NCBI RefSeq assembly: GCF_000270245.1
Contig: NC_015635.1
Location: 124,001 to 188,000 of the forward strand
Length of the DNA stretch: 64,000 bases
Reading direction: 5' to 3'
DNA from: Microlunatus phosphovorus NM-1
Lineage (GTDB): Bacteria; Actinomycetota; Actinomycetes; Propionibacteriales; Propionibacteriaceae
Made by a program: the position numbers and the translations under genes. The notes below the pieces were generated by a model. That model did not search any database. It was not told where the DNA came from and was given only the letters and a program-made list of their open reading frames with translations. Positions 1 to 64,000 of this stretch are shown here, piece after piece. Numbering within the stretch: the first letter of the stretch is position 1; every line of letters begins with the position of its first letter.

Positions 1-821
1 ACGTCCAACACCGTCGCGACCGGAGAGTAGGCACCCGGATCGCCCAGCCACAGCCAAGTGCCCACTCGGAGCCGCATCGGCACAGGCTGGCTGAGCGCAG
101 GGTCGGAGGGGGTGGAGTCGGCGCGTGGATGGGCCTGGCGAGAGCCCGAGCTTGCGAGGGCGGGTGGTTGCGCCGGCTCCACCCCCGGAGACCCTGCGAC
201 CATCCTGCCGAGGTCGATGGCCAGGCTGGCTGCCTCGGCGGCAGGCAAGTGCGACACCCACAACGTCCCGGGAGCTACCGCGAGCGCCGCTCGTGCCAGG
301 GTCTCCGCTTCCTCGACGCGCCCGTCGTGCAGCAACGGAAGGTGGATCATCCAGCCCTCGAAGGCGACCTGGTCCAACGCATCGGCGACCGCGGGCAGTT
401 GCTCCGGTCGAAGACCGTGGCGCTTCATCGAGGTCAGGATCTCGATGATCACCCGGGGCCGATGCTCTTCCCCGGACTCGCTGGAGAGGGCGATGATCGC
501 CTCGAGATCCTCGAGCCGCGACACGGTGGTGACCACCCGCGGATCGTTCAGCAGGTCGGGCGCCAGCTCGTCCCCAGGGCGCCACGGGGTCATCACCACG
601 ATGTCGCCGGCAAACTCCGCCCGCACCGCGGCCACCTCCGAGGCCAATCCGACCGCGATCGTGTCGACACCCAGCCGAGACGACTCGGCGGCCAACCGGC
701 CGAGGCCGAAGCCGTACCCGTTTCCCTTCGCCACCGGAACGATCCCGGGCGTGGCCTCGACCACGGTCGTCAGATGCCGCCGCCAGCGGTCGACATCCAG
801 CTGGAGCGAGACGCCGCTCAC
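1..821 (-). CDS. alanine racemase-like PLP enzyme (3' part beyond window)
   Basis: Reading leftwards from a GTG at 821, the frame stays open to the window edge (273 codons seen). Residues near 27-36 read PVAKGNGYGFG, equivalent to the VVKANAYGHG motif of fold-type III alanine racemases, whose Lys binds pyridoxal phosphate. KRHGL further on and RLRVGTWLWLGD near the visible end also match the family. The start GTG overlaps the stop of the upstream FemX-like gene (GTGA), so the two are probably translationally coupled. Adjacency to a peptidoglycan-bridge enzyme suggests cell-wall amino-acid supply. Divergence from the usual motif means the substrate could be another amino acid. The C-terminal domain lies outside the window. 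Confidence 0.8.
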   Translation of the reverse strand, partial: MSGVSLQLDVDRWRRHLTTVVEATPGIVPVAKGNGYGFGLGRLAAESSRLGVDTIAVGLASEVAAVRAEFAGDIVVMTPWRPGDELAPDLLNDPRVVTTVSRLEDLEAIIALSSESGEEHRPRVIIEILTSMKRHGLRPEQLPAVADALDQVAFEGWMIHLPLLHDGRVEEAETLARAALAVAPGTLWVSHLPAAEAASLAIDLGRMVAGSPGVEPAQPPALASSGSRQAHPRADSTPSDPALSQPVPMRLRVGTWLWLGDPGAYSPVATVLD

Positions 822-2017
822 CCGCGGTGCCTCATGTACATGTCGAACGCGGCATAGATCAGCGGGTTCAGCGGCAGGTCCCATTCGCCGACGTACTCGA
901 CTGCCTCGCCCCCGGTGCCGACTTTGAACTGGATCAGCCCCAGGTGCGGGTCGTCGGATTCCAGACCCTCGGTGATGCCGCGCAGGTCATAGACGGTCGC
1001 CTTCGCTGCCAGCGCATCGGTGATCATCCGCCATTGGGTGGCGTTCGAGCCGCGTACCTCTCGCTTGGCTGTCGTGCTGGCACCGTAGGTGTACCAGGCG
1101 TGCCCCCCGACCCGGACCCAGGTCGTGGCCGCGACCAGATCGCCCTCGTGATGGGCCAGATAGAGCCGGATCCGGTCAGGGTCCTCGGCATTCAGCACCG
1201 AGAACATGTGCTCGAAGTACTCCAACGGACGCGGGCTGAACCCGTCCCGCTCGGCGGTCTCGAGATAGATCCGATGGAACGCCGGCAGATCCTCGGCGCT
1301 GCCCTGGGTCACCTCGACCCCGAGCTTGGCGGCCTTCTTGATGTTGCGCCGCCACAGCTGGTTCATGCCGGCCAGCAATTCGCTCTCGGTCTTGCCCGCC
1401 AGCGGCAGTTGGAAGACGAACCGCGGCTGACCGGCGGCGAAGCCCTCGTCGTCACCTGGCGGTCGCCAGCCCAGCTCACGGAGCCGGTTGCGGAGCCGGG
1501 TGGCGTCGTGGTTGGACTGATCCGGCAGTGCCTGGCTGAGCCGGCCGATCCGCTCGTCGGCGATGGATTCCTTGATCGTCGGCGCATACCAGCGGCGGGC
1601 GACCACCGGGCAGCCGATCCGGATGCCGAAGGCCCCTGATGACTTCAGATGTTCGGCCATCGGGGCCAGCCACTCGCCGATGTCTTCTGCGGCCCAGTCG
1701 ATCAGCGGGCCCTCGGGCAGATAGGCCAGATAGCGTCGCACCTTGGGCAGTTGCCGATAGAGCACCAGCCCGGCACCGACCAGTCTGTCGTCGGCATCGA
1801 ACCAGCCCAGTGACTCGTTCCGCCACTCCGTCTTCACGAGTCCCCAGGCGGGAGTCTGCAAGAAGCTCGCGGAGGGGAGCGTCCGGATGAAGCTGAGGTG
1901 CTGCTCGGTGGAGATCGTCTGTACGCTCAATCGAGGCGTCCCAGTCGGAGCCTCCCCAGACGGAGACGTTGCTGCGGTCTCTTCGATGGTCTGCTTGCGT
2001 CCCGGAATCCCCACCAC
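818..2017 (-). CDS. femX: FemABX-family peptidoglycan bridge aminoacyltransferase
   Basis: 399 aa, a normal length for FemX-type lipid II aminoacyltransferases, which use aminoacyl-tRNA to add the first bridge residue to the stem peptide at the cytoplasmic face. The core starts around residue 29 (LSVQTISTEQHLSF) with the typical FLQTPAWGLVK. The second half carries the GNAT-like repeat with NIKKAAKLGVEV, AHHEGDLVAATTWVRVGG, WYTYGAST and LIQFKVGTGGEAVEYVGEWD, all characteristic of the family. The first 28 residues look unstructured, so a later start is possible. It is followed directly by the alanine-racemase-like gene with a 4-base overlap. Which amino acid it transfers cannot be read from sequence. 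Confidence 0.88.
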   Translation of the reverse strand: MVGIPGRKQTIEETAATSPSGEAPTGTPRLSVQTISTEQHLSFIRTLPSASFLQTPAWGLVKTEWRNESLGWFDADDRLVGAGLVLYRQLPKVRRYLAYLPEGPLIDWAAEDIGEWLAPMAEHLKSSGAFGIRIGCPVVARRWYAPTIKESIADERIGRLSQALPDQSNHDATRLRNRLRELGWRPPGDDEGFAAGQPRFVFQLPLAGKTESELLAGMNQLWRRNIKKAAKLGVEVTQGSAEDLPAFHRIYLETAERDGFSPRPLEYFEHMFSVLNAEDPDRIRLYLAHHEGDLVAATTWVRVGGHAWYTYGASTTAKREVRGSNATQWRMITDALAAKATVYDLRGITEGLESDDPHLGLIQFKVGTGGEAVEYVGEWDLPLNPLIYAAFDMYMRHRG

Positions 2018-2236
2018 ACCACGACCCTAGCTACCCGACGGCGGATTGGCTGACTCGGTGGACTTTTTGGCGGTGGGCCTGTCGCCCAGGACTCAGCCAG
2101 GTTGGCCCCGGCGACAGTGGGTCCGCGGACCCGGGATAGGTTTTCCGCACAGGGGATGACCACCCACGCGGGGAACGCGAGCGGTTGTGAGATGCGTACG
2201 ACCTACCCCGGGCGTCGAAGTGCCCCCCGGCTGGGT

Positions 2237-3241
2237 TTACGGTACCTGAGAGCCGGTTCCTTTGTGTGCATTAGGTGAATTCCTCAGGTCATCCTGGCCA
2301 GGATCTTCGACTGGTGGAGTCGTGGCCGACTCAGAGCTGGTCGCTTCGGGTCCGCCGAGGGAGCCAGTTCGCCGCAGGCGCATGGGCAGAGATCCGACCA
2401 GCACACCGGCGAGGACGGCGGCGCCGGCCACTGCCTCGATGGCGTCGATCCGTTCACCGAACATTGCCCACGAGCTGAGTACGCCGACGATGGGCACCAG
2501 CATCGAGAACGGGGCCACCGAGCTCGAGGGGTAGCGCGCCAGCAAGCCGTTCCAGATGCCATAGCCCAGCACGGTCGCGATGACGATGATGTAGAGCAGA
2601 CCCGATACTGCCGGCAGCGCCTGCCAGGTGAACATGGTGGTCAACGCCGTGGCGATGCGCTGGGGCCCTTCGACGAGCAGCGAGATCGCGAGCATCGGGA
2701 CCGGCGGGATGACCGACATCCACAAGGTGAGGTGGAAGGGGTTGGGGGCTGCAGCCTGGCGGCTGCAGAGGTTGCCGGTGGCCCAGCCGAGGGCCCCGGC
2801 CAGGGTGAGCACCACCGGCAGCAATGCGGCGGTCTCGCCGCGGTGTACGGCGATGGCGCCGAGTCCGGCCACGGCGAGCACGACGCCGATCACCTGCCGA
2901 CGGGTGATCCGCTCCGCCAGGAAGATGCCGGCCAGCACGACGGTGAAGGGGGCGGATGCCTGCAGCACCAACGAGGCGAGACCGGCCGGCATCCCGGCGG
3001 CCATGCCGAGATAGAGGAAGCTGAACTGCAACACGCCGATGCCGAGTCCGGTGCCGACCAGCCAACGCAGCTTGACCCGAGGCCGAGGGATGAGGATCAG
3101 GGTCGGGATCGCGAGGATCCCGAAGCGCAGCGCGACCATCAGCAACGGCGGGAAGTGCTGCAGCGCCAGCGCGGTGGCGGGGAAGTTGAGGCCCCAGCAC
3201 ACCGCGACGAGAAGCGCGAGGAGTCGATCGCGGGGTTGCAC
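2237..3241 (-). CDS. EamA/DMT-superfamily exporter
   Basis: 334 aa made of about ten hydrophobic segments in two repeats, each starting with the EamA signature (LLALLVAVCWGLNFPATALAL near residue 7 and TLAGALGWATGNLCSRQAA near 147). The C-terminal 40 residues are hydrophilic. EamA proteins export metabolites or drugs across the cytoplasmic membrane; no substrate can be assigned. It is transcribed away from the exonuclease III gene; the two share a short divergent control region containing a palindrome (3271-3309). The 219 bases downstream (2018-2236) contain no convincing gene. Confidence 0.85.
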   Translation of the reverse strand: MQPRDRLLALLVAVCWGLNFPATALALQHFPPLLMVALRFGILAIPTLILIPRPRVKLRWLVGTGLGIGVLQFSFLYLGMAAGMPAGLASLVLQASAPFTVVLAGIFLAERITRRQVIGVVLAVAGLGAIAVHRGETAALLPVVLTLAGALGWATGNLCSRQAAAPNPFHLTLWMSVIPPVPMLAISLLVEGPQRIATALTTMFTWQALPAVSGLLYIIVIATVLGYGIWNGLLARYPSSSVAPFSMLVPIVGVLSSWAMFGERIDAIEAVAGAAVLAGVLVGSLPMRLRRTGSLGGPEATSSESATTPPVEDPGQDDLRNSPNAHKGTGSQVP

Positions 3242-3270
3242 GCCCTCGATCCTGCCGCATGTTCGCGCTT

Positions 3271-3309
3271 TTGTTCCGCCGTCCCCGTCTACGGGGGACC
3301 ATGGAACAA
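3271..3309. promoter_or_regulatory. palindrome between divergent EamA and exonuclease III genes
   Basis: TTGTTCC at 3271-3277 pairs with GGAACAA at 3303-3309, and the interior GTCCCCGT/ACGGGG also pairs, giving an imperfect hairpin with a one-base bulge. It lies just upstream of the exporter start and about 50 bases before the chosen xth start. It could be an operator serving both genes or a structured leader; sequence alone does not decide. Confidence 0.4.
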
Positions 3310-3360
3310 GACCGTGCGTCGACTGCGGGGCCGAGCCCGCGGTTGGCTAGCCTGACCGGA

Positions 3361-4194
3361 GTGAGTTCGACCCTGCGGATCGCCAGCGCCAACGTCAACG
3401 GAATCCGGGCCTGTACGCGACGCGGCTTCGACAGGTGGCTGGCGCGGCGCGAGCCGGACATCGTGGCGGTGCAGGAGGTGCGCTGCCCGCACGACGAGCT
3501 GCCGACCGGCGCCTGGCCGGAGCATCGGCTGATCTACCACCCCGGTCTGCTGGCCGGTCGCAACGGTGTCGGTGTGCTGTCGCGCTGGGCCCCGTCAGCG
3601 GTCCGGATGGGGTTCGGCAGTCGCATCTACGATCACGAGGGTCGCTACCTCGAGGTCGACCTGGAGCCGCCGTCCGGCCCGCCGCTGACTGTCGGCTCGC
3701 TCTACGTGCCGAAGGGCGCGTCCTGGGCGGGGCAGGACGCAGATCCGGAGAAGCACCAGCGCAAGATGCGGTTCCTGGCATCCCTGGGCAACTACCTGAC
3801 CCGCGCGCGCAGACAGGCCGTACGGCAGGGTCGTGAGTTCCTGGTGATGGGCGACTTCAACATCGCCCACACCCGGCTCGATCTGACCAACTGGCGAGCC
3901 AACCAGCGCAATCCCGGCTTCCTGCCCGACGAGCGGGCCTGGTTCGACCGCATACTGACACCCCGGACGCTGGTCGACGTGGTCCGGCGACTGCATCCCG
4001 ACCAGCAGGGGCCGAACTCGTGGTGGACGTGGCGCGGGCAGGCCTTCGTCAAGGACACCGGTTGGCGCATCGACTACCACCTGGCGACGCCCGGGCTGGC
4101 GGCGGCCGCAATCTCGGGTGGCACCGACCGTGAGCCGTCCTACGAGCAGCGGATGAGTGATCATTCGCCGGTCGTGGTCGACTACCGGACCTAG
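3361..4194 (+). CDS. xth: exodeoxyribonuclease III (AP endonuclease family)
   Basis: 277 aa from the GTG at 3361; an upstream in-frame ATG at 3301 exists, but its extra residues look non-coding. The endonuclease/exonuclease/phosphatase fold is clear: RIASANVNGIRA at the start, VAVQEVRC (metal-binding Glu), LVMGDFNIAHTRLDLTNWR (Asp/Asn active-site loop), WWTWRGQAFVKDTGWRIDYH and the catalytic Asp-His near the end (MSDHSPVVVDY). It removes nucleotides 3'-5' from duplex DNA and cuts at abasic sites in base-excision repair. Monocistronic here. Confidence 0.92.
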   Translation: MSSTLRIASANVNGIRACTRRGFDRWLARREPDIVAVQEVRCPHDELPTGAWPEHRLIYHPGLLAGRNGVGVLSRWAPSAVRMGFGSRIYDHEGRYLEVDLEPPSGPPLTVGSLYVPKGASWAGQDADPEKHQRKMRFLASLGNYLTRARRQAVRQGREFLVMGDFNIAHTRLDLTNWRANQRNPGFLPDERAWFDRILTPRTLVDVVRRLHPDQQGPNSWWTWRGQAFVKDTGWRIDYHLATPGLAAAAISGGTDREPSYEQRMSDHSPVVVDYRT

Positions 4195-4357
4195 TGGCTT
4201 GTCGCCCCTATCTCACGGGTCTCGCGACGCCCAGGCACGCACCTCGCTGCGTTCTCCTCGGTCGTGATACGACTCGGTATCCCTTCCTCGTCGGCCTTGC
4301 GATGCACGCACCTGGACGCCCGCGATTCCCCGAGGAATAGGAGCGACAAGCCCCTAG
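4191..4357. repeat. 167-bp imperfect palindromic element
   Basis: The outer arms 4191-4211 and 4337-4357 are inverted copies with 2 mismatches in 21 (core GGCTTGTCGC). The interior also shows partial inverted similarity (GCGACGCCCAGG region against CCTGGACGCCCGCG region), so the whole unit could fold into one long hairpin. It begins inside the xth stop codon. This looks like a small palindromic repeat of the REP/MITE type, and may also act as a terminator. No second copy is seen in the window. Confidence 0.5.
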
Positions 4358-4390
4358 TCTGCGGTGGTGGTTTGCGGTGTTGGCTGGTTC

Positions 4391-4444
4391 GAAAGGTGCG
4401 TGGATGTAGCTTCAGCGCCGGGAAACTACATCCAGGCACCTTTC
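4391..4444. terminator. 19-bp stem hairpin between convergent genes
   Basis: GAAAGGTGCGTGGATGTAG at 4391-4409 is complementary to 4426-4444 with one mismatch, around a 16-base loop. It sits between the convergent xth and alkyl-DHAP-synthase-like genes, so a bidirectional terminator is the simplest reading. There is no U-tract, so this is tentative. Confidence 0.45.
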
Positions 4445-4496
4445 AACCTGGTGAAGGGACGCGGGCAGTCGTGCCCGGCGACGGCATCCGACCGGG

Positions 4497-6182
4497 TCAG
4501 TGACCGGTGATCTTCTCCGGGTTGAAATTGCGCCCCGGGTCGATGGTGCCCAACACGCCGTTGATCATGGCCACCCCGGGTGCGGAGATGTCCTGCTCCA
4601 GCCACCGTGAGTGCTCGGTGCCGACCGCATGATGGTGCGACAACGTGCCGCCGTGGTCGACGAAGCTCTGCTGGATCGCTGACTTCACCACGTCGTACTC
4701 ACCCAGCGGATCCTCCTCGCCGTGCACAAAGGCGAAGGTGAAATAGAGGCAGGCACCCGAGTGATAGCTGTGCGAGAGGTGGCACATGATCCAGCCTGGG
4801 TGGCCGATCTCCTCGTACGCCCGCTGCGCTGCGGCGACGGTGTTGTCGTACACCTCCATCAGCCGCGACCAGGGTGCCGCGGTCTCCGACACGTCGCCGG
4901 CCGCACCGCGATCCAGCAGGAAGTCCCGCAGGTAGGGGGTGTCGAACTTCTTCTGGTCGTACAGCCGGCCCGGGCCGGTGCCGACCACGATGCCGCCATG
5001 CCGGCCGACGATCGCCTTGACCAGCTTCTTCTCGTACGCGACGTGGCTCTTGGCGCCCTCGTAGCCGATGAACGACAGGCAGACCTTCGACATGTCCCAG
5101 CCGCGCTTCTCCAGCACGGTGAACAGGCCCTTCTGGATCTTCCCCGACAGGTTCAGACCTGGCTTCGCCTTACTGGTGGAGAAGGAGAACTTCGTCTCGT
5201 TGGCGTCGGAGACCCGGGTCACGATCGGTGCCGCATCGGAGGCGGCGATCTCCTGCATGGCGGCCAGCCCCGCCTCCCAGGAGGGGAAGAGGTAGCCGAT
5301 GATGACACGCTGCTCCGGCAGCCGATGCACCTGGACCGTCACCTCGGTGATGATGCCCAGCCGGCCCTCGCTGCCCAGCACCATCTCTCGCACGCTCGGC
5401 CCGGTCGCCGTGCTCGGCAGCGGTCGCAGGACGCAGACATCACCTGGCACGACCAGCCGCAGTCCACGGGTGATGTCGGCGATGTCGCCGTACTTGTCCG
5501 ACTGCATGCCCGAGGACCGGGTGGCGACCCAGCCGCCGACGGTGGAATGGGTGAAGGAGTCCGGGAAGTGGCCCATGGTCCAGCCGCGGGCCCCCAGCTG
5601 CTCCTCCAGGTCCGGACCGAGCGTGCCCGCCTGGATCCGAGCCAGCCCGGACTCGGCGTCGATGTCGAGCACCTTGTTCATCCGGCCCAGATCGACCGAC
5701 AGCACCGGTCGCGTCTCATCTGCCGGCGGCTCCAGGCTGCCGGAGATGTTGGTGCCGCCGCCGAACGGGATGATCACGGCGTCTTCGGCGACCGCCAGGT
5801 CGACGATGGCCCGGACCTGCTCCTCATCGGCGGGATAGAGCACCACATCCGGGATCCGTGGGATGACTGCCCGCCGCAGCCGGACCAGGTCCCGCAGGCT
5901 CTTCCCGTACGTATGCACGATCCGGTCCAGCGTGTCCGTGTGCACATGGTCGGCGCCGACCACTTCGACCAACTGCGCGGCGAAGGCATCGGTGAGCTTG
6001 GGCACCGGCACCGGCAGCGACTCCAGCTCGGGCGGCACCACCGCCTGGGCCGTCGACAGATCGAGATGCACGGCCTCCTTCACGAACGGAGCGAAGGCGG
6101 GCTTGTCGTGGTGATGGAACGCGACGCCGTCGACGCCCCAGCCCCACCACTTCATGTGCTTGATGTCGCGGTCACCCGTCAT
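4497..6182 (-). CDS. FAD-dependent alkyldihydroxyacetonephosphate synthase-like oxidase
   Basis: 561 aa from the ATG at 6182; codons further upstream belong to the preceding gene in another frame. The N-terminus MKWWGWGVDGVAF is a hallmark of bacterial AGPS-like proteins. A PCMH-type FAD-binding domain follows (VIIPFGGGTNISGSLE near residues 140-160, GHFPDSFTHSTVGGWVATRSSGMQS near 210) and then a FAD-oxidase C domain with HLSHSYHSGACLYFTF and SHHHAVGTEHSRWL. AGPS exchanges the acyl chain of acyl-DHAP for a fatty alcohol, forming an ether bond. The start overlaps the acyltransferase stop by 4 bases (ATGA). Other FAD oxidases share the fold, but the N-terminus and neighbours favour AGPS. Confidence 0.8.
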   Translation of the reverse strand: MTGDRDIKHMKWWGWGVDGVAFHHHDKPAFAPFVKEAVHLDLSTAQAVVPPELESLPVPVPKLTDAFAAQLVEVVGADHVHTDTLDRIVHTYGKSLRDLVRLRRAVIPRIPDVVLYPADEEQVRAIVDLAVAEDAVIIPFGGGTNISGSLEPPADETRPVLSVDLGRMNKVLDIDAESGLARIQAGTLGPDLEEQLGARGWTMGHFPDSFTHSTVGGWVATRSSGMQSDKYGDIADITRGLRLVVPGDVCVLRPLPSTATGPSVREMVLGSEGRLGIITEVTVQVHRLPEQRVIIGYLFPSWEAGLAAMQEIAASDAAPIVTRVSDANETKFSFSTSKAKPGLNLSGKIQKGLFTVLEKRGWDMSKVCLSFIGYEGAKSHVAYEKKLVKAIVGRHGGIVVGTGPGRLYDQKKFDTPYLRDFLLDRGAAGDVSETAAPWSRLMEVYDNTVAAAQRAYEEIGHPGWIMCHLSHSYHSGACLYFTFAFVHGEEDPLGEYDVVKSAIQQSFVDHGGTLSHHHAVGTEHSRWLEQDISAPGVAMINGVLGTIDPGRNFNPEKITGH

Positions 6183-6913
6183 GCGATGCCACTTCCCGCA
6201 TCCGGAGGCAGCATCGGCCGCGGTCGTCCGCCGGCCTGCACCTGCTCTCGGTAGTCCATCCCGTAGTCGACGAGACTGCGGACCTCCTTGGCGATCCGGT
6301 CGGAGAAGTCCGCCGCCTTCTCCCCGTCCTCGGGACGCATCGGCTGGCCGAACACGACATAGACCGGAGGCCGGCCCTTGTGCGGCCAGCTGGCTCCGCG
6401 CGGCATCGCGTCGGAGGCGCCGACGATGCCGACCGGCAGGCACGGCACGTCGCGGCTGATGCACAGCGCGGCCGCACCCGGCTTGAAGTTGCCCATCTCG
6501 CCGGTACGCGAGCGCGTCCCCTCGGGGAAGAGCAGCAGCGGTACGCCGTCGTCCAGCAGGCTGGTGGCCATGCCGCGCTTGCCGCGCAGACCTGTTCGGT
6601 CCACCGGGAACGCATTGAAGAACAGCGCGGTCAGACCCTTGCGCCACCAGACGTCGAAGAAGTAGTCGGCGGCGGCGCCGGCAGCGACGTAGCGGGACAA
6701 CTTGGGTGGCAGGGAGCCCATCAACAGCGGCGCATCAAGATGCGAGCTGTGGTTGGACACCATGACGAAGGGTCCGGTCAGCCCTGCGAGATTCTCCCGG
6801 CCGAGCACGGTGACGGTCGCGAGCCGCCAGACGAGCGGCTTGAGCAATCCGCGCTGGGCGACGAACCGGGCACCCGCATGGATCGGCGAGGTGTAACGAC
6901 GGCGGCTCGACAC
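6179..6913 (-). CDS. 1-acyl-sn-glycerol-3-phosphate acyltransferase (PlsC family)
   Basis: 244 aa, typical for PlsC. The catalytic block I NHSSHLDAPLL (HX4D) is near residue 54, FPVDRTGLRG follows, the FPEGTRSRTGEMGNFKPGA block III binds the phosphate, and VPCLPVGIVGA gives block IV. The enzyme acylates the sn-2 position of a lysophosphatidate or alkyl-glycerophosphate at the membrane. It is the middle gene of a co-directional set between an SDR and an AGPS-like gene; its stop overlaps the AGPS-like start. Confidence 0.88.
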   Translation of the reverse strand: MSSRRRYTSPIHAGARFVAQRGLLKPLVWRLATVTVLGRENLAGLTGPFVMVSNHSSHLDAPLLMGSLPPKLSRYVAAGAAADYFFDVWWRKGLTALFFNAFPVDRTGLRGKRGMATSLLDDGVPLLLFPEGTRSRTGEMGNFKPGAAALCISRDVPCLPVGIVGASDAMPRGASWPHKGRPPVYVVFGQPMRPEDGEKAADFSDRIAKEVRSLVDYGMDYREQVQAGGRPRPMLPPDAGSGIA

Positions 6914-7019
6914 GCCCCCACCGTATCGCGTTGCGCGCGATGGTCCAGTATTCGTACGCCTGGTTCGAACTGTGGCGAGTCTGAGTGTGCGTTCTGTGGG
7001 GCGGATGTGACCGATGGGC

Positions 7020-7787
7020 TCAGTGGCGACTTGAGCTCAGCCGACGCGAGATCCAGCGTACGCCGGAGCGCGGGACGTGCCGCGCGAAGAACATCAGCAC
7101 CTTGTAGCGGAGCGAGGGAATCGAGATCACCCGGGAACGCTCGACATCGGCGAGGCAGTCGGCCACCAGCTGATCGGCGTCGAGCCACAGCAGGGCCGGG
7201 ATCCTGCTCGCGTTGATATCGGCACGTTCGTGGAACTCGGTGTGCACCCAGCCCGGACACAGCACCGTCACCTTGACACCGGTGCCGAGCAGCTCACTCG
7301 CCAGACCCTCGGTGTACACGGTGACCCATGCCTTGGTGGCCGAGTAGCTCCCCATCGTGACATAGCCGGCGGTGCTGGAGACGTTGATGATGGTGCCGCT
7401 GCCGCGGGCCTTCATGGTGCGACCGGCTGCGGCGCCGAGGATGAGCACGGCGCGGACCATCAGGTCGAAGGAGTGCTCGTGCGGTGTGGTGTCGGCGTCG
7501 AGCAGCTTGGCCCGGACACCGATACCGGCGTTGTTGACCAGGACCTCGATGGGCTGATCGAGGGACTCGAGGCGGTCGGCGACTCGCCTGACGTCGTCTC
7601 GATCCGCGAGGTCGGCGACCATGGTCTCGACCGTCACACCGTGGGTCTCGTGGAGCGCAGTGGCGGTCTCGGCCAGTCGATCAGGGTTACGTGCCACCAG
7701 GACGAGATCGTGACCCCGTGCGGCCAGCGTCCGCGCGAACGCTGCCCCGATTCCTGACGTCCCCCCGGTTATCAACGCAGTCGTCAT
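7020..7787 (-). CDS. short-chain dehydrogenase/reductase
   Basis: 255 aa from the ATG at 7787 (a TTG three codons upstream is possible). Classical SDR motifs: TGGTSGIG (NAD(P)-binding glycine motif), DLADRDD, NNAGIG, catalytic Ser in INVSSTAG, YSATK active-site Tyr/Lys. The C-terminal tail is basic and hydrophobic (LRYKVLMFFARHVPRSGVRWISRR), suggesting membrane contact, as in lipid-reducing SDRs. It precedes the acyltransferase by 106 bases on the same strand. An alkyl/acyl-DHAP reductase role is an inference from this context. Confidence 0.82.
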   Translation of the reverse strand: MTTALITGGTSGIGAAFARTLAARGHDLVLVARNPDRLAETATALHETHGVTVETMVADLADRDDVRRVADRLESLDQPIEVLVNNAGIGVRAKLLDADTTPHEHSFDLMVRAVLILGAAAGRTMKARGSGTIINVSSTAGYVTMGSYSATKAWVTVYTEGLASELLGTGVKVTVLCPGWVHTEFHERADINASRIPALLWLDADQLVADCLADVERSRVISIPSLRYKVLMFFARHVPRSGVRWISRRLSSSRH

Positions 7788-7880
7788 AGCCGACAACTGT
7801 AAGGTGGCGCGCGGGGCAGGGCCGACGTAACGCGTCGCTGGACGCGATATTCGGGCTGGTCGGGCCCCGATTAGAGGCGA

Positions 7881-8525
7881 TTAGGGGCGCTGGTAGCAGG
7901 CGTCGAAGAACGCCAACTCCAACTCGACGGCGCGGGCGAAGGTGTTGGCGACCTCGCTGCGGGTGGGCTCGTCGCCCGGCTCGTGCTGATCGAGCTGGTC
8001 GACCAGCCAGTCCACCCAGGCGTTGAAGTCAGGATTGTTGTGCACCTCGATCCAGCCCCGGTGCTTCGGCTGGCTGGGCCAGGTCGGGATCTGGGTCGCC
8101 CAGTCGCGGTAGAGCAGCTCGGCGACGACCAGCACGGCCAGCGCCTGCGGATAGGAGCCGCCTTGCGTGGCCCGCTGCATGACGGCGATGAAGTCAGCGG
8201 TCACTGGCTTGAGCTGCGGGCGCGTACGGTCGGTCTCGGGTACGCCGAGGTCGTCGAAGGTCTCGGTGAAGTAGTCGTTCTCATCACCGGCGAACGTGCC
8301 GAGCTGGCGGGCCAATGGCAAACGCGCGGTGAGGTCGGGAGCGGTCGCAGTCGCCGCGCCGAGCAAGGCGACAAAGGCATCGCAGAACTGGTAGTCCTGC
8401 ACCAGATAGTCGGCCAAGACGGCGTCGTCGAGGGTGCCGGCGAACAGTTCCTGCACGAAACGGTGTCCGACCGCGGCGCGCCAAGCAGTGGCATTGTCAT
8501 GGACAAGGCGTTCGACGAATCTCAT
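7881..8525 (-). CDS. tenA: TenA-family thiaminase II/aminohydrolase-like protein
   Basis: 214 aa with the all-helical TenA fold: LVQDYQFCDAFVALL near residue 42, FAGDENDYFTETF, and VVAELLYRDWATQIP near residue 132. The last segment has Glu where TenA_C enzymes have a catalytic Cys region, so this looks like the TenA_E branch. Family members hydrolyse aminopyrimidine thiamin breakdown products for salvage. No thiamin genes or riboswitch lie nearby. It is monocistronic and divergent from the hydroxyglutarate oxidase gene. Confidence 0.82.
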   Translation of the reverse strand: MRFVERLVHDNATAWRAAVGHRFVQELFAGTLDDAVLADYLVQDYQFCDAFVALLGAATATAPDLTARLPLARQLGTFAGDENDYFTETFDDLGVPETDRTRPQLKPVTADFIAVMQRATQGGSYPQALAVLVVAELLYRDWATQIPTWPSQPKHRGWIEVHNNPDFNAWVDWLVDQLDQHEPGDEPTRSEVANTFARAVELELAFFDACYQRP

Positions 8526-8711
8526 CGGATGGGGTTCTCTTCGGGTCTCGGCTGGTTGTCGAGACCAGTGTCGGGTAGTTCAGGAACCTGGGCTACCCGG
8601 CACTCGTGCCGGGCGGCAATTTCGCGGGTCGACCGGTGGCAACGACGTTGATCCCCTACGGTGCTACCGAGGTGCTTGTGGGTGGCGAGCAGGTGGCGCA
8701 GGGAGTGGATC

Positions 8712-9893
8712 GTGGTTGAGGTTGTCGTCGCAGGAGCGGGCATCGTGGGTCTGGCGACCGCGTACGAGCTCACTCGGCGTGGGCATGGCGTGACCGTGCT
8801 GGAGAAGGAATCGGAGATCGCGCAGCACCAGACGGGGCGCAACTCGGGGGTGATCCACTCCGGGCTCTACTACGCGCCTGGCAGTCTCAAGGCCCGGCTC
8901 GGTACGGCTGGTGCCGCCTCGATGCGCGACTTCGCGGTCGAGCACGGCGTCCCGGTCGAGATCTGCGGCAAGCTCGTGGTGGCCACCAAGCCCGAGCAGC
9001 TCCCCGCACTGGAGAAGCTCCAGGAGCGCGGCCAGGCCAATGGTGTACCGCTGCGCCGGATCACGCCCAGCGAGGCGAAGGAGTTCGAGCCGAACGTGTC
9101 CTGCGTGGCGGCTCTTCGGGTGGAGACGACCGGCATCGTGGACTACGTCGGGGTCTGCCGAACGCTGGCGTCCTTGATCATCGAAGGTGGTGGCCGGCTG
9201 GTCACCGGGACCGAGATCGTCGGCATCGACGCGCGACCGGGCGGCGTCACTGTGGTCGCAGCCGACGGTGAGCACCGGGCCGACCGGTTCGTGAACTGTG
9301 CCGGGCTCCAGTCCGATCGGCTGGCGCGGCTGGCCGGACTGGATCCCGACGTACGGATCGTGCCCTTCCGCGGGGAGTACTTCGAGCTGAAGCCCGCGTA
9401 CGAGAACCTGGTGCAGGGCCTGATCTATCCGGTGCCCGATCCGACTCTGCCGTTCCTGGGTGTGCATCTGACGAAGATGATCAACGGTGGGGTGCACGCC
9501 GGGCCGAATGCGGTGCTGGCCTTGGCGCGGGAAGGGTATTCCTGGCGGACGGTGAAGCCCAAGGACGTGGCCGACTATCTGCGCTGGCCGGGGCTGTGGC
9601 GACTGGGCCGACGGTACTGGCGGACGGGTATCGGTGAGGTCGCCCGATCCCTGTCCCACAAGAGATTCCTGGCCAGTCTGCGTGAGCTGGTGCCGGAGCT
9701 GCCGGACGACAGTCTGGAGCCGGCGCCGGCCGGCGTACGGGCGCAGGCGCTCCGTCGGGACGGGTCGATGCTGGACGACTTCGCCTACCTGCGAGCGCCC
9801 GGTCAGATCCATGTGCTGAACGCTCCGTCTCCGGCTGCCACCGCATCGTTGGAGATCGGCCGGACCATCGCCGACGAGGTCGACCGGCTCTGA
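8712..9893 (+). CDS. lhgO: L-2-hydroxyglutarate oxidase
   Basis: 393 aa from the GTG at 8712, chosen because GGGAG at 8701-8705 is 6 bases upstream and the FAD motif follows at once (VVVAGAGIVGLATAYEL). DAO-fold features: VLEKESEIAQHQTGRNSGVIHSGLYYAPGS, a hallmark of LhgO, LRVETTGIVDYVGVC, and a C-terminal FAD segment LNAPSPAATASLEIGR. The enzyme oxidises L-2-hydroxyglutarate to 2-oxoglutarate and passes electrons to the membrane quinone pool, a metabolite-repair step. It lies just before, and on the same strand as, the pterin-like cluster but about 100 bases away, so it is probably independent. Confidence 0.9.
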   Translation: MVEVVVAGAGIVGLATAYELTRRGHGVTVLEKESEIAQHQTGRNSGVIHSGLYYAPGSLKARLGTAGAASMRDFAVEHGVPVEICGKLVVATKPEQLPALEKLQERGQANGVPLRRITPSEAKEFEPNVSCVAALRVETTGIVDYVGVCRTLASLIIEGGGRLVTGTEIVGIDARPGGVTVVAADGEHRADRFVNCAGLQSDRLARLAGLDPDVRIVPFRGEYFELKPAYENLVQGLIYPVPDPTLPFLGVHLTKMINGGVHAGPNAVLALAREGYSWRTVKPKDVADYLRWPGLWRLGRRYWRTGIGEVARSLSHKRFLASLRELVPELPDDSLEPAPAGVRAQALRRDGSMLDDFAYLRAPGQIHVLNAPSPAATASLEIGRTIADEVDRL

Positions 9894-10001
9894 TCGGCCG
9901 GGAGTCGCCCGCCAGGATCGGCTGGGTAGGCTGGCCGAACTCTTACGGCTGACCAGGTGCGGATCGGTCACGAGCTCGGGCCGACGGCGAGGAGGTCCCC
10001 G

Positions 10002-11006
10002 GTGACGCGTGATGCGGACGCATTCTGGGTGCTGTCGCCGGGCGTCGGCGCTATCCGTCCCGCCACGATCCCTGAACCCGGCCCCGATGAGGTCGTGGTC
10101 CGAACGCTGCACTCCGCCATCAGCCGCGGCACCGAGTCGCTGGTCTTTCGCGGTGGTGTCCCCGAGTCGGAGCGGGTCCGGATGCGGGCGCCGTTCCAGG
10201 ACGGCGATTTTCCTGGCCCGGTGAAGTACGGCTATCTCAACGTCGGCTTGGTCGAGGAGGGGCCGCGGCGGCTGCGCGGCCGAACCGTGTTCTGCCTGTT
10301 TCCGCATCAGACCAGGTACGTCGTGCCGGCCGCCGCTGTGACTCTGGTGCCCGACGACGTGCCGGCGGCCCGGGCGGTGCTGGCCGGCACCCTCGAAACG
10401 GCGATCAACCTGGCCTGGGATGCCCAGCCGTGGATCGGCCAACGGATCGCCGTGGTGGGCGCCGGCATGGTCGGAGCCTGTGTTGCCCGACTGCTCGCGG
10501 GCATCCCGGGCACCGAGGTGACCCTGGTCGACGTCGACCCGGAGCGTTCCGGGGTCGCTGAGGGCCTCGGTGTCGGGTTCGCGCTGCCGGGCGCGGCGCC
10601 GACCGGTTGCGATCTGGTCGTGCATGCCAGCGCAACCAGCGCCGGGTTGCAGCTCGGCCTCGATCTGCTGGCCCCCGAGGGCACCGTCTGGGACCTCAGC
10701 TGGTACGGCGAGCGTCCGGTGTCGCTGACCCTCGGCGGATCCTTCCACTCCGGGCGGCTGGCGATCCGAGCGAGCCAGGTCGGCACGATCCCGAGCACGC
10801 AGCGATCCGGGCGCACCTTCGCCGATCGGCTGGCACTCGCTCTGAGGCTGCTCCGTGACCCCGCCTATGACGTGATCCTCACCGACAGGTCCCCCTTCAC
10901 GGAACTGCCGGCGGTGCTGTCCGACATCGCGGCCGGGCGTCGGCCCGGGCTCTGCCACGTGATCGACTATGGGTCCGAGTCCGTCAGCCGCGACCGATCG
11001 AGGTGA
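10002..11006 (+). CDS. zinc-less MDR-family dehydrogenase of the pterin-like cluster
   Basis: 334 aa from the GTG at 10002, supported by AGGAGG at 9990-9995 with 6-base spacing; a GTG at 9957 would add 15 unconvincing residues. The N-terminal GroES-like part (ISRGTESLVFRGGVPESE) lacks the GHE catalytic-zinc motif; the Rossmann part has IAVVGAGMVGACVARLL near residue 150 and LVDVDPERSG. The family includes zinc-free MDR reductases. It is followed after 3 bases by the PTPS-like gene and by glycosyltransferase, methyltransferase, RibD-C and GTP-cyclohydrolase genes, so it probably reduces or oxidises an intermediate of that pathway. Confidence 0.78.
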   Translation: MTRDADAFWVLSPGVGAIRPATIPEPGPDEVVVRTLHSAISRGTESLVFRGGVPESERVRMRAPFQDGDFPGPVKYGYLNVGLVEEGPRRLRGRTVFCLFPHQTRYVVPAAAVTLVPDDVPAARAVLAGTLETAINLAWDAQPWIGQRIAVVGAGMVGACVARLLAGIPGTEVTLVDVDPERSGVAEGLGVGFALPGAAPTGCDLVVHASATSAGLQLGLDLLAPEGTVWDLSWYGERPVSLTLGGSFHSGRLAIRASQVGTIPSTQRSGRTFADRLALALRLLRDPAYDVILTDRSPFTELPAVLSDIAAGRRPGLCHVIDYGSESVSRDRSR

Positions 11007-11009
11007 GTC

Positions 11010-11408
11010 GTGTTCACAGTGACCGTTCGTGATCATCTGATGGTGGCGCACAGCCTGCGCGGCGAGGCGTTCGGCCCGGCTCAACGGCTGCACGGGGCGA
11101 CTTATGTGATCGATGCGACCTTCCATGCCGCCGATCTCGACGACAACGGCATCGTGCTCGACATCGGGTTGGCAAGCGCTGAGCTGCATCGGATCGCGGA
11201 GGGTCTGAGCTATCGCAACCTGGACGACGAGCCGGCGTTCGCCGGCCAGAACACCACCACCGAGGTGCTGGCCCAGGCGATCGCGGACCGGCTCGCCGAC
11301 CGGCTGCACGCCGGCGCCCTCGGGCGGCCGGCGTCCGAGATTGCTCGGATCGGCGTCACCTTGCACGAGTCGCCGGTCGCTTCGGCGGGCTACGAGCGAG
11401 AACCGTGA
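11010..11408 (+). CDS. 6-pyruvoyl-tetrahydropterin synthase/QueD-like protein
   Basis: 132 aa from a GTG at 11010. PTPS-fold landmarks: [10 protein letters not shown] near residue 13, [35 protein letters not shown] near residue 70, and a C-terminal [11 protein letters not shown]. Two active-site features look lost: the Cys between the first and second zinc-ligand regions is absent, and the HGH motif is HGA, removing one of three zinc-ligand His. T-fold chemistry on a pterin or related triphosphate is therefore likely but may differ from PTPS/QueD. Its stop overlaps the glycosyltransferase start (GTGA). Confidence 0.75.
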
Positions 11409-12544
11409 CCGTACTGAGTGGTCGTGCTCAGCGATCCCGGCAGGCACGGCCCGTGACCAGGCCGGTGCGCGGGGTCACATCCGCTGCCGCGGTGGACGTG
11501 GTCGTGCCGGGCGCCATCGATGATCAGGCTCGCCCGAGCGGCGGCAACATCTATGATCGGCGACTCTGCCAGGGACTGACCGATGTCGGTTGGGTGGTCC
11601 GAGAGCATCGCCTCGCCGGCTCGTGGCCGGTGCCGAACGACACCGATCGAGGGCTGTTGGCGGCGGTCGTAGCGCGCGTGCCGCGGGGTGGGCTGCTGCT
11701 CGTCGACGGGTTGATCGCGTCGGCGGCGCCGGATGAGTTGCGTCGGTGCTCGGTTCTGGGGATTCGGCTGATCGTGTTGGTCCATCTGCCGCTCGGTGTC
11801 GCGGCACCGCCGGAGAGCGCGGTCGCCACCCGGGAGCGTGCCGTGCTGGCCGGCGCTGACGTGCTGATAGCCACCAGCCGTTGGACCGGTCGCTGGCTTG
11901 TCGATCACTACCGGCTGCCCAGCGAGCGCGTACATGTCGCCGAGCCGGGCGTCGCGTCCGCCGGGCTCACCTGGCCGACGGCGGCAGGCGGCCGGCTGCT
12001 CTGCGTGGGTGCGCTCGCCCCGCACAAGGGGCAGGACCTGCTGGTGTCGGCGCTGGCCCGGCTCGGCGAGTTCGACTGGCGCTGCGGGCTGGTTGGACCC
12101 GAGGCCGAACCGGCGTACGGGCGGTCGGTGCGTGACCTGATCACTTCCTCGGGACTGACCGAACGCGTGGAACTGACTGGCCCGCTGGCACCCGCCGAAC
12201 TGATGGCACGCTACGCCGAGACCGATCTGGTCGTGGTGCCATCGCGGATCGAGACGTACGGGATGGTGGTCTGCGAGGCGCATGCCCGTGGGATCCCGGT
12301 GATCGCCACCCTCGCTGGTGGGCTGCCGGACACGCTCGGTCTGGCCGGCGACGGCAGCGGGCCCGGGCTGCTCATACCGGTCGGCGATCCGGAATCGCTC
12401 GCAGACGCCCTGCGGCGGTGGCTGACCGACGAGACGCTGCGTAGCCGGTTGCGAGACGCCGCCGCCGCGCGCCGCCAGATGCTGCCGGCCTGGTCCTCGA
12501 CCGTCGAGCACATCGACGTGATCCTGAGCGGACTGGTTCCCTGA
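11405..12544 (+). CDS. GT4-family (GT-B) glycosyltransferase
   Basis: 379 aa from a GTG at 11405 that overlaps the upstream stop. GT-B fold: an N-terminal acceptor domain with [16 protein letters not shown], a linker with [18 protein letters not shown] near residue 200, and the nucleotide-sugar motif EX7E in [21 protein letters not shown] near residue 280. GT4 enzymes transfer a sugar from NDP-sugar with retention. Embedded in a pterin/riboflavin-like gene set, it probably glycosylates the product; the sugar and acceptor are unknown. Confidence 0.85.
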
Positions 12545-12599
12545 TGCGGGACTCCGGTGCCGCGGATGTGGCCACGATTCCCAGCGGACGGGGCGCCTG

Positions 12600-13553
12600 A
12601 TGATGGCGGCCGAGGTCGAGCACGGGAGAGCAAGCGCCGACTGGCTGGCGCTGCGCGAGCCGGCGGATGCCCTCGCTCGTTCCACCCGACTGCTCGATGA
12701 CCTGCCGCCGCTGCTCCGCCCGAAGTTGCTCGGGTCTGTCGGTGTTGCTCGATCTACAGATCGAGCAACACCGACGAACCCGAGCAACAATCGGAGCCGC
12801 CTGATCGTGCACGACCTCGGCAGCGGGACGGGCTCCCAGCGGCGTTGGCTGGCTCCACGGCTGCCCTGGCCGCAGCACTGGGTGGAGCACGATCGCGATG
12901 CAGCCCTCCAGACTGAGCCGCTCGCCCCGTCTGTGCCCGCCCGTAGATCTGAGGGGCGCAGCCGGGACAGTGACGATGCTGTGGAGGTCACCCGGTGCAC
13001 CTGCGATCTGGCCGAGCTGAGCGCTGATCATCTGAAGCACGCGGACCTGATCACCGCCTCGGCGCTGCTCGACGTGCTCACCGCCACGACCATCGACCGG
13101 CTGGCCGAGGTGGCCGCCGCTCTCCGAGTGCCGACGCTGCTGACGCTGTCGGTCGTCGGCCGAGTCAGGCTCGGCCCGTCCGACCCGCTCGACCAAGCGG
13201 TGCTGGCCGCGTTCAACGAACACCAACGACGCGGCACGGCGGCGGGTCGGTTGCTGGGGCCGGACGCGGTGGCGTACGCGACGCACGTTCTCCGTCGTCG
13301 TGGAGCCACCGTCCGATCCGCGTCCAGTCCATGGTCGCTGGGTTCCTCGACCGGGCCGCAGGGCACCCATGACGACCGGGGGAGAGCGCTGCTGGCGGCC
13401 TGGTTCACCGGCTGGCTGGATGCGGCGCTCGAGCAGCAGCCGGATTTGGCGACCCGGGCAGCCGACTACCGGCGACGTCGGCGGGCCGAGATCGACGGCC
13501 GGCGTCTGGCAGTCACAGTCGAGCACACCGATCTGCTGGCGTGGTGGCCGTGA
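12600..13553 (+). CDS. SAM-dependent methyltransferase-like protein of the pterin-like cluster
   Basis: 317 aa. The SAM-binding motif I is LIVHDLGSGTGSQRRW near residue 70, followed by HWVEHDRD, a plausible acidic motif II, and SALLDVLTATT in the expected position of motif IV. The C-terminal half is divergent and may be a family-specific domain. Residues about 43-63 are encoded by a near-perfect DNA palindrome (12726-12787) that looks like an insertion between the N-terminal helix and motif I. The gene overlaps the RibD-C gene by 13 bases. Methylation of the pathway product is inferred only. Confidence 0.7.
   Translation: MMAAEVEHGRASADWLALREPADALARSTRLLDDLPPLLRPKLLGSVGVARSTDRATPTNPSNNRSRLIVHDLGSGTGSQRRWLAPRLPWPQHWVEHDRDAALQTEPLAPSVPARRSEGRSRDSDDAVEVTRCTCDLAELSADHLKHADLITASALLDVLTATTIDRLAEVAAALRVPTLLTLSVVGRVRLGPSDPLDQAVLAAFNEHQRRGTAAGRLLGPDAVAYATHVLRRRGATVRSASSPWSLGSSTGPQGTHDDRGRALLAAWFTGWLDAALEQQPDLATRAADYRRRRRAEIDGRRLAVTVEHTDLLAWWP
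12726..12787. repeat. in-frame palindromic element inside the methyltransferase gene
   Basis: Arms 12726-12755 and 12758-12787 are inverted copies matching at 28 of 30 positions with only a 2-base loop (AC). The inner 18 bases per arm (GTCGGTGTTGCTCGATCT) are perfect. The element adds roughly 20 codons without breaking the reading frame. Its makeup resembles in-gene palindromic elements known from other bacteria, but no family can be named from this window. Confidence 0.7.
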
Positions 13554-14254
13554 GCGCCCGGCCGGCCGAGCGGCCGTACACGCTGCTCAGCTGCTGCATC
13601 AGCCTCGACGGCTACCTGGACGGCGCCTCCGGGCCGCGCTGGGTGCTGTCCGGTGCCGCCGATCTGGATCGGGTCGACGCCCTGCGAGCCGGCTGCGACG
13701 CGATCCTCGTGGGCGCCGGCACCATCCGCCGTGACGATCCCCGGCTGCTCGTGCGCGACCAGGAACGGATCGGCGAACGGTTGGCCCGAGGCCTGAGCGC
13801 CTCACCGATCAAAGTGACGCTGTCCAGCAGTGGCGAACTGCCTCCCGAGGCCGCGTTCTTCCGCGCCGGTGACGGACTCAAGCTGGTGTATTGCCCGACC
13901 GCGACGGCGGATCGGCTCCGCACTCAGTGCGACGGCCGAGCCACCCTGGTCGAGGTTGGCGAACGGGTCGACGTACGCCGACTGAGCGAGGATCTGTACG
14001 CCCGTGGGGTGCGCCGGCTGATGGTCGAGGGCGGCGGCTCGGTCCTCACGCAGTTTCTCGTCGGGGACCTGGCCGACGAACTGCAGTTGGCGGTCGCACC
14101 GGTGTTCGTCGGCGATCATCGGGCCCCCAGATTCGTCGGTGAGGGAGACTTTCCGTGGGGACCTGATCGGCGGGCCCGGTTGGTCGAGGCACGTCCGGTC
14201 GGCGACGTCGTGCTGCATCGCTATGCGCTCTCCGGCCGGTACGGTCTGCCCTGA
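13541..14254 (+). CDS. RibD C-terminal-domain reductase
   Basis: 237 aa, a stand-alone RibD_C (DHFR-like) domain. Motifs: YTLLSCCISLDGYLD, AILVGAGTIRRDDPRLLVR, and RLMVEGGGSVLTQFL near residue 165, the NADPH-binding glycine motif. In riboflavin synthesis this domain reduces the ribosyl side chain of the aminouracil phosphate. Here it lacks the deaminase half of bifunctional RibD and stands among PTPS-like and glycosyltransferase genes, so it may act on a related intermediate. GTG at 13541 or 13550 could be the start; both overlap the methyltransferase gene. An IS3 element has inserted 53 bases downstream. Confidence 0.85.
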   Translation: MVAVSARPAERPYTLLSCCISLDGYLDGASGPRWVLSGAADLDRVDALRAGCDAILVGAGTIRRDDPRLLVRDQERIGERLARGLSASPIKVTLSSSGELPPEAAFFRAGDGLKLVYCPTATADRLRTQCDGRATLVEVGERVDVRRLSEDLYARGVRRLMVEGGGSVLTQFLVGDLADELQLAVAPVFVGDHRAPRFVGEGDFPWGPDRRARLVEARPVGDVVLHRYALSGRYGLP

Positions 14255-14374
14255 CTCAGCCGATCCGACCCAACCGACCGAAGCTCAGCAGACCAACCCA
14301 GCCGAGATGGACTTCCCCCCGTTTGACGGACACCTGACCTGAGGTGGCCACTGGTCACCAGGGAGGATGTCGTT

Positions 14375-14668
14375 GTGCCTGCTCCTCACCCGCCTGAGTT
14401 CCGCCGTCGTGCGGTCGAGCTTGCTCGTGAGCGGTCCAAGCCAGTTGCTGAGTTGGCGAAAGATCTGGGAATTTCCGAATCGTGTCTGCGTCGCTGGATG
14501 GAGCAGTCCGAGACCGACGCTGCCGGTGGTAGCGAGACGGCGTTGACCAGTCGGGAGAAGAAGGAGCTGGTCGAGCTGCGCCGGGATAAACGGCGCCTGG
14601 AGATGGAAGTCGAGATCTTGAAAAGGGCGGCCGCCTATTTTGCCCAGGAGAATGTTCTCCCAAAATAG
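14375..14668 (+). CDS. IS3-family transposase OrfA
   Basis: 97 aa. An N-terminal helix-turn-helix (FRRRAVELARERSKPVAELA, then LGISESCLRRWM) and a C-terminal leucine-zipper-like coil (ELRRDKRRLEMEVEILKRAAAYFA) are the usual OrfA layout. The last codons contain the slippery heptamer C CCA AAA at 14659-14665, immediately before the TAG stop, allowing a -1 shift into orfB. Confidence 0.92.
   Translation: MPAPHPPEFRRRAVELARERSKPVAELAKDLGISESCLRRWMEQSETDAAGGSETALTSREKKELVELRRDKRRLEMEVEILKRAAAYFAQENVLPK
14659..14665 (+). promoter_or_regulatory. -1 programmed frameshift heptamer CCCAAAA
   Basis: In the orfA frame the bases read C CCA AAA followed by TAG, the canonical X XXY YYZ pattern. A slip of -1 continues as CCC AAA ATA GTG into orfB, giving the fused OrfAB transposase. 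A GTG at 14668 overlapping the stop could instead allow reinitiation of OrfB alone. Confidence 0.75.
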
Positions 14669-15558
14669 TGTACGGGCTGGTCCATGAAATGGCCGATGAC
14701 GGGATTGATGTCGCGGTGGCTTGCCGGGTGCTGAATGTGTCGCGGTCGGGATACTACGACTGGCGCGGCCGGCCTGCATCGGCACGGGAACAGGAGAACA
14801 CGCTGCTGTTGAAGCTGATCGAGGAGATCCATGCCGATGAGGACATGAAGACGTACGGGGCGCCGCGGGTGCACGCCGAGCTGGTCTTGGGGCACGACCT
14901 GCAGGTGAACCAGAAGCGGGTCGCCCGGCTGATGCGCCAGGCCGGCATCCAGGGCCTGTACCGGCGGCGTCGGTCGTGGACCACGATCCGGGACCCGCAC
15001 GCCATCCCCGCCAAGGACCTCGTCAACCGCCGGTTCACGGTGGACGGTCCGAACCGGTTGTGGCTGACCGACATCACCGAGCACCCGACGGTGGAGGGCA
15101 AGGTGTACTGCGCCGCGGTCATGGACGCCTGGTCCCGCCGGGTCCTGGGCTGGTCCATCGACGACAACATGCGGAAGGAGCTCGTGGTCGACGCGCTCGG
15201 GATGGCGGTGCTGCGGCGCAACCCGATGGACGTCGACAATAACACGATCATGCATTCCGATCACGGGTCGCAATTCACATCGTGGGCATTCAGTCAGAAA
15301 GTCTATGATGCCGGGCTGGTGCCGTCGATGGGCAGTGTGGGCGACTGCTACGACAATGCGATGATGGAGTCCTTCTGGGAGAGAATGCAACTCGAGCTGC
15401 TCGATTCGCAGGTATGGTTCACCCGGGACGAGCTTGCCAACGCGATGTTTCGATGGATAGAATCATGGTATAATCGGAGACGTCGGCATTCGAGTATTGG
15501 AATGCTGTCGCCGATAGAGTTTGAAACCCGTTCCACAGGGTCAGACCGTCCGGGCTGA
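14668..15558 (+). CDS. IS3-family transposase OrfB (DDE integrase core)
   Basis: 296 aa, full length. HTH_21-like region near residues 50-90 (KTYGAPRVHAEL, NQKRVARLMRQAGIQG), then the rve integrase core with Asp in LWLTDITEHPT, Asp in IMHSDHGSQFTS and Glu in NAMMESFWERMQLE, spaced as in DDE transposases, and the C-terminal YNRRRRHSSIGMLSPIEFE. No premature stop, so the element may still be active. Confidence 0.93.
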   Translation: MYGLVHEMADDGIDVAVACRVLNVSRSGYYDWRGRPASAREQENTLLLKLIEEIHADEDMKTYGAPRVHAELVLGHDLQVNQKRVARLMRQAGIQGLYRRRRSWTTIRDPHAIPAKDLVNRRFTVDGPNRLWLTDITEHPTVEGKVYCAAVMDAWSRRVLGWSIDDNMRKELVVDALGMAVLRRNPMDVDNNTIMHSDHGSQFTSWAFSQKVYDAGLVPSMGSVGDCYDNAMMESFWERMQLELLDSQVWFTRDELANAMFRWIESWYNRRRRHSSIGMLSPIEFETRSTGSDRPG

Positions 15559-15615
15559 CCCTCAACCCCGAGTGTCCGTGGAACAGGGGGAACCTCAAGA
15601 CCCTCAGGAGGCCCG

Positions 15616-16302
15616 ATGCACCCGGCGGTTCCAGTCGCCACCATCCGCAGTCAGGTGCCACTGCCGCTGCAATTCGGGGACGGTTTTCGCACGTCGGCAC
15701 GCGCCATCACCTTCGACGGACTGGTCGACGGTCGCGAGCATCTGGCCATCGGGTTGGGAAATCGCGCCACCGTGCCGGCCGACGCCACGCAATTGGACGT
15801 GCCGCTGGTCCGGCCGCACAGCGAGTGCCTGACCGGCGACGTCCTCGGCAGCCAGCGCTGCGACTGCGGCCCTCAGCTCCGAGAAGCGGTCGAGCGAATC
15901 GGCGAGACCGGCGGCTATCTGCTCTATCTGCGTCAGGAGGGGCGTGACATCGGCCTGTACGCCAAGCTCGATGCCTATCTGCTGCAGGACCAGGGACTCG
16001 ACACGTACGCCGCGAATGAGGCGCTCGGCTTCGGTGCGGACGAGCGGCAATATGTGGTCGCGGCGCAGATGTTGTTGGCACTCGGCTGCCCGCGGATCGC
16101 GTTGCTGTCCAACAACCCGGACAAGGCCGGTCAGCTCGCCAGACTGGGGATCGAGATCACCGAGGAGCTCCGGACCGGCGTGCATCTCTCGCCCGACAAC
16201 GCCGACTATCTGGTCGCCAAGGCGGAGCTGGGTGGCCATCAGATTGCGCTCGATCACCGGATCCTCAAGCTCGGCGGTGGCGCGGGCGCATCCGGCGGCT
16301 GA
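15616..16302 (+). CDS. GTP cyclohydrolase II-type enzyme of the pterin-like cluster
   Basis: 228 aa, the monofunctional RibA length without the DHBP synthase half. Diagnostic motifs: RPHSECLTGDVLGSQRCDCG near residue 66 (zinc Cys ligands), LRQEGRDIGLYAKL (catalytic), LLSNNPDKAGQL. GTP cyclohydrolase II opens GTP to the diaminopyrimidine phosphate that begins riboflavin synthesis. Standing with PTPS-like and RibD-C genes, it probably starts a dedicated side pathway rather than bulk riboflavin. AGGAGG at 15605-15610 sits 5 bases before the ATG. The IS3 element just upstream probably breaks read-through from the rest of the cluster. Confidence 0.88.
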   Translation: MHPAVPVATIRSQVPLPLQFGDGFRTSARAITFDGLVDGREHLAIGLGNRATVPADATQLDVPLVRPHSECLTGDVLGSQRCDCGPQLREAVERIGETGGYLLYLRQEGRDIGLYAKLDAYLLQDQGLDTYAANEALGFGADERQYVVAAQMLLALGCPRIALLSNNPDKAGQLARLGIEITEELRTGVHLSPDNADYLVAKAELGGHQIALDHRILKLGGGAGASGG

Positions 16303-16337
16303 CCGCACGGCTCCGACAGGCACTGCCGGAGCATGGC

Positions 16338-17660
16338 TCAGTCAGCGGACCGGGCAGGTTCGCGGGCGGCTGGTGCGCAGAGACCCGCGATGATCGCCAA
16401 GACGGCGACGACCCAGAAGGCGTTCAGCAGGCCGATCTGCTCGCCCAGGAAACCGATCAGCGGCGGGCCGATCAGGAAGGCGAAATAGCCGATCGTCGCC
16501 ACGGCGGCGACGCTGGCCGTCGCGGTCTTCGGGTCGTCGGCGGCGGCGGACATGCCGACCGGGAAACCGAGCGACGCGCCCAAGCCCCAGAGCACCACAC
16601 CGACGATGGCCACGCCCACGTTCGGGCCCAGGATCACCAGCAGCAGTCCGACGACGGCGAACACCGCAGTCCCCCGCAGCACCGGGACCCGGCCGAAGCG
16701 ATCCAGCACCTTGCCGCCGAACAGCCGACCGAGTGTCATCGCGGTCACGAAGATGCCGAAGACTGCCGCGCCACCGGCGTTCGAGATCCCGTAGCCGTCC
16801 ACCATGGACAGGCTCAACCAGTCATTGGCCGAGCCTTCCGCAAACGCCATGCCCAGCACGATGAACCCGATGACGATGATGCGCGGGTCTCGCCAGACCG
16901 CCAGTCGAGTTCGCCAGCCTTCCGGGGACGGGGTGTCCGACAGCGGGTCGGCCATCGGATCGACCGCTGCGCCCGGCTGGTCACCGCTCGGCAGGTCACC
17001 GGCGCCCGGCGGGTCACCGGCGACCTGGTTCCCCACCGCGTCTTCGGCGGGGTGCTCCGCCGGCTGCAGGAACCGTACGGCGATCCGGCTCGTCACCAGG
17101 GAGGCGATCCCGACGCCGATCAGGTGAATGCCGACCGGCACACCGAAGTGCTCCAACAGCGCTCCGAAGCCGGCGCCCGACATGGTGCCGATGCTGAACG
17201 CCGCGTGATACATCGGCATCAAGGTCTTGCCGATCTGGCGCTCGTTGGCGGCGGCGCTGAGGTTCATCGCCACGTCACAGATCGAGTAGCCGATCCCGAA
17301 GGCCAGCAGTGCTGCGAACAAGATCGCCAGCGAGGGTGTGAAACTGGCGAGCAGGCCGATCAGCACCAAACCTGCCGAGGAGGTCGACAAGCACAGCAGC
17401 AGGGTCGGGGTGGCGCCGAGCCTCGCGATCACATGGCTGGACGCGAACAGTCCGAGCACCGCGCCCGTTGCCAGCCCGAAGAGCAGCAGGCCCATCTGGC
17501 TGGTGGAGGCGTCGAGGATGTCACGCACGGCCGGGACCCGGGCTGCCCAGCTGGCGAACATGAACCCGCACAGCCAGAAGATCACGAAGACGGCGTTGCG
17601 CCAGCGCAGCAGGACGGGATCGACAGCGGTCCGGCCGCTGCCGTTGACGGATGAGGTCAC
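16338..17660 (-). CDS. MFS transporter
   Basis: 440 aa with about 12 hydrophobic segments and a long polar central loop (residues about 195-240, rich in Pro, Gly and Asp). The N-terminal half has NAVFVIFWLCGFMFASWAAR and GLLLFGLATGAVLGL; GKVLDRFGRVPVLRG is the cytoplasmic loop motif of the second half. It resembles sugar/drug MFS proteins with YbjJ-like layout; the substrate is unknown. Its ATG overlaps the ackA stop by 4 bases, so it may be co-transcribed with pta-ackA. Confidence 0.85.
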   Translation of the reverse strand: MTSSVNGSGRTAVDPVLLRWRNAVFVIFWLCGFMFASWAARVPAVRDILDASTSQMGLLLFGLATGAVLGLFASSHVIARLGATPTLLLCLSTSSAGLVLIGLLASFTPSLAILFAALLAFGIGYSICDVAMNLSAAANERQIGKTLMPMYHAAFSIGTMSGAGFGALLEHFGVPVGIHLIGVGIASLVTSRIAVRFLQPAEHPAEDAVGNQVAGDPPGAGDLPSGDQPGAAVDPMADPLSDTPSPEGWRTRLAVWRDPRIIVIGFIVLGMAFAEGSANDWLSLSMVDGYGISNAGGAAVFGIFVTAMTLGRLFGGKVLDRFGRVPVLRGTAVFAVVGLLLVILGPNVGVAIVGVVLWGLGASLGFPVGMSAAADDPKTATASVAAVATIGYFAFLIGPPLIGFLGEQIGLLNAFWVVAVLAIIAGLCAPAAREPARSAD

Positions 17661-18880
17661 GGGCGGAGCCTCTCGACGAGCTCCTCTGCCTGACGAGCGA
17701 TCGCCAGTTCTTCGTTGGTCGGCACGACCATGATCTTCACCGGTGAATGATCAGTGGAGATGACCCGCGCATGCTTGGTCGAGGAGGCATTGCGGCCCTC
17801 GTCGAGGTGCAGTCCGAAGTGCTCCAGCCCGCTGGTCGCCGCGGCGCGCAGCATTGGGTTGTTCTCACCCACACCTGCGGTGAAGGCGACCGCATCGAGT
17901 CGGCCGAGCGTGAACGCGTACGAGCCGAGATAGAGCCGGAGCCGGTGGACATAGACCTCGAAGGCGCGCTTGGCCGCGGTGTCTCCGCGCCGGATGCGCT
18001 GGTCGATGGCGCGGAAGTCGTTGTCACCGCACAGGCCCTTCAGCCCGGACTGCTTGTTCAGCAGGGTGTCGATCTCGGCGATCGACAGGTCGGCGACGTT
18101 GTGCAGGTACATGTAGATGCTGGCGTCGATGTCGCCACACCGGGTGCCCATCACCAGTCCCTGCAGTGGGGTCAGTCCCATCGACGTCTCGATCGCCCGG
18201 CCGCCTCGGACCGCCGAGACGGAGGCGCCGTTGCCGAGGTGGAAGACGATCACGTTGAGATCGGCGACCGGTACGCCGAGCTCGGTGGCGACCTGGCGGG
18301 ACACGTACTCGTGCGACGTTCCGTGGAAGCCGTACTTCTTGATCTTGTGCTGCGCGGCCAGTTCGGTCGGGATCGCGTACGTGCTCGCTGCCTCCGGCAG
18401 ACCTGAGAAGAAGGCGGTGTCGAAGACGGCGACGTGGGGTACGTGAAAGCGTTCTCGAGCCGCCCGGATGCCCGCCACCGCCGCCGGGTTGTGCAGCGGC
18501 GCGAGAGGACACAGGGCTTCGATCTCGGCCAGCACCGCGTCGTCGATGACTACCGGCTCGGAGAAGCTGGAGCCGCCGTGGACGACCCGATGCCCGACGG
18601 CGGTGATGGTGATCTCGTCGAGATTCGGCCCGTATGCGGCGAACTGATCCTGCAGGGCCGCCAACGCGACTCCGTGGTCGTCGATCCGGGTCTCCTCGAC
18701 GTATTTGTGATCGCCGGTGGTGTGGTTGATCCGTCCGGAGGCCTCGCCGATCTGCTCGATCAGTCCGGACGCCAGCACCTCCCCGGTGTCGGGCACCAGC
18801 AACTGGTACTTCAGCGACGAGGAGCCGGAGTTGATCACCAGCACCGTCGGGAGGCCGGTGACCGTGCTCGCTGGACTCAT
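17657..18880 (-). CDS. ackA: acetate kinase
   Basis: 407 aa from the ATG at 18880, which overlaps the pta stop (ATGA). ASKHA-fold signatures: VLVINSGSSSLKYQLL at the start, VGHRVVHGGSSF, VFDTAFFSGLPEAA, YGFHGTSHEYVS, IVFHLGNGASVSAV, TRCGDIDASI, FTAGVGENNP. It makes acetyl phosphate from acetate and ATP, or ATP from acetyl phosphate, in partnership with Pta. The next gene downstream is an MFS transporter with another 4-base overlap. Confidence 0.96.
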   Translation of the reverse strand: MSPASTVTGLPTVLVINSGSSSLKYQLLVPDTGEVLASGLIEQIGEASGRINHTTGDHKYVEETRIDDHGVALAALQDQFAAYGPNLDEITITAVGHRVVHGGSSFSEPVVIDDAVLAEIEALCPLAPLHNPAAVAGIRAARERFHVPHVAVFDTAFFSGLPEAASTYAIPTELAAQHKIKKYGFHGTSHEYVSRQVATELGVPVADLNVIVFHLGNGASVSAVRGGRAIETSMGLTPLQGLVMGTRCGDIDASIYMYLHNVADLSIAEIDTLLNKQSGLKGLCGDNDFRAIDQRIRRGDTAAKRAFEVYVHRLRLYLGSYAFTLGRLDAVAFTAGVGENNPMLRAAATSGLEHFGLHLDEGRNASSTKHARVISTDHSPVKIMVVPTNEELAIARQAEELVERLRP

Positions 18881-20955
18881 GACCGACCTCCATCGGACTC
18901 GATGCTCGCGGCCTGTACCGCGGTGATCGCCACCGTGTTCACGATGTCCTCCACCAGTGCCCCGCGGGACAGGTCGTTGACCGGCCGACGCAGACCCTGC
19001 AGCACCGGGCCGACGGCGATCGCATGGGCGCTGCGCTGGACGGCCTTGTAGGTGTTGTTGCCGGTGTTGAGGTCCGGGAAGATGAACACCGTCGCCCGGC
19101 CGGCCACCTCGGAGTCCGGCAGCTTGGTTCTGGCGACTTCGGGATCGACCGCCGCGTCGTACTGGATCGGCCCCTCCAACGGCAGCTCGGGACACCGCTC
19201 GGCGACCAGCGTGGTGGCGGCCCGGACCTTCTCCACGTCAGCGCCGGAACCGGAGGCGCCGGTGGAGTAGGACAGCATCGCCACCCGCGGCTCGACCCCG
19301 AACTGGATCGCGGTCTCCGCCGATGACACGGCGATGTCGGCCAGCTGCTCGGCCGTCGGGTCGGGGATGACCGCGCAGTCGCCGTACACCAGCACCCGGT
19401 CGGTCAGGCACATCAAGAACACGCTCGACACGGTGTCGACCCCGGCCTTGGTCTTGACGAACTCCAGGGCCGGTCGGATGGTGTGCGCGGTGGTGTTGAC
19501 CGCGCCGGAGACCATGCCGTCGGCCAGGCCGAGATGCACCATCATGGTGCCGAAGTAGGAGACGTCGGTGACCACCTCGCGGGCTCGCTCCACGGTCATG
19601 CCCCGATGGGCCCGGGCATTGGCGTACTCGGTGGCAAACCGCTCCACCAGATCGGCATCGTGCGGGGAGACGATCGTCGCGTCGGAGATGTCGAAGCCCA
19701 ACAGCGCGGCGCGGTGCCGGACGCTGGTCTCCTCGCCCAGCAGGGTGAGCCGGGCGACCCCGCGACGCAGCAGGATGGAGGCGGCTTCGAGGATCCGGTC
19801 GTCAGTGCTCTCCGGCAGCACGATGTGCTTGTTCGCGGCGCGAGCTCGTTCCATCAACTGGTACTCGAACATCAGCGGGGTCCGGACCTCGGATGCGGAC
19901 ACGTCGATGGCCTTCAGCAGCGCATCGGCGTCGATGTTCTCCGAGAAGAGCCGCCGGGCCGTCTCCAGCTTGCGGGTCGAGGTCTTCGTGATCGGCCCGC
20001 GTACGCCGGAGAGCGCGGTCGCGGTGGTGTAGGTGCCCAGCTCGGTGGACAGGATCGGCAGGTTGTGCGGGATGCCGTCGAGCAGCCGCTTGATCTGGTC
20101 GTCGATCGGGTAGCCGCCGGTGAGGATCAGACCGGCGAGGGTCGGAAAGGTGCCTGACTGATGTGCCATCAGCAAACCCGGCAGCAGCTCGCCCCGGTCA
20201 CCGGGGGCGATCACCGTGTCATCGGGGCCCAGCCGGTTGAGCACGTTCGGCAGACTCATCGCAGCCACGATCAGACCGCCCGATTCCCGATCAAGCCAGG
20301 CATCGCTGCCCAGCACCAGTTCGGCGTTCACGGCGGCAGCCTGAGCGCGTACGGTCGGGGCGGACAGCAGGGCCGACTCGGGCAGTGCCGCGGTGACCAG
20401 GTCGCAATGCTCGGCCAAGGCAGTCCTGGTCGCCTCGAGCGCCTCCGGGGTGGTCCGGTTGGCGATCACGGCGACGGGATGGGCATGGTGCTGCCTCAGC
20501 TCGGCGAGCGCGACATCCACGGTCGCCAAGACCTCGTCCGGCGTCCGATCGCGGCCGTGCACGACCAGCACGACGGGGGCACCGAGATTGGCCGCGATCC
20601 GGGCATTGATGGTGAGCTCGGTGCCGGTGGAGATGTCGGTGTAGTCCGAGCCGAGCACCAGCACGACATCGAAGCGCTCGGCTAGCCGGCCGAACTTCTC
20701 GACCACGGTGTGCATGGCCTCGTCGGGGTCGGTGCGGGCCGTCTCGTACGTCACGCCGATGGCGTCGGCATAGCTCTGGGTGATGCCCGGCTGATGGACC
20801 AGCAGGTCGGCGAGCATGTCGAGCCCGTCGTGCACCAGGGGCCGGAAGAAGCCGACGGATCCGACCTCGCGCGTCAGGGTGTCGAGGAGCCCGATCGCGA
20901 TGGCGGATTTGCCGGTGAGGCCCTCAGGGGAGGCGATGTAGACGCTCCGAGTCAT
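18877..20955 (-). CDS. pta: phosphate acetyltransferase (long form)
   Basis: 692 aa from the ATG at 20955 (MTRSVYIASPEGLTGKSAIA); codons upstream look non-coding. Three regions as in long Pta: an N-terminal P-loop-like cobyrinic-synthase fold domain (PEGLTGKSAIAIGL), a central DRTGG domain (residues about 210-330, GDRGELLPGLLMAH), and the C-terminal catalytic PTA_PTB domain from about 370 (FEYQLMERARAANKHIVLPES, MLSYSTGASGSG, FPDLNTGNNTYKAVQR). It interconverts acetyl-CoA and acetyl phosphate. Operon with ackA. Confidence 0.96.
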   Translation of the reverse strand: MTRSVYIASPEGLTGKSAIAIGLLDTLTREVGSVGFFRPLVHDGLDMLADLLVHQPGITQSYADAIGVTYETARTDPDEAMHTVVEKFGRLAERFDVVLVLGSDYTDISTGTELTINARIAANLGAPVVLVVHGRDRTPDEVLATVDVALAELRQHHAHPVAVIANRTTPEALEATRTALAEHCDLVTAALPESALLSAPTVRAQAAAVNAELVLGSDAWLDRESGGLIVAAMSLPNVLNRLGPDDTVIAPGDRGELLPGLLMAHQSGTFPTLAGLILTGGYPIDDQIKRLLDGIPHNLPILSTELGTYTTATALSGVRGPITKTSTRKLETARRLFSENIDADALLKAIDVSASEVRTPLMFEYQLMERARAANKHIVLPESTDDRILEAASILLRRGVARLTLLGEETSVRHRAALLGFDISDATIVSPHDADLVERFATEYANARAHRGMTVERAREVVTDVSYFGTMMVHLGLADGMVSGAVNTTAHTIRPALEFVKTKAGVDTVSSVFLMCLTDRVLVYGDCAVIPDPTAEQLADIAVSSAETAIQFGVEPRVAMLSYSTGASGSGADVEKVRAATTLVAERCPELPLEGPIQYDAAVDPEVARTKLPDSEVAGRATVFIFPDLNTGNNTYKAVQRSAHAIAVGPVLQGLRRPVNDLSRGALVEDIVNTVAITAVQAASIESDGGRS

Positions 20956-21104
20956 GGTGGTGACCTTATAAGTCGGGGAGCCCGAGCCATGCGGCACTGG
21001 CGTCGGTCGTTAGGGTAGCCGTGGCGATGGTGTCCGCCTGAGGATCGTCCTCGAACCGCCGGCCGGCTGATGACCCCTGCGACGAAGCGTCGAGGGAGCC
21101 TGCC

Positions 21105-21464
21105 ATGAACCCAGCCGACCTCACCCGGCTCGCCACCCTTGTCCATGCCGACGATCTGCTGCTGCTCGCCTTCGTGCTGTCCGGCGCCGGGATCGGCTTC
21201 GCCGAGAAGGCCCAGTCGAGTGCGGTCGCCTACGCGTTGCGGAGAGCCTGCGCGGCAACGGGTTCGGTGTGCTCGGGCTGGTCCAGGCCGCCGGGGATCT
21301 GGGTTCGACCGTGGTAGCCGGGCTGCTCTGGTCGATCGTCTCGGCGACCGTTGCCTTCGGGTACGCCGCGCGTCTGGATGGTCGCCTGCGTCCTGGCTTG
21401 CATCTCCCTCTGGCACTCGCGGAGCGCAGTGCCTTTCCACATGCGGGGTCGGGGTCCAGGCTGA
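21105..21464 (+). pseudogene. decayed C-terminal fragment of an MFS transporter
   Basis: Pieces of one transporter are found in three frames: LLLLAFVLSGAGIGFAE.AQSSAVAYAL from 21105, then ESLRGNGFGVLGLVQAAGDL and LGSTVVAGLLWSIVSATVAF after a frameshift near 21238, then a last hydrophobic stretch WMVACVLACISLWHSR after another shift near 21375. This is the usual end of a multidrug-type MFS protein; the N-terminal ten helices are missing. Confidence 0.7.
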
Positions 21465-21542
21465 TGGGCACCGACGCTCGGGTCGGTTCTGACGCCTCTC
21501 GTGGGACCTCCTATCATCAGGATGCGCGGGAGGTGGAGATCG

Positions 21543-21665
21543 TTGTCCGAGAACTTGCTGGTCGGTCCCATCATTGCCTCTGAGATGGTGCTACTCGCCG
21601 GCCGTCTACTGCACCAGCTCGATGAACGAGCTCAACCAGCCTTCCGTCGGGTCGATCCGGGATGA
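21543..21665 (+). CDS. possible 40-aa small protein upstream of RusA-like gene
   Basis: A TTG at 21543 follows GGGAGGTGGAG (21528-21538) and opens 40 codons (MSENLLVGPIIASEMVLLAG and so on) ending in a TGA that overlaps the next ATG (ATGA at 21662). A candidate -10 TATCAT lies at 21512-21517. The coupling and ribosome-binding site support it; no family is recognised. Confidence 0.4.
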   Translation: MSENLLVGPIIASEMVLLAGRLLHQLDERAQPAFRRVDPG

Positions 21666-22342
21666 CCGTCCATTGGTACGGCAGGCCGAACGGCGACAAG
21701 CTGGTTCTCAGCGCAGCGCCCAGACCCGCTTCCTGGAACAGGTCCAGCGACCCGGAGCAGGTCGCGCTGCGGGAGTACCTGACCGAGACGGTCGCTCAAG
21801 CGGTGCCCTTGATCCCACCGACCGGCCCGTGGGCGATGTGCCTCGAGGTCGGCCTTCCCCCGAACCGTGCACTCACCACCGCCGCCGACCTGGACAACTA
21901 CGCCCTGCCGCTGGCGTCGGCGCTGCCATACGAGCGGCTGGTCTCCGTCTGGTGCAGCAAGAGGCACGCTGAGTCATCGCATCTCGTCATCGGGCCAGCC
22001 CAGCTAACGGACCCTCCGTCGCACCAGATCCAGATTCTGACCACAGCATCGACAGACACGGTGAACTACAAGCAGCAGGTGCGTGATGCGTTGTCTGGTA
22101 CGCCCGAGCTCGTCGAGGGGCCCGTGCGTCTGCAGATCGCATTCGGGGTCGGCCCAACTCGGAACTGGCGGAACCTGTGGAAACCGACCATCGATGCCCT
22201 GGATCCTCTGTTGGGACGAACCTACCCCGAACGCGACTGGCATCCTCGCGACGACAAGATCGTCGATCTCGGACTCCACGTGAAGGTCGATTCACGCCTG
22301 AGATTCGAGGTCGAGCTGTCGATCGCGGCGGCCTTGACCTGA
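21662..22342 (+). CDS. hypothetical protein with RusA-like motifs
   Basis: 226 aa, not firmly recognised. Two segments resemble the acidic core of RusA-type Holliday-junction resolvases: TTAADLDNYALPLASAL near residue 70 and RNLWKPTIDALDPLLGR with DDKIVDLGLHVKVD near residues 168-215. The pattern KP(T/D)IDAL..DD..IV suggests one RusA-like domain, possibly duplicated. It lies among decayed genes and a toxin-antitoxin pair, an accessory setting. Assignment is tentative. Confidence 0.45.
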   Translation: MTVHWYGRPNGDKLVLSAAPRPASWNRSSDPEQVALREYLTETVAQAVPLIPPTGPWAMCLEVGLPPNRALTTAADLDNYALPLASALPYERLVSVWCSKRHAESSHLVIGPAQLTDPPSHQIQILTTASTDTVNYKQQVRDALSGTPELVEGPVRLQIAFGVGPTRNWRNLWKPTIDALDPLLGRTYPERDWHPRDDKIVDLGLHVKVDSRLRFEVELSIAAALT

Positions 22343-22396
22343 CCGGGAAGCTCATCTCGGCCAGAGCTGCGAGGCTGTGATGTGGTGATGCTATGA

Positions 22397-22410
22397 TGTG
22401 CATATGCGCA
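22397..22410. promoter_or_regulatory. palindrome over the vapB start codon
   Basis: TGTGCAT/ATGCGCA forms a 14-bp near-perfect palindrome whose second half contains the antitoxin ATG. Such sites are commonly bound by the antitoxin itself for autorepression. Confidence 0.4.
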
Positions 22411-22631
22411 CGACCCTCGATCTCGATCCGGTGGTGCTCAGTGCAGCCAGAGCGAAAGCTGCCGCCGAGCGGATCTCGCTCGGGAAGGCTGTCTCCGAGC
22501 TCGCGCTTTCCGGGCTACGAGCCCCGAGTTCGCAGTTCACCACGGCGTCGGGATTTCCGGTGTTGTCAGGCGTTCCTGGGCGTCCGGTGACAGACGAACT
22601 CGTAGCCGCACACCGTGATGACGAGGGCTGA
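22404..22631 (+). CDS. vapB: VapB-type ribbon-helix-helix antitoxin
   Basis: 75 aa from the ATG at 22404. MRTTLDLDPVVLSAARAKAA is the typical start of RHH antitoxins: a short beta strand then helix with DLD. The C-terminal half (SGFPVLSGVPGRPVTDELV) is the toxin-binding tail. It is followed after 8 bases by a PIN toxin and carries a palindrome at its start for autoregulation. Confidence 0.8.
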   Translation: MRTTLDLDPVVLSAARAKAAAERISLGKAVSELALSGLRAPSSQFTTASGFPVLSGVPGRPVTDELVAAHRDDEG

Positions 22632-22639
22632 GCGCAGCC

Positions 22640-23059
22640 ATGCTGCTTGACGTCAATGTGCTGCTCGCCTTGAGCTGGGATCAACATGTGCACCATGAGA
22701 TCGCACATCAGCGGTTCGCCGAGCTTGACACCTGGAACACCTGTCCGACCACTGAGGCGGGGCTGGTCAGGCTGCTGCTGACCGAGCAAGTCGTCGGTCG
22801 AAAGGTCATCGGCAGTGAGGCACTCGGGCAACTGGCTGCAATGCGTGGCGTTTCGGGGTGGGGCTTCCTTCCGGACTCGGGATCGCTTGCCGAACCCGTC
22901 ATCGATACTCGTGTGCTGATGGGCCGTCGCCAGGTGACAGACCTCCAGCTCGTCAATCTGGCAGCGTCAAACAACACCAAACTGGCGACGTTCGACGCCG
23001 GTCTCAGGGACTCACTCATTTCCGAGGATCAGCGCTGGGTCACAGTCTGGACCAGTTGA
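22640..23059 (+). CDS. vapC: VapC-type PIN-domain ribonuclease toxin
   Basis: 139 aa. PIN-fold acidic residues are visible in MLLDVNVLLAL (Asp4), CPTTEAGLVRLL (Glu), RRQVTDLQLVNLA (Asp) and KLATFDAGL (Asp), the four-Asp/Glu set that binds Mg2+. VapC toxins cut specific RNAs, often initiator tRNA or 23S rRNA; the target is unknown here. Partner of the preceding antitoxin. Confidence 0.85.
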   Translation: MLLDVNVLLALSWDQHVHHEIAHQRFAELDTWNTCPTTEAGLVRLLLTEQVVGRKVIGSEALGQLAAMRGVSGWGFLPDSGSLAEPVIDTRVLMGRRQVTDLQLVNLAASNNTKLATFDAGLRDSLISEDQRWVTVWTS

Positions 23060-23122
23060 ACCGCAGCCGATCGGCTATCTGGAGTGGAATGGCGAGCAGA
23101 TCCTTCCGTCCCATGCAAGCAC

Positions 23123-23510
23123 TCAGGATCTCAATCTGACGGATTTCGCGGCGTCCGTGCCCTCACGGTCAAGAACCTCGATCACAAGCGAAGGGTCAGG
23201 CACAGCCACATCGACCGACGGCTTTGGGCTGGATGCGCTGACGGGGTACTTGTCAGTCAGGTAGGAAGCCAGGGCCTGCGAGTCGGTCAGGCCCATCCGG
23301 CGGAGGAGGTAGACAATGTCGCGACCGGACAGGAACACCACGGGATGCTCGTCCTCCCGAACCTCTTCATAGGCCTGTCGGTGGATGAAGGCGGTCGTGA
23401 CGAACACGCCGAACTGCCGATGCCTGATCCGTGAGATCAACCGCATGACCTGCTTCACGCCGACTCCGTTTCCGTCCGGGTCGTAGCACTTGGCCTCGAG
23501 AAACCGCCTG
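23123..23510 (-). pseudogene. 3' fragment of a PD-(D/E)XK restriction-like endonuclease
   Basis: The open frame reads RRFLEAKCYDPDGNG, whose E-x-K fits the nuclease motif, then VKQVMRLISRIRHRQFGVFV, VTTAFIHRQAYEEVREDEHP and VVFLSGRDIVYLLRRMG, a combination known from restriction-endonuclease-like proteins. No start codon lies before the EAK motif and the N-terminal part with the first catalytic Asp is missing. It abuts the 3' end of the TetR gene, consistent with a deletion. Confidence 0.6.
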
Positions 23511-23571
23511 TGCTCGCGGCCCGCGGTGGTCGTTGGCTTCGCGGCGGTCAGCTCGAGCCGAAGTAGCCGAC

Positions 23572-24396
23572 TCAGCGCGGCTTGAGTCTCGATTCCAGGC
23601 CGCCGAGAAGCCGGCTGAGCTGCCGATCGAATGCGTGGGCCTCCTCGTCGTCGAACCCACCGGCCGCCCAGATGGCGGCCATCGCCGGATAGCGGTCGTA
23701 GTCGAAGTAGGTCTCCCAGAAGCTCATCCGGGAGTTCCAGTAGGCCTCGGCCGAGGTGCCGGTGCGCCGGGTCACATCGGCTTCGACGATCTCGGAGCGG
23801 GCCGCGCCGAGCAGTTGCCAGGTGATCAGGTTGGTCGCCGAGACGACATCTGCACCCTCGAAACCAGCTCGCAGCAGCGCCGCGTAGAAGGCCTCGTCGG
23901 CATCCAGCACGTGGGGACCCACTGGCATCCGGGCCATGTTGAAGTCGAGCAGCCAGGGATGCCGTTCATACATCCGCCAGCGTTCTTTCACTTGCTGCTC
24001 CACACTGGCTCGCCAGGGCAACTCGATCGCAGGCAGGTCCAACTCGCCGTGCACCCGGTCGACCATCAGCTCGATCAGCTCGTCGCGCCCCGGGACATAG
24101 GTATAGAGCGACATCGCCCCCACCCCCAACCGAGTCGCGACCTTGCGCATGGACAGGGCATCCAACCCCTCGGCGTCGGCCACCGCGATTCCGGCTTCGA
24201 CCACGTCGTCGAGCGTGATCTTCGGCTTCGGCCCCCGAGCCGGCGGGCTGACCGGCGGGTCCCAAAGCAGCCGGATGATCCGCCGCGCCGCCTCGGAGTC
24301 TGTCGCCTGGTCGCCTTCATCGATCCTGCCGGCGTGTGCGGCCTGCGCGGACCGGTCAGTCCGCTCCGGCTGCCGACCGGGATCGCGACCACTCAT
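23572..24396 (-). CDS. TetR/AcrR-family regulator of the DrrAB remnant locus
   Basis: 274 aa from the ATG at 24396. DNA-binding domain near residues 50-95: ITLDDVVEAGIAVADAEGL then MRKVATRLGVGAMSLYTYVPGRDELIELM, the variant with SLYTYV used by TetR_C_1 proteins such as TetR itself. The C-terminal half (WLLDFNMARMPVGPHVLDADEAF, ITWQLLGAARSE) is the ligand domain. It is divergent from the ABC transporter genes, with a palindromic site at 24487-24526 between them, so it probably represses the transporter and itself. Confidence 0.85.
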   Translation of the reverse strand: MSGRDPGRQPERTDRSAQAAHAGRIDEGDQATDSEAARRIIRLLWDPPVSPPARGPKPKITLDDVVEAGIAVADAEGLDALSMRKVATRLGVGAMSLYTYVPGRDELIELMVDRVHGELDLPAIELPWRASVEQQVKERWRMYERHPWLLDFNMARMPVGPHVLDADEAFYAALLRAGFEGADVVSATNLITWQLLGAARSEIVEADVTRRTGTSAEAYWNSRMSFWETYFDYDRYPAMAAIWAAGGFDDEEAHAFDRQLSRLLGGLESRLKPR

Positions 24397-24486
24397 GGGG
24401 TGCAGCCTCTCGGGTCTGGGGAACTTCTGGTCCGATACCCACACCTCACGTGGGTTCTGCGCCGAAAGTTCGCTGTCAGTGGATCT

Positions 24487-24526
24487 CCGTACAGTGTATG
24501 GTGAACATATTCAGTACGGCGTACGG
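24487..24526. promoter_or_regulatory. candidate TetR operator
   Basis: CCGTACAGTGTA (24487-24498) and TACGGCGTACGG (24515-24526) form an inverted repeat with matching outer CCGTAC/GTACGG. It lies between the divergent TetR gene and the truncated ATPase gene, where an operator for this regulator is expected. Confidence 0.55.
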
Positions 24527-24585
24527 AAATCTTCGGCTTTGCGGCGGAAGGGATCCCTCCGCCCCAGGAAAGGAGCCGTCAGGTC

Positions 24586-24933
24586 GTGGTCATCGACCAT
24601 GGCGAGATCATCGCCGACGACACCGCCATCGCCCTGAAGAACCGGCTCGCCGGTGATCGGATCACCGTGGTGGTGGACGCTTCGGACACGGAGCGGGCCC
24701 GAGCACTGCTCGGGTTGCGAGGTTCCCAGATCTCCGACGGACCGGAGCCACTCGGGATCGCGGTGAGCGGCCGATTCGATCAGGGCCGACAGACGTTGCC
24801 GCTGTTGCTGCGGGAACTCGATGCCGACGGGATTGCGGTGCAGGCCGCAGACGTGAGGGTCCCAACCCTGGACGACGTCTTCCTTTCCCTGACCGGACGC
24901 AGTCTGCGCGAGGACGTGGAGGTGGCGGCGTGA
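24586..24933 (+). pseudogene. 5'-deleted DrrA-type ABC transporter ATPase
   Basis: 115 codons from a GTG match only the C-terminal third of drug-efflux ATPases: VVIDHGEIIADDTAIALKNR (the part after the switch His), a DUF4162-like tail, and PTLDDVFLSLTGR. Walker A, the ABC signature and Walker B are missing; the promoter/operator region runs almost directly into the fragment, so an internal deletion is likely. The permease gene follows with a 4-base overlap and may be non-functional without this partner. Confidence 0.8.
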
Positions 24934-25766
24934 GCGGGATCTCGGTGTCGGGCATGGACGCCGGCTCGGGCCCCAGTGGGGCGGTGCTGGCTGATCGGCG
25001 CGGTTCGCTGCTGAGCGACATCGGCGCGGTGTTCATGCGAGAGATGTGGCTGGTGCTGCGAGATCCGTTCTCGCTGATCTTCTCCTTGGTCCAGCCGCTG
25101 GTGTTCCTCGGCCTGTTCGGGCCGCTGCTCGGTGGCTCGGTCACCGAGGAAGCGTTGGGCGGCCAGTCGCCGTTGCAGTGGTTCCTGCCGGGCGTGATCG
25201 TGATGATCTGCCTCTTCGGCACCGGCGCGGCGGGCTCGAACCTGCTGTTCGAGATCTCACTGGGATCCTACGAGCGGGTGCTCGCCACGCCGTTGCGGCG
25301 CTCGGCGATCCTGGTCGGCCGTGCCCTGAAGGAGCTTGCCCCACTGGTGGTGCAGGCGGCCCTGATCGTGGTCGTGTCGATCCCGTTCGGGTTCAAGCTC
25401 TATCCGTTGCACGTGGTGGCCGGGCTGCTGCTGCTCGGTGTGTTCGGGATCGGAATGGGCGCGTTCTCCTACGCGCTCGCCATCGCTGCCCGGAAGCGGG
25501 AGTGGATGTTCTGGGCCGTGCAGCAGTCGCTGCTCTTCCCGTTGCTGATCCTGTCCGGGATGATGCTTCCCCTGGAGAACGGGCCGCGGTGGATGCAGGT
25601 GATCGGTGCGTTCAACCCGCTCACCTACATCGTCAACGCCGAGCGGACCCTGTTCAGCGGCTCCTTCACAGATCCGGCGATCGGCTGGGCCGTCCTCGCC
25701 GCGGTGCTGACCTGCGCGGCAGGACTGTGGGTCGGGGTGCAACAGGTGCGCCGCAGCACGAGCTGA
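24930..25766 (+). CDS. ABC-2 type permease (DrrB-like)
   Basis: 278 aa from a GTG overlapping the ATPase fragment. Six hydrophobic segments, first near residue 50 (LIFSLVQPLVFLGLFGPLL), then WFLPGVIVMICLFGTGAAGS, the ABC-2 signature region YERVLATPLRRSAILVGRALKEL, and FPLLILSGMMLPLENGPRWMQ. It would form the membrane channel of a daunorubicin-resistance-type exporter; the ATPase next door has lost its catalytic part. Followed by a palindrome at 25787-25814. Confidence 0.85.
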   Translation: MSGISVSGMDAGSGPSGAVLADRRGSLLSDIGAVFMREMWLVLRDPFSLIFSLVQPLVFLGLFGPLLGGSVTEEALGGQSPLQWFLPGVIVMICLFGTGAAGSNLLFEISLGSYERVLATPLRRSAILVGRALKELAPLVVQAALIVVVSIPFGFKLYPLHVVAGLLLLGVFGIGMGAFSYALAIAARKREWMFWAVQQSLLFPLLILSGMMLPLENGPRWMQVIGAFNPLTYIVNAERTLFSGSFTDPAIGWAVLAAVLTCAAGLWVGVQQVRRSTS

Positions 25767-25786
25767 CTTGTCCGAATTGGCTGAGT

Positions 25787-25814
25787 GGTCTTGCCGGGAG
25801 TACCCGGCAGGATC
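25787..25814. repeat. REP-like palindrome, copy 1
   Basis: GGTCTTGCCGGG (25787-25798), 4-base loop, CCCGGCAGGATC (25803-25814). The same sequence in reverse, with flanking similarity (CTGAG..., GATCGCACA), recurs at 26993-27024, on the other side of the AbiEi-like gene. It may also end drrB transcription. Confidence 0.55.
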
Positions 25815-25957
25815 GCACAGCCTCTGTCGGGTTGTGTCGGTCTGGGTCCGGTCGATCCAGCCGACGGTTATCCACAGATCAAGTCCAACCTCGAGCGTCA
25901 TCCACAGATTTGCGGCGAGGCCGTATCAAGTGCCCCTGACATCAGCAGTGTCTGTAC

Positions 25958-26947
25958 ATGAGAAGACGTGTCGATCCGACGCCCGAGTTGCTCCGGCTGG
26001 CAAGTGCACAAGGCGGCGTCCTCGCGCTGAGTCAGGCGGCCGATCTCGGCCTCGGACGGCACTCGGTGGCCCGGCTTTTGGACCAAGGACACTGGTCGCG
26101 GATCTGCGCGGGCGTCGTGTGGACCCATCCCTTACGAACCGGGGATGAGTTGCCGTGGTTGGCCAAGGCGTGGTCCGGGCTGATCGTCGGCGGAAGCGGT
26201 TCCCGTCTGGGTCCGCATTCGTCGGGGTTTCTCTACGGCTTGATAGCCGAGCCGGAGCTACCCGACATCTTCGTCGGAAGCCCGACCGCTTCGGTCCAGG
26301 CCGGCGGACCATGGGTGCTCCGCCGTGAGCAACCTGGTGCGCGCTCAGCCAGAGCCGTCGGAGAACCGCCGCGGCTCACGGTGGACGCCGCCGTGATCGA
26401 TCTGTGTAACGAGGCGTGCGCCGGCGACGTGGTCGGCTTGCTGACCAAAGCCGTGCAGCGTCAGCTCACGTCTTCCGATCGGCTGCTCGACGAGCTTGGC
26501 ACGAGGGCTCGGCATCGGCATCGCCGCTTGGTCCGCGACATCCTCAGCGATGTTGACGAAGGGTCTGAATCGCCGCTGGAACTCAGTTATCTGCGCGAGG
26601 TCGAGCGGCCGCATGGCCTGCCTAGCGGCCGCCGACAGGCCTCCAGGCTGGGCTTGTCCCATCTCTCCGACGTCGGCTATGACCTCTGGAGTCTCCTGGT
26701 GGAGCTGGATGGCCGAGGCGGACATATCGAGGAGGGCCGCCTCCGGGATCGTCGGCGCGATAATGCCTTTGCGTTGCGCGACTTCCTCACACTGCGCTTC
26801 GGCTGGCATGACGTGACCGACAACCCGTGCGTCATCGCCTGGCAGGTGGCGATGGTGCTCACCGCTCGGGGCTGGACGGGCAGCTTTCGGCGCTGCCCAC
26901 GATGTCGAGCCTTGGCTGATTCTGACTTCGTTGCGATGTGTTCCTGA
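25958..26947 (+). CDS. AbiEi-like/Vsr-like nuclease-domain protein
   Basis: 329 aa. The N-terminal 55 residues (LASAQGGVLALSQAADLGLG, SVARLLDQGHWSRICAGVVW) match the winged-helix AbiEi_4-type domain of type IV antitoxins. The C-terminal 90 residues carry a Vsr/DUF559-like pattern: YDLWSLLVELDGRGGH (acidic core), RDRRRDNAFALRDFLTLRFGW, DVTDNPCVIAWQVAMVL. This architecture is common as solitary genes in actinobacteria; function is not established and there is no AbiEii toxin nearby. It is flanked by two inverted copies of a REP-like palindrome. Confidence 0.78.
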   Translation: MRRRVDPTPELLRLASAQGGVLALSQAADLGLGRHSVARLLDQGHWSRICAGVVWTHPLRTGDELPWLAKAWSGLIVGGSGSRLGPHSSGFLYGLIAEPELPDIFVGSPTASVQAGGPWVLRREQPGARSARAVGEPPRLTVDAAVIDLCNEACAGDVVGLLTKAVQRQLTSSDRLLDELGTRARHRHRRLVRDILSDVDEGSESPLELSYLREVERPHGLPSGRRQASRLGLSHLSDVGYDLWSLLVELDGRGGHIEEGRLRDRRRDNAFALRDFLTLRFGWHDVTDNPCVIAWQVAMVLTARGWTGSFRRCPRCRALADSDFVAMCS

Positions 26948-26992
26948 TAGCGGGTGGAGGTCCCAGTGTTCAGGCTCCTCACTGCAAGGTGT

Positions 26993-27024
26993 GCGATCTT
27001 GCCGGGAAGTCCCGGCAAGATCGC
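26993..27024. repeat. REP-like palindrome, copy 2 (perfect)
   Basis: GCGATCTTGCCGGGA and its exact complement surround a 2-base loop (AG). It is related to the palindrome at 25787-25814 in inverted orientation and lies between convergent genes, so it may serve as a bidirectional terminator. Confidence 0.65.
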
Positions 27025-27057
27025 TCAGCTTCGGAGCGCAATTGGGGTCGCTGATGG

Positions 27058-27600
27058 TCAAGCAACGGCGGAAGGGTTTCGACAGAACTCCGCGATGGCG
27101 GACAGACCCGGCCGCCAGCCGTCCGAGGTGTCGACGTCGAGCGTCGGTGCCTCGAGGTGGATGGGGTCGAAGGCCGCCGCTGCGGTCAGATGTTGGGCGT
27201 CGGCATGCGCAGCCCTCGTCCCTTGGGTCGCCAGACGCTGCTCTTGCCTGGCTCGCGCCACCTCGTCGATCACGGTGCAGCGCACGACCTTGAGGTCAGC
27301 CAGGTCACCGACAGAGCCGAGACCCTGGAGCCAGAGTCGGTGCTGGAAGGCTGCTTCGGCGACGAGGGTGACCTCGGCTCGCAGCAGCAGCGCGATCGTC
27401 TCGAAGAACAACCCGTAGGTGCGCATCGTGAGTTCGTCGCTGACCGACGGCACAAATCCGGGGTTGGAGAAGACCATGCCTTCCTTGATCTCGTCCCGAC
27501 TCACGACCGGACACCCGATCGCGGTCGCCAGCTCGTGCGCCAGCGTGGTCTTGCCTGAGCCCGCCGGGCCTGTCACCAAGATCAGTGTCGGTCGTCCCAT
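27058..27600 (-). CDS. P-loop AAA_33-type small kinase
   Basis: 180 aa. Walker A is ILVTGPAGSGKTTLAHELA near residue 6; CPVVSRDEIKEG is the substrate-proximal Asp region; LVAEAAFQHRLW is the Walker B-like segment; KVVRCTVIDEVARARQEQR resembles the lid of nucleotide or sugar kinases. Proteins of this type phosphorylate small molecules or polynucleotides; no substrate can be assigned. It is divergent from the PAAR gene. Confidence 0.75.
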   Translation of the reverse strand: MGRPTLILVTGPAGSGKTTLAHELATAIGCPVVSRDEIKEGMVFSNPGFVPSVSDELTMRTYGLFFETIALLLRAEVTLVAEAAFQHRLWLQGLGSVGDLADLKVVRCTVIDEVARARQEQRLATQGTRAAHADAQHLTAAAAFDPIHLEAPTLDVDTSDGWRPGLSAIAEFCRNPSAVA

Positions 27601-27765
27601 GTGGCGACCTTAAGGCAGGTGCGCAGGGTAGCCCGCTGAGCGGGATCGTGGGGCTCTTCGGGCCGGTGGCTCTGCCCTCATGGGCACGATGACCAGCCGA
27701 TCCTGGCGGACGACAGTCCGCGGTGGAACTATGGAAGCAACCGCAACTGATGAAGGGGTGGATTG

Positions 27766-28083
27766 ATGCCGACCGGGCCAGCGCTGCGTGCCGGGGACAT
27801 GGTTGTCTGCCCGCTGATGGATGGCCCCAAGCCACACGTCGGCGGTCCGATCAGCCCAGCAGCCGCTATCCCGACGGTGTTGATCGGGGGGATGCCGGCG
27901 GCCGTCGCAAACGGGGTACCCGGCGGAATCGTCTGCGTCTCCCCGGCCCCCAACGGGATCGTGATGGGCAGCATGACCGTCCAGATCGGCGGTTTTCCAG
28001 CTGCTCGGCTGGGCGATCAGACCATGCACGGCACGCCCATCGCCCCGGGACCCGGCTGCCCCACGGTCATCATCGGCGGCTGA
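27766..28083 (+). CDS. PAAR-motif spike-tip protein
   Basis: 105 aa from the ATG at 27766 (a TTG one codon before is possible). PAAR-repeat features: ALRAGDMVVCPLMDGPKPHV, GGPISPAAAIPTVLIGGMPA, QIGGFPAARLGDQTMHG, GPGCPTVIIGG, with the Cys/His residues that bind zinc at the cone. PAAR proteins cap the spike of type VI and extracellular contractile injection systems and can carry toxins. No sheath, tube or baseplate gene lies in the window, but a probable injection-system cargo gene is 1 kb away. Confidence 0.88.
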   Translation: MPTGPALRAGDMVVCPLMDGPKPHVGGPISPAAAIPTVLIGGMPAAVANGVPGGIVCVSPAPNGIVMGSMTVQIGGFPAARLGDQTMHGTPIAPGPGCPTVIIGG

Positions 28084-28130
28084 GCGCCCTGCCCCGGCCC
28101 CGGCCGGGCCAAGAAACGTGTGCAGGCCAC

Positions 28131-28236
28131 GCGCGTTCCACGATCGTTTGGCGCCGAGGGGTCAATGACGTCCGGGGTTGGCGCCTAGCCCGGGCACGTC
28201 TGACGCCGCCGGGTCAACAACGGACGTGGAACGCGC
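28131..28236. terminator. inverted repeat between convergent genes
   Basis: GCGCGTTCCACG (28131-28142) and CGTGGAACGCGC (28225-28236) are perfect 12-bp inverted arms separated by 82 bases, located between the PAAR gene and the convergent 229-aa gene. A structured bidirectional end region is likely; a classic U-tract is absent. The rest of the 217-base gap shows no gene. Confidence 0.4.
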
Positions 28237-28300
28237 TCACCCTGACGACCTGACCGGCCAAGGACAATCGCGAGTCGATGCGACTACGGGAGCCACGGAG

Positions 28301-28990
28301 TCAGTCCGGCAGCGGTACGGCGGTGGTCCGCACTCGGAAGTGCTCGTCCGAGGGCTGCTCCGGCAGGGCGTCGTGCAGCCGACCGGTGACCTCCACCGCG
28401 ACACTGATTCCCTGACCTCGCTCGATCGCCGGACCGGCCAGGGCAATCGCGCCGTACGCCCCGGGCGTGATCTCGGCCGGCCGACCGACCCCGCCCAGCC
28501 CTTGCGGCTCGGGGGACACGAACCCGGTCTCCAGCCGCTGCATGGGGTGCCAGCCGACCTCGGTCCCGTCTGCCTGTTCCAGATGCACCAGCACCGAGTC
28601 CGGATCCAGCTGGAAGTCGGCCGGACCCGTACCGCCTCCGACCGCGAGCAGCGCTACCTCTCCGTCCGGCAGCGAGCTGGCGTAGAAGGTGGCCGTCGCC
28701 ACCGGTGAGTCACGAGCGGCAGCGGCGATCCGTTCTGCGGCGTAGAGCACCGGGTCGAGCTCGGGGTGCCGCAGGTCGACCGTACGCTGCTGACCCATCA
28801 ACCCAGCCAGCACCGCCAGGTCCGCGTCGTCGACGCCCGCGCGCCAGGTGCCGATCACCGGGCTCCGGTCGCGCGCGGTCCGCACGATCAGGTACGCCGA
28901 GCCGTCGTCATAGACCACCAGCTCCTCGTCGATCGAGGTCGGCGGCGGCGACTGCCAGCGGACCCGGCCGGTCTCAGCCATCCATTCCAC
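28301..28990 (-). CDS. hypothetical protein downstream of the zincin-type cargo protein
   Basis: 229 aa, no recognised family. It has no signal peptide or membrane segment. Visible features: DEELVVYDDGSAYLIVRTAR near the start, typical of a small beta-rich N-domain, and GAYGAIALAGPAIERGQGIS in the last third. It follows the zincin-type gene after 81 bases on the same strand, so it may be its immunity or loading partner; this is inference from position only. Confidence 0.6.
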   Translation of the reverse strand: MEWMAETGRVRWQSPPPTSIDEELVVYDDGSAYLIVRTARDRSPVIGTWRAGVDDADLAVLAGLMGQQRTVDLRHPELDPVLYAAERIAAAARDSPVATATFYASSLPDGEVALLAVGGGTGPADFQLDPDSVLVHLEQADGTEVGWHPMQRLETGFVSPEPQGLGGVGRPAEITPGAYGAIALAGPAIERGQGISVAVEVTGRLHDALPEQPSDEHFRVRTTAVPLPD

Positions 28991-29071
28991 CTCTCACTGG
29001 TTCGACTCCCGTCGGGGCAACTCTCCTGGATCGACTCTCCTGGATCGACTTCACCAGGTCAGACACCCCGA

Positions 29072-31246
29072 CTACTTCACCTCTGCGGTGAACGATTTCT
29101 CCCACATGTTCGCCAGCTTGTCGTTGAACTGGGCGACCAGCGGATTGAACTGGTCAGCCCGGATCTCGGTGGTCTTCGATGATCCCATCAGACTCTGCAC
29201 GCTGTAGGTGACGTTCTGGTCGGGCGCGGCCTTGCCGCTGCCGAGCGGAGTATGACCGCCGCCGGCCGCGGCGGCCTTGTCCGCATCGAGCTGAGCCTTC
29301 ATGTGCGTGACCAGCGCGGCCATCTGCGGATTGGGCGGCCCGAGCGCGGCGACCCCGCTGGCCGGGGTGCTCATCACTTTGTTGACCTCGGTCTGGATCG
29401 TCGACTCCAGATCGGTGACGCTGGCGGTCAGCGCGGGCTGGATCACCGTGTTGAGCAACTCGGCGGACAGCTGCCGGCAGGTCTCCTGCGCCATGTTGGA
29501 CACCACCGAATACGCCCGCAGGTACAACGTGGGTGCCCGGGTCATCTTCGCCGGGGCGACCACCCCGGGCGGCAGCGGCGCGGCGGCAGCAGCGGTCGCA
29601 CTCTTGACCAGCTGGGCCATCTTGGTGGCGAACGCCGCGGAGGTCACCCCCGTCTCCACCGCCGAACCGGCGGCGGCCCAAGTCGTCGGCAGCGCGGTGA
29701 GCTGGCCGGTCAATCCGGCGGACGGGAAGATCACCGGCAGCCCGAGGAACGTCCCGGGGCCGCCGGCCGAGCCGATTGTGGCCGAGGCGGCACCCGCGGC
29801 GTTCGCCTGCTGGGCACCGCCGGCAGCGGTCATCGCCGGCACCGAGCCGTGCACGTTGATCGAGGTCTTGCCGACACCGGCCACGTCCACTGCGGCACCT
29901 TGCGCCTTGCTGAGTGCTGCGCCATACATCGAGGTGATGGAGGCAGCGAGCTTCGTGGCATCGAACCCGGCATCCACTCCTGCCCCGGCGGCCGTCAGGT
30001 TGCTGAAGTTCGCCGTCGTCTCGAACGCCACTGCCTGGGGCACCGTGCCGGCGAGCTTCGCATCCGACAGGGCGGCCAGATTCTTCTCCAGCTCGCTGCG
30101 TACGGCAGGGTCGACCACCCCGGCCCGCGCAGCCGCCGCCATCTTCGTCTTCACCACGGCGCGATTGGCCCGGAACGCATCGGTGATCGCCGGCAGTGTG
30201 GTGGCGAGCTGGGTCAGGAGCGGCTGCCGCAGCGAGGAGAGCACCATCCGTTCGACGGTCTTCTTGTCCAGGGCCTTCATCGCACTCGGCGCGCTCTTCG
30301 GTGCCGCCTGGTGCAGCAGGGCATTGAGCATTTCGTTGCTCTGGCTGTATTCGTCGTCGATCCCGAGCAGATGGCCGTATTCGTGGGCGGCGATCACGCT
30401 GTCATCGGCGGAGTAGTTGCCCTTGTTCAGGTAGTAGTTGCCGGCATCGATCGGGTTGCCGGTCGCAGGATTGGCCTGAGTCGAGGTCGGGTGCACGATG
30501 ATCCGTTGGTCGTACTTCTCGGCCAGCCCGAACACCGCCACGGAGTTGAACGTCACCGGCAGCCGCTTCTTGGTGTTGCTGCTGAAGACGTTCACCTCTT
30601 CGCCCACCAGAGTGAGCTTGCCGTTCCACGGCTTGACCTGCTCGGTCACGATGTTCTGACACCACGCGCGGCGATTGTCCGGGTCGGTGGCCGGGATCTC
30701 GGTCGGGCTGCCGATCAACGCACCCAGTCTGGGCGTCCCCGGTGGTGCTCCGGGGGCATTGGGGTCGACGCCGTTCCGGGCCTGGTTGAGGAACTGGATG
30801 CGGATGGTGACGGTGACGCCCCGGTCGCCGTTGCGGGTCATGTCGTAGGAGACCGCGCCGCCGTACTGGGCCGCCTTGGCCTTGCCTCCGGTCCCGGGTT
30901 GGTTGTAGAGGGTCTCGTTCGGCGGCCTTTCCTTCACCGCCACCCGTTGTAGAGTCTCCTGCGCGATCTGGTCGATGATGCCGGCCACCGCTCGGTTGCC
31001 CGCCAACCGCTGCAACTCGAGCGGTCGGCTTTCAGCGATCGGATGCTGCCCGACCATGGTTGCGCGAGGGTCTGCCGTGGACGTGTCCCGGTGTTCCGGT
31101 CCGGCGGTCACCGGCGCACGGTGACGATCGCCCTGCTTGCCCGACGGCCCCTGCCCAGCTGGGCGTTCCCGCATGGTCCAAGCGAACCCCGCAGGCGCTC
31201 CCGGGTCGACGGCGTCAGCGGTGCTTTGCCCGACCGGCCAGGACAA
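29072..31246 (-). CDS. zincin-motif protein with contractile-injection-system cargo tail
   Basis: 724 aa if started at 31246 (an ATG at 31174 would remove 24 residues). Near residue 80 is ELQRLAGNRAVAGIIDQIAQ, the LQRxAGNxAV tail seen in many actinobacterial proteins linked to extracellular contractile injection systems. Around residue 287 is AAHEYGHLLGIDDEY, an HExxHxxGxxD zincin metalloprotease site. The region between has IIVHPTSTQANPATGNPIDA. The C-terminal 400 residues are Ala/Thr-rich helices without recognised domain. No signal peptide. It lies 37 bases after a response-regulator gene. Proposed role: protease effector carried by an injection particle. Confidence 0.72.
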   Translation of the reverse strand: MSWPVGQSTADAVDPGAPAGFAWTMRERPAGQGPSGKQGDRHRAPVTAGPEHRDTSTADPRATMVGQHPIAESRPLELQRLAGNRAVAGIIDQIAQETLQRVAVKERPPNETLYNQPGTGGKAKAAQYGGAVSYDMTRNGDRGVTVTIRIQFLNQARNGVDPNAPGAPPGTPRLGALIGSPTEIPATDPDNRRAWCQNIVTEQVKPWNGKLTLVGEEVNVFSSNTKKRLPVTFNSVAVFGLAEKYDQRIIVHPTSTQANPATGNPIDAGNYYLNKGNYSADDSVIAAHEYGHLLGIDDEYSQSNEMLNALLHQAAPKSAPSAMKALDKKTVERMVLSSLRQPLLTQLATTLPAITDAFRANRAVVKTKMAAAARAGVVDPAVRSELEKNLAALSDAKLAGTVPQAVAFETTANFSNLTAAGAGVDAGFDATKLAASITSMYGAALSKAQGAAVDVAGVGKTSINVHGSVPAMTAAGGAQQANAAGAASATIGSAGGPGTFLGLPVIFPSAGLTGQLTALPTTWAAAGSAVETGVTSAAFATKMAQLVKSATAAAAAPLPPGVVAPAKMTRAPTLYLRAYSVVSNMAQETCRQLSAELLNTVIQPALTASVTDLESTIQTEVNKVMSTPASGVAALGPPNPQMAALVTHMKAQLDADKAAAAGGGHTPLGSGKAAPDQNVTYSVQSLMGSSKTTEIRADQFNPLVAQFNDKLANMWEKSFTAEVK

Positions 31247-31282
31247 TCTGCACTTTCGGGCAATTTTGGACCTGCGGACCGC

Positions 31283-31900
31283 TCAGCCGTAGCTCTCCCT
31301 GGCGATCCGGGCGGCCTCGACCCGATCGGTGGCGCCGAGCTTGGCCAGGATCGCCGACACGTTGTTACTGACGGTCTTACCGGAGATCGCGAGGCGCTCG
31401 GCGATCTGTGGGTTGCTGAGGCCGCGAACCACGAGGTCGAGGATGTCACGCTCACGCCGGGTCAGGCCGAATGGGTCGGTTGTCAGGGCTACTTTGGCCA
31501 GGCCGGAGCTGGGTGCCACACTGGCGCTGAGCACCACGGCGCCCTGCTCGGCCGCGCGGACGGCGGCGATGAGTTGGCTGGGCGGGGCGTCCTTCACGAC
31601 ATAGCCGGCCGCCCCCGCGGCGATGGCCTCGCGTACCGAACCCTGATCGTCGTACATAGTGACCACGACGATCCTGGTCTTTGGGACGAGGGCGGTGAGT
31701 CGCTCGGCGACGCTCACCCCGGAGGCATCCGGCAGGCCCAGGTCGAGGAGCAACACATCGGGCTGCAGCTCCCGGACGATCGCAATCGCCTCGGCAGCTC
31801 CCGCGGCCTGCCCGACGACCTCAAATCCCTGGGATTCGAAGAGCGCGACCAGCCCGTAGCGAAAAACCGGGTGGTCATCGACCACCACGATGCGGGTCAT
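31283..31900 (-). CDS. NarL/LuxR-family response regulator
   Basis: 205 aa from the ATG at 31900, which overlaps the kinase stop (ATGA). Receiver domain: IVVVDDHPVFRYGL (acidic pair), LLLDLGLPDASG (phospho-Asp about residue 53), VVVTMYDD, GYVVKDAP (Lys). C-terminal LuxR HTH: FGLTRRERDILDLVVRGLSN then IAERLAISGKTVSNNVSAIL. It pairs with a histidine kinase whose gene is now split: 3' part directly upstream, 5' part at 50405-51901. Without an intact kinase its control is probably lost or taken over. Confidence 0.92.
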   Translation of the reverse strand: MTRIVVVDDHPVFRYGLVALFESQGFEVVGQAAGAAEAIAIVRELQPDVLLLDLGLPDASGVSVAERLTALVPKTRIVVVTMYDDQGSVREAIAAGAAGYVVKDAPPSQLIAAVRAAEQGAVVLSASVAPSSGLAKVALTTDPFGLTRRERDILDLVVRGLSNPQIAERLAISGKTVSNNVSAILAKLGATDRVEAARIARESYG

Positions 31901-32181
31901 TGCACCCCTCCTAGTGGGAGCCAACAATGGACAAAGGTGCCGCCGCAGGCCTCACGTGCGACGGTGATCTGGCCGCCGAGTTCCGCGGCTTGTTCGCGCA
32001 TCGAGGTCAGGCCTATCCCGGCAACGGCTTCCGCGGCGATGCCGATCCCGTCGTCGGTCACCGACAGGTCCAGTCGGTCATCCTGTGCTGCGAGGATCAC
32101 CCGACACGTGGTCGCAGCGGCGTGCCGGCGTACGTTCGTCACGGCCTCGGAGATGATTCGGAAGGCAGCCACCTCGACGGC
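31897..32181 (-). pseudogene. 3' part of NarL-type histidine kinase (HATPase domain), split gene
   Basis: The frame reads AVEVAAFRIISEAVTNVRRH (N box), LDLSVTDDGIGI (G1), GIGLTSMREQAAELGG (G2) and ends with the usual FVHCWLP. It has no start of its own; at 32179-32181 it meets the inserted element. The missing 5' part ends at 50405 with ASLPAPLPAA, so the native sequence was LPAA-VEVAAF. Joined, the kinase would be about 590 aa. Confidence 0.9.
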
Positions 32182-32714
32182 TGCAGCCCCTGTTCGAGAT
32201 CCCGACCGCGGAAAACATCACCATCCACGGCCACAAGGTCGTCAAGGTCCACTACGCCGACGGCAGGACCGAGATCTGGCCGCCGGTCGCCGACACCGAC
32301 GAGGAGCTCCTGGAGCAGCTTCGCCAGATGGGCAGCAACGCCACCCCCGCCCGGACCATCGACGGTCACCAGTACGAGATGACGTTAATGCTCGACGAGC
32401 GGTTCCGGCTCCACGCCTACAGCGACGAGGTGAGCGGCCAACCGCGCATATCGATCCGCCAACACCGGCTGACCAACATCACCCTCGGCGACCTCGTCCA
32501 CGGCGGTCTGATGCCCGAGGAGCTTGCGCGGTTCCTCGACGCCGCCGTCCGGGCCAACGTCAGCATCTGCGTCGCCGGCGTGCAGGCCGTCGGCAAGACC
32601 ACACTGCTCCGAGCACTGGTCGACGCCATCCCAATGTCAGAGGAGTTCGGCACGCTGGAAACCGACCTCGAGCTGTTCTCCCACAAGCTGCCTGGCCGGG
32701 AAAGCTGCGCGTAC
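32181..32714 (+). pseudogene. middle part of CpaF-type secretion ATPase, split gene
   Basis: 178 codons: LQPLFEIPTAENITIHGHKV, a DELLEQL segment, HAYSDEVSGQPRISIRQHRL, GDLVHGGLMPEELARFLDAA, then Walker A ICVAGVQAVGKTTLLRAL and the Asp-box GTLETDLEL. It continues the piece at 49812-50405. After PGRESC it is cut by an IS256 fragment, so the His box and Walker B are missing. Reading on into the IS256 frame creates a false fusion protein. Confidence 0.88.
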
Positions 32715-33330
32715 CTGACCGAGCTGAAGAACCGCGGCGTCGCCGACGTCTGCATCGCCGTGTGTGACGGACTCAAGGGCCTCCCGGAGGCGATCACCAC
32801 GGTGTGGGAGCTGACGGTGGTGCAGCAGTGCATCATCCACCTCCTCCGCAATACGTTCCGGTTCGCGTCGCGGAAGTACTGGGACCAGATCGCCCACGAC
32901 CTGCGGCCGGTCTACACCGCCGCCTCCGAGGCCGAGGCGTGGGCCCGGTTCGAGGAGTTCGAGGAGAAGTGGGGCACCCCGTACCCGGCGATCAGCCGGC
33001 TGTGGCGCACCGCCTGGTCGGAGTTCATACCGTTCCTGGACTACGACGTGGAGATCAGAAAGGTCATCTGCAGCACGAACGCGATCGAGAGCCTGAACGC
33101 CCGCTACCGACGGGCGGTCCGGGCCCGCGGTCACTTCCCCAACGACCAGGCCGCGATGAAGTGTCTCTACCTGGTCACCAGATCGCTGGACCCGACCGGA
33201 CAAGGCAGGGCACGATAGGCGAGAAGGTGGAAACCGGCTTTGAACGCGTTCGCCATCACCTTCGAAGGCCGGATCAACCCGGCCGGGAACTGATCATGGC
33301 ACCAGATCAGATCCACCGTTTATCTGACAC
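32715..33330 (+). mobile_element. IS256-family 3' fragment, copy 1
   Basis: Encodes the last third of an IS256 (Mutator-type) transposase: LTELKNRGVADVCIAVCDGL, the catalytic-region CIIHLLRNTFRFASRKYWDQ and STNAIESLNARYRRAVRARG with the final Glu, then TAG at 33216-33218 where Trp is expected, followed in the same frame by RRWKPALNAFAITFEGRINP. The end ATCTGACAC is the inverted-repeat side. The first two thirds are missing. Copy 2 at 42247-42862 has the same length, breakpoint and TAG. Confidence 0.9.
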
Positions 33331-33367
33331 ACTCCCCAGTCGTTAGCTTCGCGACGCTTGTCTTTGT

Positions 33368-34300
33368 CTACTTGACTGCGCCTTCGGTGAGTCCTCCTCG
33401 CCAGAATCGTTGCAGCACGATCATGGCGATGGCCAGAGGGATTACTGATAGTAGGACGCCGCCGGTGGTGAGTTGGTAGAACTCGGGGAGCCGGTTGGTT
33501 TGGCTGAGCCAGTTGTTCAGGCCGAGAGTGATGGGATATAGGTTGGTGTCGGACAGCATCACCAGGGGCAGAAAGTAGTTATTCCAGATCCCGACGAGTT
33601 GGAACAAGAAGACGGTGACCAGGGCGGGGGTGAGCACGCTGAGCCCGATTGAGTGGAAGATCCGCAGTTCTCCTGCGCCGTCGATTCGGGCTGCTTCTAG
33701 CAGGGCATCGTCGATTGTGGCTTCGGCGTAGATCCTGCATAGGAAGAGGCCGAAGGGTGATACGAGTGAGGGCAGCAGGACCGAAAAGTAGGTGTTGGTG
33801 ATGCCGAGTTGGCTGAATTGCAGGAACAGGGGTAGGGCGATCGCGGTACCGGGTACGAGTACACCGCCGAGAATGGACCCGAAGACGGCTTCGCGTCCGC
33901 GGAACTTGTACTTGGCTAGGGCGTATCCGCCGGCGGCGGCGAAGTAGGTGGCCAGGAGTGCGCCCACACCGGCGTACAGCACCGAGTTGAGGAACCAGCG
34001 GACGAAGATGCCGCCGTCGTAGGTGAGCACTTGTTGCAGATTGCGGAACAGGGCGAAGTCGTCGGCGAACCAGAAGCCGTTTGTTGAAAAGAGATCCTGG
34101 GTTGTCTTGGTGGCGGCCACGACGACCCAGTACACCGGCATCAAGAAGTACACGGCGACGACGATGAGGATGCCGGTGATCAGGATCGTCGAGCCACGGC
34201 TGGCGGTAGAGCCGTGGACGCTGCGGTGTGGACGTCGGGTCTTAGTGGGCGCGCTTTTCGCGGTGTCGGGGGCGCTGGAGATTGTTGCGGTGCTGGTCAT
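33368..34300 (-). CDS. carbohydrate ABC transporter permease (MalG type)
   Basis: 310 aa from the ATG at 34300, which overlaps the upstream permease stop. Six membrane segments, first near residue 40 (ILITGILIVVAVYFLMPVYW), and the EAA loop EAARIDGAGELRIFHSIGL near residue 215 that contacts the ATPase. It forms the sugar channel with the MalF-type subunit. No ATPase gene is in this operon, so a shared MsmK/UgpC-like ATPase elsewhere is needed. Last gene of the operon; 37 bases separate it from the IS256 fragment. Confidence 0.92.
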   Translation of the reverse strand: MTSTATISSAPDTAKSAPTKTRRPHRSVHGSTASRGSTILITGILIVVAVYFLMPVYWVVVAATKTTQDLFSTNGFWFADDFALFRNLQQVLTYDGGIFVRWFLNSVLYAGVGALLATYFAAAGGYALAKYKFRGREAVFGSILGGVLVPGTAIALPLFLQFSQLGITNTYFSVLLPSLVSPFGLFLCRIYAEATIDDALLEAARIDGAGELRIFHSIGLSVLTPALVTVFLFQLVGIWNNYFLPLVMLSDTNLYPITLGLNNWLSQTNRLPEFYQLTTGGVLLSVIPLAIAMIVLQRFWRGGLTEGAVK

Positions 34301-35271
34301 TGTGACTTCCTGTTGGTCAGGCGGAGGAAGGCGAAGGAAAGGATGAACGCAACCAGGGCGATGAGCACGGCTTGGGCGGCGGCGACGTTGTAGTCGTTGT
34401 AGGCGAAGGCGGTCGTGTATGCACTCAGGTTGGGTGTGTATTCGGAGTCGATGGCCGGTGACACGCTTTGCAGCACTTGGGGCTCGGCGAACAGCTGCAG
34501 GGTCCCGATGATGGAGAACACGGTGGTCAACACGAGCGCCGGACGGATCAGCGGGAGCTGGATGGTCCATGCGACTCGCCACGGGCTGGCTCCGTCGACC
34601 TTGGCAGCCTCGTAGATTTCGTTCGGAATGGTTTTCAGCTGCGCCACGATGATCAACATGTTGTAGCCGGTGTAGCTCCAGGTGACGATGTTCGCGATGG
34701 ACCACAGCACGGTGTCGGCGCCGAGAAAGTCGACCTCGACGCCGAACCGGCCGGCGATGTCGATCAGCGGGCTGAGCCCGGGAACGTAGAGGAACGACCA
34801 CAAGATGGTGGCGATCACACCGGGGATGCCGTAAGGCATGAAGTACGACGCCCGGAAGAAGGCGGGCCAGCGGGCCGACGCCCCCTCCAGCAGGAGAGCC
34901 AGGATGGTGCAGAGAAGCATCATCACCGGGACCTGAACGATCCCGAACAGCAGCATCCGGCCGATCGAGGCAGTGAAGTTGTCGTTTCCCAAGGCCTGGG
35001 CGTAGTTCCAGAAGCCGGCGAACTGGGTGGTCACACCCTGTTCGCCGAAGACGCCCTGCCGGGTGACCCGGGTGAAGCTCTGGGCGACGGCGGTCAGGAT
35101 CGGGACGGCGAAAGTGAGGGTGAAGAGCAGTAGGAACGGGGCAAGCAGCGCCCACGGGGCCCAGGCGCGACTGTCCAGCCGGCGCCGACCAGGCCGTCCT
35201 GCGGCACGGTCGGCTCCTGGGCGACCCGTCTTCTCGCCCGCAGCTGTCGAGGTCGTCGTCGAACTGTTCAT
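34297..35271 (-). CDS. sugar ABC transporter permease (MalF type)
   Basis: 324 aa with a 35-residue basic N-terminus, then six membrane segments (WALLAPFLLLFTLTFAVPIL near residue 40). The EAA motif is EAAKVDGASPWRVAWTIQLP near residue 220. Partner of the MalG-type permease; ATGA overlaps on both sides indicate one polycistronic unit with the substrate-binding protein. Confidence 0.92.
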   Translation of the reverse strand: MNSSTTTSTAAGEKTGRPGADRAAGRPGRRRLDSRAWAPWALLAPFLLLFTLTFAVPILTAVAQSFTRVTRQGVFGEQGVTTQFAGFWNYAQALGNDNFTASIGRMLLFGIVQVPVMMLLCTILALLLEGASARWPAFFRASYFMPYGIPGVIATILWSFLYVPGLSPLIDIAGRFGVEVDFLGADTVLWSIANIVTWSYTGYNMLIIVAQLKTIPNEIYEAAKVDGASPWRVAWTIQLPLIRPALVLTTVFSIIGTLQLFAEPQVLQSVSPAIDSEYTPNLSAYTTAFAYNDYNVAAAQAVLIALVAFILSFAFLRLTNRKSQ

Positions 35272-36596
35272 GATGTCGCCTTCCGGATGGTCAGCCCCTT
35301 GTTGCGGAAGGCGTCGATGATGGTGGTTTCGGCGGTGACGATGGCATCCACCAATGTGCCGCCGGATGCCTTCTTGCGGAAGCCGTCACCGATGATGTTG
35401 AACGACTGTTGGGTGATCGGCCACCAGGACCAGTCTGGGTTCTGCTCCTTGGATGCCGGAAGGAAGATCTCCTCGTTGTAGCGCTGCCCGCCGAAGAATG
35501 CCGCGGGCTGCTCGCGCTGCTCACCGATGTAGTCCCGTAGCGGAGACCAGCCGATGCCGCAGTACTTGATCAACGCATCGATCCCTTCCTTACTGGTTTG
35601 CATCCAGATCGCGAACTCGAGGGCCTCCTTCGGATGCTGGCTGTTGGCCAAGACCGCGACCGTGGACCCGCCGATGTAGCTGGACCCGAACCCGTCGGAC
35701 CATCGCGGCATCTTCGCGACCCGCCACTTGCCTTCCCCGCCACTGACTCCCTCGAGTAAGGCGTCGCCCCAGCTGGCGCTGGTCAGCGACGCGATCTGGT
35801 TGTCGGCGGCGGCGGCGAACCACGGCGTGGAGTACTGACCGAATGCGGTGGTGACCAGGTCGTCGTCGATGGCCTTGTCGAAGAACCGGGCCGTGGCGAG
35901 TGTGACGTCGTCGGTCATGTTGATGACCCAGCCATCGCCGTCGACCCTCAGCCAACTCGCGCCGGCCTGGGTTGCGATCGCGGTGAACCAGGATGGGTCG
36001 GCGAGCGGGAAACAGTCGATGTAGACCTTGTCCTTGCGCAGCTCCGCGGCGACCTGGGCCCACTGATCCCAGGTGGCCGGCGCGTCCGCCCCGACCCGCT
36101 CCAGCAGATCCGGGCGGTAGAAGGTGGCCATCGGGCCAGAGTCTTGCGGGATCCCGTACACGCCGTCGACGAAGCTCACCTGGCCCCACAAGGTCTTGTC
36201 GAACCGATCCGCGTAGTCCTGCGCACCGTAGCGGGCCAGGTCGACCAACCCGTTGACCAACAGAAACTCCGGGATGGTTCGGAACTCGATCTGCGCCAGG
36301 TCGGGCCCGGTGCCCGCGGCCAACGCCGAATACATCTTTGGGTAACCGCCGCTGTTGCCGCTGGGAATCCACACCGCCTCAACCTGGATGTTGGGGTTCT
36401 TGGCGTTCCAGATGTCGCAGACCTTCTGAAGATCCTTCAGCCACGCCCAGTAGGTGAGCTTCACCGGCCCGCTGGCCGGCGGGATCACCGGTGCAGCGTT
36501 GACCGAGGTGGAGCCTGGTGTGGAACAACCGGCCAGCAGCGCGGCGCCCGCGCTCATTCCCAACCCGAGAAACCCTCTTCGAGACAACGGGCTCAT
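35268..36596 (-). CDS. sugar ABC transporter substrate-binding lipoprotein
   Basis: 442 aa from the ATG at 36596, chosen because GGAGG lies 5 bases upstream and the signal peptide starts at once: twin-arginine SRRGFLGLGMSAGAALLAGC with a lipobox LAGC. The mature part is an SBP_bac_1 protein (LTYWAWLKDLQKVCDIWNAK, WDQWAQVAAELRKD, FAIWMQTSKEG). It binds an oligosaccharide or glycoside outside the membrane and delivers it to the two permeases. A divergent TetR gene is 135 bases upstream. Confidence 0.92.
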   Translation of the reverse strand: MSPLSRRGFLGLGMSAGAALLAGCSTPGSTSVNAAPVIPPASGPVKLTYWAWLKDLQKVCDIWNAKNPNIQVEAVWIPSGNSGGYPKMYSALAAGTGPDLAQIEFRTIPEFLLVNGLVDLARYGAQDYADRFDKTLWGQVSFVDGVYGIPQDSGPMATFYRPDLLERVGADAPATWDQWAQVAAELRKDKVYIDCFPLADPSWFTAIATQAGASWLRVDGDGWVINMTDDVTLATARFFDKAIDDDLVTTAFGQYSTPWFAAAADNQIASLTSASWGDALLEGVSGGEGKWRVAKMPRWSDGFGSSYIGGSTVAVLANSQHPKEALEFAIWMQTSKEGIDALIKYCGIGWSPLRDYIGEQREQPAAFFGGQRYNEEIFLPASKEQNPDWSWWPITQQSFNIIGDGFRKKASGGTLVDAIVTAETTIIDAFRNKGLTIRKATS

Positions 36597-36731
36597 CAGC
36601 ACCTCCGACGACGATGTGGATGCGGGTGCGCCCAACGTGTCCCCAGCCGGGATGATGTTGGCGCTGCGGTAATATAACAGAAAACCGGGCAGATGACCTA
36701 GTTTCAGACTCGGCTATTCTCGGGAGCCATT

Positions 36732-37352
36732 GTGACGACGGATGCGCGCCGGAGAGGGCCCTACGCCAAGACGGCTGAGCGGCGTCACCAGATCCTTGAT
36801 GCTGCCCTTCAGGTCTTCGCCGCGCACGGCTACCGCGCCGGGTCGATGCGTGAGGTGGCCCGGACGGCCGACATGAGCCTGTCCAACCTGATGCATCACT
36901 TCAGGACGAAGGAAGATCTCCTGCTCGCCCTTCTCAGGCGGCGTGACGACGACAGCCCCGGGCAGCGAACCGGCACCCACGACCTCGTCGCCGACATCCT
37001 GTCCCAAGCACGCTGGAACCAGACCAAGCCCGACTTGATTGCGCTATACGCAGTGCTGTCGGCGGAATCCGTCACAGATGGCCACCCTGGCCGCGACTAC
37101 TTTATCGAACGGTTTGTCACCGTCCGGAGAGGCTTCGAGGAAGAGTTCGGAAAGCTCCGCGACGCCGGACGGCTTCGGCCAGGAGTGGATCCGCACATGG
37201 TCGCCGGCTGCATCACCGCACTGTGGGACGGCATCCAGCTGCAGTGGCTCCTGCAGCCCGATCAGATCAACGTCGTCGCCTACCTAGAGGCCTTTCTCGA
37301 CCTCGTAACCCTTCCCCCTGACACAGCTTTCATCGCCGACCCCGGGTGTTGA
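36732..37352 (+). CDS. TetR-family regulator of the sugar transporter
   Basis: 206 aa from a GTG at 36732 with GGGAG 7 bases before. N-terminal HTH: RRHQILDAALQVFAAHGYRA, then MREVARTADMSLSNLMHHFR, a SLSNLMHHF recognition helix typical of BetI/AcrR-like TetR proteins. The ligand domain follows. Divergent from the transporter operon, so it probably controls it. Its last codons run into GAACTGTC, the inverted repeat of an IS3 remnant, so the natural C-terminus may be altered. Confidence 0.85.
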   Translation: MTTDARRRGPYAKTAERRHQILDAALQVFAAHGYRAGSMREVARTADMSLSNLMHHFRTKEDLLLALLRRRDDDSPGQRTGTHDLVADILSQARWNQTKPDLIALYAVLSAESVTDGHPGRDYFIERFVTVRRGFEEEFGKLRDAGRLRPGVDPHMVAGCITALWDGIQLQWLLQPDQINVVAYLEAFLDLVTLPPDTAFIADPGC

Positions 37353-37616
37353 ACTGTCGGGTGGCCAGCATCTCCGCGGGTTAGGGCTGAGTGGGCTGAG
37401 TATCGCAGCGAACCGAGCACCAGGAGGTGGAAGGGCATCGACGACCTCGAGATCGCTGTCGCTGAGTACATCGACTGGTTCAACTTCCGACGCCTGCACG
37501 GCGAGATCGGGCTGATCCCTCCCGTCGAGCACGAAACTACTACCGTCACAACCCTGTGCCGACTACCGTCGACACGTCACTTCAGAGCCTCCACTGAACC
37601 CGGTACGGGACAGTTC
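37351..37616. mobile_element. internally deleted IS3-family remnant
   Basis: Outer ends GAACTGTC at 37351 and GACAGTTC at 37609-37616 are inverted and look like IS3 termini. Inside, 37428-37597 encodes the end of an OrfB transposase (DLEIAVAEYIDWFNFRRLHG, EIGLIPPVEHE, then after a one-base frameshift YYRHNPVPTTVDTSLQSLH). Most of the element is gone. Confidence 0.78.
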
Positions 37617-37713
37617 GATACGCATCAGCCGTGATGCGCAAGCCGGTCCGGTTGCGGGACGCCTGGCGGTGACAACTTCACCGGCAAACCCGTTGACGAC
37701 TGGCCCCTTCGGG

Positions 37714-38940
37714 TCAGAGGGGCAGCGGTGGCTGTGGTCTGGATGCGTTCGTTCGGGGCATGCTTCCGCTGAGCGCGAGTGCGACGCCTGACGCGATGGC
37801 TGCAGGGAGGAGGTGGTGGCCGAGTGTGTTGCCGACGAGGCCGGATACAGCGCTGCCGAATCCAAAGCCTAGGAGTCCGCAGGTGCCCAGCCAGGAGAAC
37901 GACGTGCTTCGCTGTGCGGGTCGTGCGACCAAGACGATGCTCAACTGAAGCAACGCGTCGCGGGGGCCAGTGAGCGTCCCGAGGACTAGGTACAGCGCAG
38001 CGAGAGTGACGATGTTGGCCGCACCACCGCGGCTTTGGCCGAGGGCAGAGAGGCCGAGTACGAGGACGAGGACGATGAAGGCTGCGGTGATGGCCATGGC
38101 GAAGCCGACGAGTCTGGACGTTAACGCGTCTTGGTGAAGGTGGTGGCGTCCAGCGATGGTGCCGGCGGTCACCGCCCCGATGGCGGCGGCTGCGAGCAGG
38201 ACGCCGGCGATGCTTGGCTCCTCGGCTTCTGCGGCGAGCAGACCGGCGGTGGCGACCAGACTGCCGGCGCCGAGCGAAGCGCAGAACGTGATGCCGTAGG
38301 TGAGGATGACCCGGCGGGACTGCGGTTCGCGGGCTGGCCGCCGGTTGGCTCGGCGGGCGCTATCCAGGACGGCTGCTGGGAGGCCGAGGCTGCCGACGGT
38401 GATGGGCAGGAAGACGGTCAGCAGGGCAAGCGGGGCGGGGAGAATGCTCAGGGTGAGGGCGGCGAGGAGAGGCCCGGTGATGGTGGCGGCCTCGTTGATG
38501 ACGGTGTCCAACGCGTAGGCCGTTCGCAGCTGCGCTGGCGGGATCAGCAGCGGCCAGCCGGCACGGGTGACGGCTCCGACGGGGGGAAGGCACATGCCGA
38601 GGATCGTGACGCCTGACAGCAGTACTGGTGTCGGGACGGCCAGAGTCAACGCGGCGCTGGTGCCTAGCAGAGCGATCAGGGCGAGTATCAGCCAGATCCG
38701 CAGGATCGCTCGGCCGCCGTGACGGTCGACGAGCCGGCCAGTGATGGGCATCATGGCGGCGAAGCCGGCGGTGTACAGCCCGACCGTCACGGCCGCGAGG
38801 CCGTGGTCGTGGTAGCGCTCCTGCACGCCGACCAGCAGCGGCAGCGTGAGCAGCGGCTGGGTCATCCGGCTCAGCGAGGCCGCGACGATTTGTCGTGGGA
38901 CCCCGGAATGCCTGCACAGATCGGTATAGCCGCTGCTCAC
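37714..38940 (-). CDS. MFS transporter of the TetR-methyltransferase operon
   Basis: 408 aa from a GTG at 38940; the longer open frame upstream runs through the methyltransferase gene out of frame. About 12 hydrophobic segments; the loop 2-3 motif is GRLVDRHGGRAILRIW, and SRMTQPLLTLPLLVG opens helix 1. It resembles small-molecule exporters of the drug/H+ class. It follows the methyltransferase after 55 bases and shares the TetR gene, so resistance or export is plausible; the substrate is unknown. Confidence 0.85.
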   Translation of the reverse strand: MSSGYTDLCRHSGVPRQIVAASLSRMTQPLLTLPLLVGVQERYHDHGLAAVTVGLYTAGFAAMMPITGRLVDRHGGRAILRIWLILALIALLGTSAALTLAVPTPVLLSGVTILGMCLPPVGAVTRAGWPLLIPPAQLRTAYALDTVINEAATITGPLLAALTLSILPAPLALLTVFLPITVGSLGLPAAVLDSARRANRRPAREPQSRRVILTYGITFCASLGAGSLVATAGLLAAEAEEPSIAGVLLAAAAIGAVTAGTIAGRHHLHQDALTSRLVGFAMAITAAFIVLVLVLGLSALGQSRGGAANIVTLAALYLVLGTLTGPRDALLQLSIVLVARPAQRSTSFSWLGTCGLLGFGFGSAVSGLVGNTLGHHLLPAAIASGVALALSGSMPRTNASRPQPPLPL

Positions 38941-38995
38941 GTCTGACCTGGGCGCAGACGACGCAGCACCATCGGTGGCGCAGCCGGCAGGTCCA

Positions 38996-39847
38996 TCAAC
39001 GCCACAGGTGCAGGGTGGTTGGTGGCATCTGTTCGCTGAACAACCCGTCCGGGCCGGCCCGGTGGAGAAGTTGATGCAGATCATGGTCAAAAGCCGAGAG
39101 CTGGTCGCCGAACAAGTGCGGTGCAGCGCTGGACAGCGAGTAGACCGACGCCGCCACCTCGTCGGCGGTCCGCTCCAAGAGCCGACCTTCGACCCGGATC
39201 TGTTGGAGCTCGGTGAAGCCGACAGCACTGTAGATGGCCGCTTCGCCGCCAACTGTGCCGGCCGACAGTGTCGTCTGCCCGGCCCGACGCCGCTCACCCA
39301 GGTAGTACGCCACGAGCGTTCGGATAGCCGTCCGAGGCGGCTGAGGGTGCGGGAGCGTGGTGTCGGTGGAGACGCCTTGGTGGGTGGTGGCGCTGACATG
39401 GACGAGCGTCCCGCCGGGAGTGAGCAAGCGCCGGGCGGCCGCGGCAACTCGGGGCCGGTCCATCCAATGGAAGGACTGCGCGAAGGTAATCATGTCGACC
39501 GGGGGCAGGTCCGCCGGCAAGGCCTCGGCTCGGAGGTGCCGCCAAACAACGTTGTCGATCTTCGCCTGGTCAGCCAGGCGCTCGGCCTCGATGAGCATGT
39601 CGGCATCGGCGTCGACCCCGATGGCCTCGGCGAACAGCGGAGCCAACACCAAGGTCAGCGACCCCGGCCCGCAGCCGACATCCAGCAAGCGCCCGTGACC
39701 GGCCAGCCGCAGCGCCTGCTGGAGCCGGTCGGCGATCGCGCTCGGGTAGGCGGCACGTCCTCGGGCGTAATAGGCGGCGCTGCCGGCATACAGCGTCGGA
39801 TCCCACCGCCAAGCAGTCCTTGAGCCTGTAGCGGGTTCCTCGGTCAC
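38996..39847 (-). CDS. class I SAM-dependent methyltransferase
   Basis: 283 aa. Motif I is LLDVGCGPGSLTLVL near residue 54, GVDADADML is the acidic motif II, ITFAQSFHWMD the motif IV region, GGTLVHVSA follows. The ALRLAGHGRLLD and YARGRAAYPSAIADRLQQAL openings match the Methyltransf_11/25 proteins with an N-terminal Y..GRP-like segment. Its ATG overlaps the TetR stop by 4 bases. Acting on a drug or small metabolite is a guess from the TetR-MFS context. Confidence 0.86.
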   Translation of the reverse strand: MTEEPATGSRTAWRWDPTLYAGSAAYYARGRAAYPSAIADRLQQALRLAGHGRLLDVGCGPGSLTLVLAPLFAEAIGVDADADMLIEAERLADQAKIDNVVWRHLRAEALPADLPPVDMITFAQSFHWMDRPRVAAAARRLLTPGGTLVHVSATTHQGVSTDTTLPHPQPPRTAIRTLVAYYLGERRRAGQTTLSAGTVGGEAAIYSAVGFTELQQIRVEGRLLERTADEVAASVYSLSSAAPHLFGDQLSAFDHDLHQLLHRAGPDGLFSEQMPPTTLHLWR

Positions 39848-40440
39848 CGGGTGACGCCGATCTGGTCGGCGACCGCGGCGACGTACCGGGCGAGCGTGGC
39901 TCGGTCCGGTGCCGAGAACGGCTCATCGGTGACCAGCACGTAGTGCAAGGCGGCAGTGAGGAGAAAACCAAAGGCCTCGACATCCACGTCCTCACGGACG
40001 GTCCCGTCACACTGTCGGTCGCGCAGGAACCCCTGCATCACCGTCGCCCAGGACCGGGTGATGCCCGCCTCGACCGCTTCCCGCAGGATTTTCTCTCCGC
40101 CCGGAAGCTGGCTCAGGTGCCTGACCAGCGCGGGGGCGTCGGAGGCGGCCTGCAAGTCGGCGAACTCCATCAACCGGTCGGCCAGCTGTCCGTCCGGACG
40201 CACCGCCCAGTCCTCGATGCCGGCGGCGAGCTCCCGCAGCGAGACCCAGGTCAGCTCGCGCAGCAACTCATCGCGCGAGGTGAAGGCCTTGTAGGACATG
40301 CCCACAGCCACCCCCGCTTCGCCGGCCAGGGCCCGCATGGTCAGACCGTCCACGCCGTCTCGAGCAATGACGGTTCGGGCGTGCCCGAGCAGCGCCGCGC
40401 GCAGCGCGTCGATATCCGTGGCGGGGCGGGGCGGTGTCAT
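39844..40440 (-). CDS. TetR-family regulator
   Basis: 198 aa. HTH: LRAALLGHARTVIARDGVDG, then MRALAGEAGVAVGMSYKAFT, SYKAF being the recognition helix end. The rest is an alpha-helical ligand domain (LADRLMEFADLQAASD, LVTDEPFSAPDRATLARYVA). First gene of a TetR-methyltransferase-MFS operon. Two adjacent TGAAC-N4-GTTCA palindromes at 40477-40504 lie just upstream and are likely its binding sites, also serving the divergent membrane-protein gene. Confidence 0.88.
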   Translation of the reverse strand: MTPPRPATDIDALRAALLGHARTVIARDGVDGLTMRALAGEAGVAVGMSYKAFTSRDELLRELTWVSLRELAAGIEDWAVRPDGQLADRLMEFADLQAASDAPALVRHLSQLPGGEKILREAVEAGITRSWATVMQGFLRDRQCDGTVREDVDVEAFGFLLTAALHYVLVTDEPFSAPDRATLARYVAAVADQIGVTR

Positions 40441-40476
40441 CGAATCCTTCCGGAGAGCTTGCGAGTGACCCTATCA

Positions 40477-40504
40477 TGAACTACTGTTCATGAACATACG
40501 TTCA
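40477..40504. promoter_or_regulatory. tandem TGAAC-N4-GTTCA operators
   Basis: Two 14-bp palindromes in direct contact: TGAACTACTGTTCA (40477-40490) and TGAACATACGTTCA (40491-40504). They lie between the divergent TetR and membrane-protein genes. Binding of two TetR dimers is the likely role. The core also resembles the actinobacterial LexA box (CGAAC-N4-GTTCG), but the outer bases differ. Confidence 0.65.
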
Positions 40505-40555
40505 CACCATGCTCGATGATTGCCACAGGTCGACCGACCAGACAGGACCAAGACT

Positions 40556-41146
40556 GTGCCCATCCAACACGCCGCCTCCGCCGCCCCCTCCAAGATCGGT
40601 GACGGCTGCCGCGGCCACGAGCTGTTCCATCGGTGGCCGACAGCCCTGGGCGTCGGTGTGGCCGCCCTCCTCCTGGTGACTGGAGCGGCGAGCCGGGACA
40701 CCCTCGCGATCGGCGCCACCGCGGCCGCCTGGTGCTACCTGTCGGCCGCAGCCACCGGCCGGCGCTGGGTGGGGTGGGCCGCGATTCCTACCTCCGCGGT
40801 CATCGTCGTGGTCAGCGAGCTCCTGGGCGGGGCGTGGTGGACCGGCCTCGGCGTCACGGGATTGGCCTTAGCGGCGATCGGTCTGCGCCGGCCAGCAGGT
40901 CGTGCAATCCTGCTGGCCCAAGCGGCGGCGTTCACGGGAATCTGCGCGGTCGCCGTCATCGCCTTGACCTGGGACGCGTGGGCCGGGCTGGTTCTCGCCG
41001 GCCTCTTGTTGGCGTCGCACGCCGTCTGGGACGCCGTCCACTACCGCCGCAGGCTGGTGGTGTCGCGCTCGCTGGCCGAGGCCTGCCTGAGCCTCGACCT
41101 TCTCCTCGGTCTTGGACTCATCGCCCTCGCCGCCATCACAGCCTGA
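40556..41146 (+). CDS. integral membrane protein divergent from TetR
   Basis: 196 aa from a GTG at 40556 (AGGA about 10 bases upstream; an ATG at 40520 is possible). Six hydrophobic stretches, for example WPTALGVGVAALLLVTGAAS, VSELLGGAWWTGLGVTGLAL and AEACLSLDLLLGLGLIALAA, with few charged residues. HAVWDAVHYRRR near residue 160 is the only distinctive polar motif. No family is assigned. The shared operator suggests co-regulation with the TetR operon. Confidence 0.68.
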   Translation: MPIQHAASAAPSKIGDGCRGHELFHRWPTALGVGVAALLLVTGAASRDTLAIGATAAAWCYLSAAATGRRWVGWAAIPTSAVIVVVSELLGGAWWTGLGVTGLALAAIGLRRPAGRAILLAQAAAFTGICAVAVIALTWDAWAGLVLAGLLLASHAVWDAVHYRRRLVVSRSLAEACLSLDLLLGLGLIALAAITA

Positions 41147-41277
41147 ACACCCCTCACAGTCTCGATGACGAGTGCAGGCGTCGGTGCCTCTACCTCGGTG
41201 TGCTCAGACGCGCCCAGCCTCAAGTGGACTCAGCAACTGCAACGCGTCCAGCAAGCAGAACTTCAAGGAGGTTCACC

Positions 41278-41541
41278 ATTCTCGCCGTCCAGACGCCGCC
41301 CTATCCCGATTCCGATCTTGACCTCAGCCGGCGGGCTGCCGAACGCCACGCAGTCCTGACAGCATTGAGGGATCAATCGCATCCCAACGATGCGCGCCCG
41401 CGGGACCTGACTCGCGGCATCCGTCGCCTGCTCGCCGCGATCACAGCCTGGCGGCAGAGACCGACCACGCACCGTCCGCAGTTCGGCACCGCCCACGCTG
41501 CCTCAATAGAAAACAGTGCTGCCCGTTCACGCCGGCGTTGA
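41278..41541 (+). CDS. possible 87-aa protein with ATT start
   Basis: AAGGAGG at 41265-41271 is followed 6 bases later by ATT (41278), which opens 87 codons: LAVQTPPYPDSDLDLSRRAA, ERHAVLTALRDQSHPNDARP, RGIRRLLAAITAWRQRPTT, ending with SRRR. No ATG, GTG or TTG fits the ribosome-binding site. The protein is basic and helical in prediction by eye. ATT starts are rare but known for infC and pcnB. A sequencing error or pseudogene is the alternative. Confidence 0.4.
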   Translation: MLAVQTPPYPDSDLDLSRRAAERHAVLTALRDQSHPNDARPRDLTRGIRRLLAAITAWRQRPTTHRPQFGTAHAASIENSAARSRRR

Positions 41542-41647
41542 CCGCTGACGCGCCGACCGCACCGGTGAAGGACGACGAACGGCCTTACCAGCCTTGGCCC
41601 TTCGGCGCCGAACCAGCCAACCGCAGCAACCTAGAAAAGGATCCGCG

Positions 41648-42283
41648 ATGGGCACACTGGTCATGGTTGAGTTCCTGACCGTCGATGGAACCATGCAAGG
41701 ACTCGGGTCGCCTCAAGAAGACACCCGCGACGGATTCCAACACGGCGGCTGGGGAGCGGCCTACGCCGACAGCATCCACCAGGTCACCACCACCTCAGGC
41801 CTGAACGCCACCGAGGCTTACTTGTTCGGACGCAACACCTACGAGAAGATGGCCGCCTTCTGGCCGCGACAGTCCGACTCCAACCCGATGGCTGCTCACC
41901 TCAACACCACACCAAAATACGTGGCCTCCCGTACCCTCACCACGGCGTCATGGGCTAACACACGCATCCTGTCGGACCAGATCGCCGACGCCGTGCAGAA
42001 CATAAAGTCCATCCACAACGGTGACACCGTCGTACTGGGCAGCGGCAAACTCGCCCGCAGCCTCCTCGCTGACGGGCTGGTAGACCGGATCCGCCTCTTC
42101 ATCCACCCGCTGCTCCTCGGCACCGGCAAGCGGCTCTTCGGCGCCCTCCCCACTCCGCGCAAGCTCACCCTCACATCGGTAGCGCAGACCGACCTAGGCA
42201 CGGTCGCCCTCACCTACGACGTGCACCAAGTGAAGAAACCCAGGGAGTGTCAGATAAACGGTGGATCTGATCTGGTCTCATGA
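41648..42283 (+). CDS. RibD-C/DHFR-like reductase, 3' end replaced by IS256 sequence
   Basis: 211 aa from the ATG at 41648 with AAAGGAT upstream. RibD_C-fold protein of the YyaP/YwjB type: VMVEFLTVDGTMQG, EAYLFGRNTYEKMAAFWP, YVASRTLTTASWANTRIL, VVLGSGKLARSLLADGLVD, HPLLLGTGKRLF. After HQVKKP the native sequence gives way near 42240 to the end of an IS256 fragment, which supplies the last dozen residues and the stop. The domain core is complete, so it may still work. Substrate unknown. Confidence 0.82.
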   Translation: MGTLVMVEFLTVDGTMQGLGSPQEDTRDGFQHGGWGAAYADSIHQVTTTSGLNATEAYLFGRNTYEKMAAFWPRQSDSNPMAAHLNTTPKYVASRTLTTASWANTRILSDQIADAVQNIKSIHNGDTVVLGSGKLARSLLADGLVDRIRLFIHPLLLGTGKRLFGALPTPRKLTLTSVAQTDLGTVALTYDVHQVKKPRECQINGGSDLVS

Positions 42284-42862
42284 TCAGTTCCCGGCCGGGT
42301 TGATCCGGCCTTCGAAGGTGATGGCGAACGCGTTCAAAGCCGGTTTCCACCTTCTCGCCTATCGTGCCCTGCCTTGTCCGGTCGGGTCCAGCGATCTGGT
42401 GACCAGGTAGAGACACTTCATCGCGGCCTGGTCGTTGGGGAAGTGACCGCGGGCCCGGACCGCCCGTCGGTAGCGGGCGTTCAGGCTCTCGATCGCGTTC
42501 GTGCTGCAGATGACCTTTCTGATCTCCACGTCGTAGTCCAGGAACGGTATGAACTCCGACCAGGCGGTGCGCCACAGCCGGCTGATCGCCGGGTACGGGG
42601 TGCCCCACTTCTCCTCGAACTCCTCGAACCGGGCCCACGCCTCGGCCTCGGAGGCGGCGGTGTAGACCGGCCGCAGGTCGTGGGCGATCTGGTCCCAGTA
42701 CTTCCGCGACGCGAACCGGAACGTATTGCGGAGGAGGTGGATGATGCACTGCTGCACCACCGTCAGCTCCCACACCGTGGTGATCGCCTCCGGGAGGCCC
42801 TTGAGTCCGTCACACACGGCGATGCAGACGTCGGCGACGCCGCGGTTCTTCAGCTCGGTCAG
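42247..42862 (-). mobile_element. IS256-family 3' fragment, copy 2
   Basis: Inverted copy of 32715-33330: 616 bp, same encoded transposase end, same first base (CTGACCGAGCTG), same in-frame TAG. Only two base differences were noticed, near the inverted-repeat end. On its upstream side it joins an IS3 transposase at FHDGPYK, and on its other side it runs into the RibD-C-like gene. Confidence 0.9.
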
Positions 42863-43029
42863 CACTTGTAGGGACCGTCGTGGAACACGGTGGTGCGGAT
42901 GCATTCAGCCTTGTAGAGGCCGTTGATGGATTCCATTAAGGCGTTGTCGTAGGCATCGCCGACCGACCCGATCGAGGGGCGGATCTCTTCCAGGGCGAGA
43001 TGTTCGGTCAGCCGCAGCGACGTGTATTG
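42863..43029 (-). pseudogene. 3' piece of IS3 OrfB transposase
   Basis: Encodes YTSLRLTEHLALEEIRPSIG, then SVGDAYDNALMESINGLYKA with the catalytic Glu of the DDE triad, and ECIRTTVFHDGPYK. It continues exactly from the 5' piece at 44518 once the IS30 element and one TTG duplicate are removed. Confidence 0.9.
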
Positions 43030-44517
43030 GGCGAGTTCAAGGGGTCGATGCAACACCGGCTCGTTGAAGCGAGCGTAGTTGATCCTGGAAGACCTCAGCG
43101 GGCGTCTTCCATCCGAGGATCTTCCGGGGCCGGTTGTTGAGCGTGTGAGCGACGGCTTCGAGGTCGTCGGCTGACCACCGGGACAGGTCGGTGCCCTTGG
43201 GAAAGTACTGCCGCAGCAGGCCGTTGGTGTTCTCGTTGGTCGGTCGTTGCCAGGGAGAGTGCGGATCAGCGAAGAACACCTGCGTCCCGGTGTCCAACGC
43301 AAAGCGTGCGTGATCTGAGAGCTCTTTGCCGCGATCCCAGGTCAGTGTCTTGCGTAGCTGGTCAGGCAGCTTGGTCATCGACGCCGTGAGTGCGGCGTTC
43401 ATCGCGACCGCTCCGTAGCCGCCGAGCGACAGACCGTTCTTCACGTACGGCTGCTCACCCCAGCCCTCCATGCGCGGCAGGTGGACCAGCAGAGTTGCCC
43501 GACTGCTGCGTTCGACCAGCGTGCCGATCGCGGACCTGTCCGTCCCGATGATCAGATCACCCTCCCAATGGCCGGGAACCGCGCGGTCGTCGGCCTCGGC
43601 AGGGCGCTCGCTGAGGACGACGTCGGCGGTGACGTGCCCCTGGGGCTTGTTGCGTGATCTGGCCCTCGGCTGGCGCAATGCTCGCCCCGTGCGTAGACAC
43701 CTCACCAGTTCACGCTTGAGAGCACCACGCCCCTCGATGAACAACGACTGGTAGATCGCCTCGTGGCTGATGCGCATGGACTCATCATTGGGGAAGTCGA
43801 GCCTCAACCGATGCGCAATCTGCTCTGGGCTCCAGGCCGTCGACCACCGTCGGTCCTGGCGATGGGGCTTGTTCAACCCCTTCCACGCGGGTGTCCTGGG
43901 GCCAGCGACGGCCGTGCCGTCAGGCCGACGGACGTTCCTGGCCAGCCGGTCCTGCACGTACTCACGTAATCGCGCGTTGCCGACCAGCTTCGCCGCCTTC
44001 GGACGCTTCGCTGCTTGCTGCGCCTTCCACTGCGCCACCACGGCACGGTAGACCGGCTTGCCGCCCCTGGTCGCAGCGTTGCGGCGCAGTTCACGAGAGA
44101 TCGTTCCCGGATCGCGGCCGATCGTGCGGGCAATCTCGCGGACACCCTTGTCCTGGGCCTTCAGCAGCGCGATCTCCTCCCGCTCGGCGAACGACAGGTA
44201 CCGACCAGTGGGCTCGTCCAGGCTCAGCGGCGTCATCCCGCCAGCGTGTCGAAACCACCGACTCCCGACCGGCACCGACACGCCGACCCCCTCGGCGGCC
44301 TGGGCCGTGGTGATGCCAGTCCCGATCAGACGCCAGAACTCCCGCTGCACAACTCGCGACGGCTCGGGCCGGCCCGGCGAGCGCATCGGCGGCCGCATCG
44401 CCCTATCCGCAGCCCACTGCCGACGCGCCGTCGCCGGCGCCAGGAGCGGCTGCTTCCTCGGTCGTCCCATCCAACACCTCCATCATCAAGGTGTTGCGAC
44501 GACCGGTCGAATCCGCC
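43030..44517 (-). mobile_element. IS30-family element nested in IS3, TTG target duplication
   Basis: The ends are inverted repeats (GGCG..TTC.A..GGTCG..GCAACACC from both sides, about 20 of 28 matching). TTG at 43027-43029 and at 44518-44520 flank it as a 3-bp duplication; removing one copy restores the IS3 reading frame GSQ-YTS. The element contains one intact transposase gene and looks recent. Confidence 0.9.
43037..44470 (-). CDS. IS30-family transposase
   Basis: 477 aa, full length. N-terminal HTH (REFWRLIGTGITTAQAAEGV), the IS30 region RYLSFAEREEIALLKAQDKG with REIARTIGRDPGTISRELRR, WSPEQIAHRLRLDFPNDESM and the DDE core: HWEGDLIIGTDRSAIGTLVE (Asp), LTWDRGKELSDHARF (Asp), SPWQRPTNENTNGLLRQYFP (Glu). 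No stop inside. Confidence 0.95.
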   Translation of the reverse strand: MGRPRKQPLLAPATARRQWAADRAMRPPMRSPGRPEPSRVVQREFWRLIGTGITTAQAAEGVGVSVPVGSRWFRHAGGMTPLSLDEPTGRYLSFAEREEIALLKAQDKGVREIARTIGRDPGTISRELRRNAATRGGKPVYRAVVAQWKAQQAAKRPKAAKLVGNARLREYVQDRLARNVRRPDGTAVAGPRTPAWKGLNKPHRQDRRWSTAWSPEQIAHRLRLDFPNDESMRISHEAIYQSLFIEGRGALKRELVRCLRTGRALRQPRARSRNKPQGHVTADVVLSERPAEADDRAVPGHWEGDLIIGTDRSAIGTLVERSSRATLLVHLPRMEGWGEQPYVKNGLSLGGYGAVAMNAALTASMTKLPDQLRKTLTWDRGKELSDHARFALDTGTQVFFADPHSPWQRPTNENTNGLLRQYFPKGTDLSRWSADDLEAVAHTLNNRPRKILGWKTPAEVFQDQLRSLQRAGVASTP

Positions 44518-45189
44518 TTGCGACCCGGCATCGGAGTGGTGGATGAGCTGGCCCGGCTCGGTGGGATGCCCTTCGCGGCCCCGCTGCCACAGCGCCATCC
44601 GCAGCGGGATCATCACCAGGTCGGTGTGCTTGGTCGTCGCGGCGTGCCAGGCCACGATCCGTTGGGCGTAGACGTCGACGATGAACGCCACGTAGACGAA
44701 CCCGGCCCACGTCCGGCAGTAGGTGAAGTCGGTGACCCAGGTCCGGTTCGGGGCGGCGGCGGTGAAGTCTCGGTCCAGCAGATCGCCAGCACGGGTCCCG
44801 TCCTTGGCCGGGATCGTGGTCCGGATGACCTTGTCGCGGCGCACCCCGGACAGCCCGAGGATGCGCATCGCCCGGTCCACGGCTCCGGCGGAGGCATCCG
44901 GCATCGCGGTGCGGCGGAGGTAGGCGGTCATCTTCCGCCGTCCGTAGAGCCCCTCCGGCGCGAGCTTGCGCACCCGTGCGCCGTCGTTGTCGACCTTGGT
45001 GGTCCAGGCAATGTCAGGGACCGCGTCGACGACCTGGGCATCGGTCACGGTCCGAGCGGCGATCACCCGTCCGGCTTTCTTCCAATGGCGGTAGGTCCGC
45101 GCGGCGATCTGGCAGCCCTGCTCACGCAGCACCCGACAGATCGACTCGACCGCGTGGCCCTGGCTTCTCATGGTGTCGATGAAGCCCAT
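44518..45189 (-). pseudogene. 5' piece of IS3 OrfB transposase
   Basis: From ATG at 45189: MGFIDTMRSQGHAVESICRV, then LYGRRKMTAYLRR, the rve core with Asp in TWVTDFTYCRTWAGFVYVAF, ending GQLIHHSDAGSQ at the IS30 boundary. The final Glu lies in the piece at 42863-43029. Confidence 0.9.
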
Positions 45190-45191
45190 GA

Positions 45192-45503
45192 TCAGCGGTT
45201 GCGGGGGTCGAGTTCCCCGGCGAAGAGAACCGTTGCCGATTTCAGGATCGCATTGTCTTCCTCCAGCCGGCGGACCTTCGCCTTCAACGCCTTGATCTCG
45301 GCCAGCTCCTCAGTGCTCGCGCCGGCCCGCTGACCGTCGTCGACCTCAGCCTGGATCACCCATCGACGGACGGACTCCTTACCGACACCGAGCTGCTTGG
45401 CCACCACCGCCGCAGCAGCGGTGAGCGAGGAATACTCGCCCCGATGGTCCTGGACCAGTCGGACCGCTCGGGCCTTCAGCTCATCATCGATCTTCTTGGG
45501 CAT
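45192..45503 (-). CDS. IS3-family transposase OrfA (disrupted element)
   Basis: 103 aa from the ATG at 45503 (another ATG lies three codons upstream, right on AGGAGG). MPKKIDDELKARAVRLVQDH, AAAVVAKQLGVGKESVRRWV is the HTH, and ELAEIKALKAKVRRLEEDNA is the coiled leucine-zipper part. Its orfB is interrupted, so it has no partner in this copy. Confidence 0.88.
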   Translation of the reverse strand: MPKKIDDELKARAVRLVQDHRGEYSSLTAAAAVVAKQLGVGKESVRRWVIQAEVDDGQRAGASTEELAEIKALKAKVRRLEEDNAILKSATVLFAGELDPRNR

Positions 45504-45557
45504 GGTGCTCATCCTCCTGGACTCAAACAGGAGCGGCATCAAACCCGGGGCGCTTCA

Positions 45558-45973
45558 GGCTGTCCGCTGCTGCGGTCCACCCCGGGCCTGTCTTTAGGTG
45601 GGTCGGACTGCGGTGGGGGAGGGCCGGCGTGGTGGTCATGGGGTTCCTCGAGGGTTGCGGTGTTGACTCTGGTCTACATTGGGTTGTGGTCTGACAGTCT
45701 TGAAACTTTGCAAGTTGCGTAGAGCGCGCTGGTGAGGAGTGTTTCTCCTTGTCAGCGCTTGTTGATCTTGGTCTGCGCTGAGTGATCTTGGTCGGATGGC
45801 GGCCGTCAGGCCGTCAAGCTGGAGTGCAGCGCAGACCCCGTCAGGGGTCCAGCGTGTCCGGGCCGGCAGGCCCGAGGGGGTGGGCGGAGCCGCGTCAGCG
45901 GCGCAGCCCGCACCCAGAACCCGGCCCGGCACCCAAGTTGATCATGGTCGGTGAGCGCCGCAAGGCGCGCAGT
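45558..45973. other. non-coding spacer between IS3 and par genes
   Basis: No convincing gene in about 415 bases. It contains AACTTTGCAAGTT near 45713 (a perfect 13-bp palindrome with the same AAGTTGC core as the repeats upstream of parA) and several GC-rich inverted repeats. It may hold a further partition-site copy or be decayed plasmid sequence. Confidence 0.4.
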
Positions 45974-46003
45974 CCGGTCGCGGCGCGCCAGCGCCGCGAC
46001 CGG
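45974..46003 (-). terminator. hairpin after the par operon
   Basis: CCGGTCGCGGCGC and its exact complement surround a 4-base loop (GCCA), 13 bases after the stop of the ParB-like gene. A strong GC stem at the end of the parA-parB unit is best read as its terminator. Confidence 0.65.
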
Positions 46004-46015
46004 CTGCCCCGTCGG

Positions 46016-46576
46016 TCAGTTGGGCGCAATCCTCAACTGCTCGCTGATACTCGCCGTCAGCTCGTCCACCGTGGCGCCGGTGCACGTTTCCAGCGCCCCG
46101 GACTCGGCCACGGCGCGCAACGCAGCGCGGATCACCGTGTTCGTGTTCAGACGCTCGCCCGTGACCGCGGCCGGTCGACGCCTCGCCTTCAAGCGGACCT
46201 CGGTGGTACGGATGGCCGTCATCACCTCAGGTTCGACTCGTGTCTGTACCCGCTCGAGCTGGAGGTAGGGGGGCAGATCATCGATCGCAGCAGGGTCGGC
46301 CGGCGTCGCCTGAGGTGGCGCCCCACGCTTCGCCGCCGCGCGCTTCGTCGTCGCCGACCCCCGGGACTTCGAACCCCCGGCAGACCCCGCAGGCGCCGCC
46401 GTCTCCGCAGGGGCAGCCGTCTCCGCAGGCGACACAGTCTCCGCCTCGGCGTCCGCCTCGGCACGGGCAGCCGAGGACGTCGAGGCCTCGCTCCCCCACC
46501 CGGTCTGGTCCGGCGGCCGCGCATCCTTCTTGGCTCGCACGAGCTCGGCCAGCTTCCTGGTCTGCGTGGACGTCAT
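46016..46576 (-). CDS. ParB-like partner/centromere-binding protein candidate
   Basis: 186 aa from the ATG at 46576, overlapping the parA stop by 4 bases. The first 110 residues are low-complexity, rich in Ala, Pro, Glu (AEAETVSPAETAAPAETAAP). The C-terminal 75 residues (LERVQTRVEPEVMTAIRTTE, RLNTNTVIRAALRAVAESG) look like a ribbon-helix-helix DNA-binding domain. Small ParA partners of plasmid type Ib have such RHH proteins; this role is inferred from position. Confidence 0.65.
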   Translation of the reverse strand: MTSTQTRKLAELVRAKKDARPPDQTGWGSEASTSSAARAEADAEAETVSPAETAAPAETAAPAGSAGGSKSRGSATTKRAAAKRGAPPQATPADPAAIDDLPPYLQLERVQTRVEPEVMTAIRTTEVRLKARRRPAAVTGERLNTNTVIRAALRAVAESGALETCTGATVDELTASISEQLRIAPN

Positions 46577-47217
46577 TTTGCGGTGCTCCTGTTCAGGTAG
46601 GCCTGCATTTCGAGCGCTAGCTGCCGTATGTCGTTGGCGGCATCGCCAGCACGCCGGGCGCGACTCCGTGTGATCAAGGTTCGGTTGGCGATGGCGTCCT
46701 GATGAGCCGTCAGATCTCTGACCCAGGTTCGTGCGACCGTGATCCCCGCCTCGTCCAGCGCGTCTCGGATCTCGCGAGCTCGCGCGGCCGCCCTCGTGTC
46801 CACCCTGTTGAGAACGACGGCGTAGGGCGTCCCCGAGTCCACCAGCAGGTCGTTCACTGTCTCGATCGTCGGCGTGATGGACCACGGCGCCGGCTCCATC
46901 GGCACCAGGGCGAAGTCGGCGACCTCGACGACGGCGGTCAGGATCGGCCGGAACGCCAGGTGTCCAGGGGTGTCGATCACCATCCAGTCGTACTGGTCCA
47001 CGTTGGGGAGCTCACGAATCTCAGAGGGGTCTGAGGCCGCGTAGACCGGAATCGGTTGGCCTTCGACCTCGTCGAGGTACTCGGTGATGGACCGCTGCGG
47101 ATCGGTGTCGGCGACCGCCACGGTGGCTCCGGACTCGTGGAGGGCCGCCGCCATCCCGGCCGCGATCGTGCTCTTGCCGGGTCCGCCCTTCTGGTTCGCG
47201 ATCGCCAGTATCCTCAT
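46573..47217 (-). CDS. parA: ParA-family partition ATPase
   Basis: 214 aa, the short type-Ib ParA without an N-terminal HTH. Deviant Walker A NQKGGPGKSTIAAGMA with the signature Lys, DTDPQRSITEYL (Walker A'), WMVIDTPGHLA (Walker B), VPMEPAPWSI. It drives segregation of a plasmid or integrated element by ATP-dependent DNA binding. It is followed by its probable partner, and AT-rich repeats with AAGTT cores lie just upstream (47228 on). Confidence 0.93.
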   Translation of the reverse strand: MRILAIANQKGGPGKSTIAAGMAAALHESGATVAVADTDPQRSITEYLDEVEGQPIPVYAASDPSEIRELPNVDQYDWMVIDTPGHLAFRPILTAVVEVADFALVPMEPAPWSITPTIETVNDLLVDSGTPYAVVLNRVDTRAAARAREIRDALDEAGITVARTWVRDLTAHQDAIANRTLITRSRARRAGDAANDIRQLALEMQAYLNRSTAK

Positions 47218-47227
47218 ACCGACCCAC

Positions 47228-47640
47228 CTGCTAGACAGTTACTCATTTCAGCACCTTAGATTCTCAGCCACTTAGTAAGTTGCTCGACGCGCCGGGGCGT
47301 GGATGGACGGTGGTGTGTCGGCTGCGGCCTTCGCAGGGTGTACCCAGCTGGCTTCGCCACCGACCGCATTGTCTGGCGGTCCTCCGCAGCCCGTAGGCCC
47401 TGTTGTTCGAAGCTCTGGACTATGGCCGGCTGGCGCCAGCCCTGCCGAAGTAACTTCCTAAGTTGCTATGGGTCCAGAGGCGGTCAACAACTTTCCGCTC
47501 AGTAACTAGCTGAGTTACTGAATAAGCAAGTGTGGGACTTGCTCACTTAGAGAGTTAGGAAGTTCATGAGTTTAGCTACTTAGCTTGTCGGCAGGTTCGC
47601 TAGTTGGTCTGTTAGCAACTTCCTCAGAAGCTCCGGCCCG
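47228..47640. repeat. AT-rich repeats with AAGTT/CTTAG cores, probable partition site
   Basis: Two clusters of short motifs: around 47228-47290 (TTACTCA, CACTTAGTAAGTTGCT) and 47447-47635 (AACTTCCTAAGTTGCT, CTAGCTGAGTTACTGA, GAGTTAGGAAGTTCATGAG, TTAGCAACTTCCTCAG), in both orientations. Between them is GC-rich sequence with no convincing gene. AT-rich short repeats beside parA are typical of plasmid centromeres or iterons. Confidence 0.6.
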
Positions 47641-47680
47641 GCGGGTGCAGGGCGTGCCGCTTGCACCAGGGGCAGGCCGA

Positions 47681-47971
47681 CTAGAGCAATCTTCGAGCTC
47701 GGCTGGCGTTGGGATCACTGAACACCGGCGTCAGGTCTTCGGCGGATAGCCACTGCTGCACGACGACAGGACGACCTTCTAGATCCGCCACTGTGAACAC
47801 GCAGAGAGCCGACCAACGGTACGAGTGCCGACGCCAGTCGACGACGAGGCCTTGGACGGGAGGCACAGGGGGAGTGCCCGGCTGGTTCACCCAGACGTGC
47901 TGGGTCACCGGTTGGCCCTGACGACCCCGCGGCAGAGGCCAGGTCCGGTCCTTCTTGCTCTGACCCACCAC
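47681..47971 (-). CDS. small hypothetical protein of the element
   Basis: 96 aa: QHVWVNQPGTPPVPPVQGLV, VDWRRHSYRWSALCVFTVAD, GRPVVVQQWLSAEDLTPVFS. Composition looks coding (balanced, aromatic-rich, no long Arg runs). No family is recognised. It stands between the partition-type repeats and a palindrome GAACGTACGTTC at 47981, which may control it. Confidence 0.55.
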   Translation of the reverse strand: MVGQSKKDRTWPLPRGRQGQPVTQHVWVNQPGTPPVPPVQGLVVDWRRHSYRWSALCVFTVADLEGRPVVVQQWLSAEDLTPVFSDPNASRARRLL

Positions 47972-47980
47972 CCAAGACTA

Positions 47981-47992
47981 GAACGTACGTTC
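47981..47992. promoter_or_regulatory. GAACGTACGTTC palindrome, possible LexA-type box
   Basis: A perfect 12-bp palindrome ten bases upstream of the 96-aa gene. It fits GAAC-N4-GTTC of the actinobacterial SOS box and is followed by G; the first flanking base is A rather than C. The following 200 bases hold another AAGTT-rich patch (48005-48065) and no gene. Confidence 0.4.
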
Positions 47993-48004
47993 GTTTATCG
48001 GATA

Positions 48005-48065
48005 GATCGAGTAAGTTAGCAAGTTCGCGACTTAGGCAGTTGGTCAGTTGCTCACTGGCGAACTT
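48005..48065. repeat. third AAGTT-rich repeat patch
   Basis: GAGTAAGTTAGCAAGTTCGC, GACTTAGGCAGTTGGTCAGT and CTGGCGAACTTTGGC continue the motif found at 47228-47640, on the other side of the 96-aa gene. Probably part of the same partition or replication control region. Confidence 0.5.
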
Positions 48066-48271
48066 TGGCTTGCTTCGAGCAACAGCAGTCGTCACGCGTA
48101 GCTAGTGGATGCGGGCAGCCACCACACGGCGGCTCGCGCCCAGCTGCTGGCGGGGAGGGGAGTGACACACGGGATTGGTGTTGTGTCGGCCTACGTGACG
48201 ACCCCGAATCCGGCCTACATTGTGGCTCCGCTTCCCACCCCGCCCAAACGAATCGCTCCCCAGGAGAACGC

Positions 48272-48952
48272 GTGAGCAACACTCTCGCCACCACCACTCT
48301 CGCGAACGGTCAGCAGCCCCCCGGCGCAGCTTCTGTCCAAAGGGTCGCACCGAAGCTGCGGCGGCGCCGCACTCATCTCCTCGGCATCGCAGCCCTGCTG
48401 ATCGTGGCAGGGCTCGCAGCGGTCTTCATCGTCCAGCAGCTCCAGACCCAGAACCGAGTGATCCAGGTGCGGGCCGACATTCCCCGCGGCGCCGTGATCA
48501 AAGCGAGCGATCTGGCTGAGGTGACCGTGGGCGCGATCCCGGGGGTTTCCACGGTCTCCGCGGAGCAGATGCCCGGGATGGTGGGGAAGCGCGCCGCCAT
48601 CGACCTGGCCAAGGGCTCGCTGTTGCCGGCGGGCGGTGTCGGATCCGTCGCGATCCCGGCCGCGGGTCAGACCCTGGTCGGGATCCGTCTGGACCAGGGC
48701 CGGATGGTGATGGGGGATGTCACTCCCGGGAGCAGGCTGCGTCTGATCGTCACCGCCCCCCAGGGCGGCGATCCGTCGTTCAAGGACGGCAACTCAGCCC
48801 GCCAGATCGGCGCAGTCCTGGTGGATTCAAGCCCGGCTCTGGACGGAGCCGCGACGTTGGTCAACGTCCAGGTCGGCCAACGGGACGCAGCGCTCGTCGC
48901 GCAGCTCGCGGCGACCGGTCGCATCGCAATCGTGCAGGACCCCCAGCGCTGA
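48272..48952 (+). CDS. SAF-domain (CpaB/RcpC-like) membrane protein
   Basis: 226 aa from a GTG at 48272, supported by AGGAG at 48262-48266. One membrane segment near residue 35 (LLGIAALLIVAGLAAVFIVQ) is followed by an SAF domain (VRADIPRGAVIKASDLAEVT, PGMVGKRAAIDLAKGSLLP). CpaB-type proteins belong to Tad pilus or related secretion machines at the cell envelope. First of three overlapping genes with a CpaE-like and a CpaF-like protein; such trios are frequent on actinobacterial plasmids. Confidence 0.85.
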   Translation: MSNTLATTTLANGQQPPGAASVQRVAPKLRRRRTHLLGIAALLIVAGLAAVFIVQQLQTQNRVIQVRADIPRGAVIKASDLAEVTVGAIPGVSTVSAEQMPGMVGKRAAIDLAKGSLLPAGGVGSVAIPAAGQTLVGIRLDQGRMVMGDVTPGSRLRLIVTAPQGGDPSFKDGNSARQIGAVLVDSSPALDGAATLVNVQVGQRDAALVAQLAATGRIAIVQDPQR

Positions 48953-49815
48953 TGACCATCACCGTCTTGACCTCCGCCTCCGGCTCACCCGGGGTGACCA
49001 CTACCGCGGTCGGCTTCACCTTGCACTGGCCCGGGTCCTGCCTACTCGTCGACACCGACTACCAGAAGTCGGTCCTGACCGGCTATCTCGAGGGCAGCGT
49101 GGTGACGCCGAACGGGCTGATCCACGTCATCAACGCCGCCCGAACGACGTCCACCCCGAGCAAGGCACTGTGGCAGCAGGCTGTGCCGCTCCCCGATGAC
49201 GACCCCGAGGGCCATCGCCGGATGCTCCTGCCCGGCTTGGACTCGCCGAACACCGCGAAGGCGTTGGCCGGGTCGTGGAAGCCGGTCGCGGAGGCTCTCA
49301 GGGCCCTGGAGTCGACCGGCACCGATGTGATCGTCGATCTGGGCAGGCTCGCGCCCGGGGGAGTCCCGCCCGCGCTGCTGGCCGTCGCCACCCACGTGTT
49401 GTTGATGACCAAGCCGACAGTGCGATCCGTGGGCGCCTGCCACTGGGCCGCCCGGCGGCTTACCGACCAGGCCGCTGAGTACGCCACCTCCGCCAGAGTC
49501 GGGCTCCTGCTCGTCCGGCGCCCGTTGGTGACCAAGACGTCTTTCGTCACCCGCGCGGATCCGACGCCGCGGGGGTACGACAACGTCGAGATCGAAGCCT
49601 TCCTGCCCCTGAAGGTGCGCGGCACCATCGCCCACGATCTCGTCAATGCCGCCCTCCTCTCCGACGGTGGGCCACGCGGCCCAAAGTTCGCGCGATCGAG
49701 CTACGCCGCCTCACTGAGAGGGGTCGCCGAGAACCTGGCGCAGACAAGCCCCGCTTCCCGAAGCCAGCCACCACCTCCGACCACCGATGACCGAGCCCTT
49801 CAGGAGAACCAGTGA
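48952..49815 (+). CDS. CpaE/MinD-like P-loop ATPase
   Basis: 287 aa; its ATG shares a base with the upstream stop. TVLTSASGSPGVTTTAVGFT is a deviant Walker A lacking the usual Lys after Gly (GSPGVTTT), and VIVDLGRLAPGGVPPALL the Walker B region. The C-terminal tail is Pro-rich. CpaE-like proteins localise the Tad machinery and here probably assist CpaF. ATGA overlap with the cpaF start at 49812. Confidence 0.8.
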   Translation: MTITVLTSASGSPGVTTTAVGFTLHWPGSCLLVDTDYQKSVLTGYLEGSVVTPNGLIHVINAARTTSTPSKALWQQAVPLPDDDPEGHRRMLLPGLDSPNTAKALAGSWKPVAEALRALESTGTDVIVDLGRLAPGGVPPALLAVATHVLLMTKPTVRSVGACHWAARRLTDQAAEYATSARVGLLLVRRPLVTKTSFVTRADPTPRGYDNVEIEAFLPLKVRGTIAHDLVNAALLSDGGPRGPKFARSSYAASLRGVAENLAQTSPASRSQPPPPTTDDRALQENQ

Positions 49816-50405
49816 CCAACGACGATCCTGATCTCACCTCCGGTGACCAGCCCAGCGAGCCCCCGGCGGCACGCAGCGACAAGGAACAGGTCCTCGACCA
49901 CCTCGACAAGCTCCTCGGGCGATCCCCGAGCGGCCGGCGGTGGGGCCGGCCGCAGAGCACGACCCTGAGCAGCGCCGCTGCGCGCGACGACGAGCCGGCG
50001 ACCGACGCGGGTGAGCCGAGCCTGGCGTCGATCCCGATGTTCGCCGCCACCGCGTCCTGGACCTCACCCGACGCCGACGCCGACGACGACGTGCCGACCA
50101 TCGACAGCGCCGGTGGCCCCGACCGCGGCTGGATCGCCGAAGACTCCCAGATCGACTGGCAGCTCGTGCGGAAGCTGAAGCTGGCCAGCGTCGACCGTCT
50201 CGATGAGCAGATCAAGCAGCACCGGGCCCGCCACGACGGCCACGAGCCCAGCGTCGCCGACCGCCGCGAGATGGGGAAGCCGATCATCGCCCACATCGTC
50301 ACCGAACATGCCGAGGCCAACGCAGGCCAGGGATACCTGTGGACCCCGGCCCTCGAGGACCGCTACTTCAAGGCGGTCTTCGACTCCCAGTTCGGCTACG
50401 GCCGG
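49812..50405 (+). pseudogene. N-terminal part of CpaF-type ATPase, split gene
   Basis: 198 codons. The first 100 are acidic and disordered; then IDWQLVRKLKLASVDRLDEQ, MGKPIIAHIVTEHAEANAGQ, ALEDRYFKAVFDSQFGYGR, the N-terminal domain of CpaF/VirB11-type ATPases. At 50405 the frame leaves CpaF and enters the antisense of a kinase gene, so residues after FGYGR are false. The expected continuation (LQPLFE) is at 32181. Confidence 0.88.
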
Positions 50406-51901
50406 GCGGCGGGCAGCGGTGCCGGGAGGCTGGCTTCGATCACCACCTCGGTTGTGGATGCCGGGATCGCGCTGGGAATGACCACCGTGTCGTGCAGGGC
50501 GGCGAGCAGTCCGCGGTTGTCCAGGGCTGGCGGTCGCAATGCGTACGCGACCTCGCGCAGATGACGGGTCGCCGTAGCCAACTCTTGCGCCAGCCGGTGG
50601 GCGACTTCGACGGCTCGTCCGTCGCCGTCGGCGTCGTACTGCTCCAGCGCGGCTACCGAGAGCGCGAGCCCACTGAAGGTCGGGGCCAGATCGTCGTGCA
50701 GGAACCTTCGTAGGCGTTTGCGCTCCTCTTCGCGGGCCAGCACCACGCGGGCCCGAGCCTCGATGAGCTCGCTCACTGCGCGAGCGCCATCCAGTGCTGG
50801 GCCCGCGTATGCGCACACCCGTGCAATCACCGCCCGATCGGCGGAGGTCAAGGTCTGCTCCCCGCGGCGCGGGGACACGGTGACCACCGCCAGACGTTCG
50901 CCCCGGTAGGCGACGGGGAATTCCTTGGCTTGGCCGCTCGGCTTCCCGGTCCCGACGGTGCCCCCGGCGACGGATCGGACGGCGACGTGCTCCGCGCCTA
51001 GGGCCTGGGCCAGAGTCGCGACGATCGTCTCAGGCACCTCGCGGACATCGTGATGGGCGGCCAGCAGTGCGTCCAGGTCATCAAGCGTGCCCAGCGGATC
51101 TTGCCGGTGCCCATAGACGAGTCGGCTGGCGAGCCAGCCAACCCCACGCCAGTTCGGCAGCGCGACCACGGCGGCCACCAGCGCGGCCAGCCACAGCTGT
51201 CTGGCCGCCAGGTGGCTGGTCACCAAGACCGCCAGCGCGGTCACCAGGGCCGTACCACCGACGGTGAGCAGTGCGACCAGAGCCCGGTCCACATCGGCGG
51301 CCCCCGGCACAAGTACGGCCAGGCTGAAGCCGATCCCGGGAAGCATCAGGAACAAGATGGCCAGCCCGGCGGAGAGCTCATCGCTCACGACCCCGCCAGC
51401 GGTCAAGACCATCACGACCAGGAAGGCCAGCACCATCCCGAGCACGGCGGCGAGTACCCAGCGCACCTGTTGCCGCTCCCGGGTCGAGGCTCGTCGGCGA
51501 TAGCGGATGACCTGCGCGGCCACCAGCAGGCACGTGGTCACGGGAAAATGCCAGGTCCACCAGGGCTGGCCCTCCAGCCGTAGGCCGCTGACCAGGTTCG
51601 CGCCCTGGATCGCAATCTCGACGCCCGCTACGACAGCGGCCCACCGCGGGACGGGACGCCCGGTCGGAAACACCGCGAGCAGGGCGGCCATCGCGCTGTT
51701 CACGAAGACCGCCGCTACCCGGGCGACCAGGATCTCACCGGACCCCTCCCCGTCCAGTGCCACCAAGGCACCCGCAGCAAGAAGCACCACGACCGGAATC
51801 CAGACCGGACCGATCCGCCCGCGCAGACCAGACCAGACGATGGCAATGGCCAAGCCCCAGGACACAATCTGGTTGAGGACCTCCGCAACGCCGATCAGCA
51901 C
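50405..51901 (-). pseudogene. 5' part of NarL-type sensor histidine kinase, split gene
   Basis: 499 codons from 51901. Up to eight membrane segments occupy the first 260 residues, then a GAF-like region (LAQALGAEHVAVRSVAGGTV), then HisKA_3 with EEERKRLRRFLHDDLAPTFS holding the phospho-His, and REVAYALRPPALDNRGLLAA. It ends at ASLPAPLPAA, just before the ATPase domain, which lies at 31897-32181. Alone it could dimerise but cannot phosphorylate. A short membrane protein gene is upstream. Confidence 0.9.
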
Positions 51902-51928
51902 GCGATCATCTTGCCTGGGTTGCCTGCA

Positions 51929-52603
51929 TCAGGCCCGCCGCGAACGGCGTAGCGCCCAGATCCCGACCGCCAACAGGTACGGGATCACCAAGATGATGCC
52001 GACAGAGAAACCGATGAAATAGGTACCCAGGCTCAGCGACGCGAGCACCAGGTTGACGATGGTGATCCAGCGTGGAAAGGCTCGACTCAGAGCGGCGATG
52101 ATCTGCCAGGCCGCGAAGGCCGTGGCGGCGAGACCACTGAAGGTTTGCGGGAAGGCGTAGAGGCCCTGGATCACGGCCGACTGGGCTTCGGGGGTCGCTC
52201 CTGATCCAGGGATGTATTCGGTCAGGAAGCTGCTCATCACCACGCCGGAGTACGCCGCTCCCGCGATCCCGATGAAGAAGGCCCCAGCGAGTGCGGTCAG
52301 GGCGCCGGCCAGTTCCGAGCCGGACCGCCGCACGAACACCGCGAGCGAGGACAGAGCGACGAGCCCAGCGGTGGCGTTGAACGCGAAAATCATCGCCAGA
52401 ATGGCGGCGGTGGGGAGTTGCGCGGAGAGTTGCTCGGCGGTCACGTATTCCTCGCCCAAGGACGGATCCATTGCATGCCGGATCTGGTTAGTCGCGAAGT
52501 ACATCCCGTAGGTCACGGCGTATGCAATGCCAGCGACGCCGGCCGTCCGTAGCACGCGGTCCCGCGTACCGGGAACGGTCGCGGCCTCTTCGATGCTGGT
52601 CAT
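51929..52603 (-). CDS. six-helix membrane protein upstream of the kinase
   Basis: 224 aa from the ATG at 52603, with GAGGAG 7 bases before it. Hydrophobic stretches include VLRTAGVAGIAYAVTYGMYF, AILAMIFAFNATAGLVALSS, ALTALAGAFFIGIAGAAYSG, IIAALSRAFPRWITIVNLVL and VGIILVIPYLLAVGIWALRR. It resembles DUF4386-like integral membrane proteins. It is 27 bases before the kinase start on the same strand, so it may be part of the same sensing operon. Confidence 0.72.
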   Translation of the reverse strand: MTSIEEAATVPGTRDRVLRTAGVAGIAYAVTYGMYFATNQIRHAMDPSLGEEYVTAEQLSAQLPTAAILAMIFAFNATAGLVALSSLAVFVRRSGSELAGALTALAGAFFIGIAGAAYSGVVMSSFLTEYIPGSGATPEAQSAVIQGLYAFPQTFSGLAATAFAAWQIIAALSRAFPRWITIVNLVLASLSLGTYFIGFSVGIILVIPYLLAVGIWALRRSRRA

Positions 52604-52741
52604 GACGACTCCTCTCAGTGGTAGTTGAAACGAGTTCAACGGAGAGGTTTCCCGGCCCGCCAGGGTCGGTCTTTCCCGGCAACTGCTCATGATCCGGGCG
52701 GCCTCGACTTCGGTCGTCGCGTCATCGCCACCCCGAGGGGC

Positions 52742-52762
52742 TTCTAGCATATGATGCTAGAA
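52742..52762. promoter_or_regulatory. palindromic operator before the toxin-antitoxin pair
   Basis: TTCTAGCAT and ATGCTAGAA are perfect inverted 9-bp arms with a 3-base spacer, 8 bases upstream of the antitoxin start. Autoregulation by the antitoxin is the likely use. Confidence 0.6.
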
Positions 52763-52769
52763 TTTTGTC

Positions 52770-53051
52770 ATGGGGACGATCACGATGACTGAGTTCAACC
52801 AGCGGGTGTCCGCGATAGCACGTCGCGTGATCGAACAGGGCGAGACCATCCGAGTGACGAACCGCGGACGGGTAGTGCTCCGGATCGTGCCGGAGCCGCC
52901 CTATGAAGACTCGCTCGCAGGTCTGGTCGACAGCGGCCAGGCTGTGGCCCCGAGCGGGCCGCACCGTAAGCGTGCGGGCCGTGCTCCGGTGCGTCTCTCG
53001 CGTGATCTCGACGCACTCCTCGATGAGACGCGAGCCGATGCCGAGCTCTGA
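52770..53051 (+). CDS. Phd/YefM-type antitoxin
   Basis: 93 aa. MGTITMTEFNQRVSAIARRV then GETIRVTNRGRVVLRIVPE is the classic Phd/VapB fold start (MxxITxxEFxxRxSxIxRRVxxGExxxVTxRGRxVxxxxP). The C-terminal SRDLDALLDETRADAEL wraps the toxin. It overlaps the toxin gene by 14 bases and has a palindromic operator upstream. Confidence 0.88.
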   Translation: MGTITMTEFNQRVSAIARRVIEQGETIRVTNRGRVVLRIVPEPPYEDSLAGLVDSGQAVAPSGPHRKRAGRAPVRLSRDLDALLDETRADAEL

Positions 53052-53457
53052 GCCAACGGAGCGCCGAATCTGGTATCTCGACTCTTCCGTTGCCCTGCGA
53101 GTCCTTCTGGCACACAGCGTTGAGGCGGCTGAGTGGTTCGATGAGCGCGCGTTCGCGGGCGATGCCTTTGCATCTTCACGGTTGCTGGAGCTCGAGCTGA
53201 CCCGCGTATTTCGGAGAGAATCACTCGACGTCGTAGAGGTCGCAGACTTCGTTGCCGAACTCACGCTCTTGACGGTGGACGATGCACTGGTCGCAGAAGC
53301 AGCAGCGATTGTGCCCCACCTGAGGTCGCTTGACGCCCTGCACCTGGCTGGTGCACAGCGAATCGGCGTGGACGCGGTCACCATCGTGACCCATGACCTG
53401 GGCATGGCAAAGACGGCCGAGAGCCTCGGATTCGCCGTACACGATCCCGTCGCCTAG
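53038..53457 (+). CDS. PIN-domain toxin (VapC type)
   Basis: 139 aa from the ATG at 53038 (longer upstream frame lies inside the antitoxin). Acidic PIN residues: RIWYLDSSVALRVLLAHSVE (Asp), SSRLLELELTRVF (Glu), LRSLDALHLAGAQRI (Asp), VTIVTHDLGMAKTAESLGF (Asp). An Mg2+-dependent RNase held inactive by the preceding antitoxin; RNA target unknown. Confidence 0.88.
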   Translation: MPSSEPTERRIWYLDSSVALRVLLAHSVEAAEWFDERAFAGDAFASSRLLELELTRVFRRESLDVVEVADFVAELTLLTVDDALVAEAAAIVPHLRSLDALHLAGAQRIGVDAVTIVTHDLGMAKTAESLGFAVHDPVA

Positions 53458-53488
53458 TCCGGAGCGGGCTGGCGCCGCCTCGAGCTGG

Positions 53489-54253
53489 TCACTGCGGCCG
53501 CGTCCGACGCTCCAACTGAACCGCCGCCGCGAGTTGGTAGCCGCGACCCCAGACGGTACGGATGACGTTCTGTGTCCTGCTGTCGTCGCCGAGCTTGCGG
53601 CGCAGGCTGTTGATGACGGTGGTGACCGACTCCGCCCGCAGCGGCTGTCCGGGCCAAGCGGCTTCGAAGAGCACCTGGTCGACCACCACCTGATCGCGAG
53701 TGTGCAGCAGACAGAGGAGCATCCGCAGTTCCGCTGCGGTCAGTTGGATCCCTCGACCTGATCGTCGTACGGAGCCACGACCCAGGTCGACCTCGATATC
53801 GGCGAAGCGGCAGACCTCGCTGCCGTACGCCTGGACGAGGCCGACCAGATCCGCGCCAGGCGACCGGCGACGCTTGACGCTGGCCGCTCGGGCGGCATGG
53901 CTGAGGGTGCTGATCACCTCCGAGCGGGCCCGGCCAAGCGAAGGGCGGCACGCCAGTTCGACCAGCACCTGGTTGATCAACCCACAGGTACGCAGCACCG
54001 ACCGCAGTCGATCGCCCGCCGAAGCTGACGACGCGGCCGAGGCCGACGACAACAAGTCCTCGAACGCCTGCTCGGTCAACTCCGGGTCGGCATCAGGGTT
54101 GAGGTCGGCCTCGATCAGTCGGCGCAGCATGACGGCGAAGACGGCCGCGTCGAGGTCCGAGTCATCGGTGTTGGTCTCTTCCGATGACTCGGACCTCATC
54201 GTCGTGGAGGACATCGCGTTCTGGATCTCGGTTGCCGACGATTCGCGATACAC
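53489..54253 (-). CDS. winged-helix (OmpR-C-type) transcriptional regulator
   Basis: 254 aa. Residues about 150-250 form a trans_reg_C wing: IEVDLGRGSVRRSGRGIQLT, AAELRMLLCLLHTRDQVVVD, ESVTTVINSLRRKLGDDSRT, VIRTVWGRGYQLAAAV. The N-terminal 150 residues are helical without a receiver domain. A stand-alone regulator or SARP relative; target unknown. A later start (MSSTTMRSE) is possible. Its start is next to the stop of the Gfo/Idh gene on the same strand. Confidence 0.8.
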   Translation of the reverse strand: MYRESSATEIQNAMSSTTMRSESSEETNTDDSDLDAAVFAVMLRRLIEADLNPDADPELTEQAFEDLLSSASAASSASAGDRLRSVLRTCGLINQVLVELACRPSLGRARSEVISTLSHAARAASVKRRRSPGADLVGLVQAYGSEVCRFADIEVDLGRGSVRRSGRGIQLTAAELRMLLCLLHTRDQVVVDQVLFEAAWPGQPLRAESVTTVINSLRRKLGDDSRTQNVIRTVWGRGYQLAAAVQLERRTRPQ

Positions 54254-54258
54254 GAGCC

Positions 54259-55458
54259 TCAGGCGGGGGCGTCGCCGAAGTCGTCGATGGTGAGCCGCTC
54301 GCCGCCCCGGCGTGCCGACTCGAGAGCGTAGATCCCCGGCAGCGTGTAGCGGGCCGCCTGCCAGGCGTTGACCGGCGGCAGCGTGCCGGTGTTCACCGCG
54401 GTGACGAAGTCGTCGCAGAGGAAGTGGTGGCTGCCCTCGTGCCCGTTGGGGGCACCGGCGAACTCTGCGGGCAGTCGGCTCGGGTCATGCACCGGGGCCA
54501 GGCCGGACAGGAACGCGTCCCGCAGCGTCGGTGAGACGTCGGCGAGCTTCGCCAACTCCTCCTCGGAGGCCTTGCGCGGCTCGATCTCCTCCGACACATC
54601 GGTCACACCCTCGCGGTCCTGCCGGTAGGCGGTGGTGGTCATCTCCTCGAAGGTGGCCTCGGTGCCGAACCAGCGGAACCGGGACTCGCGGATGAAGGAC
54701 GGGAAGCCGACCCGGCGGAACTCGTTGACCCGGAACGACCCGCCGCCGGCGACCTCGAACAGACCGGTCATGTTGGAGAAGTCGTTGTCGAACATCGAGA
54801 CCTCGCGGTCGAAGACCCCGTCGCCGCGGTCGTCGCTCACACCGATCGCCGACACGCTGGTGGCGTGGGTCTGCCAGGCGCCCAGGATGCCGCCGATGGA
54901 GTGGGTCGGGTAGAGCATGGGCGGGTAGGAGGCGGTGGCCTTCCAGTTTTCGCCGCCGGAGAACTTGTAGGCGTCGTAGAAGCCGAGGTCCATGTCGTGG
55001 ACGTAGTCGCCCTCGGCGTAGAAGATCCGGCCGAACTCGTTCTTGGCGAGCATGTCGCGGGCGTACACGACGGCCGGGTTGTAGTGGCTGGTCTCGCCCA
55101 TCAGGTAGGTCAGCCCGGTCCGGCGGACGGCGTCGATGATCCGTGAGATCTCCTCGGCGCTGATCGCCATCGGGACGGCGGAGTAGACATGCTTGCCGGC
55201 CTCCAGAGCCTTGACCACCAGCGGCCCGTGGCTCCACCGCTGGGTGAAGATCGCGACCGCGTCGACGTCGGAGCTGGCCAGCGCGTCGTCGAAGGAGGCG
55301 AAGGTGCCCGCCAGACCGTACTTCTCGACCAGTTCGGTGGCGCGCTCAGGAATCACGTCGGTGGCGTAGACCGCCGACACCCCGGGGTGCAGCTGGAACA
55401 GGTGGGCGAATGAGCCGGCGAACTGGCCGGCGCCGATCATGGCAATCGAGAAGGACAT
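54259..55458 (-). CDS. Gfo/Idh/MocA-family oxidoreductase
   Basis: 399 aa from the ATG at 55458. N-terminal Rossmann FSIAMIGAGQFAGSFAHLFQ, VSAVYATDVIPERATELVEK, KHVYSAVPMAISAEEI with the EKP-like segment changed to SAVP, and the catalytic-region ENWKATASYPPMLYPTHSIG with the His. The C-terminal domain is the longer form with HEGSHHFLCDDFVTAVNTGT. Family members use NAD(P) on sugars or inositols. Divergent from a LacI gene with a shared operator, so probably a sugar-catabolic enzyme under its control. Confidence 0.9.
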   Translation of the reverse strand: MSFSIAMIGAGQFAGSFAHLFQLHPGVSAVYATDVIPERATELVEKYGLAGTFASFDDALASSDVDAVAIFTQRWSHGPLVVKALEAGKHVYSAVPMAISAEEISRIIDAVRRTGLTYLMGETSHYNPAVVYARDMLAKNEFGRIFYAEGDYVHDMDLGFYDAYKFSGGENWKATASYPPMLYPTHSIGGILGAWQTHATSVSAIGVSDDRGDGVFDREVSMFDNDFSNMTGLFEVAGGGSFRVNEFRRVGFPSFIRESRFRWFGTEATFEEMTTTAYRQDREGVTDVSEEIEPRKASEEELAKLADVSPTLRDAFLSGLAPVHDPSRLPAEFAGAPNGHEGSHHFLCDDFVTAVNTGTLPPVNAWQAARYTLPGIYALESARRGGERLTIDDFGDAPA

Positions 55459-55525
55459 GACAAGGGCTCCCGAACGGGTGGTGAGATGGATTGGTGGGCG
55501 CCAGCGGTGTTGCGCCGATGCCATT

Positions 55526-55543
55526 AGGTTACGCGGGTAACCT
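55526..55543. promoter_or_regulatory. LacI-type operator
   Basis: AGGTTAC-GCGG-GTAACCT is a perfect inverted repeat with a 4-base centre, the size and symmetry of LacI/GalR operators. It lies between the divergent Gfo/Idh gene and the LacI gene, close to the oxidoreductase start. Confidence 0.7.
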
Positions 55544-55658
55544 GGGAGTCTGCAAGGCCTGAATCGCACGATTTGCCCAGTCGGAGCCGGGTGTGACAGG
55601 TATCACTCTTCGCGGGTAGATAGGGTGTTCTGACGGGCTGACGTAGGGGAGAGAGCGA

Positions 55659-56684
55659 GTGGCTGGACGGGCGGCGGGAAGTGGCGGTCGGGGCGCCGCC
55701 GTGACCCGGGCCGACGTCGCCCGCTATGCCGGGGTGAGCACGGCCGTGGTGAGCTATGTGGTCAACGGTGGACCGAAGTCGGTGTCGAAGGCGACGGAAG
55801 CACGCGTACGGCAGGCGATCGCCCGCCTCGGCTATCGGCCCAACCGGACGGCTCGGGCGCTCGCCCTGGGCACGACCAAGACCTTGGGCCTCGTGGTGCC
55901 GGACAGCACCAACCCCTTCTACGCGGAGTACGCGCTGGAGATCCAGCGGGCTGCGCACCGACGCGGGTACGCGGTCCTGATGACGAGCTCAGGCTTCGGC
56001 GCCGACGTCGAGCTGCGGTCGATGCTCGATCTGTGTGACCGGCAGATCGACGGGCTCATCGTCACCGCCGGCACCAGCCGCGGCCGGCTCAGCGAGTTGG
56101 CTCGGCAAGGCGTGCACATCCCGATCGTGTTGATCGACGCGGCGGCCGCGTTCCCCGGCTATTCGACCGTGGGTCCGGCGGCCGCTGCGGGCGCGGCCGC
56201 GGGGGTCGAGCATCTGCTGACCGTGCACCGGCGTCCCAGCGTCGCACTGGTGATCGGCGACACCGCGGATGCCACCACCGATGGCCGTGAGACCGGCTGG
56301 ATGCAGGCGCATGCGCTCGCCCAGCGGGCGCTGGGACCGGTCGAGCGCACGGCCTTCAGCCGCGAGGGTGGCTATGTCGCGGGCCTGGAACTGCTGCAAC
56401 GCGCCGATCGGCCGACTGCCGTCGTCACGAGTTCCGATCTGCAGGCCATCGGGCTGCTCCGGGCCGCGTACCAGCTGGGTCTCCGGGTGCCCATGGACGT
56501 GGCGCTCGTGAGCTTCGACGGGACCGAGGAGACCCGCTACTGCTGGCCGGCGCTGACCACCAGCCGGCAACCCATCGAGGAGATGGCCGAGGCGGCCGTC
56601 CAGACGGTGCTGGATCCGGCACAGCCACCGGTACACCAGACGTTCGCCATGGATCTCGTGATCCGCGACTCCTGCGGCTGCTGA
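55659..56684 (+). CDS. LacI-family transcriptional regulator
   Basis: 341 aa from a GTG at 55659, GGGGAGAGAG upstream. HTH: TRADVARYAGVSTAVVSYVV, then hinge KATEARVRQAIARLGYRPNR. Effector domain with LGLVVPDSTNPFYAEYALEI, GLIVTAGTSRGRLSELAR, RPTAVVTSSDLQAIGLLRAA, VALVSFDGTEETRYCWPALT and TSRQPIEEMAEAAV. Ends with a Cys-Gly-Cys. It probably represses the divergent oxidoreductase through the site at 55526 in the absence of a sugar ligand. Confidence 0.92.
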   Translation: MAGRAAGSGGRGAAVTRADVARYAGVSTAVVSYVVNGGPKSVSKATEARVRQAIARLGYRPNRTARALALGTTKTLGLVVPDSTNPFYAEYALEIQRAAHRRGYAVLMTSSGFGADVELRSMLDLCDRQIDGLIVTAGTSRGRLSELARQGVHIPIVLIDAAAAFPGYSTVGPAAAAGAAAGVEHLLTVHRRPSVALVIGDTADATTDGRETGWMQAHALAQRALGPVERTAFSREGGYVAGLELLQRADRPTAVVTSSDLQAIGLLRAAYQLGLRVPMDVALVSFDGTEETRYCWPALTTSRQPIEEMAEAAVQTVLDPAQPPVHQTFAMDLVIRDSCGC

Positions 56685-56737
56685 CCCTGGTCGGACCGTG
56701 GCATGAACGGGTGCCGCATTATGTGAGACTGACGCTT

Positions 56738-57673
56738 GTGTCTAGCTCCGAACTAACTCTTCTGATCTCCGGTGCGGGTGGCCCCGCCGGACGATCTCTC
56801 GGCCGTCAACTCGCTGCCCGAGCAGCCGCGGGACTGCGCGTCCGGGTCGTCGGTGTCGACCTCGGTCCGCTCGAGGCGGAGGGCTTCGACGAGGTCGTCG
56901 GTGTCGCACCGGCGGCTGATCTGGCCTACGGACCTGCGATGCGTGAGGTGGCCGCCCGATTCGGTCCGGACGTGATCATCCCGACCGTGCAGGACGAGCT
57001 GCCACAGGTCGGCGCTCTGTCCGGGATCTTGTCGCTGGCGGCAGCCGAGGGACGCGCCGACGGCAAGCCGGCCCGGGTCGTCACCGCTGGAGCGGTCGGC
57101 TCGGCGCTCGCCGCCGACAAGCTGCTGACGATGTGGACGCTCGCCGCGGCGGGGATCTCGGTCCCGATCCATGCCCCCGCCAACGCGTTCTGCTCGGCGA
57201 CCGAGGCGCTCGAGTGGGCGGGCGGACCGGTCGTGGTGAAACCGCGAGTGTCTCGCGGTGGCCGTGGCGTGGTGCTCGTGGAGCAACCCGACGACATCGA
57301 CTGGATCGGATACGGCGCCGAGCACATCGTCCAGGGTTTCGCCGGCGGTACCGAGTATGCGCCACAGACCTATCGGTCGGCCGAGACCGGGGAGGCTCGG
57401 TCGTATGTGCTGGAGAAGACCGTGCTCAAGGAAGGCCGGGTCGGCAATGCGGCCGACGCGATCCGGCTGCCCGACGGCTCGCAGCCGGAGATCGAGCAGC
57501 TGGCCATCGACACGGTGACCGCGCTCGGGCTGTCCGGTCCGGTCGACATGGATGTCCGCCTCGACGATGCCGGACAACCTCGGGTGCTGGAGGTGAACGG
57601 TCGCTTCGGCGCCCTCTCCGCGCTCGCTCCTGAACTGCTGGCCGGGGTCCTCGAGGACTATCGGCCCCGATGA
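56738..57673 (+). CDS. ATP-grasp protein (CarB-like)
   Basis: 311 aa from a GTG at 56738; a longer GTG start at 56711 is possible. An N-terminal Rossmann-like preATP part (LLISGAGGPAGRSLGRQL, RVVGVDLGPLEAEGFDEVVG), then ATP-grasp with ADKLLTMWTLAAAGISVPIH, GGPVVVKPRVSRGGRGVVLV and metal-binding DMDVRLDDAGQPRVLEVNGR. ATP-grasp ligases join carboxylates to amines. Coupled by ATGA to a GT2 synthase, so it may modify a polysaccharide or its precursor; unproven. Confidence 0.82.
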   Translation: MSSSELTLLISGAGGPAGRSLGRQLAARAAAGLRVRVVGVDLGPLEAEGFDEVVGVAPAADLAYGPAMREVAARFGPDVIIPTVQDELPQVGALSGILSLAAAEGRADGKPARVVTAGAVGSALAADKLLTMWTLAAAGISVPIHAPANAFCSATEALEWAGGPVVVKPRVSRGGRGVVLVEQPDDIDWIGYGAEHIVQGFAGGTEYAPQTYRSAETGEARSYVLEKTVLKEGRVGNAADAIRLPDGSQPEIEQLAIDTVTALGLSGPVDMDVRLDDAGQPRVLEVNGRFGALSALAPELLAGVLEDYRPR

Positions 57674-58974
57674 TCGCCGTGCTCGGTGGCCTGGCCACCG
57701 TCGTCGCGCTCACCGTACTGATCGGCGGGCTGATCCGGCTGGCCCTGGTGCCGTTCGCGCTGCTGTTCGAGTTCCGGCACCGCGGTCATCGTGCCGACGA
57801 CGCTCCCGTCACCGATGACACCATCTTCGAGGAGCCGCCGTTCGTCACGGTGGTCGTGCCGGCGTACAACGAGGGTGTCGTGATCGACAACTGCCTGCGC
57901 TCGATAGTGCGCAGCAGGTACGACCGATACGAGGTGATCGCCGTCGACGACGGGTCGAGCGACGACACCTTCGCGCGAATGGAGGCACTGGCCGCCGAGT
58001 TCCCGCAGATCACCGCGATCCGGCAGGAGAACGCCGGAAAGGGTGCTGCCCTCAACACCGGGATCGCCCGGGCGAACGGCTCGGTGGTCATGCTGGTCGA
58101 CGCCGACGGCCTGTTCGGCCCACACACGATCACTCGGATGCTCCGCGGCTTCTCCGACGAGGGCGTGGGCGCGGTCTGCGGCAATGACCGGCCGGTGAAC
58201 CTGGACCGGATCCAGACCCGCTTCCTGGCACTCATCTCGCACCTGGGCACCGGCTTGATGCGGCGGGCGATGAGCGAGTTGCACTGCCTGCCCATCGTCT
58301 CCGGCAATATCGGGGCCTTCCGAATGGACGTGCTGGAAGCGACCGGCCCACTGCGGGAGGACACGGTCGGTGAAGATTTGGAACTGACCTGGCGGGTCTA
58401 TGCCGTCGGCCGCCGGGTCGCGTTCGCCCCGCACGCGCTGCTGTACGCCGAGTCGCCCTCGACGCCACGCGCGCTGTGGAAGCAGCGGGTCCGCTGGGCT
58501 CGAGGACTGCTGCAGGTCACCAAGCTGCACTGGCGCATGGTGGGGAACCCCCGGTACGGGATGTTCGGGCCGTTTCTGCTCTACAACTCCTTCACCCAGA
58601 TCGTGGTGCCGTTCCTGCAGATCCTGGGTGCCCTGCTCATTGCCGGACTGATGCTGGCCGGTGACGTGTCGGCCGCTTCGCTGCCGGTGAACCTGTGGGG
58701 GCTGTGGCAGCTGCTGATCATGGTCGGACTTCCGCTGTCGATCGTGCTGCTGTTGATCGCGGTGCTGCTCGACCGCTCGCCGGCGGATCTGCGGCATGCC
58801 TGGACCCTGCCCGCCTGGCCGATCTATTCGAGCCTGATGACCTTCGTGATGATCAAGGCAGTCTGGCAGGAGGTCTCGGGCGCCGAGAACCGGTGGAACA
58901 AGCTGGATCGCACCGGGACCGTGTCGGTGGGCGGCCTGGTCAGCGGCGAGCAGGATCCGCCCGCCTCCTCCTGA
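57670..58974 (+). CDS. processive GT2 glycosyltransferase (PgaC/HasA-like)
   Basis: 434 aa. One membrane segment at the start (VVALTVLIGGLIRLALVPFA), GT-A core from residue 55: PFVTVVVPAYNEGVVIDNCL, YEVIAVDDGSSDDTF (DDG), MLVDADGLFGPHTI (DAD), LREDTVGEDLELTWRV (ED acceptor motif), KQRVRWARGLLQV (Q..RW). Then 3-4 membrane helices (IVVPFLQILGALLIAGLMLA). This layout matches synthases that polymerise and export poly-GlcNAc or hyaluronan. A PIG-L deacetylase and a TIM-barrel-like protein lie next door. Confidence 0.9.
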   Translation: MIAVLGGLATVVALTVLIGGLIRLALVPFALLFEFRHRGHRADDAPVTDDTIFEEPPFVTVVVPAYNEGVVIDNCLRSIVRSRYDRYEVIAVDDGSSDDTFARMEALAAEFPQITAIRQENAGKGAALNTGIARANGSVVMLVDADGLFGPHTITRMLRGFSDEGVGAVCGNDRPVNLDRIQTRFLALISHLGTGLMRRAMSELHCLPIVSGNIGAFRMDVLEATGPLREDTVGEDLELTWRVYAVGRRVAFAPHALLYAESPSTPRALWKQRVRWARGLLQVTKLHWRMVGNPRYGMFGPFLLYNSFTQIVVPFLQILGALLIAGLMLAGDVSAASLPVNLWGLWQLLIMVGLPLSIVLLLIAVLLDRSPADLRHAWTLPAWPIYSSLMTFVMIKAVWQEVSGAENRWNKLDRTGTVSVGGLVSGEQDPPASS

Positions 58975-59017
58975 CTCCCGACGACCGCGGAGTCAGGTCC
59001 TGGTATCGAGCAGAGGA

Positions 59018-60058
59018 CTACTCCCGTCCGTTCGACCCGCTCAGCGGCGTGGGCGGACCGACCGAGACAGCCGACCGGATGGTCTCCAGCGGCTCCACGT
59101 CGATGGCCTGGCTGAACCGCGACCAGTAGCGGGCGGTAGCGCGCACGATGTCCGGCTGCATGTAGTCGCGGTGGGACTGTGACGCGTACGCCGCCAGCAT
59201 CTCCAGCTTGCGGTCGACGAAACCGGTGATGTCGACGAACCTGTTCGGCTGATAGGCGACCGTGCACGACGGGCTCTGGAAACACCACAGGCCGGCCACC
59301 TGGCGAGCGGCGATCTGCACCGACTCGTTGACCGCCCGGTGATCTTGGTGCCGGTCGTGAGCGCTGTGGGTGTAGATCAGATCGGGCTGGACCTCCGTGA
59401 CGACCTTCTCGATCGCGGTGATCACGCCGTTCGCCGGGTCGAGGAGGGTGTCTTCGAAGTCGAGGTGGACCAGCTCTGCGCCGACGGTATCGGCAGCGCG
59501 ACGGGCCTCAGCCTGTCGTACGCTCGCCTGCCCGCCGACCGATCCGCCCGACAGCGTGAGGATCGCCAACTGATCGCCGGCGGCCTGGTGCGCCGCCAGA
59601 GTGCCGCCGACTCCGATCTCCACGTCGTCGGGATGAGCGCCGACGGCGAGCACCGACAGCCGGGTCCGGGAGCGCTTGGTGCGGCCGAGGGCGGCGAGTT
59701 CTCGGGCCCGCTCGGCGAGCGCGGCGGCGCGGATCGGTTTGACCAGGAAGTCGTCGGCGGCCCGGCGGAGCGCTTCCACCGCATAGGTGAGGTTGCCGTG
59801 GGCCGTCAGCACCAGCACCGGCACTCCGGGCTGGAGCTCGCGAACCTGCGGCAGGATCTCCAGCCCCGAGCGTCCCGGCATCTCGATGTCGGTGATCACG
59901 ATGTCGAAGGTCCCGGCCGCCAGTTCGTCCAGGGCATGCTGGGCGTCGTTGGCTATCTCGACGATCATGCCCCCGTGGTGACGCAGGGCTGCCTCGGCGA
60001 ACACTGCGGAGTCGGGGTCGTCCTCGATCACGAGTGCCCGGAACGGCACTTCTAGCAC
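59018..60058 (-). CDS. receiver-domain/PIG-L deacetylase fusion
   Basis: 346 aa from a GTG at 60058. Residues 7-118 are a full receiver: RALVIEDDPDSAVFAEAALR, FDIVITDIEMPGRSG with the phospho-Asp, VLVLTAHGN, DDFLVKPI. Residues 133-335 are a PIG-L/LmbE amidase: LSVLAVGAHPDDVEIGVGG (zinc AHPDD), TLSGGSVGG, DLIYTHSAHDRHQDHRAVNE (zinc His). PIG-L enzymes deacetylate GlcNAc-like sugars. Receiver control of such an enzyme is unusual. Convergent with the GT2 gene. Confidence 0.88.
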   Translation of the reverse strand: MLEVPFRALVIEDDPDSAVFAEAALRHHGGMIVEIANDAQHALDELAAGTFDIVITDIEMPGRSGLEILPQVRELQPGVPVLVLTAHGNLTYAVEALRRAADDFLVKPIRAAALAERARELAALGRTKRSRTRLSVLAVGAHPDDVEIGVGGTLAAHQAAGDQLAILTLSGGSVGGQASVRQAEARRAADTVGAELVHLDFEDTLLDPANGVITAIEKVVTEVQPDLIYTHSAHDRHQDHRAVNESVQIAARQVAGLWCFQSPSCTVAYQPNRFVDITGFVDRKLEMLAAYASQSHRDYMQPDIVRATARYWSRFSQAIDVEPLETIRSAVSVGPPTPLSGSNGRE

Positions 60059-60243
60059 CGCGCCACCTTTCTCTGGTTTGCAGTTCTATCGGGTGCCAAT
60101 TTAACCTGCCGGATAGCTGGCTTGCTGCGGGGTCGAGACGGCTGGACTGTTGGCGTGAGACACGGTGACTGACGCGACAGACGACGAGACGGCCGCGGCC
60201 AGCGACGATCTCTCGTTGACTTGCTGCTTTGGAGGAGAGGTCG

Positions 60244-61521
60244 ATGGACGATGCGGCGCCTACTGACGGTGGGCCTGCGTCGGGCGAACCCGATCGGGGC
60301 CGGCCGGGTGGCCGTGGACCGGAGCGCGCTCCGCGTCGGCGGCGCGGGATCGCCGTCGCGATGATGGCGTTGTTCGTCGTCATCGCGATCGTGGTGGTCC
60401 TGTTGCCGGCCGGGGCACGCTGGTACACGAATCGGGTGCCCAGTGACTTGCGGCCGTCGCAGGCACCCGAGCAGTTGCGCTCCCTGAGCATCGACTTCGG
60501 GATGGTCGTGGATCCGAAGACCGACTGGGCGGCGGTGCGACGCCATCTCGACCAGGTGGGTGCCACGGCTGTCGCGCTGAACGCCGGCCGGGTCGAATTC
60601 ACCGCCTTCGACTGGCCCGCGCATCCCGAGGTGGCCGCCGAGCCCGGCACCGACCATCTCGCGGTCGCCGCCCGGCAGCTGAGGGTGGGTGCCGACGGGA
60701 CGCAGCGTGAGGTCAGCCTGATCGTCGACGCGTTCATCCCGGAGTGGATCAAGTCCGATCCGTCGGTCGGCGGGATCGGGGTCGAAGGCAAACGAGGGCC
60801 GTACACCGCCTCGGCGTCGCAGCTCTACTCCGGGGAGGTGGGGGACCGACTGGTGGCCTACGTCGCGGCGTTGGGCGAACGGTACGACCCGAGTGCGATC
60901 GAGATCACCGAGCTGTTCTTGAGCTTCTACACCTACGGTCCCGACGATCTCGCGCTCTATCGGCAGCTGACCGGTGCGGCCGACTGGCCGCGTAGCCCGG
61001 ACGGCTCGATCAATCAGCTCGACCCGAGCATCGGGATCTGGCGGTCCCAGGTGCTGGCACATCTGCTGGGTCGGATGCGGACGGCGTTGGACGGCGTGCG
61101 GAACGGTCAGGGTCGCGACATCAAGCTGGTGATGGATGTCCGGGTGGACTGGACCAACCCGGCTGCCGGGCGGCCGTTCAGCGGTCAGGACTACGCGATC
61201 CTGCTGGAGTCGGCCGACCTGCTCCAGGTGTGGGCCTACCTCGGCTCGACGACGGCGAAGGGCTCGGTCCGAGCTCCGTCGGAGATCACCCGCCTGACCG
61301 GTGCCTTGAACGGCGCCGGCCTGGACATGTCACGGTTCATCATGTCGGTCGGCCTGTGGACCGGAGCACCGGGGGCCGAGCCCCCCGGCCGGCTCGGACC
61401 CGCCGTGCTGGGCGAGGCGGTCACGGCCGCCACCAGCAACGGGATCAGCGCGGTCAATGTCACGCCGTACTCATTGATGAGCAATGCACATTGGACCGCG
61501 CTGGCCCGAGTTTGGAACTAG
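60244..61521 (+). CDS. membrane-anchored TIM-barrel-like polysaccharide protein
   Basis: 425 aa from the ATG at 60244 with GGAGG upstream. An acidic/basic 40-residue cytosolic tail, one membrane anchor near residues 38-60 (GIAVAMMALFVVIAIVVVLL), then an external domain: LSIDFGMVVDPKTDWAAVRR, ALNAGRVEFTAFDWPAHPEV, VSLIVDAFIPEWIKSDPSVG, AIEITELFLSFYTYGPDDLA (acidic pair), IKLVMDVRVDWTNPAAGRPF. Repeated beta-strand/helix units ending in acidic residues suggest a TIM-barrel glycosidase such as the PgaB C-domain. Family not firmly identified. Confidence 0.65.
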   Translation: MDDAAPTDGGPASGEPDRGRPGGRGPERAPRRRRGIAVAMMALFVVIAIVVVLLPAGARWYTNRVPSDLRPSQAPEQLRSLSIDFGMVVDPKTDWAAVRRHLDQVGATAVALNAGRVEFTAFDWPAHPEVAAEPGTDHLAVAARQLRVGADGTQREVSLIVDAFIPEWIKSDPSVGGIGVEGKRGPYTASASQLYSGEVGDRLVAYVAALGERYDPSAIEITELFLSFYTYGPDDLALYRQLTGAADWPRSPDGSINQLDPSIGIWRSQVLAHLLGRMRTALDGVRNGQGRDIKLVMDVRVDWTNPAAGRPFSGQDYAILLESADLLQVWAYLGSTTAKGSVRAPSEITRLTGALNGAGLDMSRFIMSVGLWTGAPGAEPPGRLGPAVLGEAVTAATSNGISAVNVTPYSLMSNAHWTALARVWN

Positions 61522-61569
61522 CGGGTCCCGCACTGCGCACGAGCCCATAAACGTCCCTAAGATGCGCCC

Positions 61570-63558
61570 ATGCCCACTGACGCCGGCCGGAAGTCGAGCC
61601 CGACCGGTGCGGTGGTGGCGGTCCTCTGCCTCGCCGGCACCACGGTCTCGCTGCAGCAGACCCTGGTGGTCGCCCTGCTGCCCAGCTTCGCCGAGCTGCT
61701 GTCTTTGTCCACCGACGATGTCTCCTGGCTGATCACCGCCACCTTGCTGACGTCGGCGGTCGCCACCCCGGTCGTCGCCCGGCTCGCCGACATGTACGGC
61801 AAGCGGCTGATGATGATCGTCTGCATCGTGTTGATGGCGGCTGGCTCGCTGATCGCGGCGCTGAGCTCGGGCAGCTTCGCCCTGCTGATCGTCGGCCGGG
61901 CGCTGCAGGGTTTCTCCTCCGCCTTGATCCCGGTCGGCATCAGCATCATGCGCGACCAGTTGCCGAAGGAGAAGGTGTCCTCGGCGATCGCCCTGATGAG
62001 CGCCACGCTCGGCATCGGCGGCGCGCTCGGTCTGCCACTCGGTGGGCTGCTGTTCTCCCATTTCGGCTGGTCGGCAGTGTTCTGGCTGTCGGTGGTGGTC
62101 GGCATCGCGATCCTGGTGGCGGTGATCCGCATCGTGCCGGAGTCCGGGGTACGCACCCGTGGCCGCTTCGACCTGGTCGGTGCGCTGCTGCTGTCGGCGG
62201 CGCTGACCTGTCTGCTGTTGGTGATCTCCAAGGGGGCGCAGTGGCACGGTGAGGTCGTCATCGCGCTGCTGGTCGCCGCGGTGGCGATCTTGGCGGTGTG
62301 GTTCCCCTACTCACTGCGGGCCAGTCAGCCGCTGGTGGACCTGCGCACCTCGGCCCGGCGACCGGTGCTGTTGACCAACCTGGCCTCGGTGCTGGTCGGG
62401 TTCGCGCTGATGGCCAACATCCTGCTCACCGCCCAGCAGCTGCAGTTGCCGCCGGTGGCCGGCGGCTACGGTCTGGACGCTCTCAGTGCCGGGCTCGCGA
62501 TGGTGCCCGGCGGCTTGGCAATGGTGGTGTTCTCGCCGGTGTCCGGCCGGATGATCAACCGCTGGGGCGGCCGGATCACCCTGCTCACCGGGTGCGCGAT
62601 CATGGGCGCTGCCTATCTCGGGTGGGCTTTCTTCGGTCATTCGATGCTTGCGGTGGTGACCGGCTCCACGATCGTCATGGTCGGCTGCGCGATCGCGTAC
62701 GCGGCGATGCCGAGTCTGATCATGGCGAACGTGCCGATCACCGAGACGGCCTCCGCGAACGGATTGAACTCACTGCTCCGGGCCCTGGGCACGTCCACCG
62801 CCAGTGCGGTGATCGCCGCGCTCCTGGCCGGGGTGACGCACGAGGTCGACGGCGTTCAGGTGACCAGCCCACTCGCGTACACGATCACCTGCTGGATCGG
62901 TCTTGCGGTCTGCCTGGCGGCCGGTGTTCTGGTGTGGCTGGTGCCGCGAGATGCAGCCGCTCCGCTCGAGGCCGATGTCGAAGCCGCCCCGGCACCCAGG
63001 AAGGCCGCTGTAGCGCAGGCGGGGGAGAGTTCGGAGATCGTGGTCCGCGGCCGGGTGCTGCGACCCGACGACAAGCCTCATCCACAGGCGGTGGTGACCG
63101 CGGTCCGGTTGACCGGCGAGCCCTTGGACTGGGCCCGAGCCGACAATGCCGGGGCATTCTCCCTCGCTCTCCCCGGACGCGGCCGCTATCTGCTGATCGC
63201 CAATGCCGACGCCTGGACGCCGAAGTCGCAGGTAGCCGACTTCCAGGACCCGGACACGCCGATGATCGTGCATCTCGGCGGGCCGCTGCTGCTGACCGGG
63301 ACGGTGACCCAGGCCGGCGCACCGGTCCAGGGCGCGTTGCTGACTTTGAGCGCGACGACCGGCGAGGTACGTGCGACGACGGCCAGTGGTGCGGACGGCA
63401 GCTATCTGCTGCGCCTGCCCCCACCCGGTCACCAGATCCTGACGGTGCTCGGTCCCGACCTGCGTGCCACGCGTGCGGTGAAGATCTTCACCACCACCCA
63501 GTCCGCGATCTGCGACATCGAGCTGGAGCCGTCCGGTTCGACCGCCGACGAATCCTGA
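61570..63558 (+). CDS. DHA2-type MFS transporter with C-terminal carboxypeptidase-regulatory-like domains
   Basis: 662 aa. Residues 1-460 are a 14-helix MFS protein (VSLQQTLVVALLPSFAELLS, loop motif ARLADMYGKRLMMIV, GRALQGFSSALIPVGISIMR motif C region, SGRMINRWGGRITLL). After a linker at 465-490, two beta-sandwich repeats follow: VVRGRVLRPDDKPHPQAVVT and LTGTVTQAGAPVQGALLTLS with SGADGSYLLRLPPPGHQILT, typical of CarboxypepD_reg domains. They probably face the cytoplasm. Substrate unknown; its position suggests an exopolysaccharide or lipid role. Confidence 0.85.
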   Translation: MPTDAGRKSSPTGAVVAVLCLAGTTVSLQQTLVVALLPSFAELLSLSTDDVSWLITATLLTSAVATPVVARLADMYGKRLMMIVCIVLMAAGSLIAALSSGSFALLIVGRALQGFSSALIPVGISIMRDQLPKEKVSSAIALMSATLGIGGALGLPLGGLLFSHFGWSAVFWLSVVVGIAILVAVIRIVPESGVRTRGRFDLVGALLLSAALTCLLLVISKGAQWHGEVVIALLVAAVAILAVWFPYSLRASQPLVDLRTSARRPVLLTNLASVLVGFALMANILLTAQQLQLPPVAGGYGLDALSAGLAMVPGGLAMVVFSPVSGRMINRWGGRITLLTGCAIMGAAYLGWAFFGHSMLAVVTGSTIVMVGCAIAYAAMPSLIMANVPITETASANGLNSLLRALGTSTASAVIAALLAGVTHEVDGVQVTSPLAYTITCWIGLAVCLAAGVLVWLVPRDAAAPLEADVEAAPAPRKAAVAQAGESSEIVVRGRVLRPDDKPHPQAVVTAVRLTGEPLDWARADNAGAFSLALPGRGRYLLIANADAWTPKSQVADFQDPDTPMIVHLGGPLLLTGTVTQAGAPVQGALLTLSATTGEVRATTASGADGSYLLRLPPPGHQILTVLGPDLRATRAVKIFTTTQSAICDIELEPSGSTADES

Positions 63559-63637
63559 TTCGCGGTTTGGCGAGCCCGTGCCCCGCGGTTGGGGGCTGTA
63601 TCTGGGTTTGCGCGGGTGTGGTTGCGCGCGTTGTGCT

Positions 63638-64000
63638 GGTCATCTCTGGCCCGGTGGTGCGAAACGTACTCGGATCACGCCTGACCGGTGGTCGTCTGTG
63701 GCCCGCCGGCGCGAGACGTACGCAGATCACGCCTGACCCGCGGTCGTCTGTGGCTCGGAGGCGCCAAAGCTGCGGGCGTGCGTTCGGCTTTCGGTTGTCT
63801 GTGGCCCGGTGGTGCGAAACGTTCGCGGATCACGCCTGGCCGGTGGTCGTCTGTGGCCCGGTGACGCGAAAGGTACGGGCGTGCGTTCGGCTTTCGGTTG
63901 TCTGTGGCCCGCGGGCGCGAGACGTACGCAGGTTACGCCTGACCCGCGGTCGTCTGTGGCCCGCGGGCGCGAGACGTACGCAGGTTACGCCTGACCTGCG
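63638..64000. repeat. degenerate tandem array of about 52-bp units
   Basis: Seven units start at 63638, 63690, 63742, 63793, 63845, 63896 and 63948, each beginning GGTCGTCTGTGGCCCG or near variants. Two kinds alternate in part: units with GTACGCAGATCACGCCTGACC-like ends (52 bp) and units 3 and 5 with GCGTGCGTTCGGCTTTC ends (51 bp). The array continues past the window edge. Unlike CRISPR there are no unique spacers. Confidence 0.85.

What the first reader, a model, noticed from the sequence alone, without database searches (positions are those of the whole stretch)
32181..50405. An 18.2-kb circle inserted by crossing a cpaF gene with a histidine-kinase gene
Two genes are each split across the same two points. 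Host kinase: 5' part ends LPAPLPAA at 50405, 3' part starts VEVAAF at 32178. Element cpaF: N-part ends QFGYGR at 50405, middle starts LQPLFE at 32181. Excision rejoins the kinase; circularisation rejoins cpaF, both in frame. Only GGC is shared at the crossover, with one extra G on the right. ParA, a ParB-like protein and repeats mark it as plasmid-like. It disconnects a two-component system sitting next to an injection-system cargo gene. No integrase is visible, so the insertion route is unexplained.
Basis: partly seen in the sequence, partly recalled or inferred. Interest (0 to 1): 0.9.

Follow-up and report, generated by a model that had tools for sequence, protein, structure and literature searches.

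The report
Decayed plasmid lodged in kinase gene
A worn-down plasmid that once carried pilus genes appears to have been pasted into the chromosome inside a sensor-kinase gene, cutting one gene of each, most likely by the cell's break-repair machinery rather than by a dedicated integration enzyme.

Summary
At 32178-32181 and 50403-50407 a histidine-kinase gene and a CpaF/TadA ATPase gene are both cut, and the pieces fit back only if the stretch between was once a circle or a circularly permuted copy. Homologues read through both joins: CpaF in 8 of 9 matched loci (the ninth is remote), the kinase in 15 of 15. Corrections: a rejoined cpaF would still be broken, since an IS256 remnant replaces its end from 32715; an exact exchange cannot leave both genes in frame, one nucleotide (modulo three) being left over; no injection-system gene was recognised nearby. 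The segment carries ParA and a cluster of partition-like sites. Its SAF-CpaE-CpaF run resembles Cutibacterium plasmids, but its par genes do not match those beside that run there. Most likely it is a Tad-type plasmid captured at a chromosomal break by end joining: no recombinase among the stretches scanned, at most about 4 bp of overlap, Ku and LigD in the genome. A lost or distant site-specific recombinase is not excluded. The kind of event is known; the attraction is that two genes record both ends to the base.

The parts
31283..31927 (-). LuxR/NarL-type response regulator next to the split kinase; true start probably inside this ORF
   Evidence: Response_reg and GerE
31897..32178 (-). 3' part of the host histidine-kinase gene (HATPase_c)
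   Evidence: contiguous with the 5' part in homologues
32178..32181 (.). left junction; CGGC fits both kinase and cpaF (up to 4 bp of overlap)
   Evidence: sequence; overlap inferred by reading both genes in frame
32178..32714 (+). middle part of the element's CpaF/TadA-type ATPase (T2SSE)
   Evidence: homologues
32715..33330 (+). IS256-family 3' fragment, 616 bp, fused in frame to cpaF
   Evidence: Transposase_mut; repeat
33368..36635 (-). sugar-type ABC importer: two permeases and a solute-binding protein
   Evidence: 33368-34279, 34297-35271, 35268-36635; substrate not tested
36732..37352 (+). TetR-type regulator
37714..40440 (-). MFS transporter, methyltransferase and TetR-type regulator
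41594..42283 (+). RibD_C domain protein
42247..42862 (-). inverted, 100% identical copy of the IS256 fragment, cut at the same 5' base
42863..45542 (-). transposase remnants of IS3 and IS30 kind
   Evidence: HTH_38, rve, HTH_21 and HTH_Tnp_1; IS30/IS3 labels from plasmid annotation; IS3 tail at 42863-43030 read by eye from memory
46016..46600 (-). small protein overlapping the end of parA; ParB-like by position only
   Evidence: no family (longer ORF); no plasmid match
46573..47217 (-). ParA-type partition ATPase
   Evidence: NF041546 at 125 bits, below its cut-off of 180; matches in 3243 plasmid records
47269..48041 (.). cluster of ACTTAGNAAGTT-like sites, a presumed partition or operator region
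   Evidence: 10 of 12 window matches lie here (some are the same palindrome read on both strands); pattern chosen after seeing the sequence
48065..48952 (+). SAF-domain (CpaB-like) protein; true start inside this ORF
   Evidence: 43% identical to the plasmid SAF protein over 193 positions
48952..49815 (+). CpaE-like protein
   Evidence: no Pfam family
49812..50405 (+). N part of the element's CpaF
50403..50407 (.). right junction; base 50405 fits both genes; one base surplus in total, modulo three
50405..51901 (-). 5' part of the host histidine-kinase gene (HisKA_3), closed by a stop at 50396-50398

Best explanation
A circular, ParA-bearing plasmid with Tad-pilus genes (or a permuted linear copy of it) was broken inside its cpaF gene and joined into a double-strand break in a histidine-kinase gene of the chromosome by non-homologous end joining, leaving a few bases of chance overlap and one surplus nucleotide. 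Before or after capture, insertion sequences took away the end of cpaF and, presumably, the other tad, replication and transfer genes, and a sugar-type importer and other cargo came in. Shown: the two split genes, their complementarity, the lack of homology at the joins, the SAF-CpaE-CpaF and ParA content, Ku and LigD in the genome. Inferred: that the donor was an autonomous plasmid, that Ku and LigD did the joining, the order of events, and loss of kinase function.
For: Both genes are contiguous in homologues (8 of 9 CpaF loci, 15 of 15 kinase loci; motif unbroken in 20 of 22 CpaF loci, 8 of them the same as, the other 2 ending at a contig edge). In 29000-53500 repeat finder gave no direct repeat of 25 bp or more and two inverted pairs, neither at the junctions. 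The longest word shared by the two 40-base junction stretches is 6 nt, 9 and 7 bases away from the crossover. Net +1 nt, modulo three. No resolvase or phage-integrase domain in 19 element stretches, only transposase domains. Ku (277-aa frame) and LigD_N (820-aa frame) in the genome. One copy of the element; the next-best match to the kinase 5' part in the genome is 33%. ParA matches in 3243 plasmid records and no ParA match beside CpaF in six other loci read (L029, L054-L058). SAF, CpaE-like and CpaF in the same order on Cutibacterium plasmids, and CpaF groups with those in a tree, apart from the genome's own paralogue (91/84).
Against: No reads were available; the junctions rest on the assembly. 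The ParA beside the tad genes on the Cutibacterium plasmid shares only its nucleotide-binding motif with this ParA, the next gene shows no similarity, and this ParA matches other ParA genes there, so the shared block is SAF-CpaE-CpaF only. Those plasmids are described as linear (PMC5696575, passages), which would not enter as a permuted circle by themselves. No replication gene was recognised. The tree joins long branches and the tool warns it may be false. CpaE-like and CpaF matches are widespread in relatives (220 of 293 and 195 of 198 genomes at E up to 0.001, some remote), so a circle cut from another chromosome is conceivable. G+C hardly differs between element blocks (65.3-67.3%) and flanks (67.4-68.1%). 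The +1 nt could be a later indel or an error. Ku and LigD being present does not show that they acted. Tyrosine integrases elsewhere in the genome were not searched for.
Confidence: 0.57

Rival explanations
1. Site-specific integration: a recombinase, since lost with the rest of the plasmid or acting in trans, crossed a site inside cpaF with a site inside the kinase gene.
For: Both breaks lie in conserved protein motifs. The rebuilt cpaF join has 8 of 10 inverted-repeat matches near the crossover, reached by 1.9% of background windows. The genome has 4 resolvase-family matches, one in a 564-aa frame. Two draft contigs end 1 and 3 codons before the same cpaF residue.
Against: An exact exchange cannot leave both genes in frame, if both were in frame before. 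The symmetry is weaker at longer arms (16.6, 5.5 and 38.2% of windows at 15, 20 and 25) and the kinase side is not above background (45-89% of windows). No recombinase in the element stretches scanned.
Confidence: 0.21
2. Another kind of illegitimate recombination, such as topoisomerase-mediated strand exchange or template switching, joined the two without Ku and LigD.
For: Short overlap at the joins fits these as well; the two IS256 arms cut at the same base suggest odd copying events in this element's history.
Against: Nothing specific to them is seen; Ku and LigD are present.
Confidence: 0.14
3. Assembly artefact: a separate plasmid and the chromosome were falsely joined.
For: No reads are available here, and the pieces would rebuild well.
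Against: One contig, 100% complete by the tool's figure; no repeat found at the joins that would mislead an assembler; no second copy of the element.
Confidence: 0.05
4. The kinase halves are naturally separate genes and the cpaF pieces are coincidental.
For: None found.
Against: 15 of 15 kinase loci are single open frames and 8 of 9 CpaF loci are contiguous at exactly these points.
Confidence: 0.01

Closest known systems
Tad/Flp-pilus plasmids of Cutibacterium acnes and C. modestum (NC_021086, NZ_CP017041)
   Same: SAF, CpaE-like and CpaF in the same order; SAF 43% identical, CpaE-like 34.3-36.4%, CpaF middle 56.5-58.2%
   Different: The ParA beside the run is not a close match and its neighbour shows no similarity; par genes lie on the opposite strand here; TadB, TadC, pilin and transfer genes not seen here; those plasmids are free and described as linear
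The genome's own second CpaF locus (about 5,477,000)
   Same: CpaE-like and CpaF adjacent; CpaF 56.8% identical over the middle part
   Different: CpaF whole; no ParA match in the 19 kb read; falls with the other genomes' copies in the tree, away from the element
Foreign DNA captured by bacterial NHEJ (Ku/LigD); recalled, with passages in PMC5124664 that raise foreign-DNA integration as a possibility
   Same: No homology, short overlap, small nucleotide change, host has Ku and LigD
   Different: The event is historical; nothing here ties it to Ku or LigD by experiment
Integrative elements with serine or tyrosine integrases (recalled)
   Same: A circle opened at one point and inserted into a gene
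   Different: No integrase found in the stretches scanned; no shared core that gives an exact exchange with both genes in frame

Membership tests
Integrated circular plasmid | Element gene split across the two ends so that the ends rejoin | tested here: met
Integrated circular plasmid | Partition genes and sites | tested here: inconclusive
   ParA, below the NCBIfam cut-off; site cluster with a pattern chosen afterwards; partner gene by position only
Integrated circular plasmid | Replication initiator | tested here: inconclusive
   none among 19 Pfam-scanned stretches; not all 111 ORFs were scanned
Tad/Flp pilus plasmid | SAF-CpaE-CpaF gene run | tested here: met
   CpaF incomplete
Tad/Flp pilus plasmid | TadB, TadC and pilin genes | tested here: not met
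   none among the 19 stretches scanned; cpaF itself stops at 32714
Site-specific integrative element | Integrase gene in the element | tested here: not met
   19 stretches; small ORFs not all scanned
Site-specific integrative element | Common core with conservative exchange | tested here: not met
   assuming both genes were in frame before insertion
NHEJ capture product | Host Ku and LigD | tested here: met
NHEJ capture product | Junctions without homology, small nucleotide gain or loss | tested here: met
NHEJ capture product | Dependence on ku or ligD | not testable with these tools
   needs a bench test

The most novel reading that the evidence does not exclude
The FG-x-G|R-L-Q-P motif of plasmid-type cpaF is a real recombination site, used by an unknown recombinase to insert Tad elements into conserved kinase genes. 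It would explain why two draft contigs from different genera also end at this residue and why both breaks lie in conserved motifs.
Probability: 0.07. Interest if true: 0.7.

Novelty: new member of a known kind. Interest (0 to 1): 0.36.

Why it matters
Plasmids that integrate without an integrase are hard to delimit. Here two protein-coding genes give both ends to the base, in a genome that has Ku and LigD, so the product of such a capture can be read almost exactly. If the reading is right it also shows a Tad-type plasmid reaching this actinobacterium and surviving as a remnant, and it makes the part played by end joining in taking up whole plasmids testable.

Tried and rejected
Empty site in relatives: no close one. 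In 57 genomes, own included, the best match to the kinase 5' part outside this locus is 34% (E 2e-35); among named genomes one relative, Cellulomonas aerilata at 43%, passed (1 of 89 candidate stretches). Element relatives: the cpaF N part finds nothing in plasmids or named genomes (none of 290 candidate stretches); the whole element matches 50 plasmid records, none over 80% of its length, and the 30 listed rows are IS pieces, one sugar-transporter piece and unannotated stretches. The partner of ParA finds no plasmid match. ParA in viral contigs gives five relatives at 28-32%, so a phage origin was not followed. A single inversion was rejected: both kinase halves keep one orientation. A transposon end was rejected: no IS at either outer junction, and the longest word shared by the flanks, GGCAGC, lies 9 and 7 bases from the junctions, not beside them.

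Same break elsewhere: from the listed rows (a capped list) I took the five with the shortest open frames. G154 and G344 continue well upstream through the motif, G331 continues 33 residues to its contig edge, and G364 and G021 end at contig edges 3 and 1 codons upstream. A search of 78 genomes, nearly all fragmented drafts, with the own intact paralogue (join at residue 150) lists these two as starting at 147 and 149; other truncated-looking rows start at 127, 186, 216 and 234, and one ends at 383; I did not check whether those lie at contig edges. The choice was made after the fact. L071's end shares no 15-mer with any other locus held; L073's shares 17-mers with several, which fits an assembly effect. 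I treat it as an oddity.

In one search my SAF query was in a wrong frame and its rows were ignored; two weak rows for the small partner protein (L055, L057), with the composition filters off, I take as chance. After re-checking the calls I added, which weaken the likeness of the par genes to the Cutibacterium plasmids; I lowered the best explanation from 0.60 to 0.57 for that.

Papers: PMC5696575, PMC5124664, PMC7719229 and PMC4122934 were seen as passages, others only as listings. I looked for this organism's genome in print only through and did not search for this element by name.
Full report
What is there. The window is bases 124001-188000 of a single 5,683,123-base contig. No call names the host; the size matches, from memory, Microlunatus phosphovorus NM-1. 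At the left junction the kinase, read on the reverse strand, meets cpaF (32178-32181); at the right junction cpaF meets the rest of the kinase (50403-50407). Pfam sees HisKA_3 in the right kinase piece and HATPase_c in the left one, and T2SSE in the cpaF middle.

Is it more than chance. With the pieces searched separately, 8 of the 9 loci that match the CpaF middle (10 given) have the N part directly before it, at FGxG-R. All 15 kinase loci given have the 3' part in one long open frame; in 10 of 15 the 5' piece aligns up to the join, in 3 it overlaps slightly and in 2 the local alignment stops early. The kinase loci were chosen by their match to the 5' part, so only the position of the 3' part is an independent test. 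A set of 22 CpaF loci, 8 of them the same, shows the motif unbroken in 20; the other two reach a contig edge. The split points are real and complementary.

The crossover. Read in frame, CGGC at 32178-32181 fits both genes, and so does base 50405. An exact exchange cannot leave both genes in frame: all 30 listed in-frame cpaF joins give an out-of-frame kinase, which is one arithmetic fact about the total length, one nucleotide surplus modulo three. The longest word shared by the two 40-base junction stretches is six bases and lies away from the crossover. In 29000-53500 no direct repeat of 25 bases or more was found and the two inverted pairs are the IS256 arms and a 35-nt pair outside the element. 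The dyad around the rebuilt cpaF join is modest (1.9, 16.6, 5.5 and 38.2% of background windows at arms 10, 15, 20 and 25); the kinase side is not above background.

What was inserted. From the right end inward: CpaF N part, CpaE-like and SAF genes, a cluster of ACTTAGNAAGTT-like sites, then ParA and a small partner on the other strand. The pattern, chosen after seeing the sequence and with up to two mismatches, gives 12 matches in the window, 10 at 47269-48041 and 2 at 45704-45716, some of them one palindrome on both strands; shuffles give a mean of 1.47 and none of 100 reaches 12. From the left end: the CpaF middle runs at 32715 into a 616-base IS256-family fragment whose perfect inverted copy lies at 42247-42862, with importer, TetR, MFS, methyltransferase and RibD_C genes between them. 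Remnants of other transposases follow. TadB, TadC, pilin, replication and transfer genes were not recognised in the 19 stretches scanned. It is a remnant; closing the circle would not give a whole CpaF. G+C of its blocks is 65.3-67.3% against 67.4-68.1% in the flanks, too close to tell.

Where it came from. Matches to CpaF and CpaE-like proteins are widespread in relatives (195 of 198 family genomes and 220 of 293 order genomes at E up to 0.001, some of them remote), and this genome has its own whole CpaF at 56.8% identity. In a tree of the element and 21 loci its CpaF groups with two Cutibacterium plasmid copies (91/84), apart from the clade with the genome's own paralogue; the tool warns of long branches. 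Those plasmids carry SAF (43% identical), CpaE-like and CpaF in the same order. A ParA gene lies just before that run there, but it shares only the nucleotide-binding motif with ours, and its neighbour shows no similarity to our small protein; our ParA matches other ParA genes of those plasmids and many plasmid records generally (3243). They are described as linear (PMC5696575, passages) although the record table says circular. Around six other CpaF loci (L029, L054-L058) no ParA match was found in the stretches read. A plasmid origin is likely, not proven.

How it probably got there. No resolvase or phage-integrase domain appears in the 19 stretches scanned; small ORFs were not all scanned and tyrosine integrases elsewhere in the genome were not searched for. 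There is no homology at the joins, exchange was not exact, and the genome has Ku and LigD_N; the species name that I recall appears in a paper on bacterial NHEJ as an actinobacterial outlier (PMC7719229, one passage). End joining of a broken plasmid into a chromosomal break is the simplest account. A site-specific recombinase that was lost, or that acts from elsewhere (four resolvase-family matches in the genome), is the main rival.

Consequences. The kinase 5' part ends in a stop two codons after the junction, and the 3' part is cut off from its start, so the kinase is presumably inactive; the response regulator is whole. Both halves are free of stops, which hints at a fairly recent event. 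The species that I recall is listed with a phage-tail-derived element at MLP_03590-03730 (PMC4122934, passage); whether that lies near this window was not tested.

Noticed in passing
32715-33330 and 42247-42862: Two perfectly identical inverted IS256 fragments are cut at exactly the same internal 5' base but have different neighbours (cpaF and an IS3-like remnant); two independent truncations do not explain this.
   Followed up: partly
L073 (G364:C182) start and L071 (G021:C50) end: Two draft contigs from different genera end 3 and 1 codons before the cpaF residue at which the element is cut; possibly an assembly effect.
   Followed up: partly
21014-21086: Fluoride riboswitch (Rfam RF01734); the gene behind it was not identified.
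   Followed up: no
63638-64000: Tandem array with a period of about 52 or 103 bases running to the window end.
   Followed up: no
G000:C1:112072-113565, left of the window: A 78% relative of the element's IS30-type transposase stretch about 10 kb outside the window.
   Followed up: no
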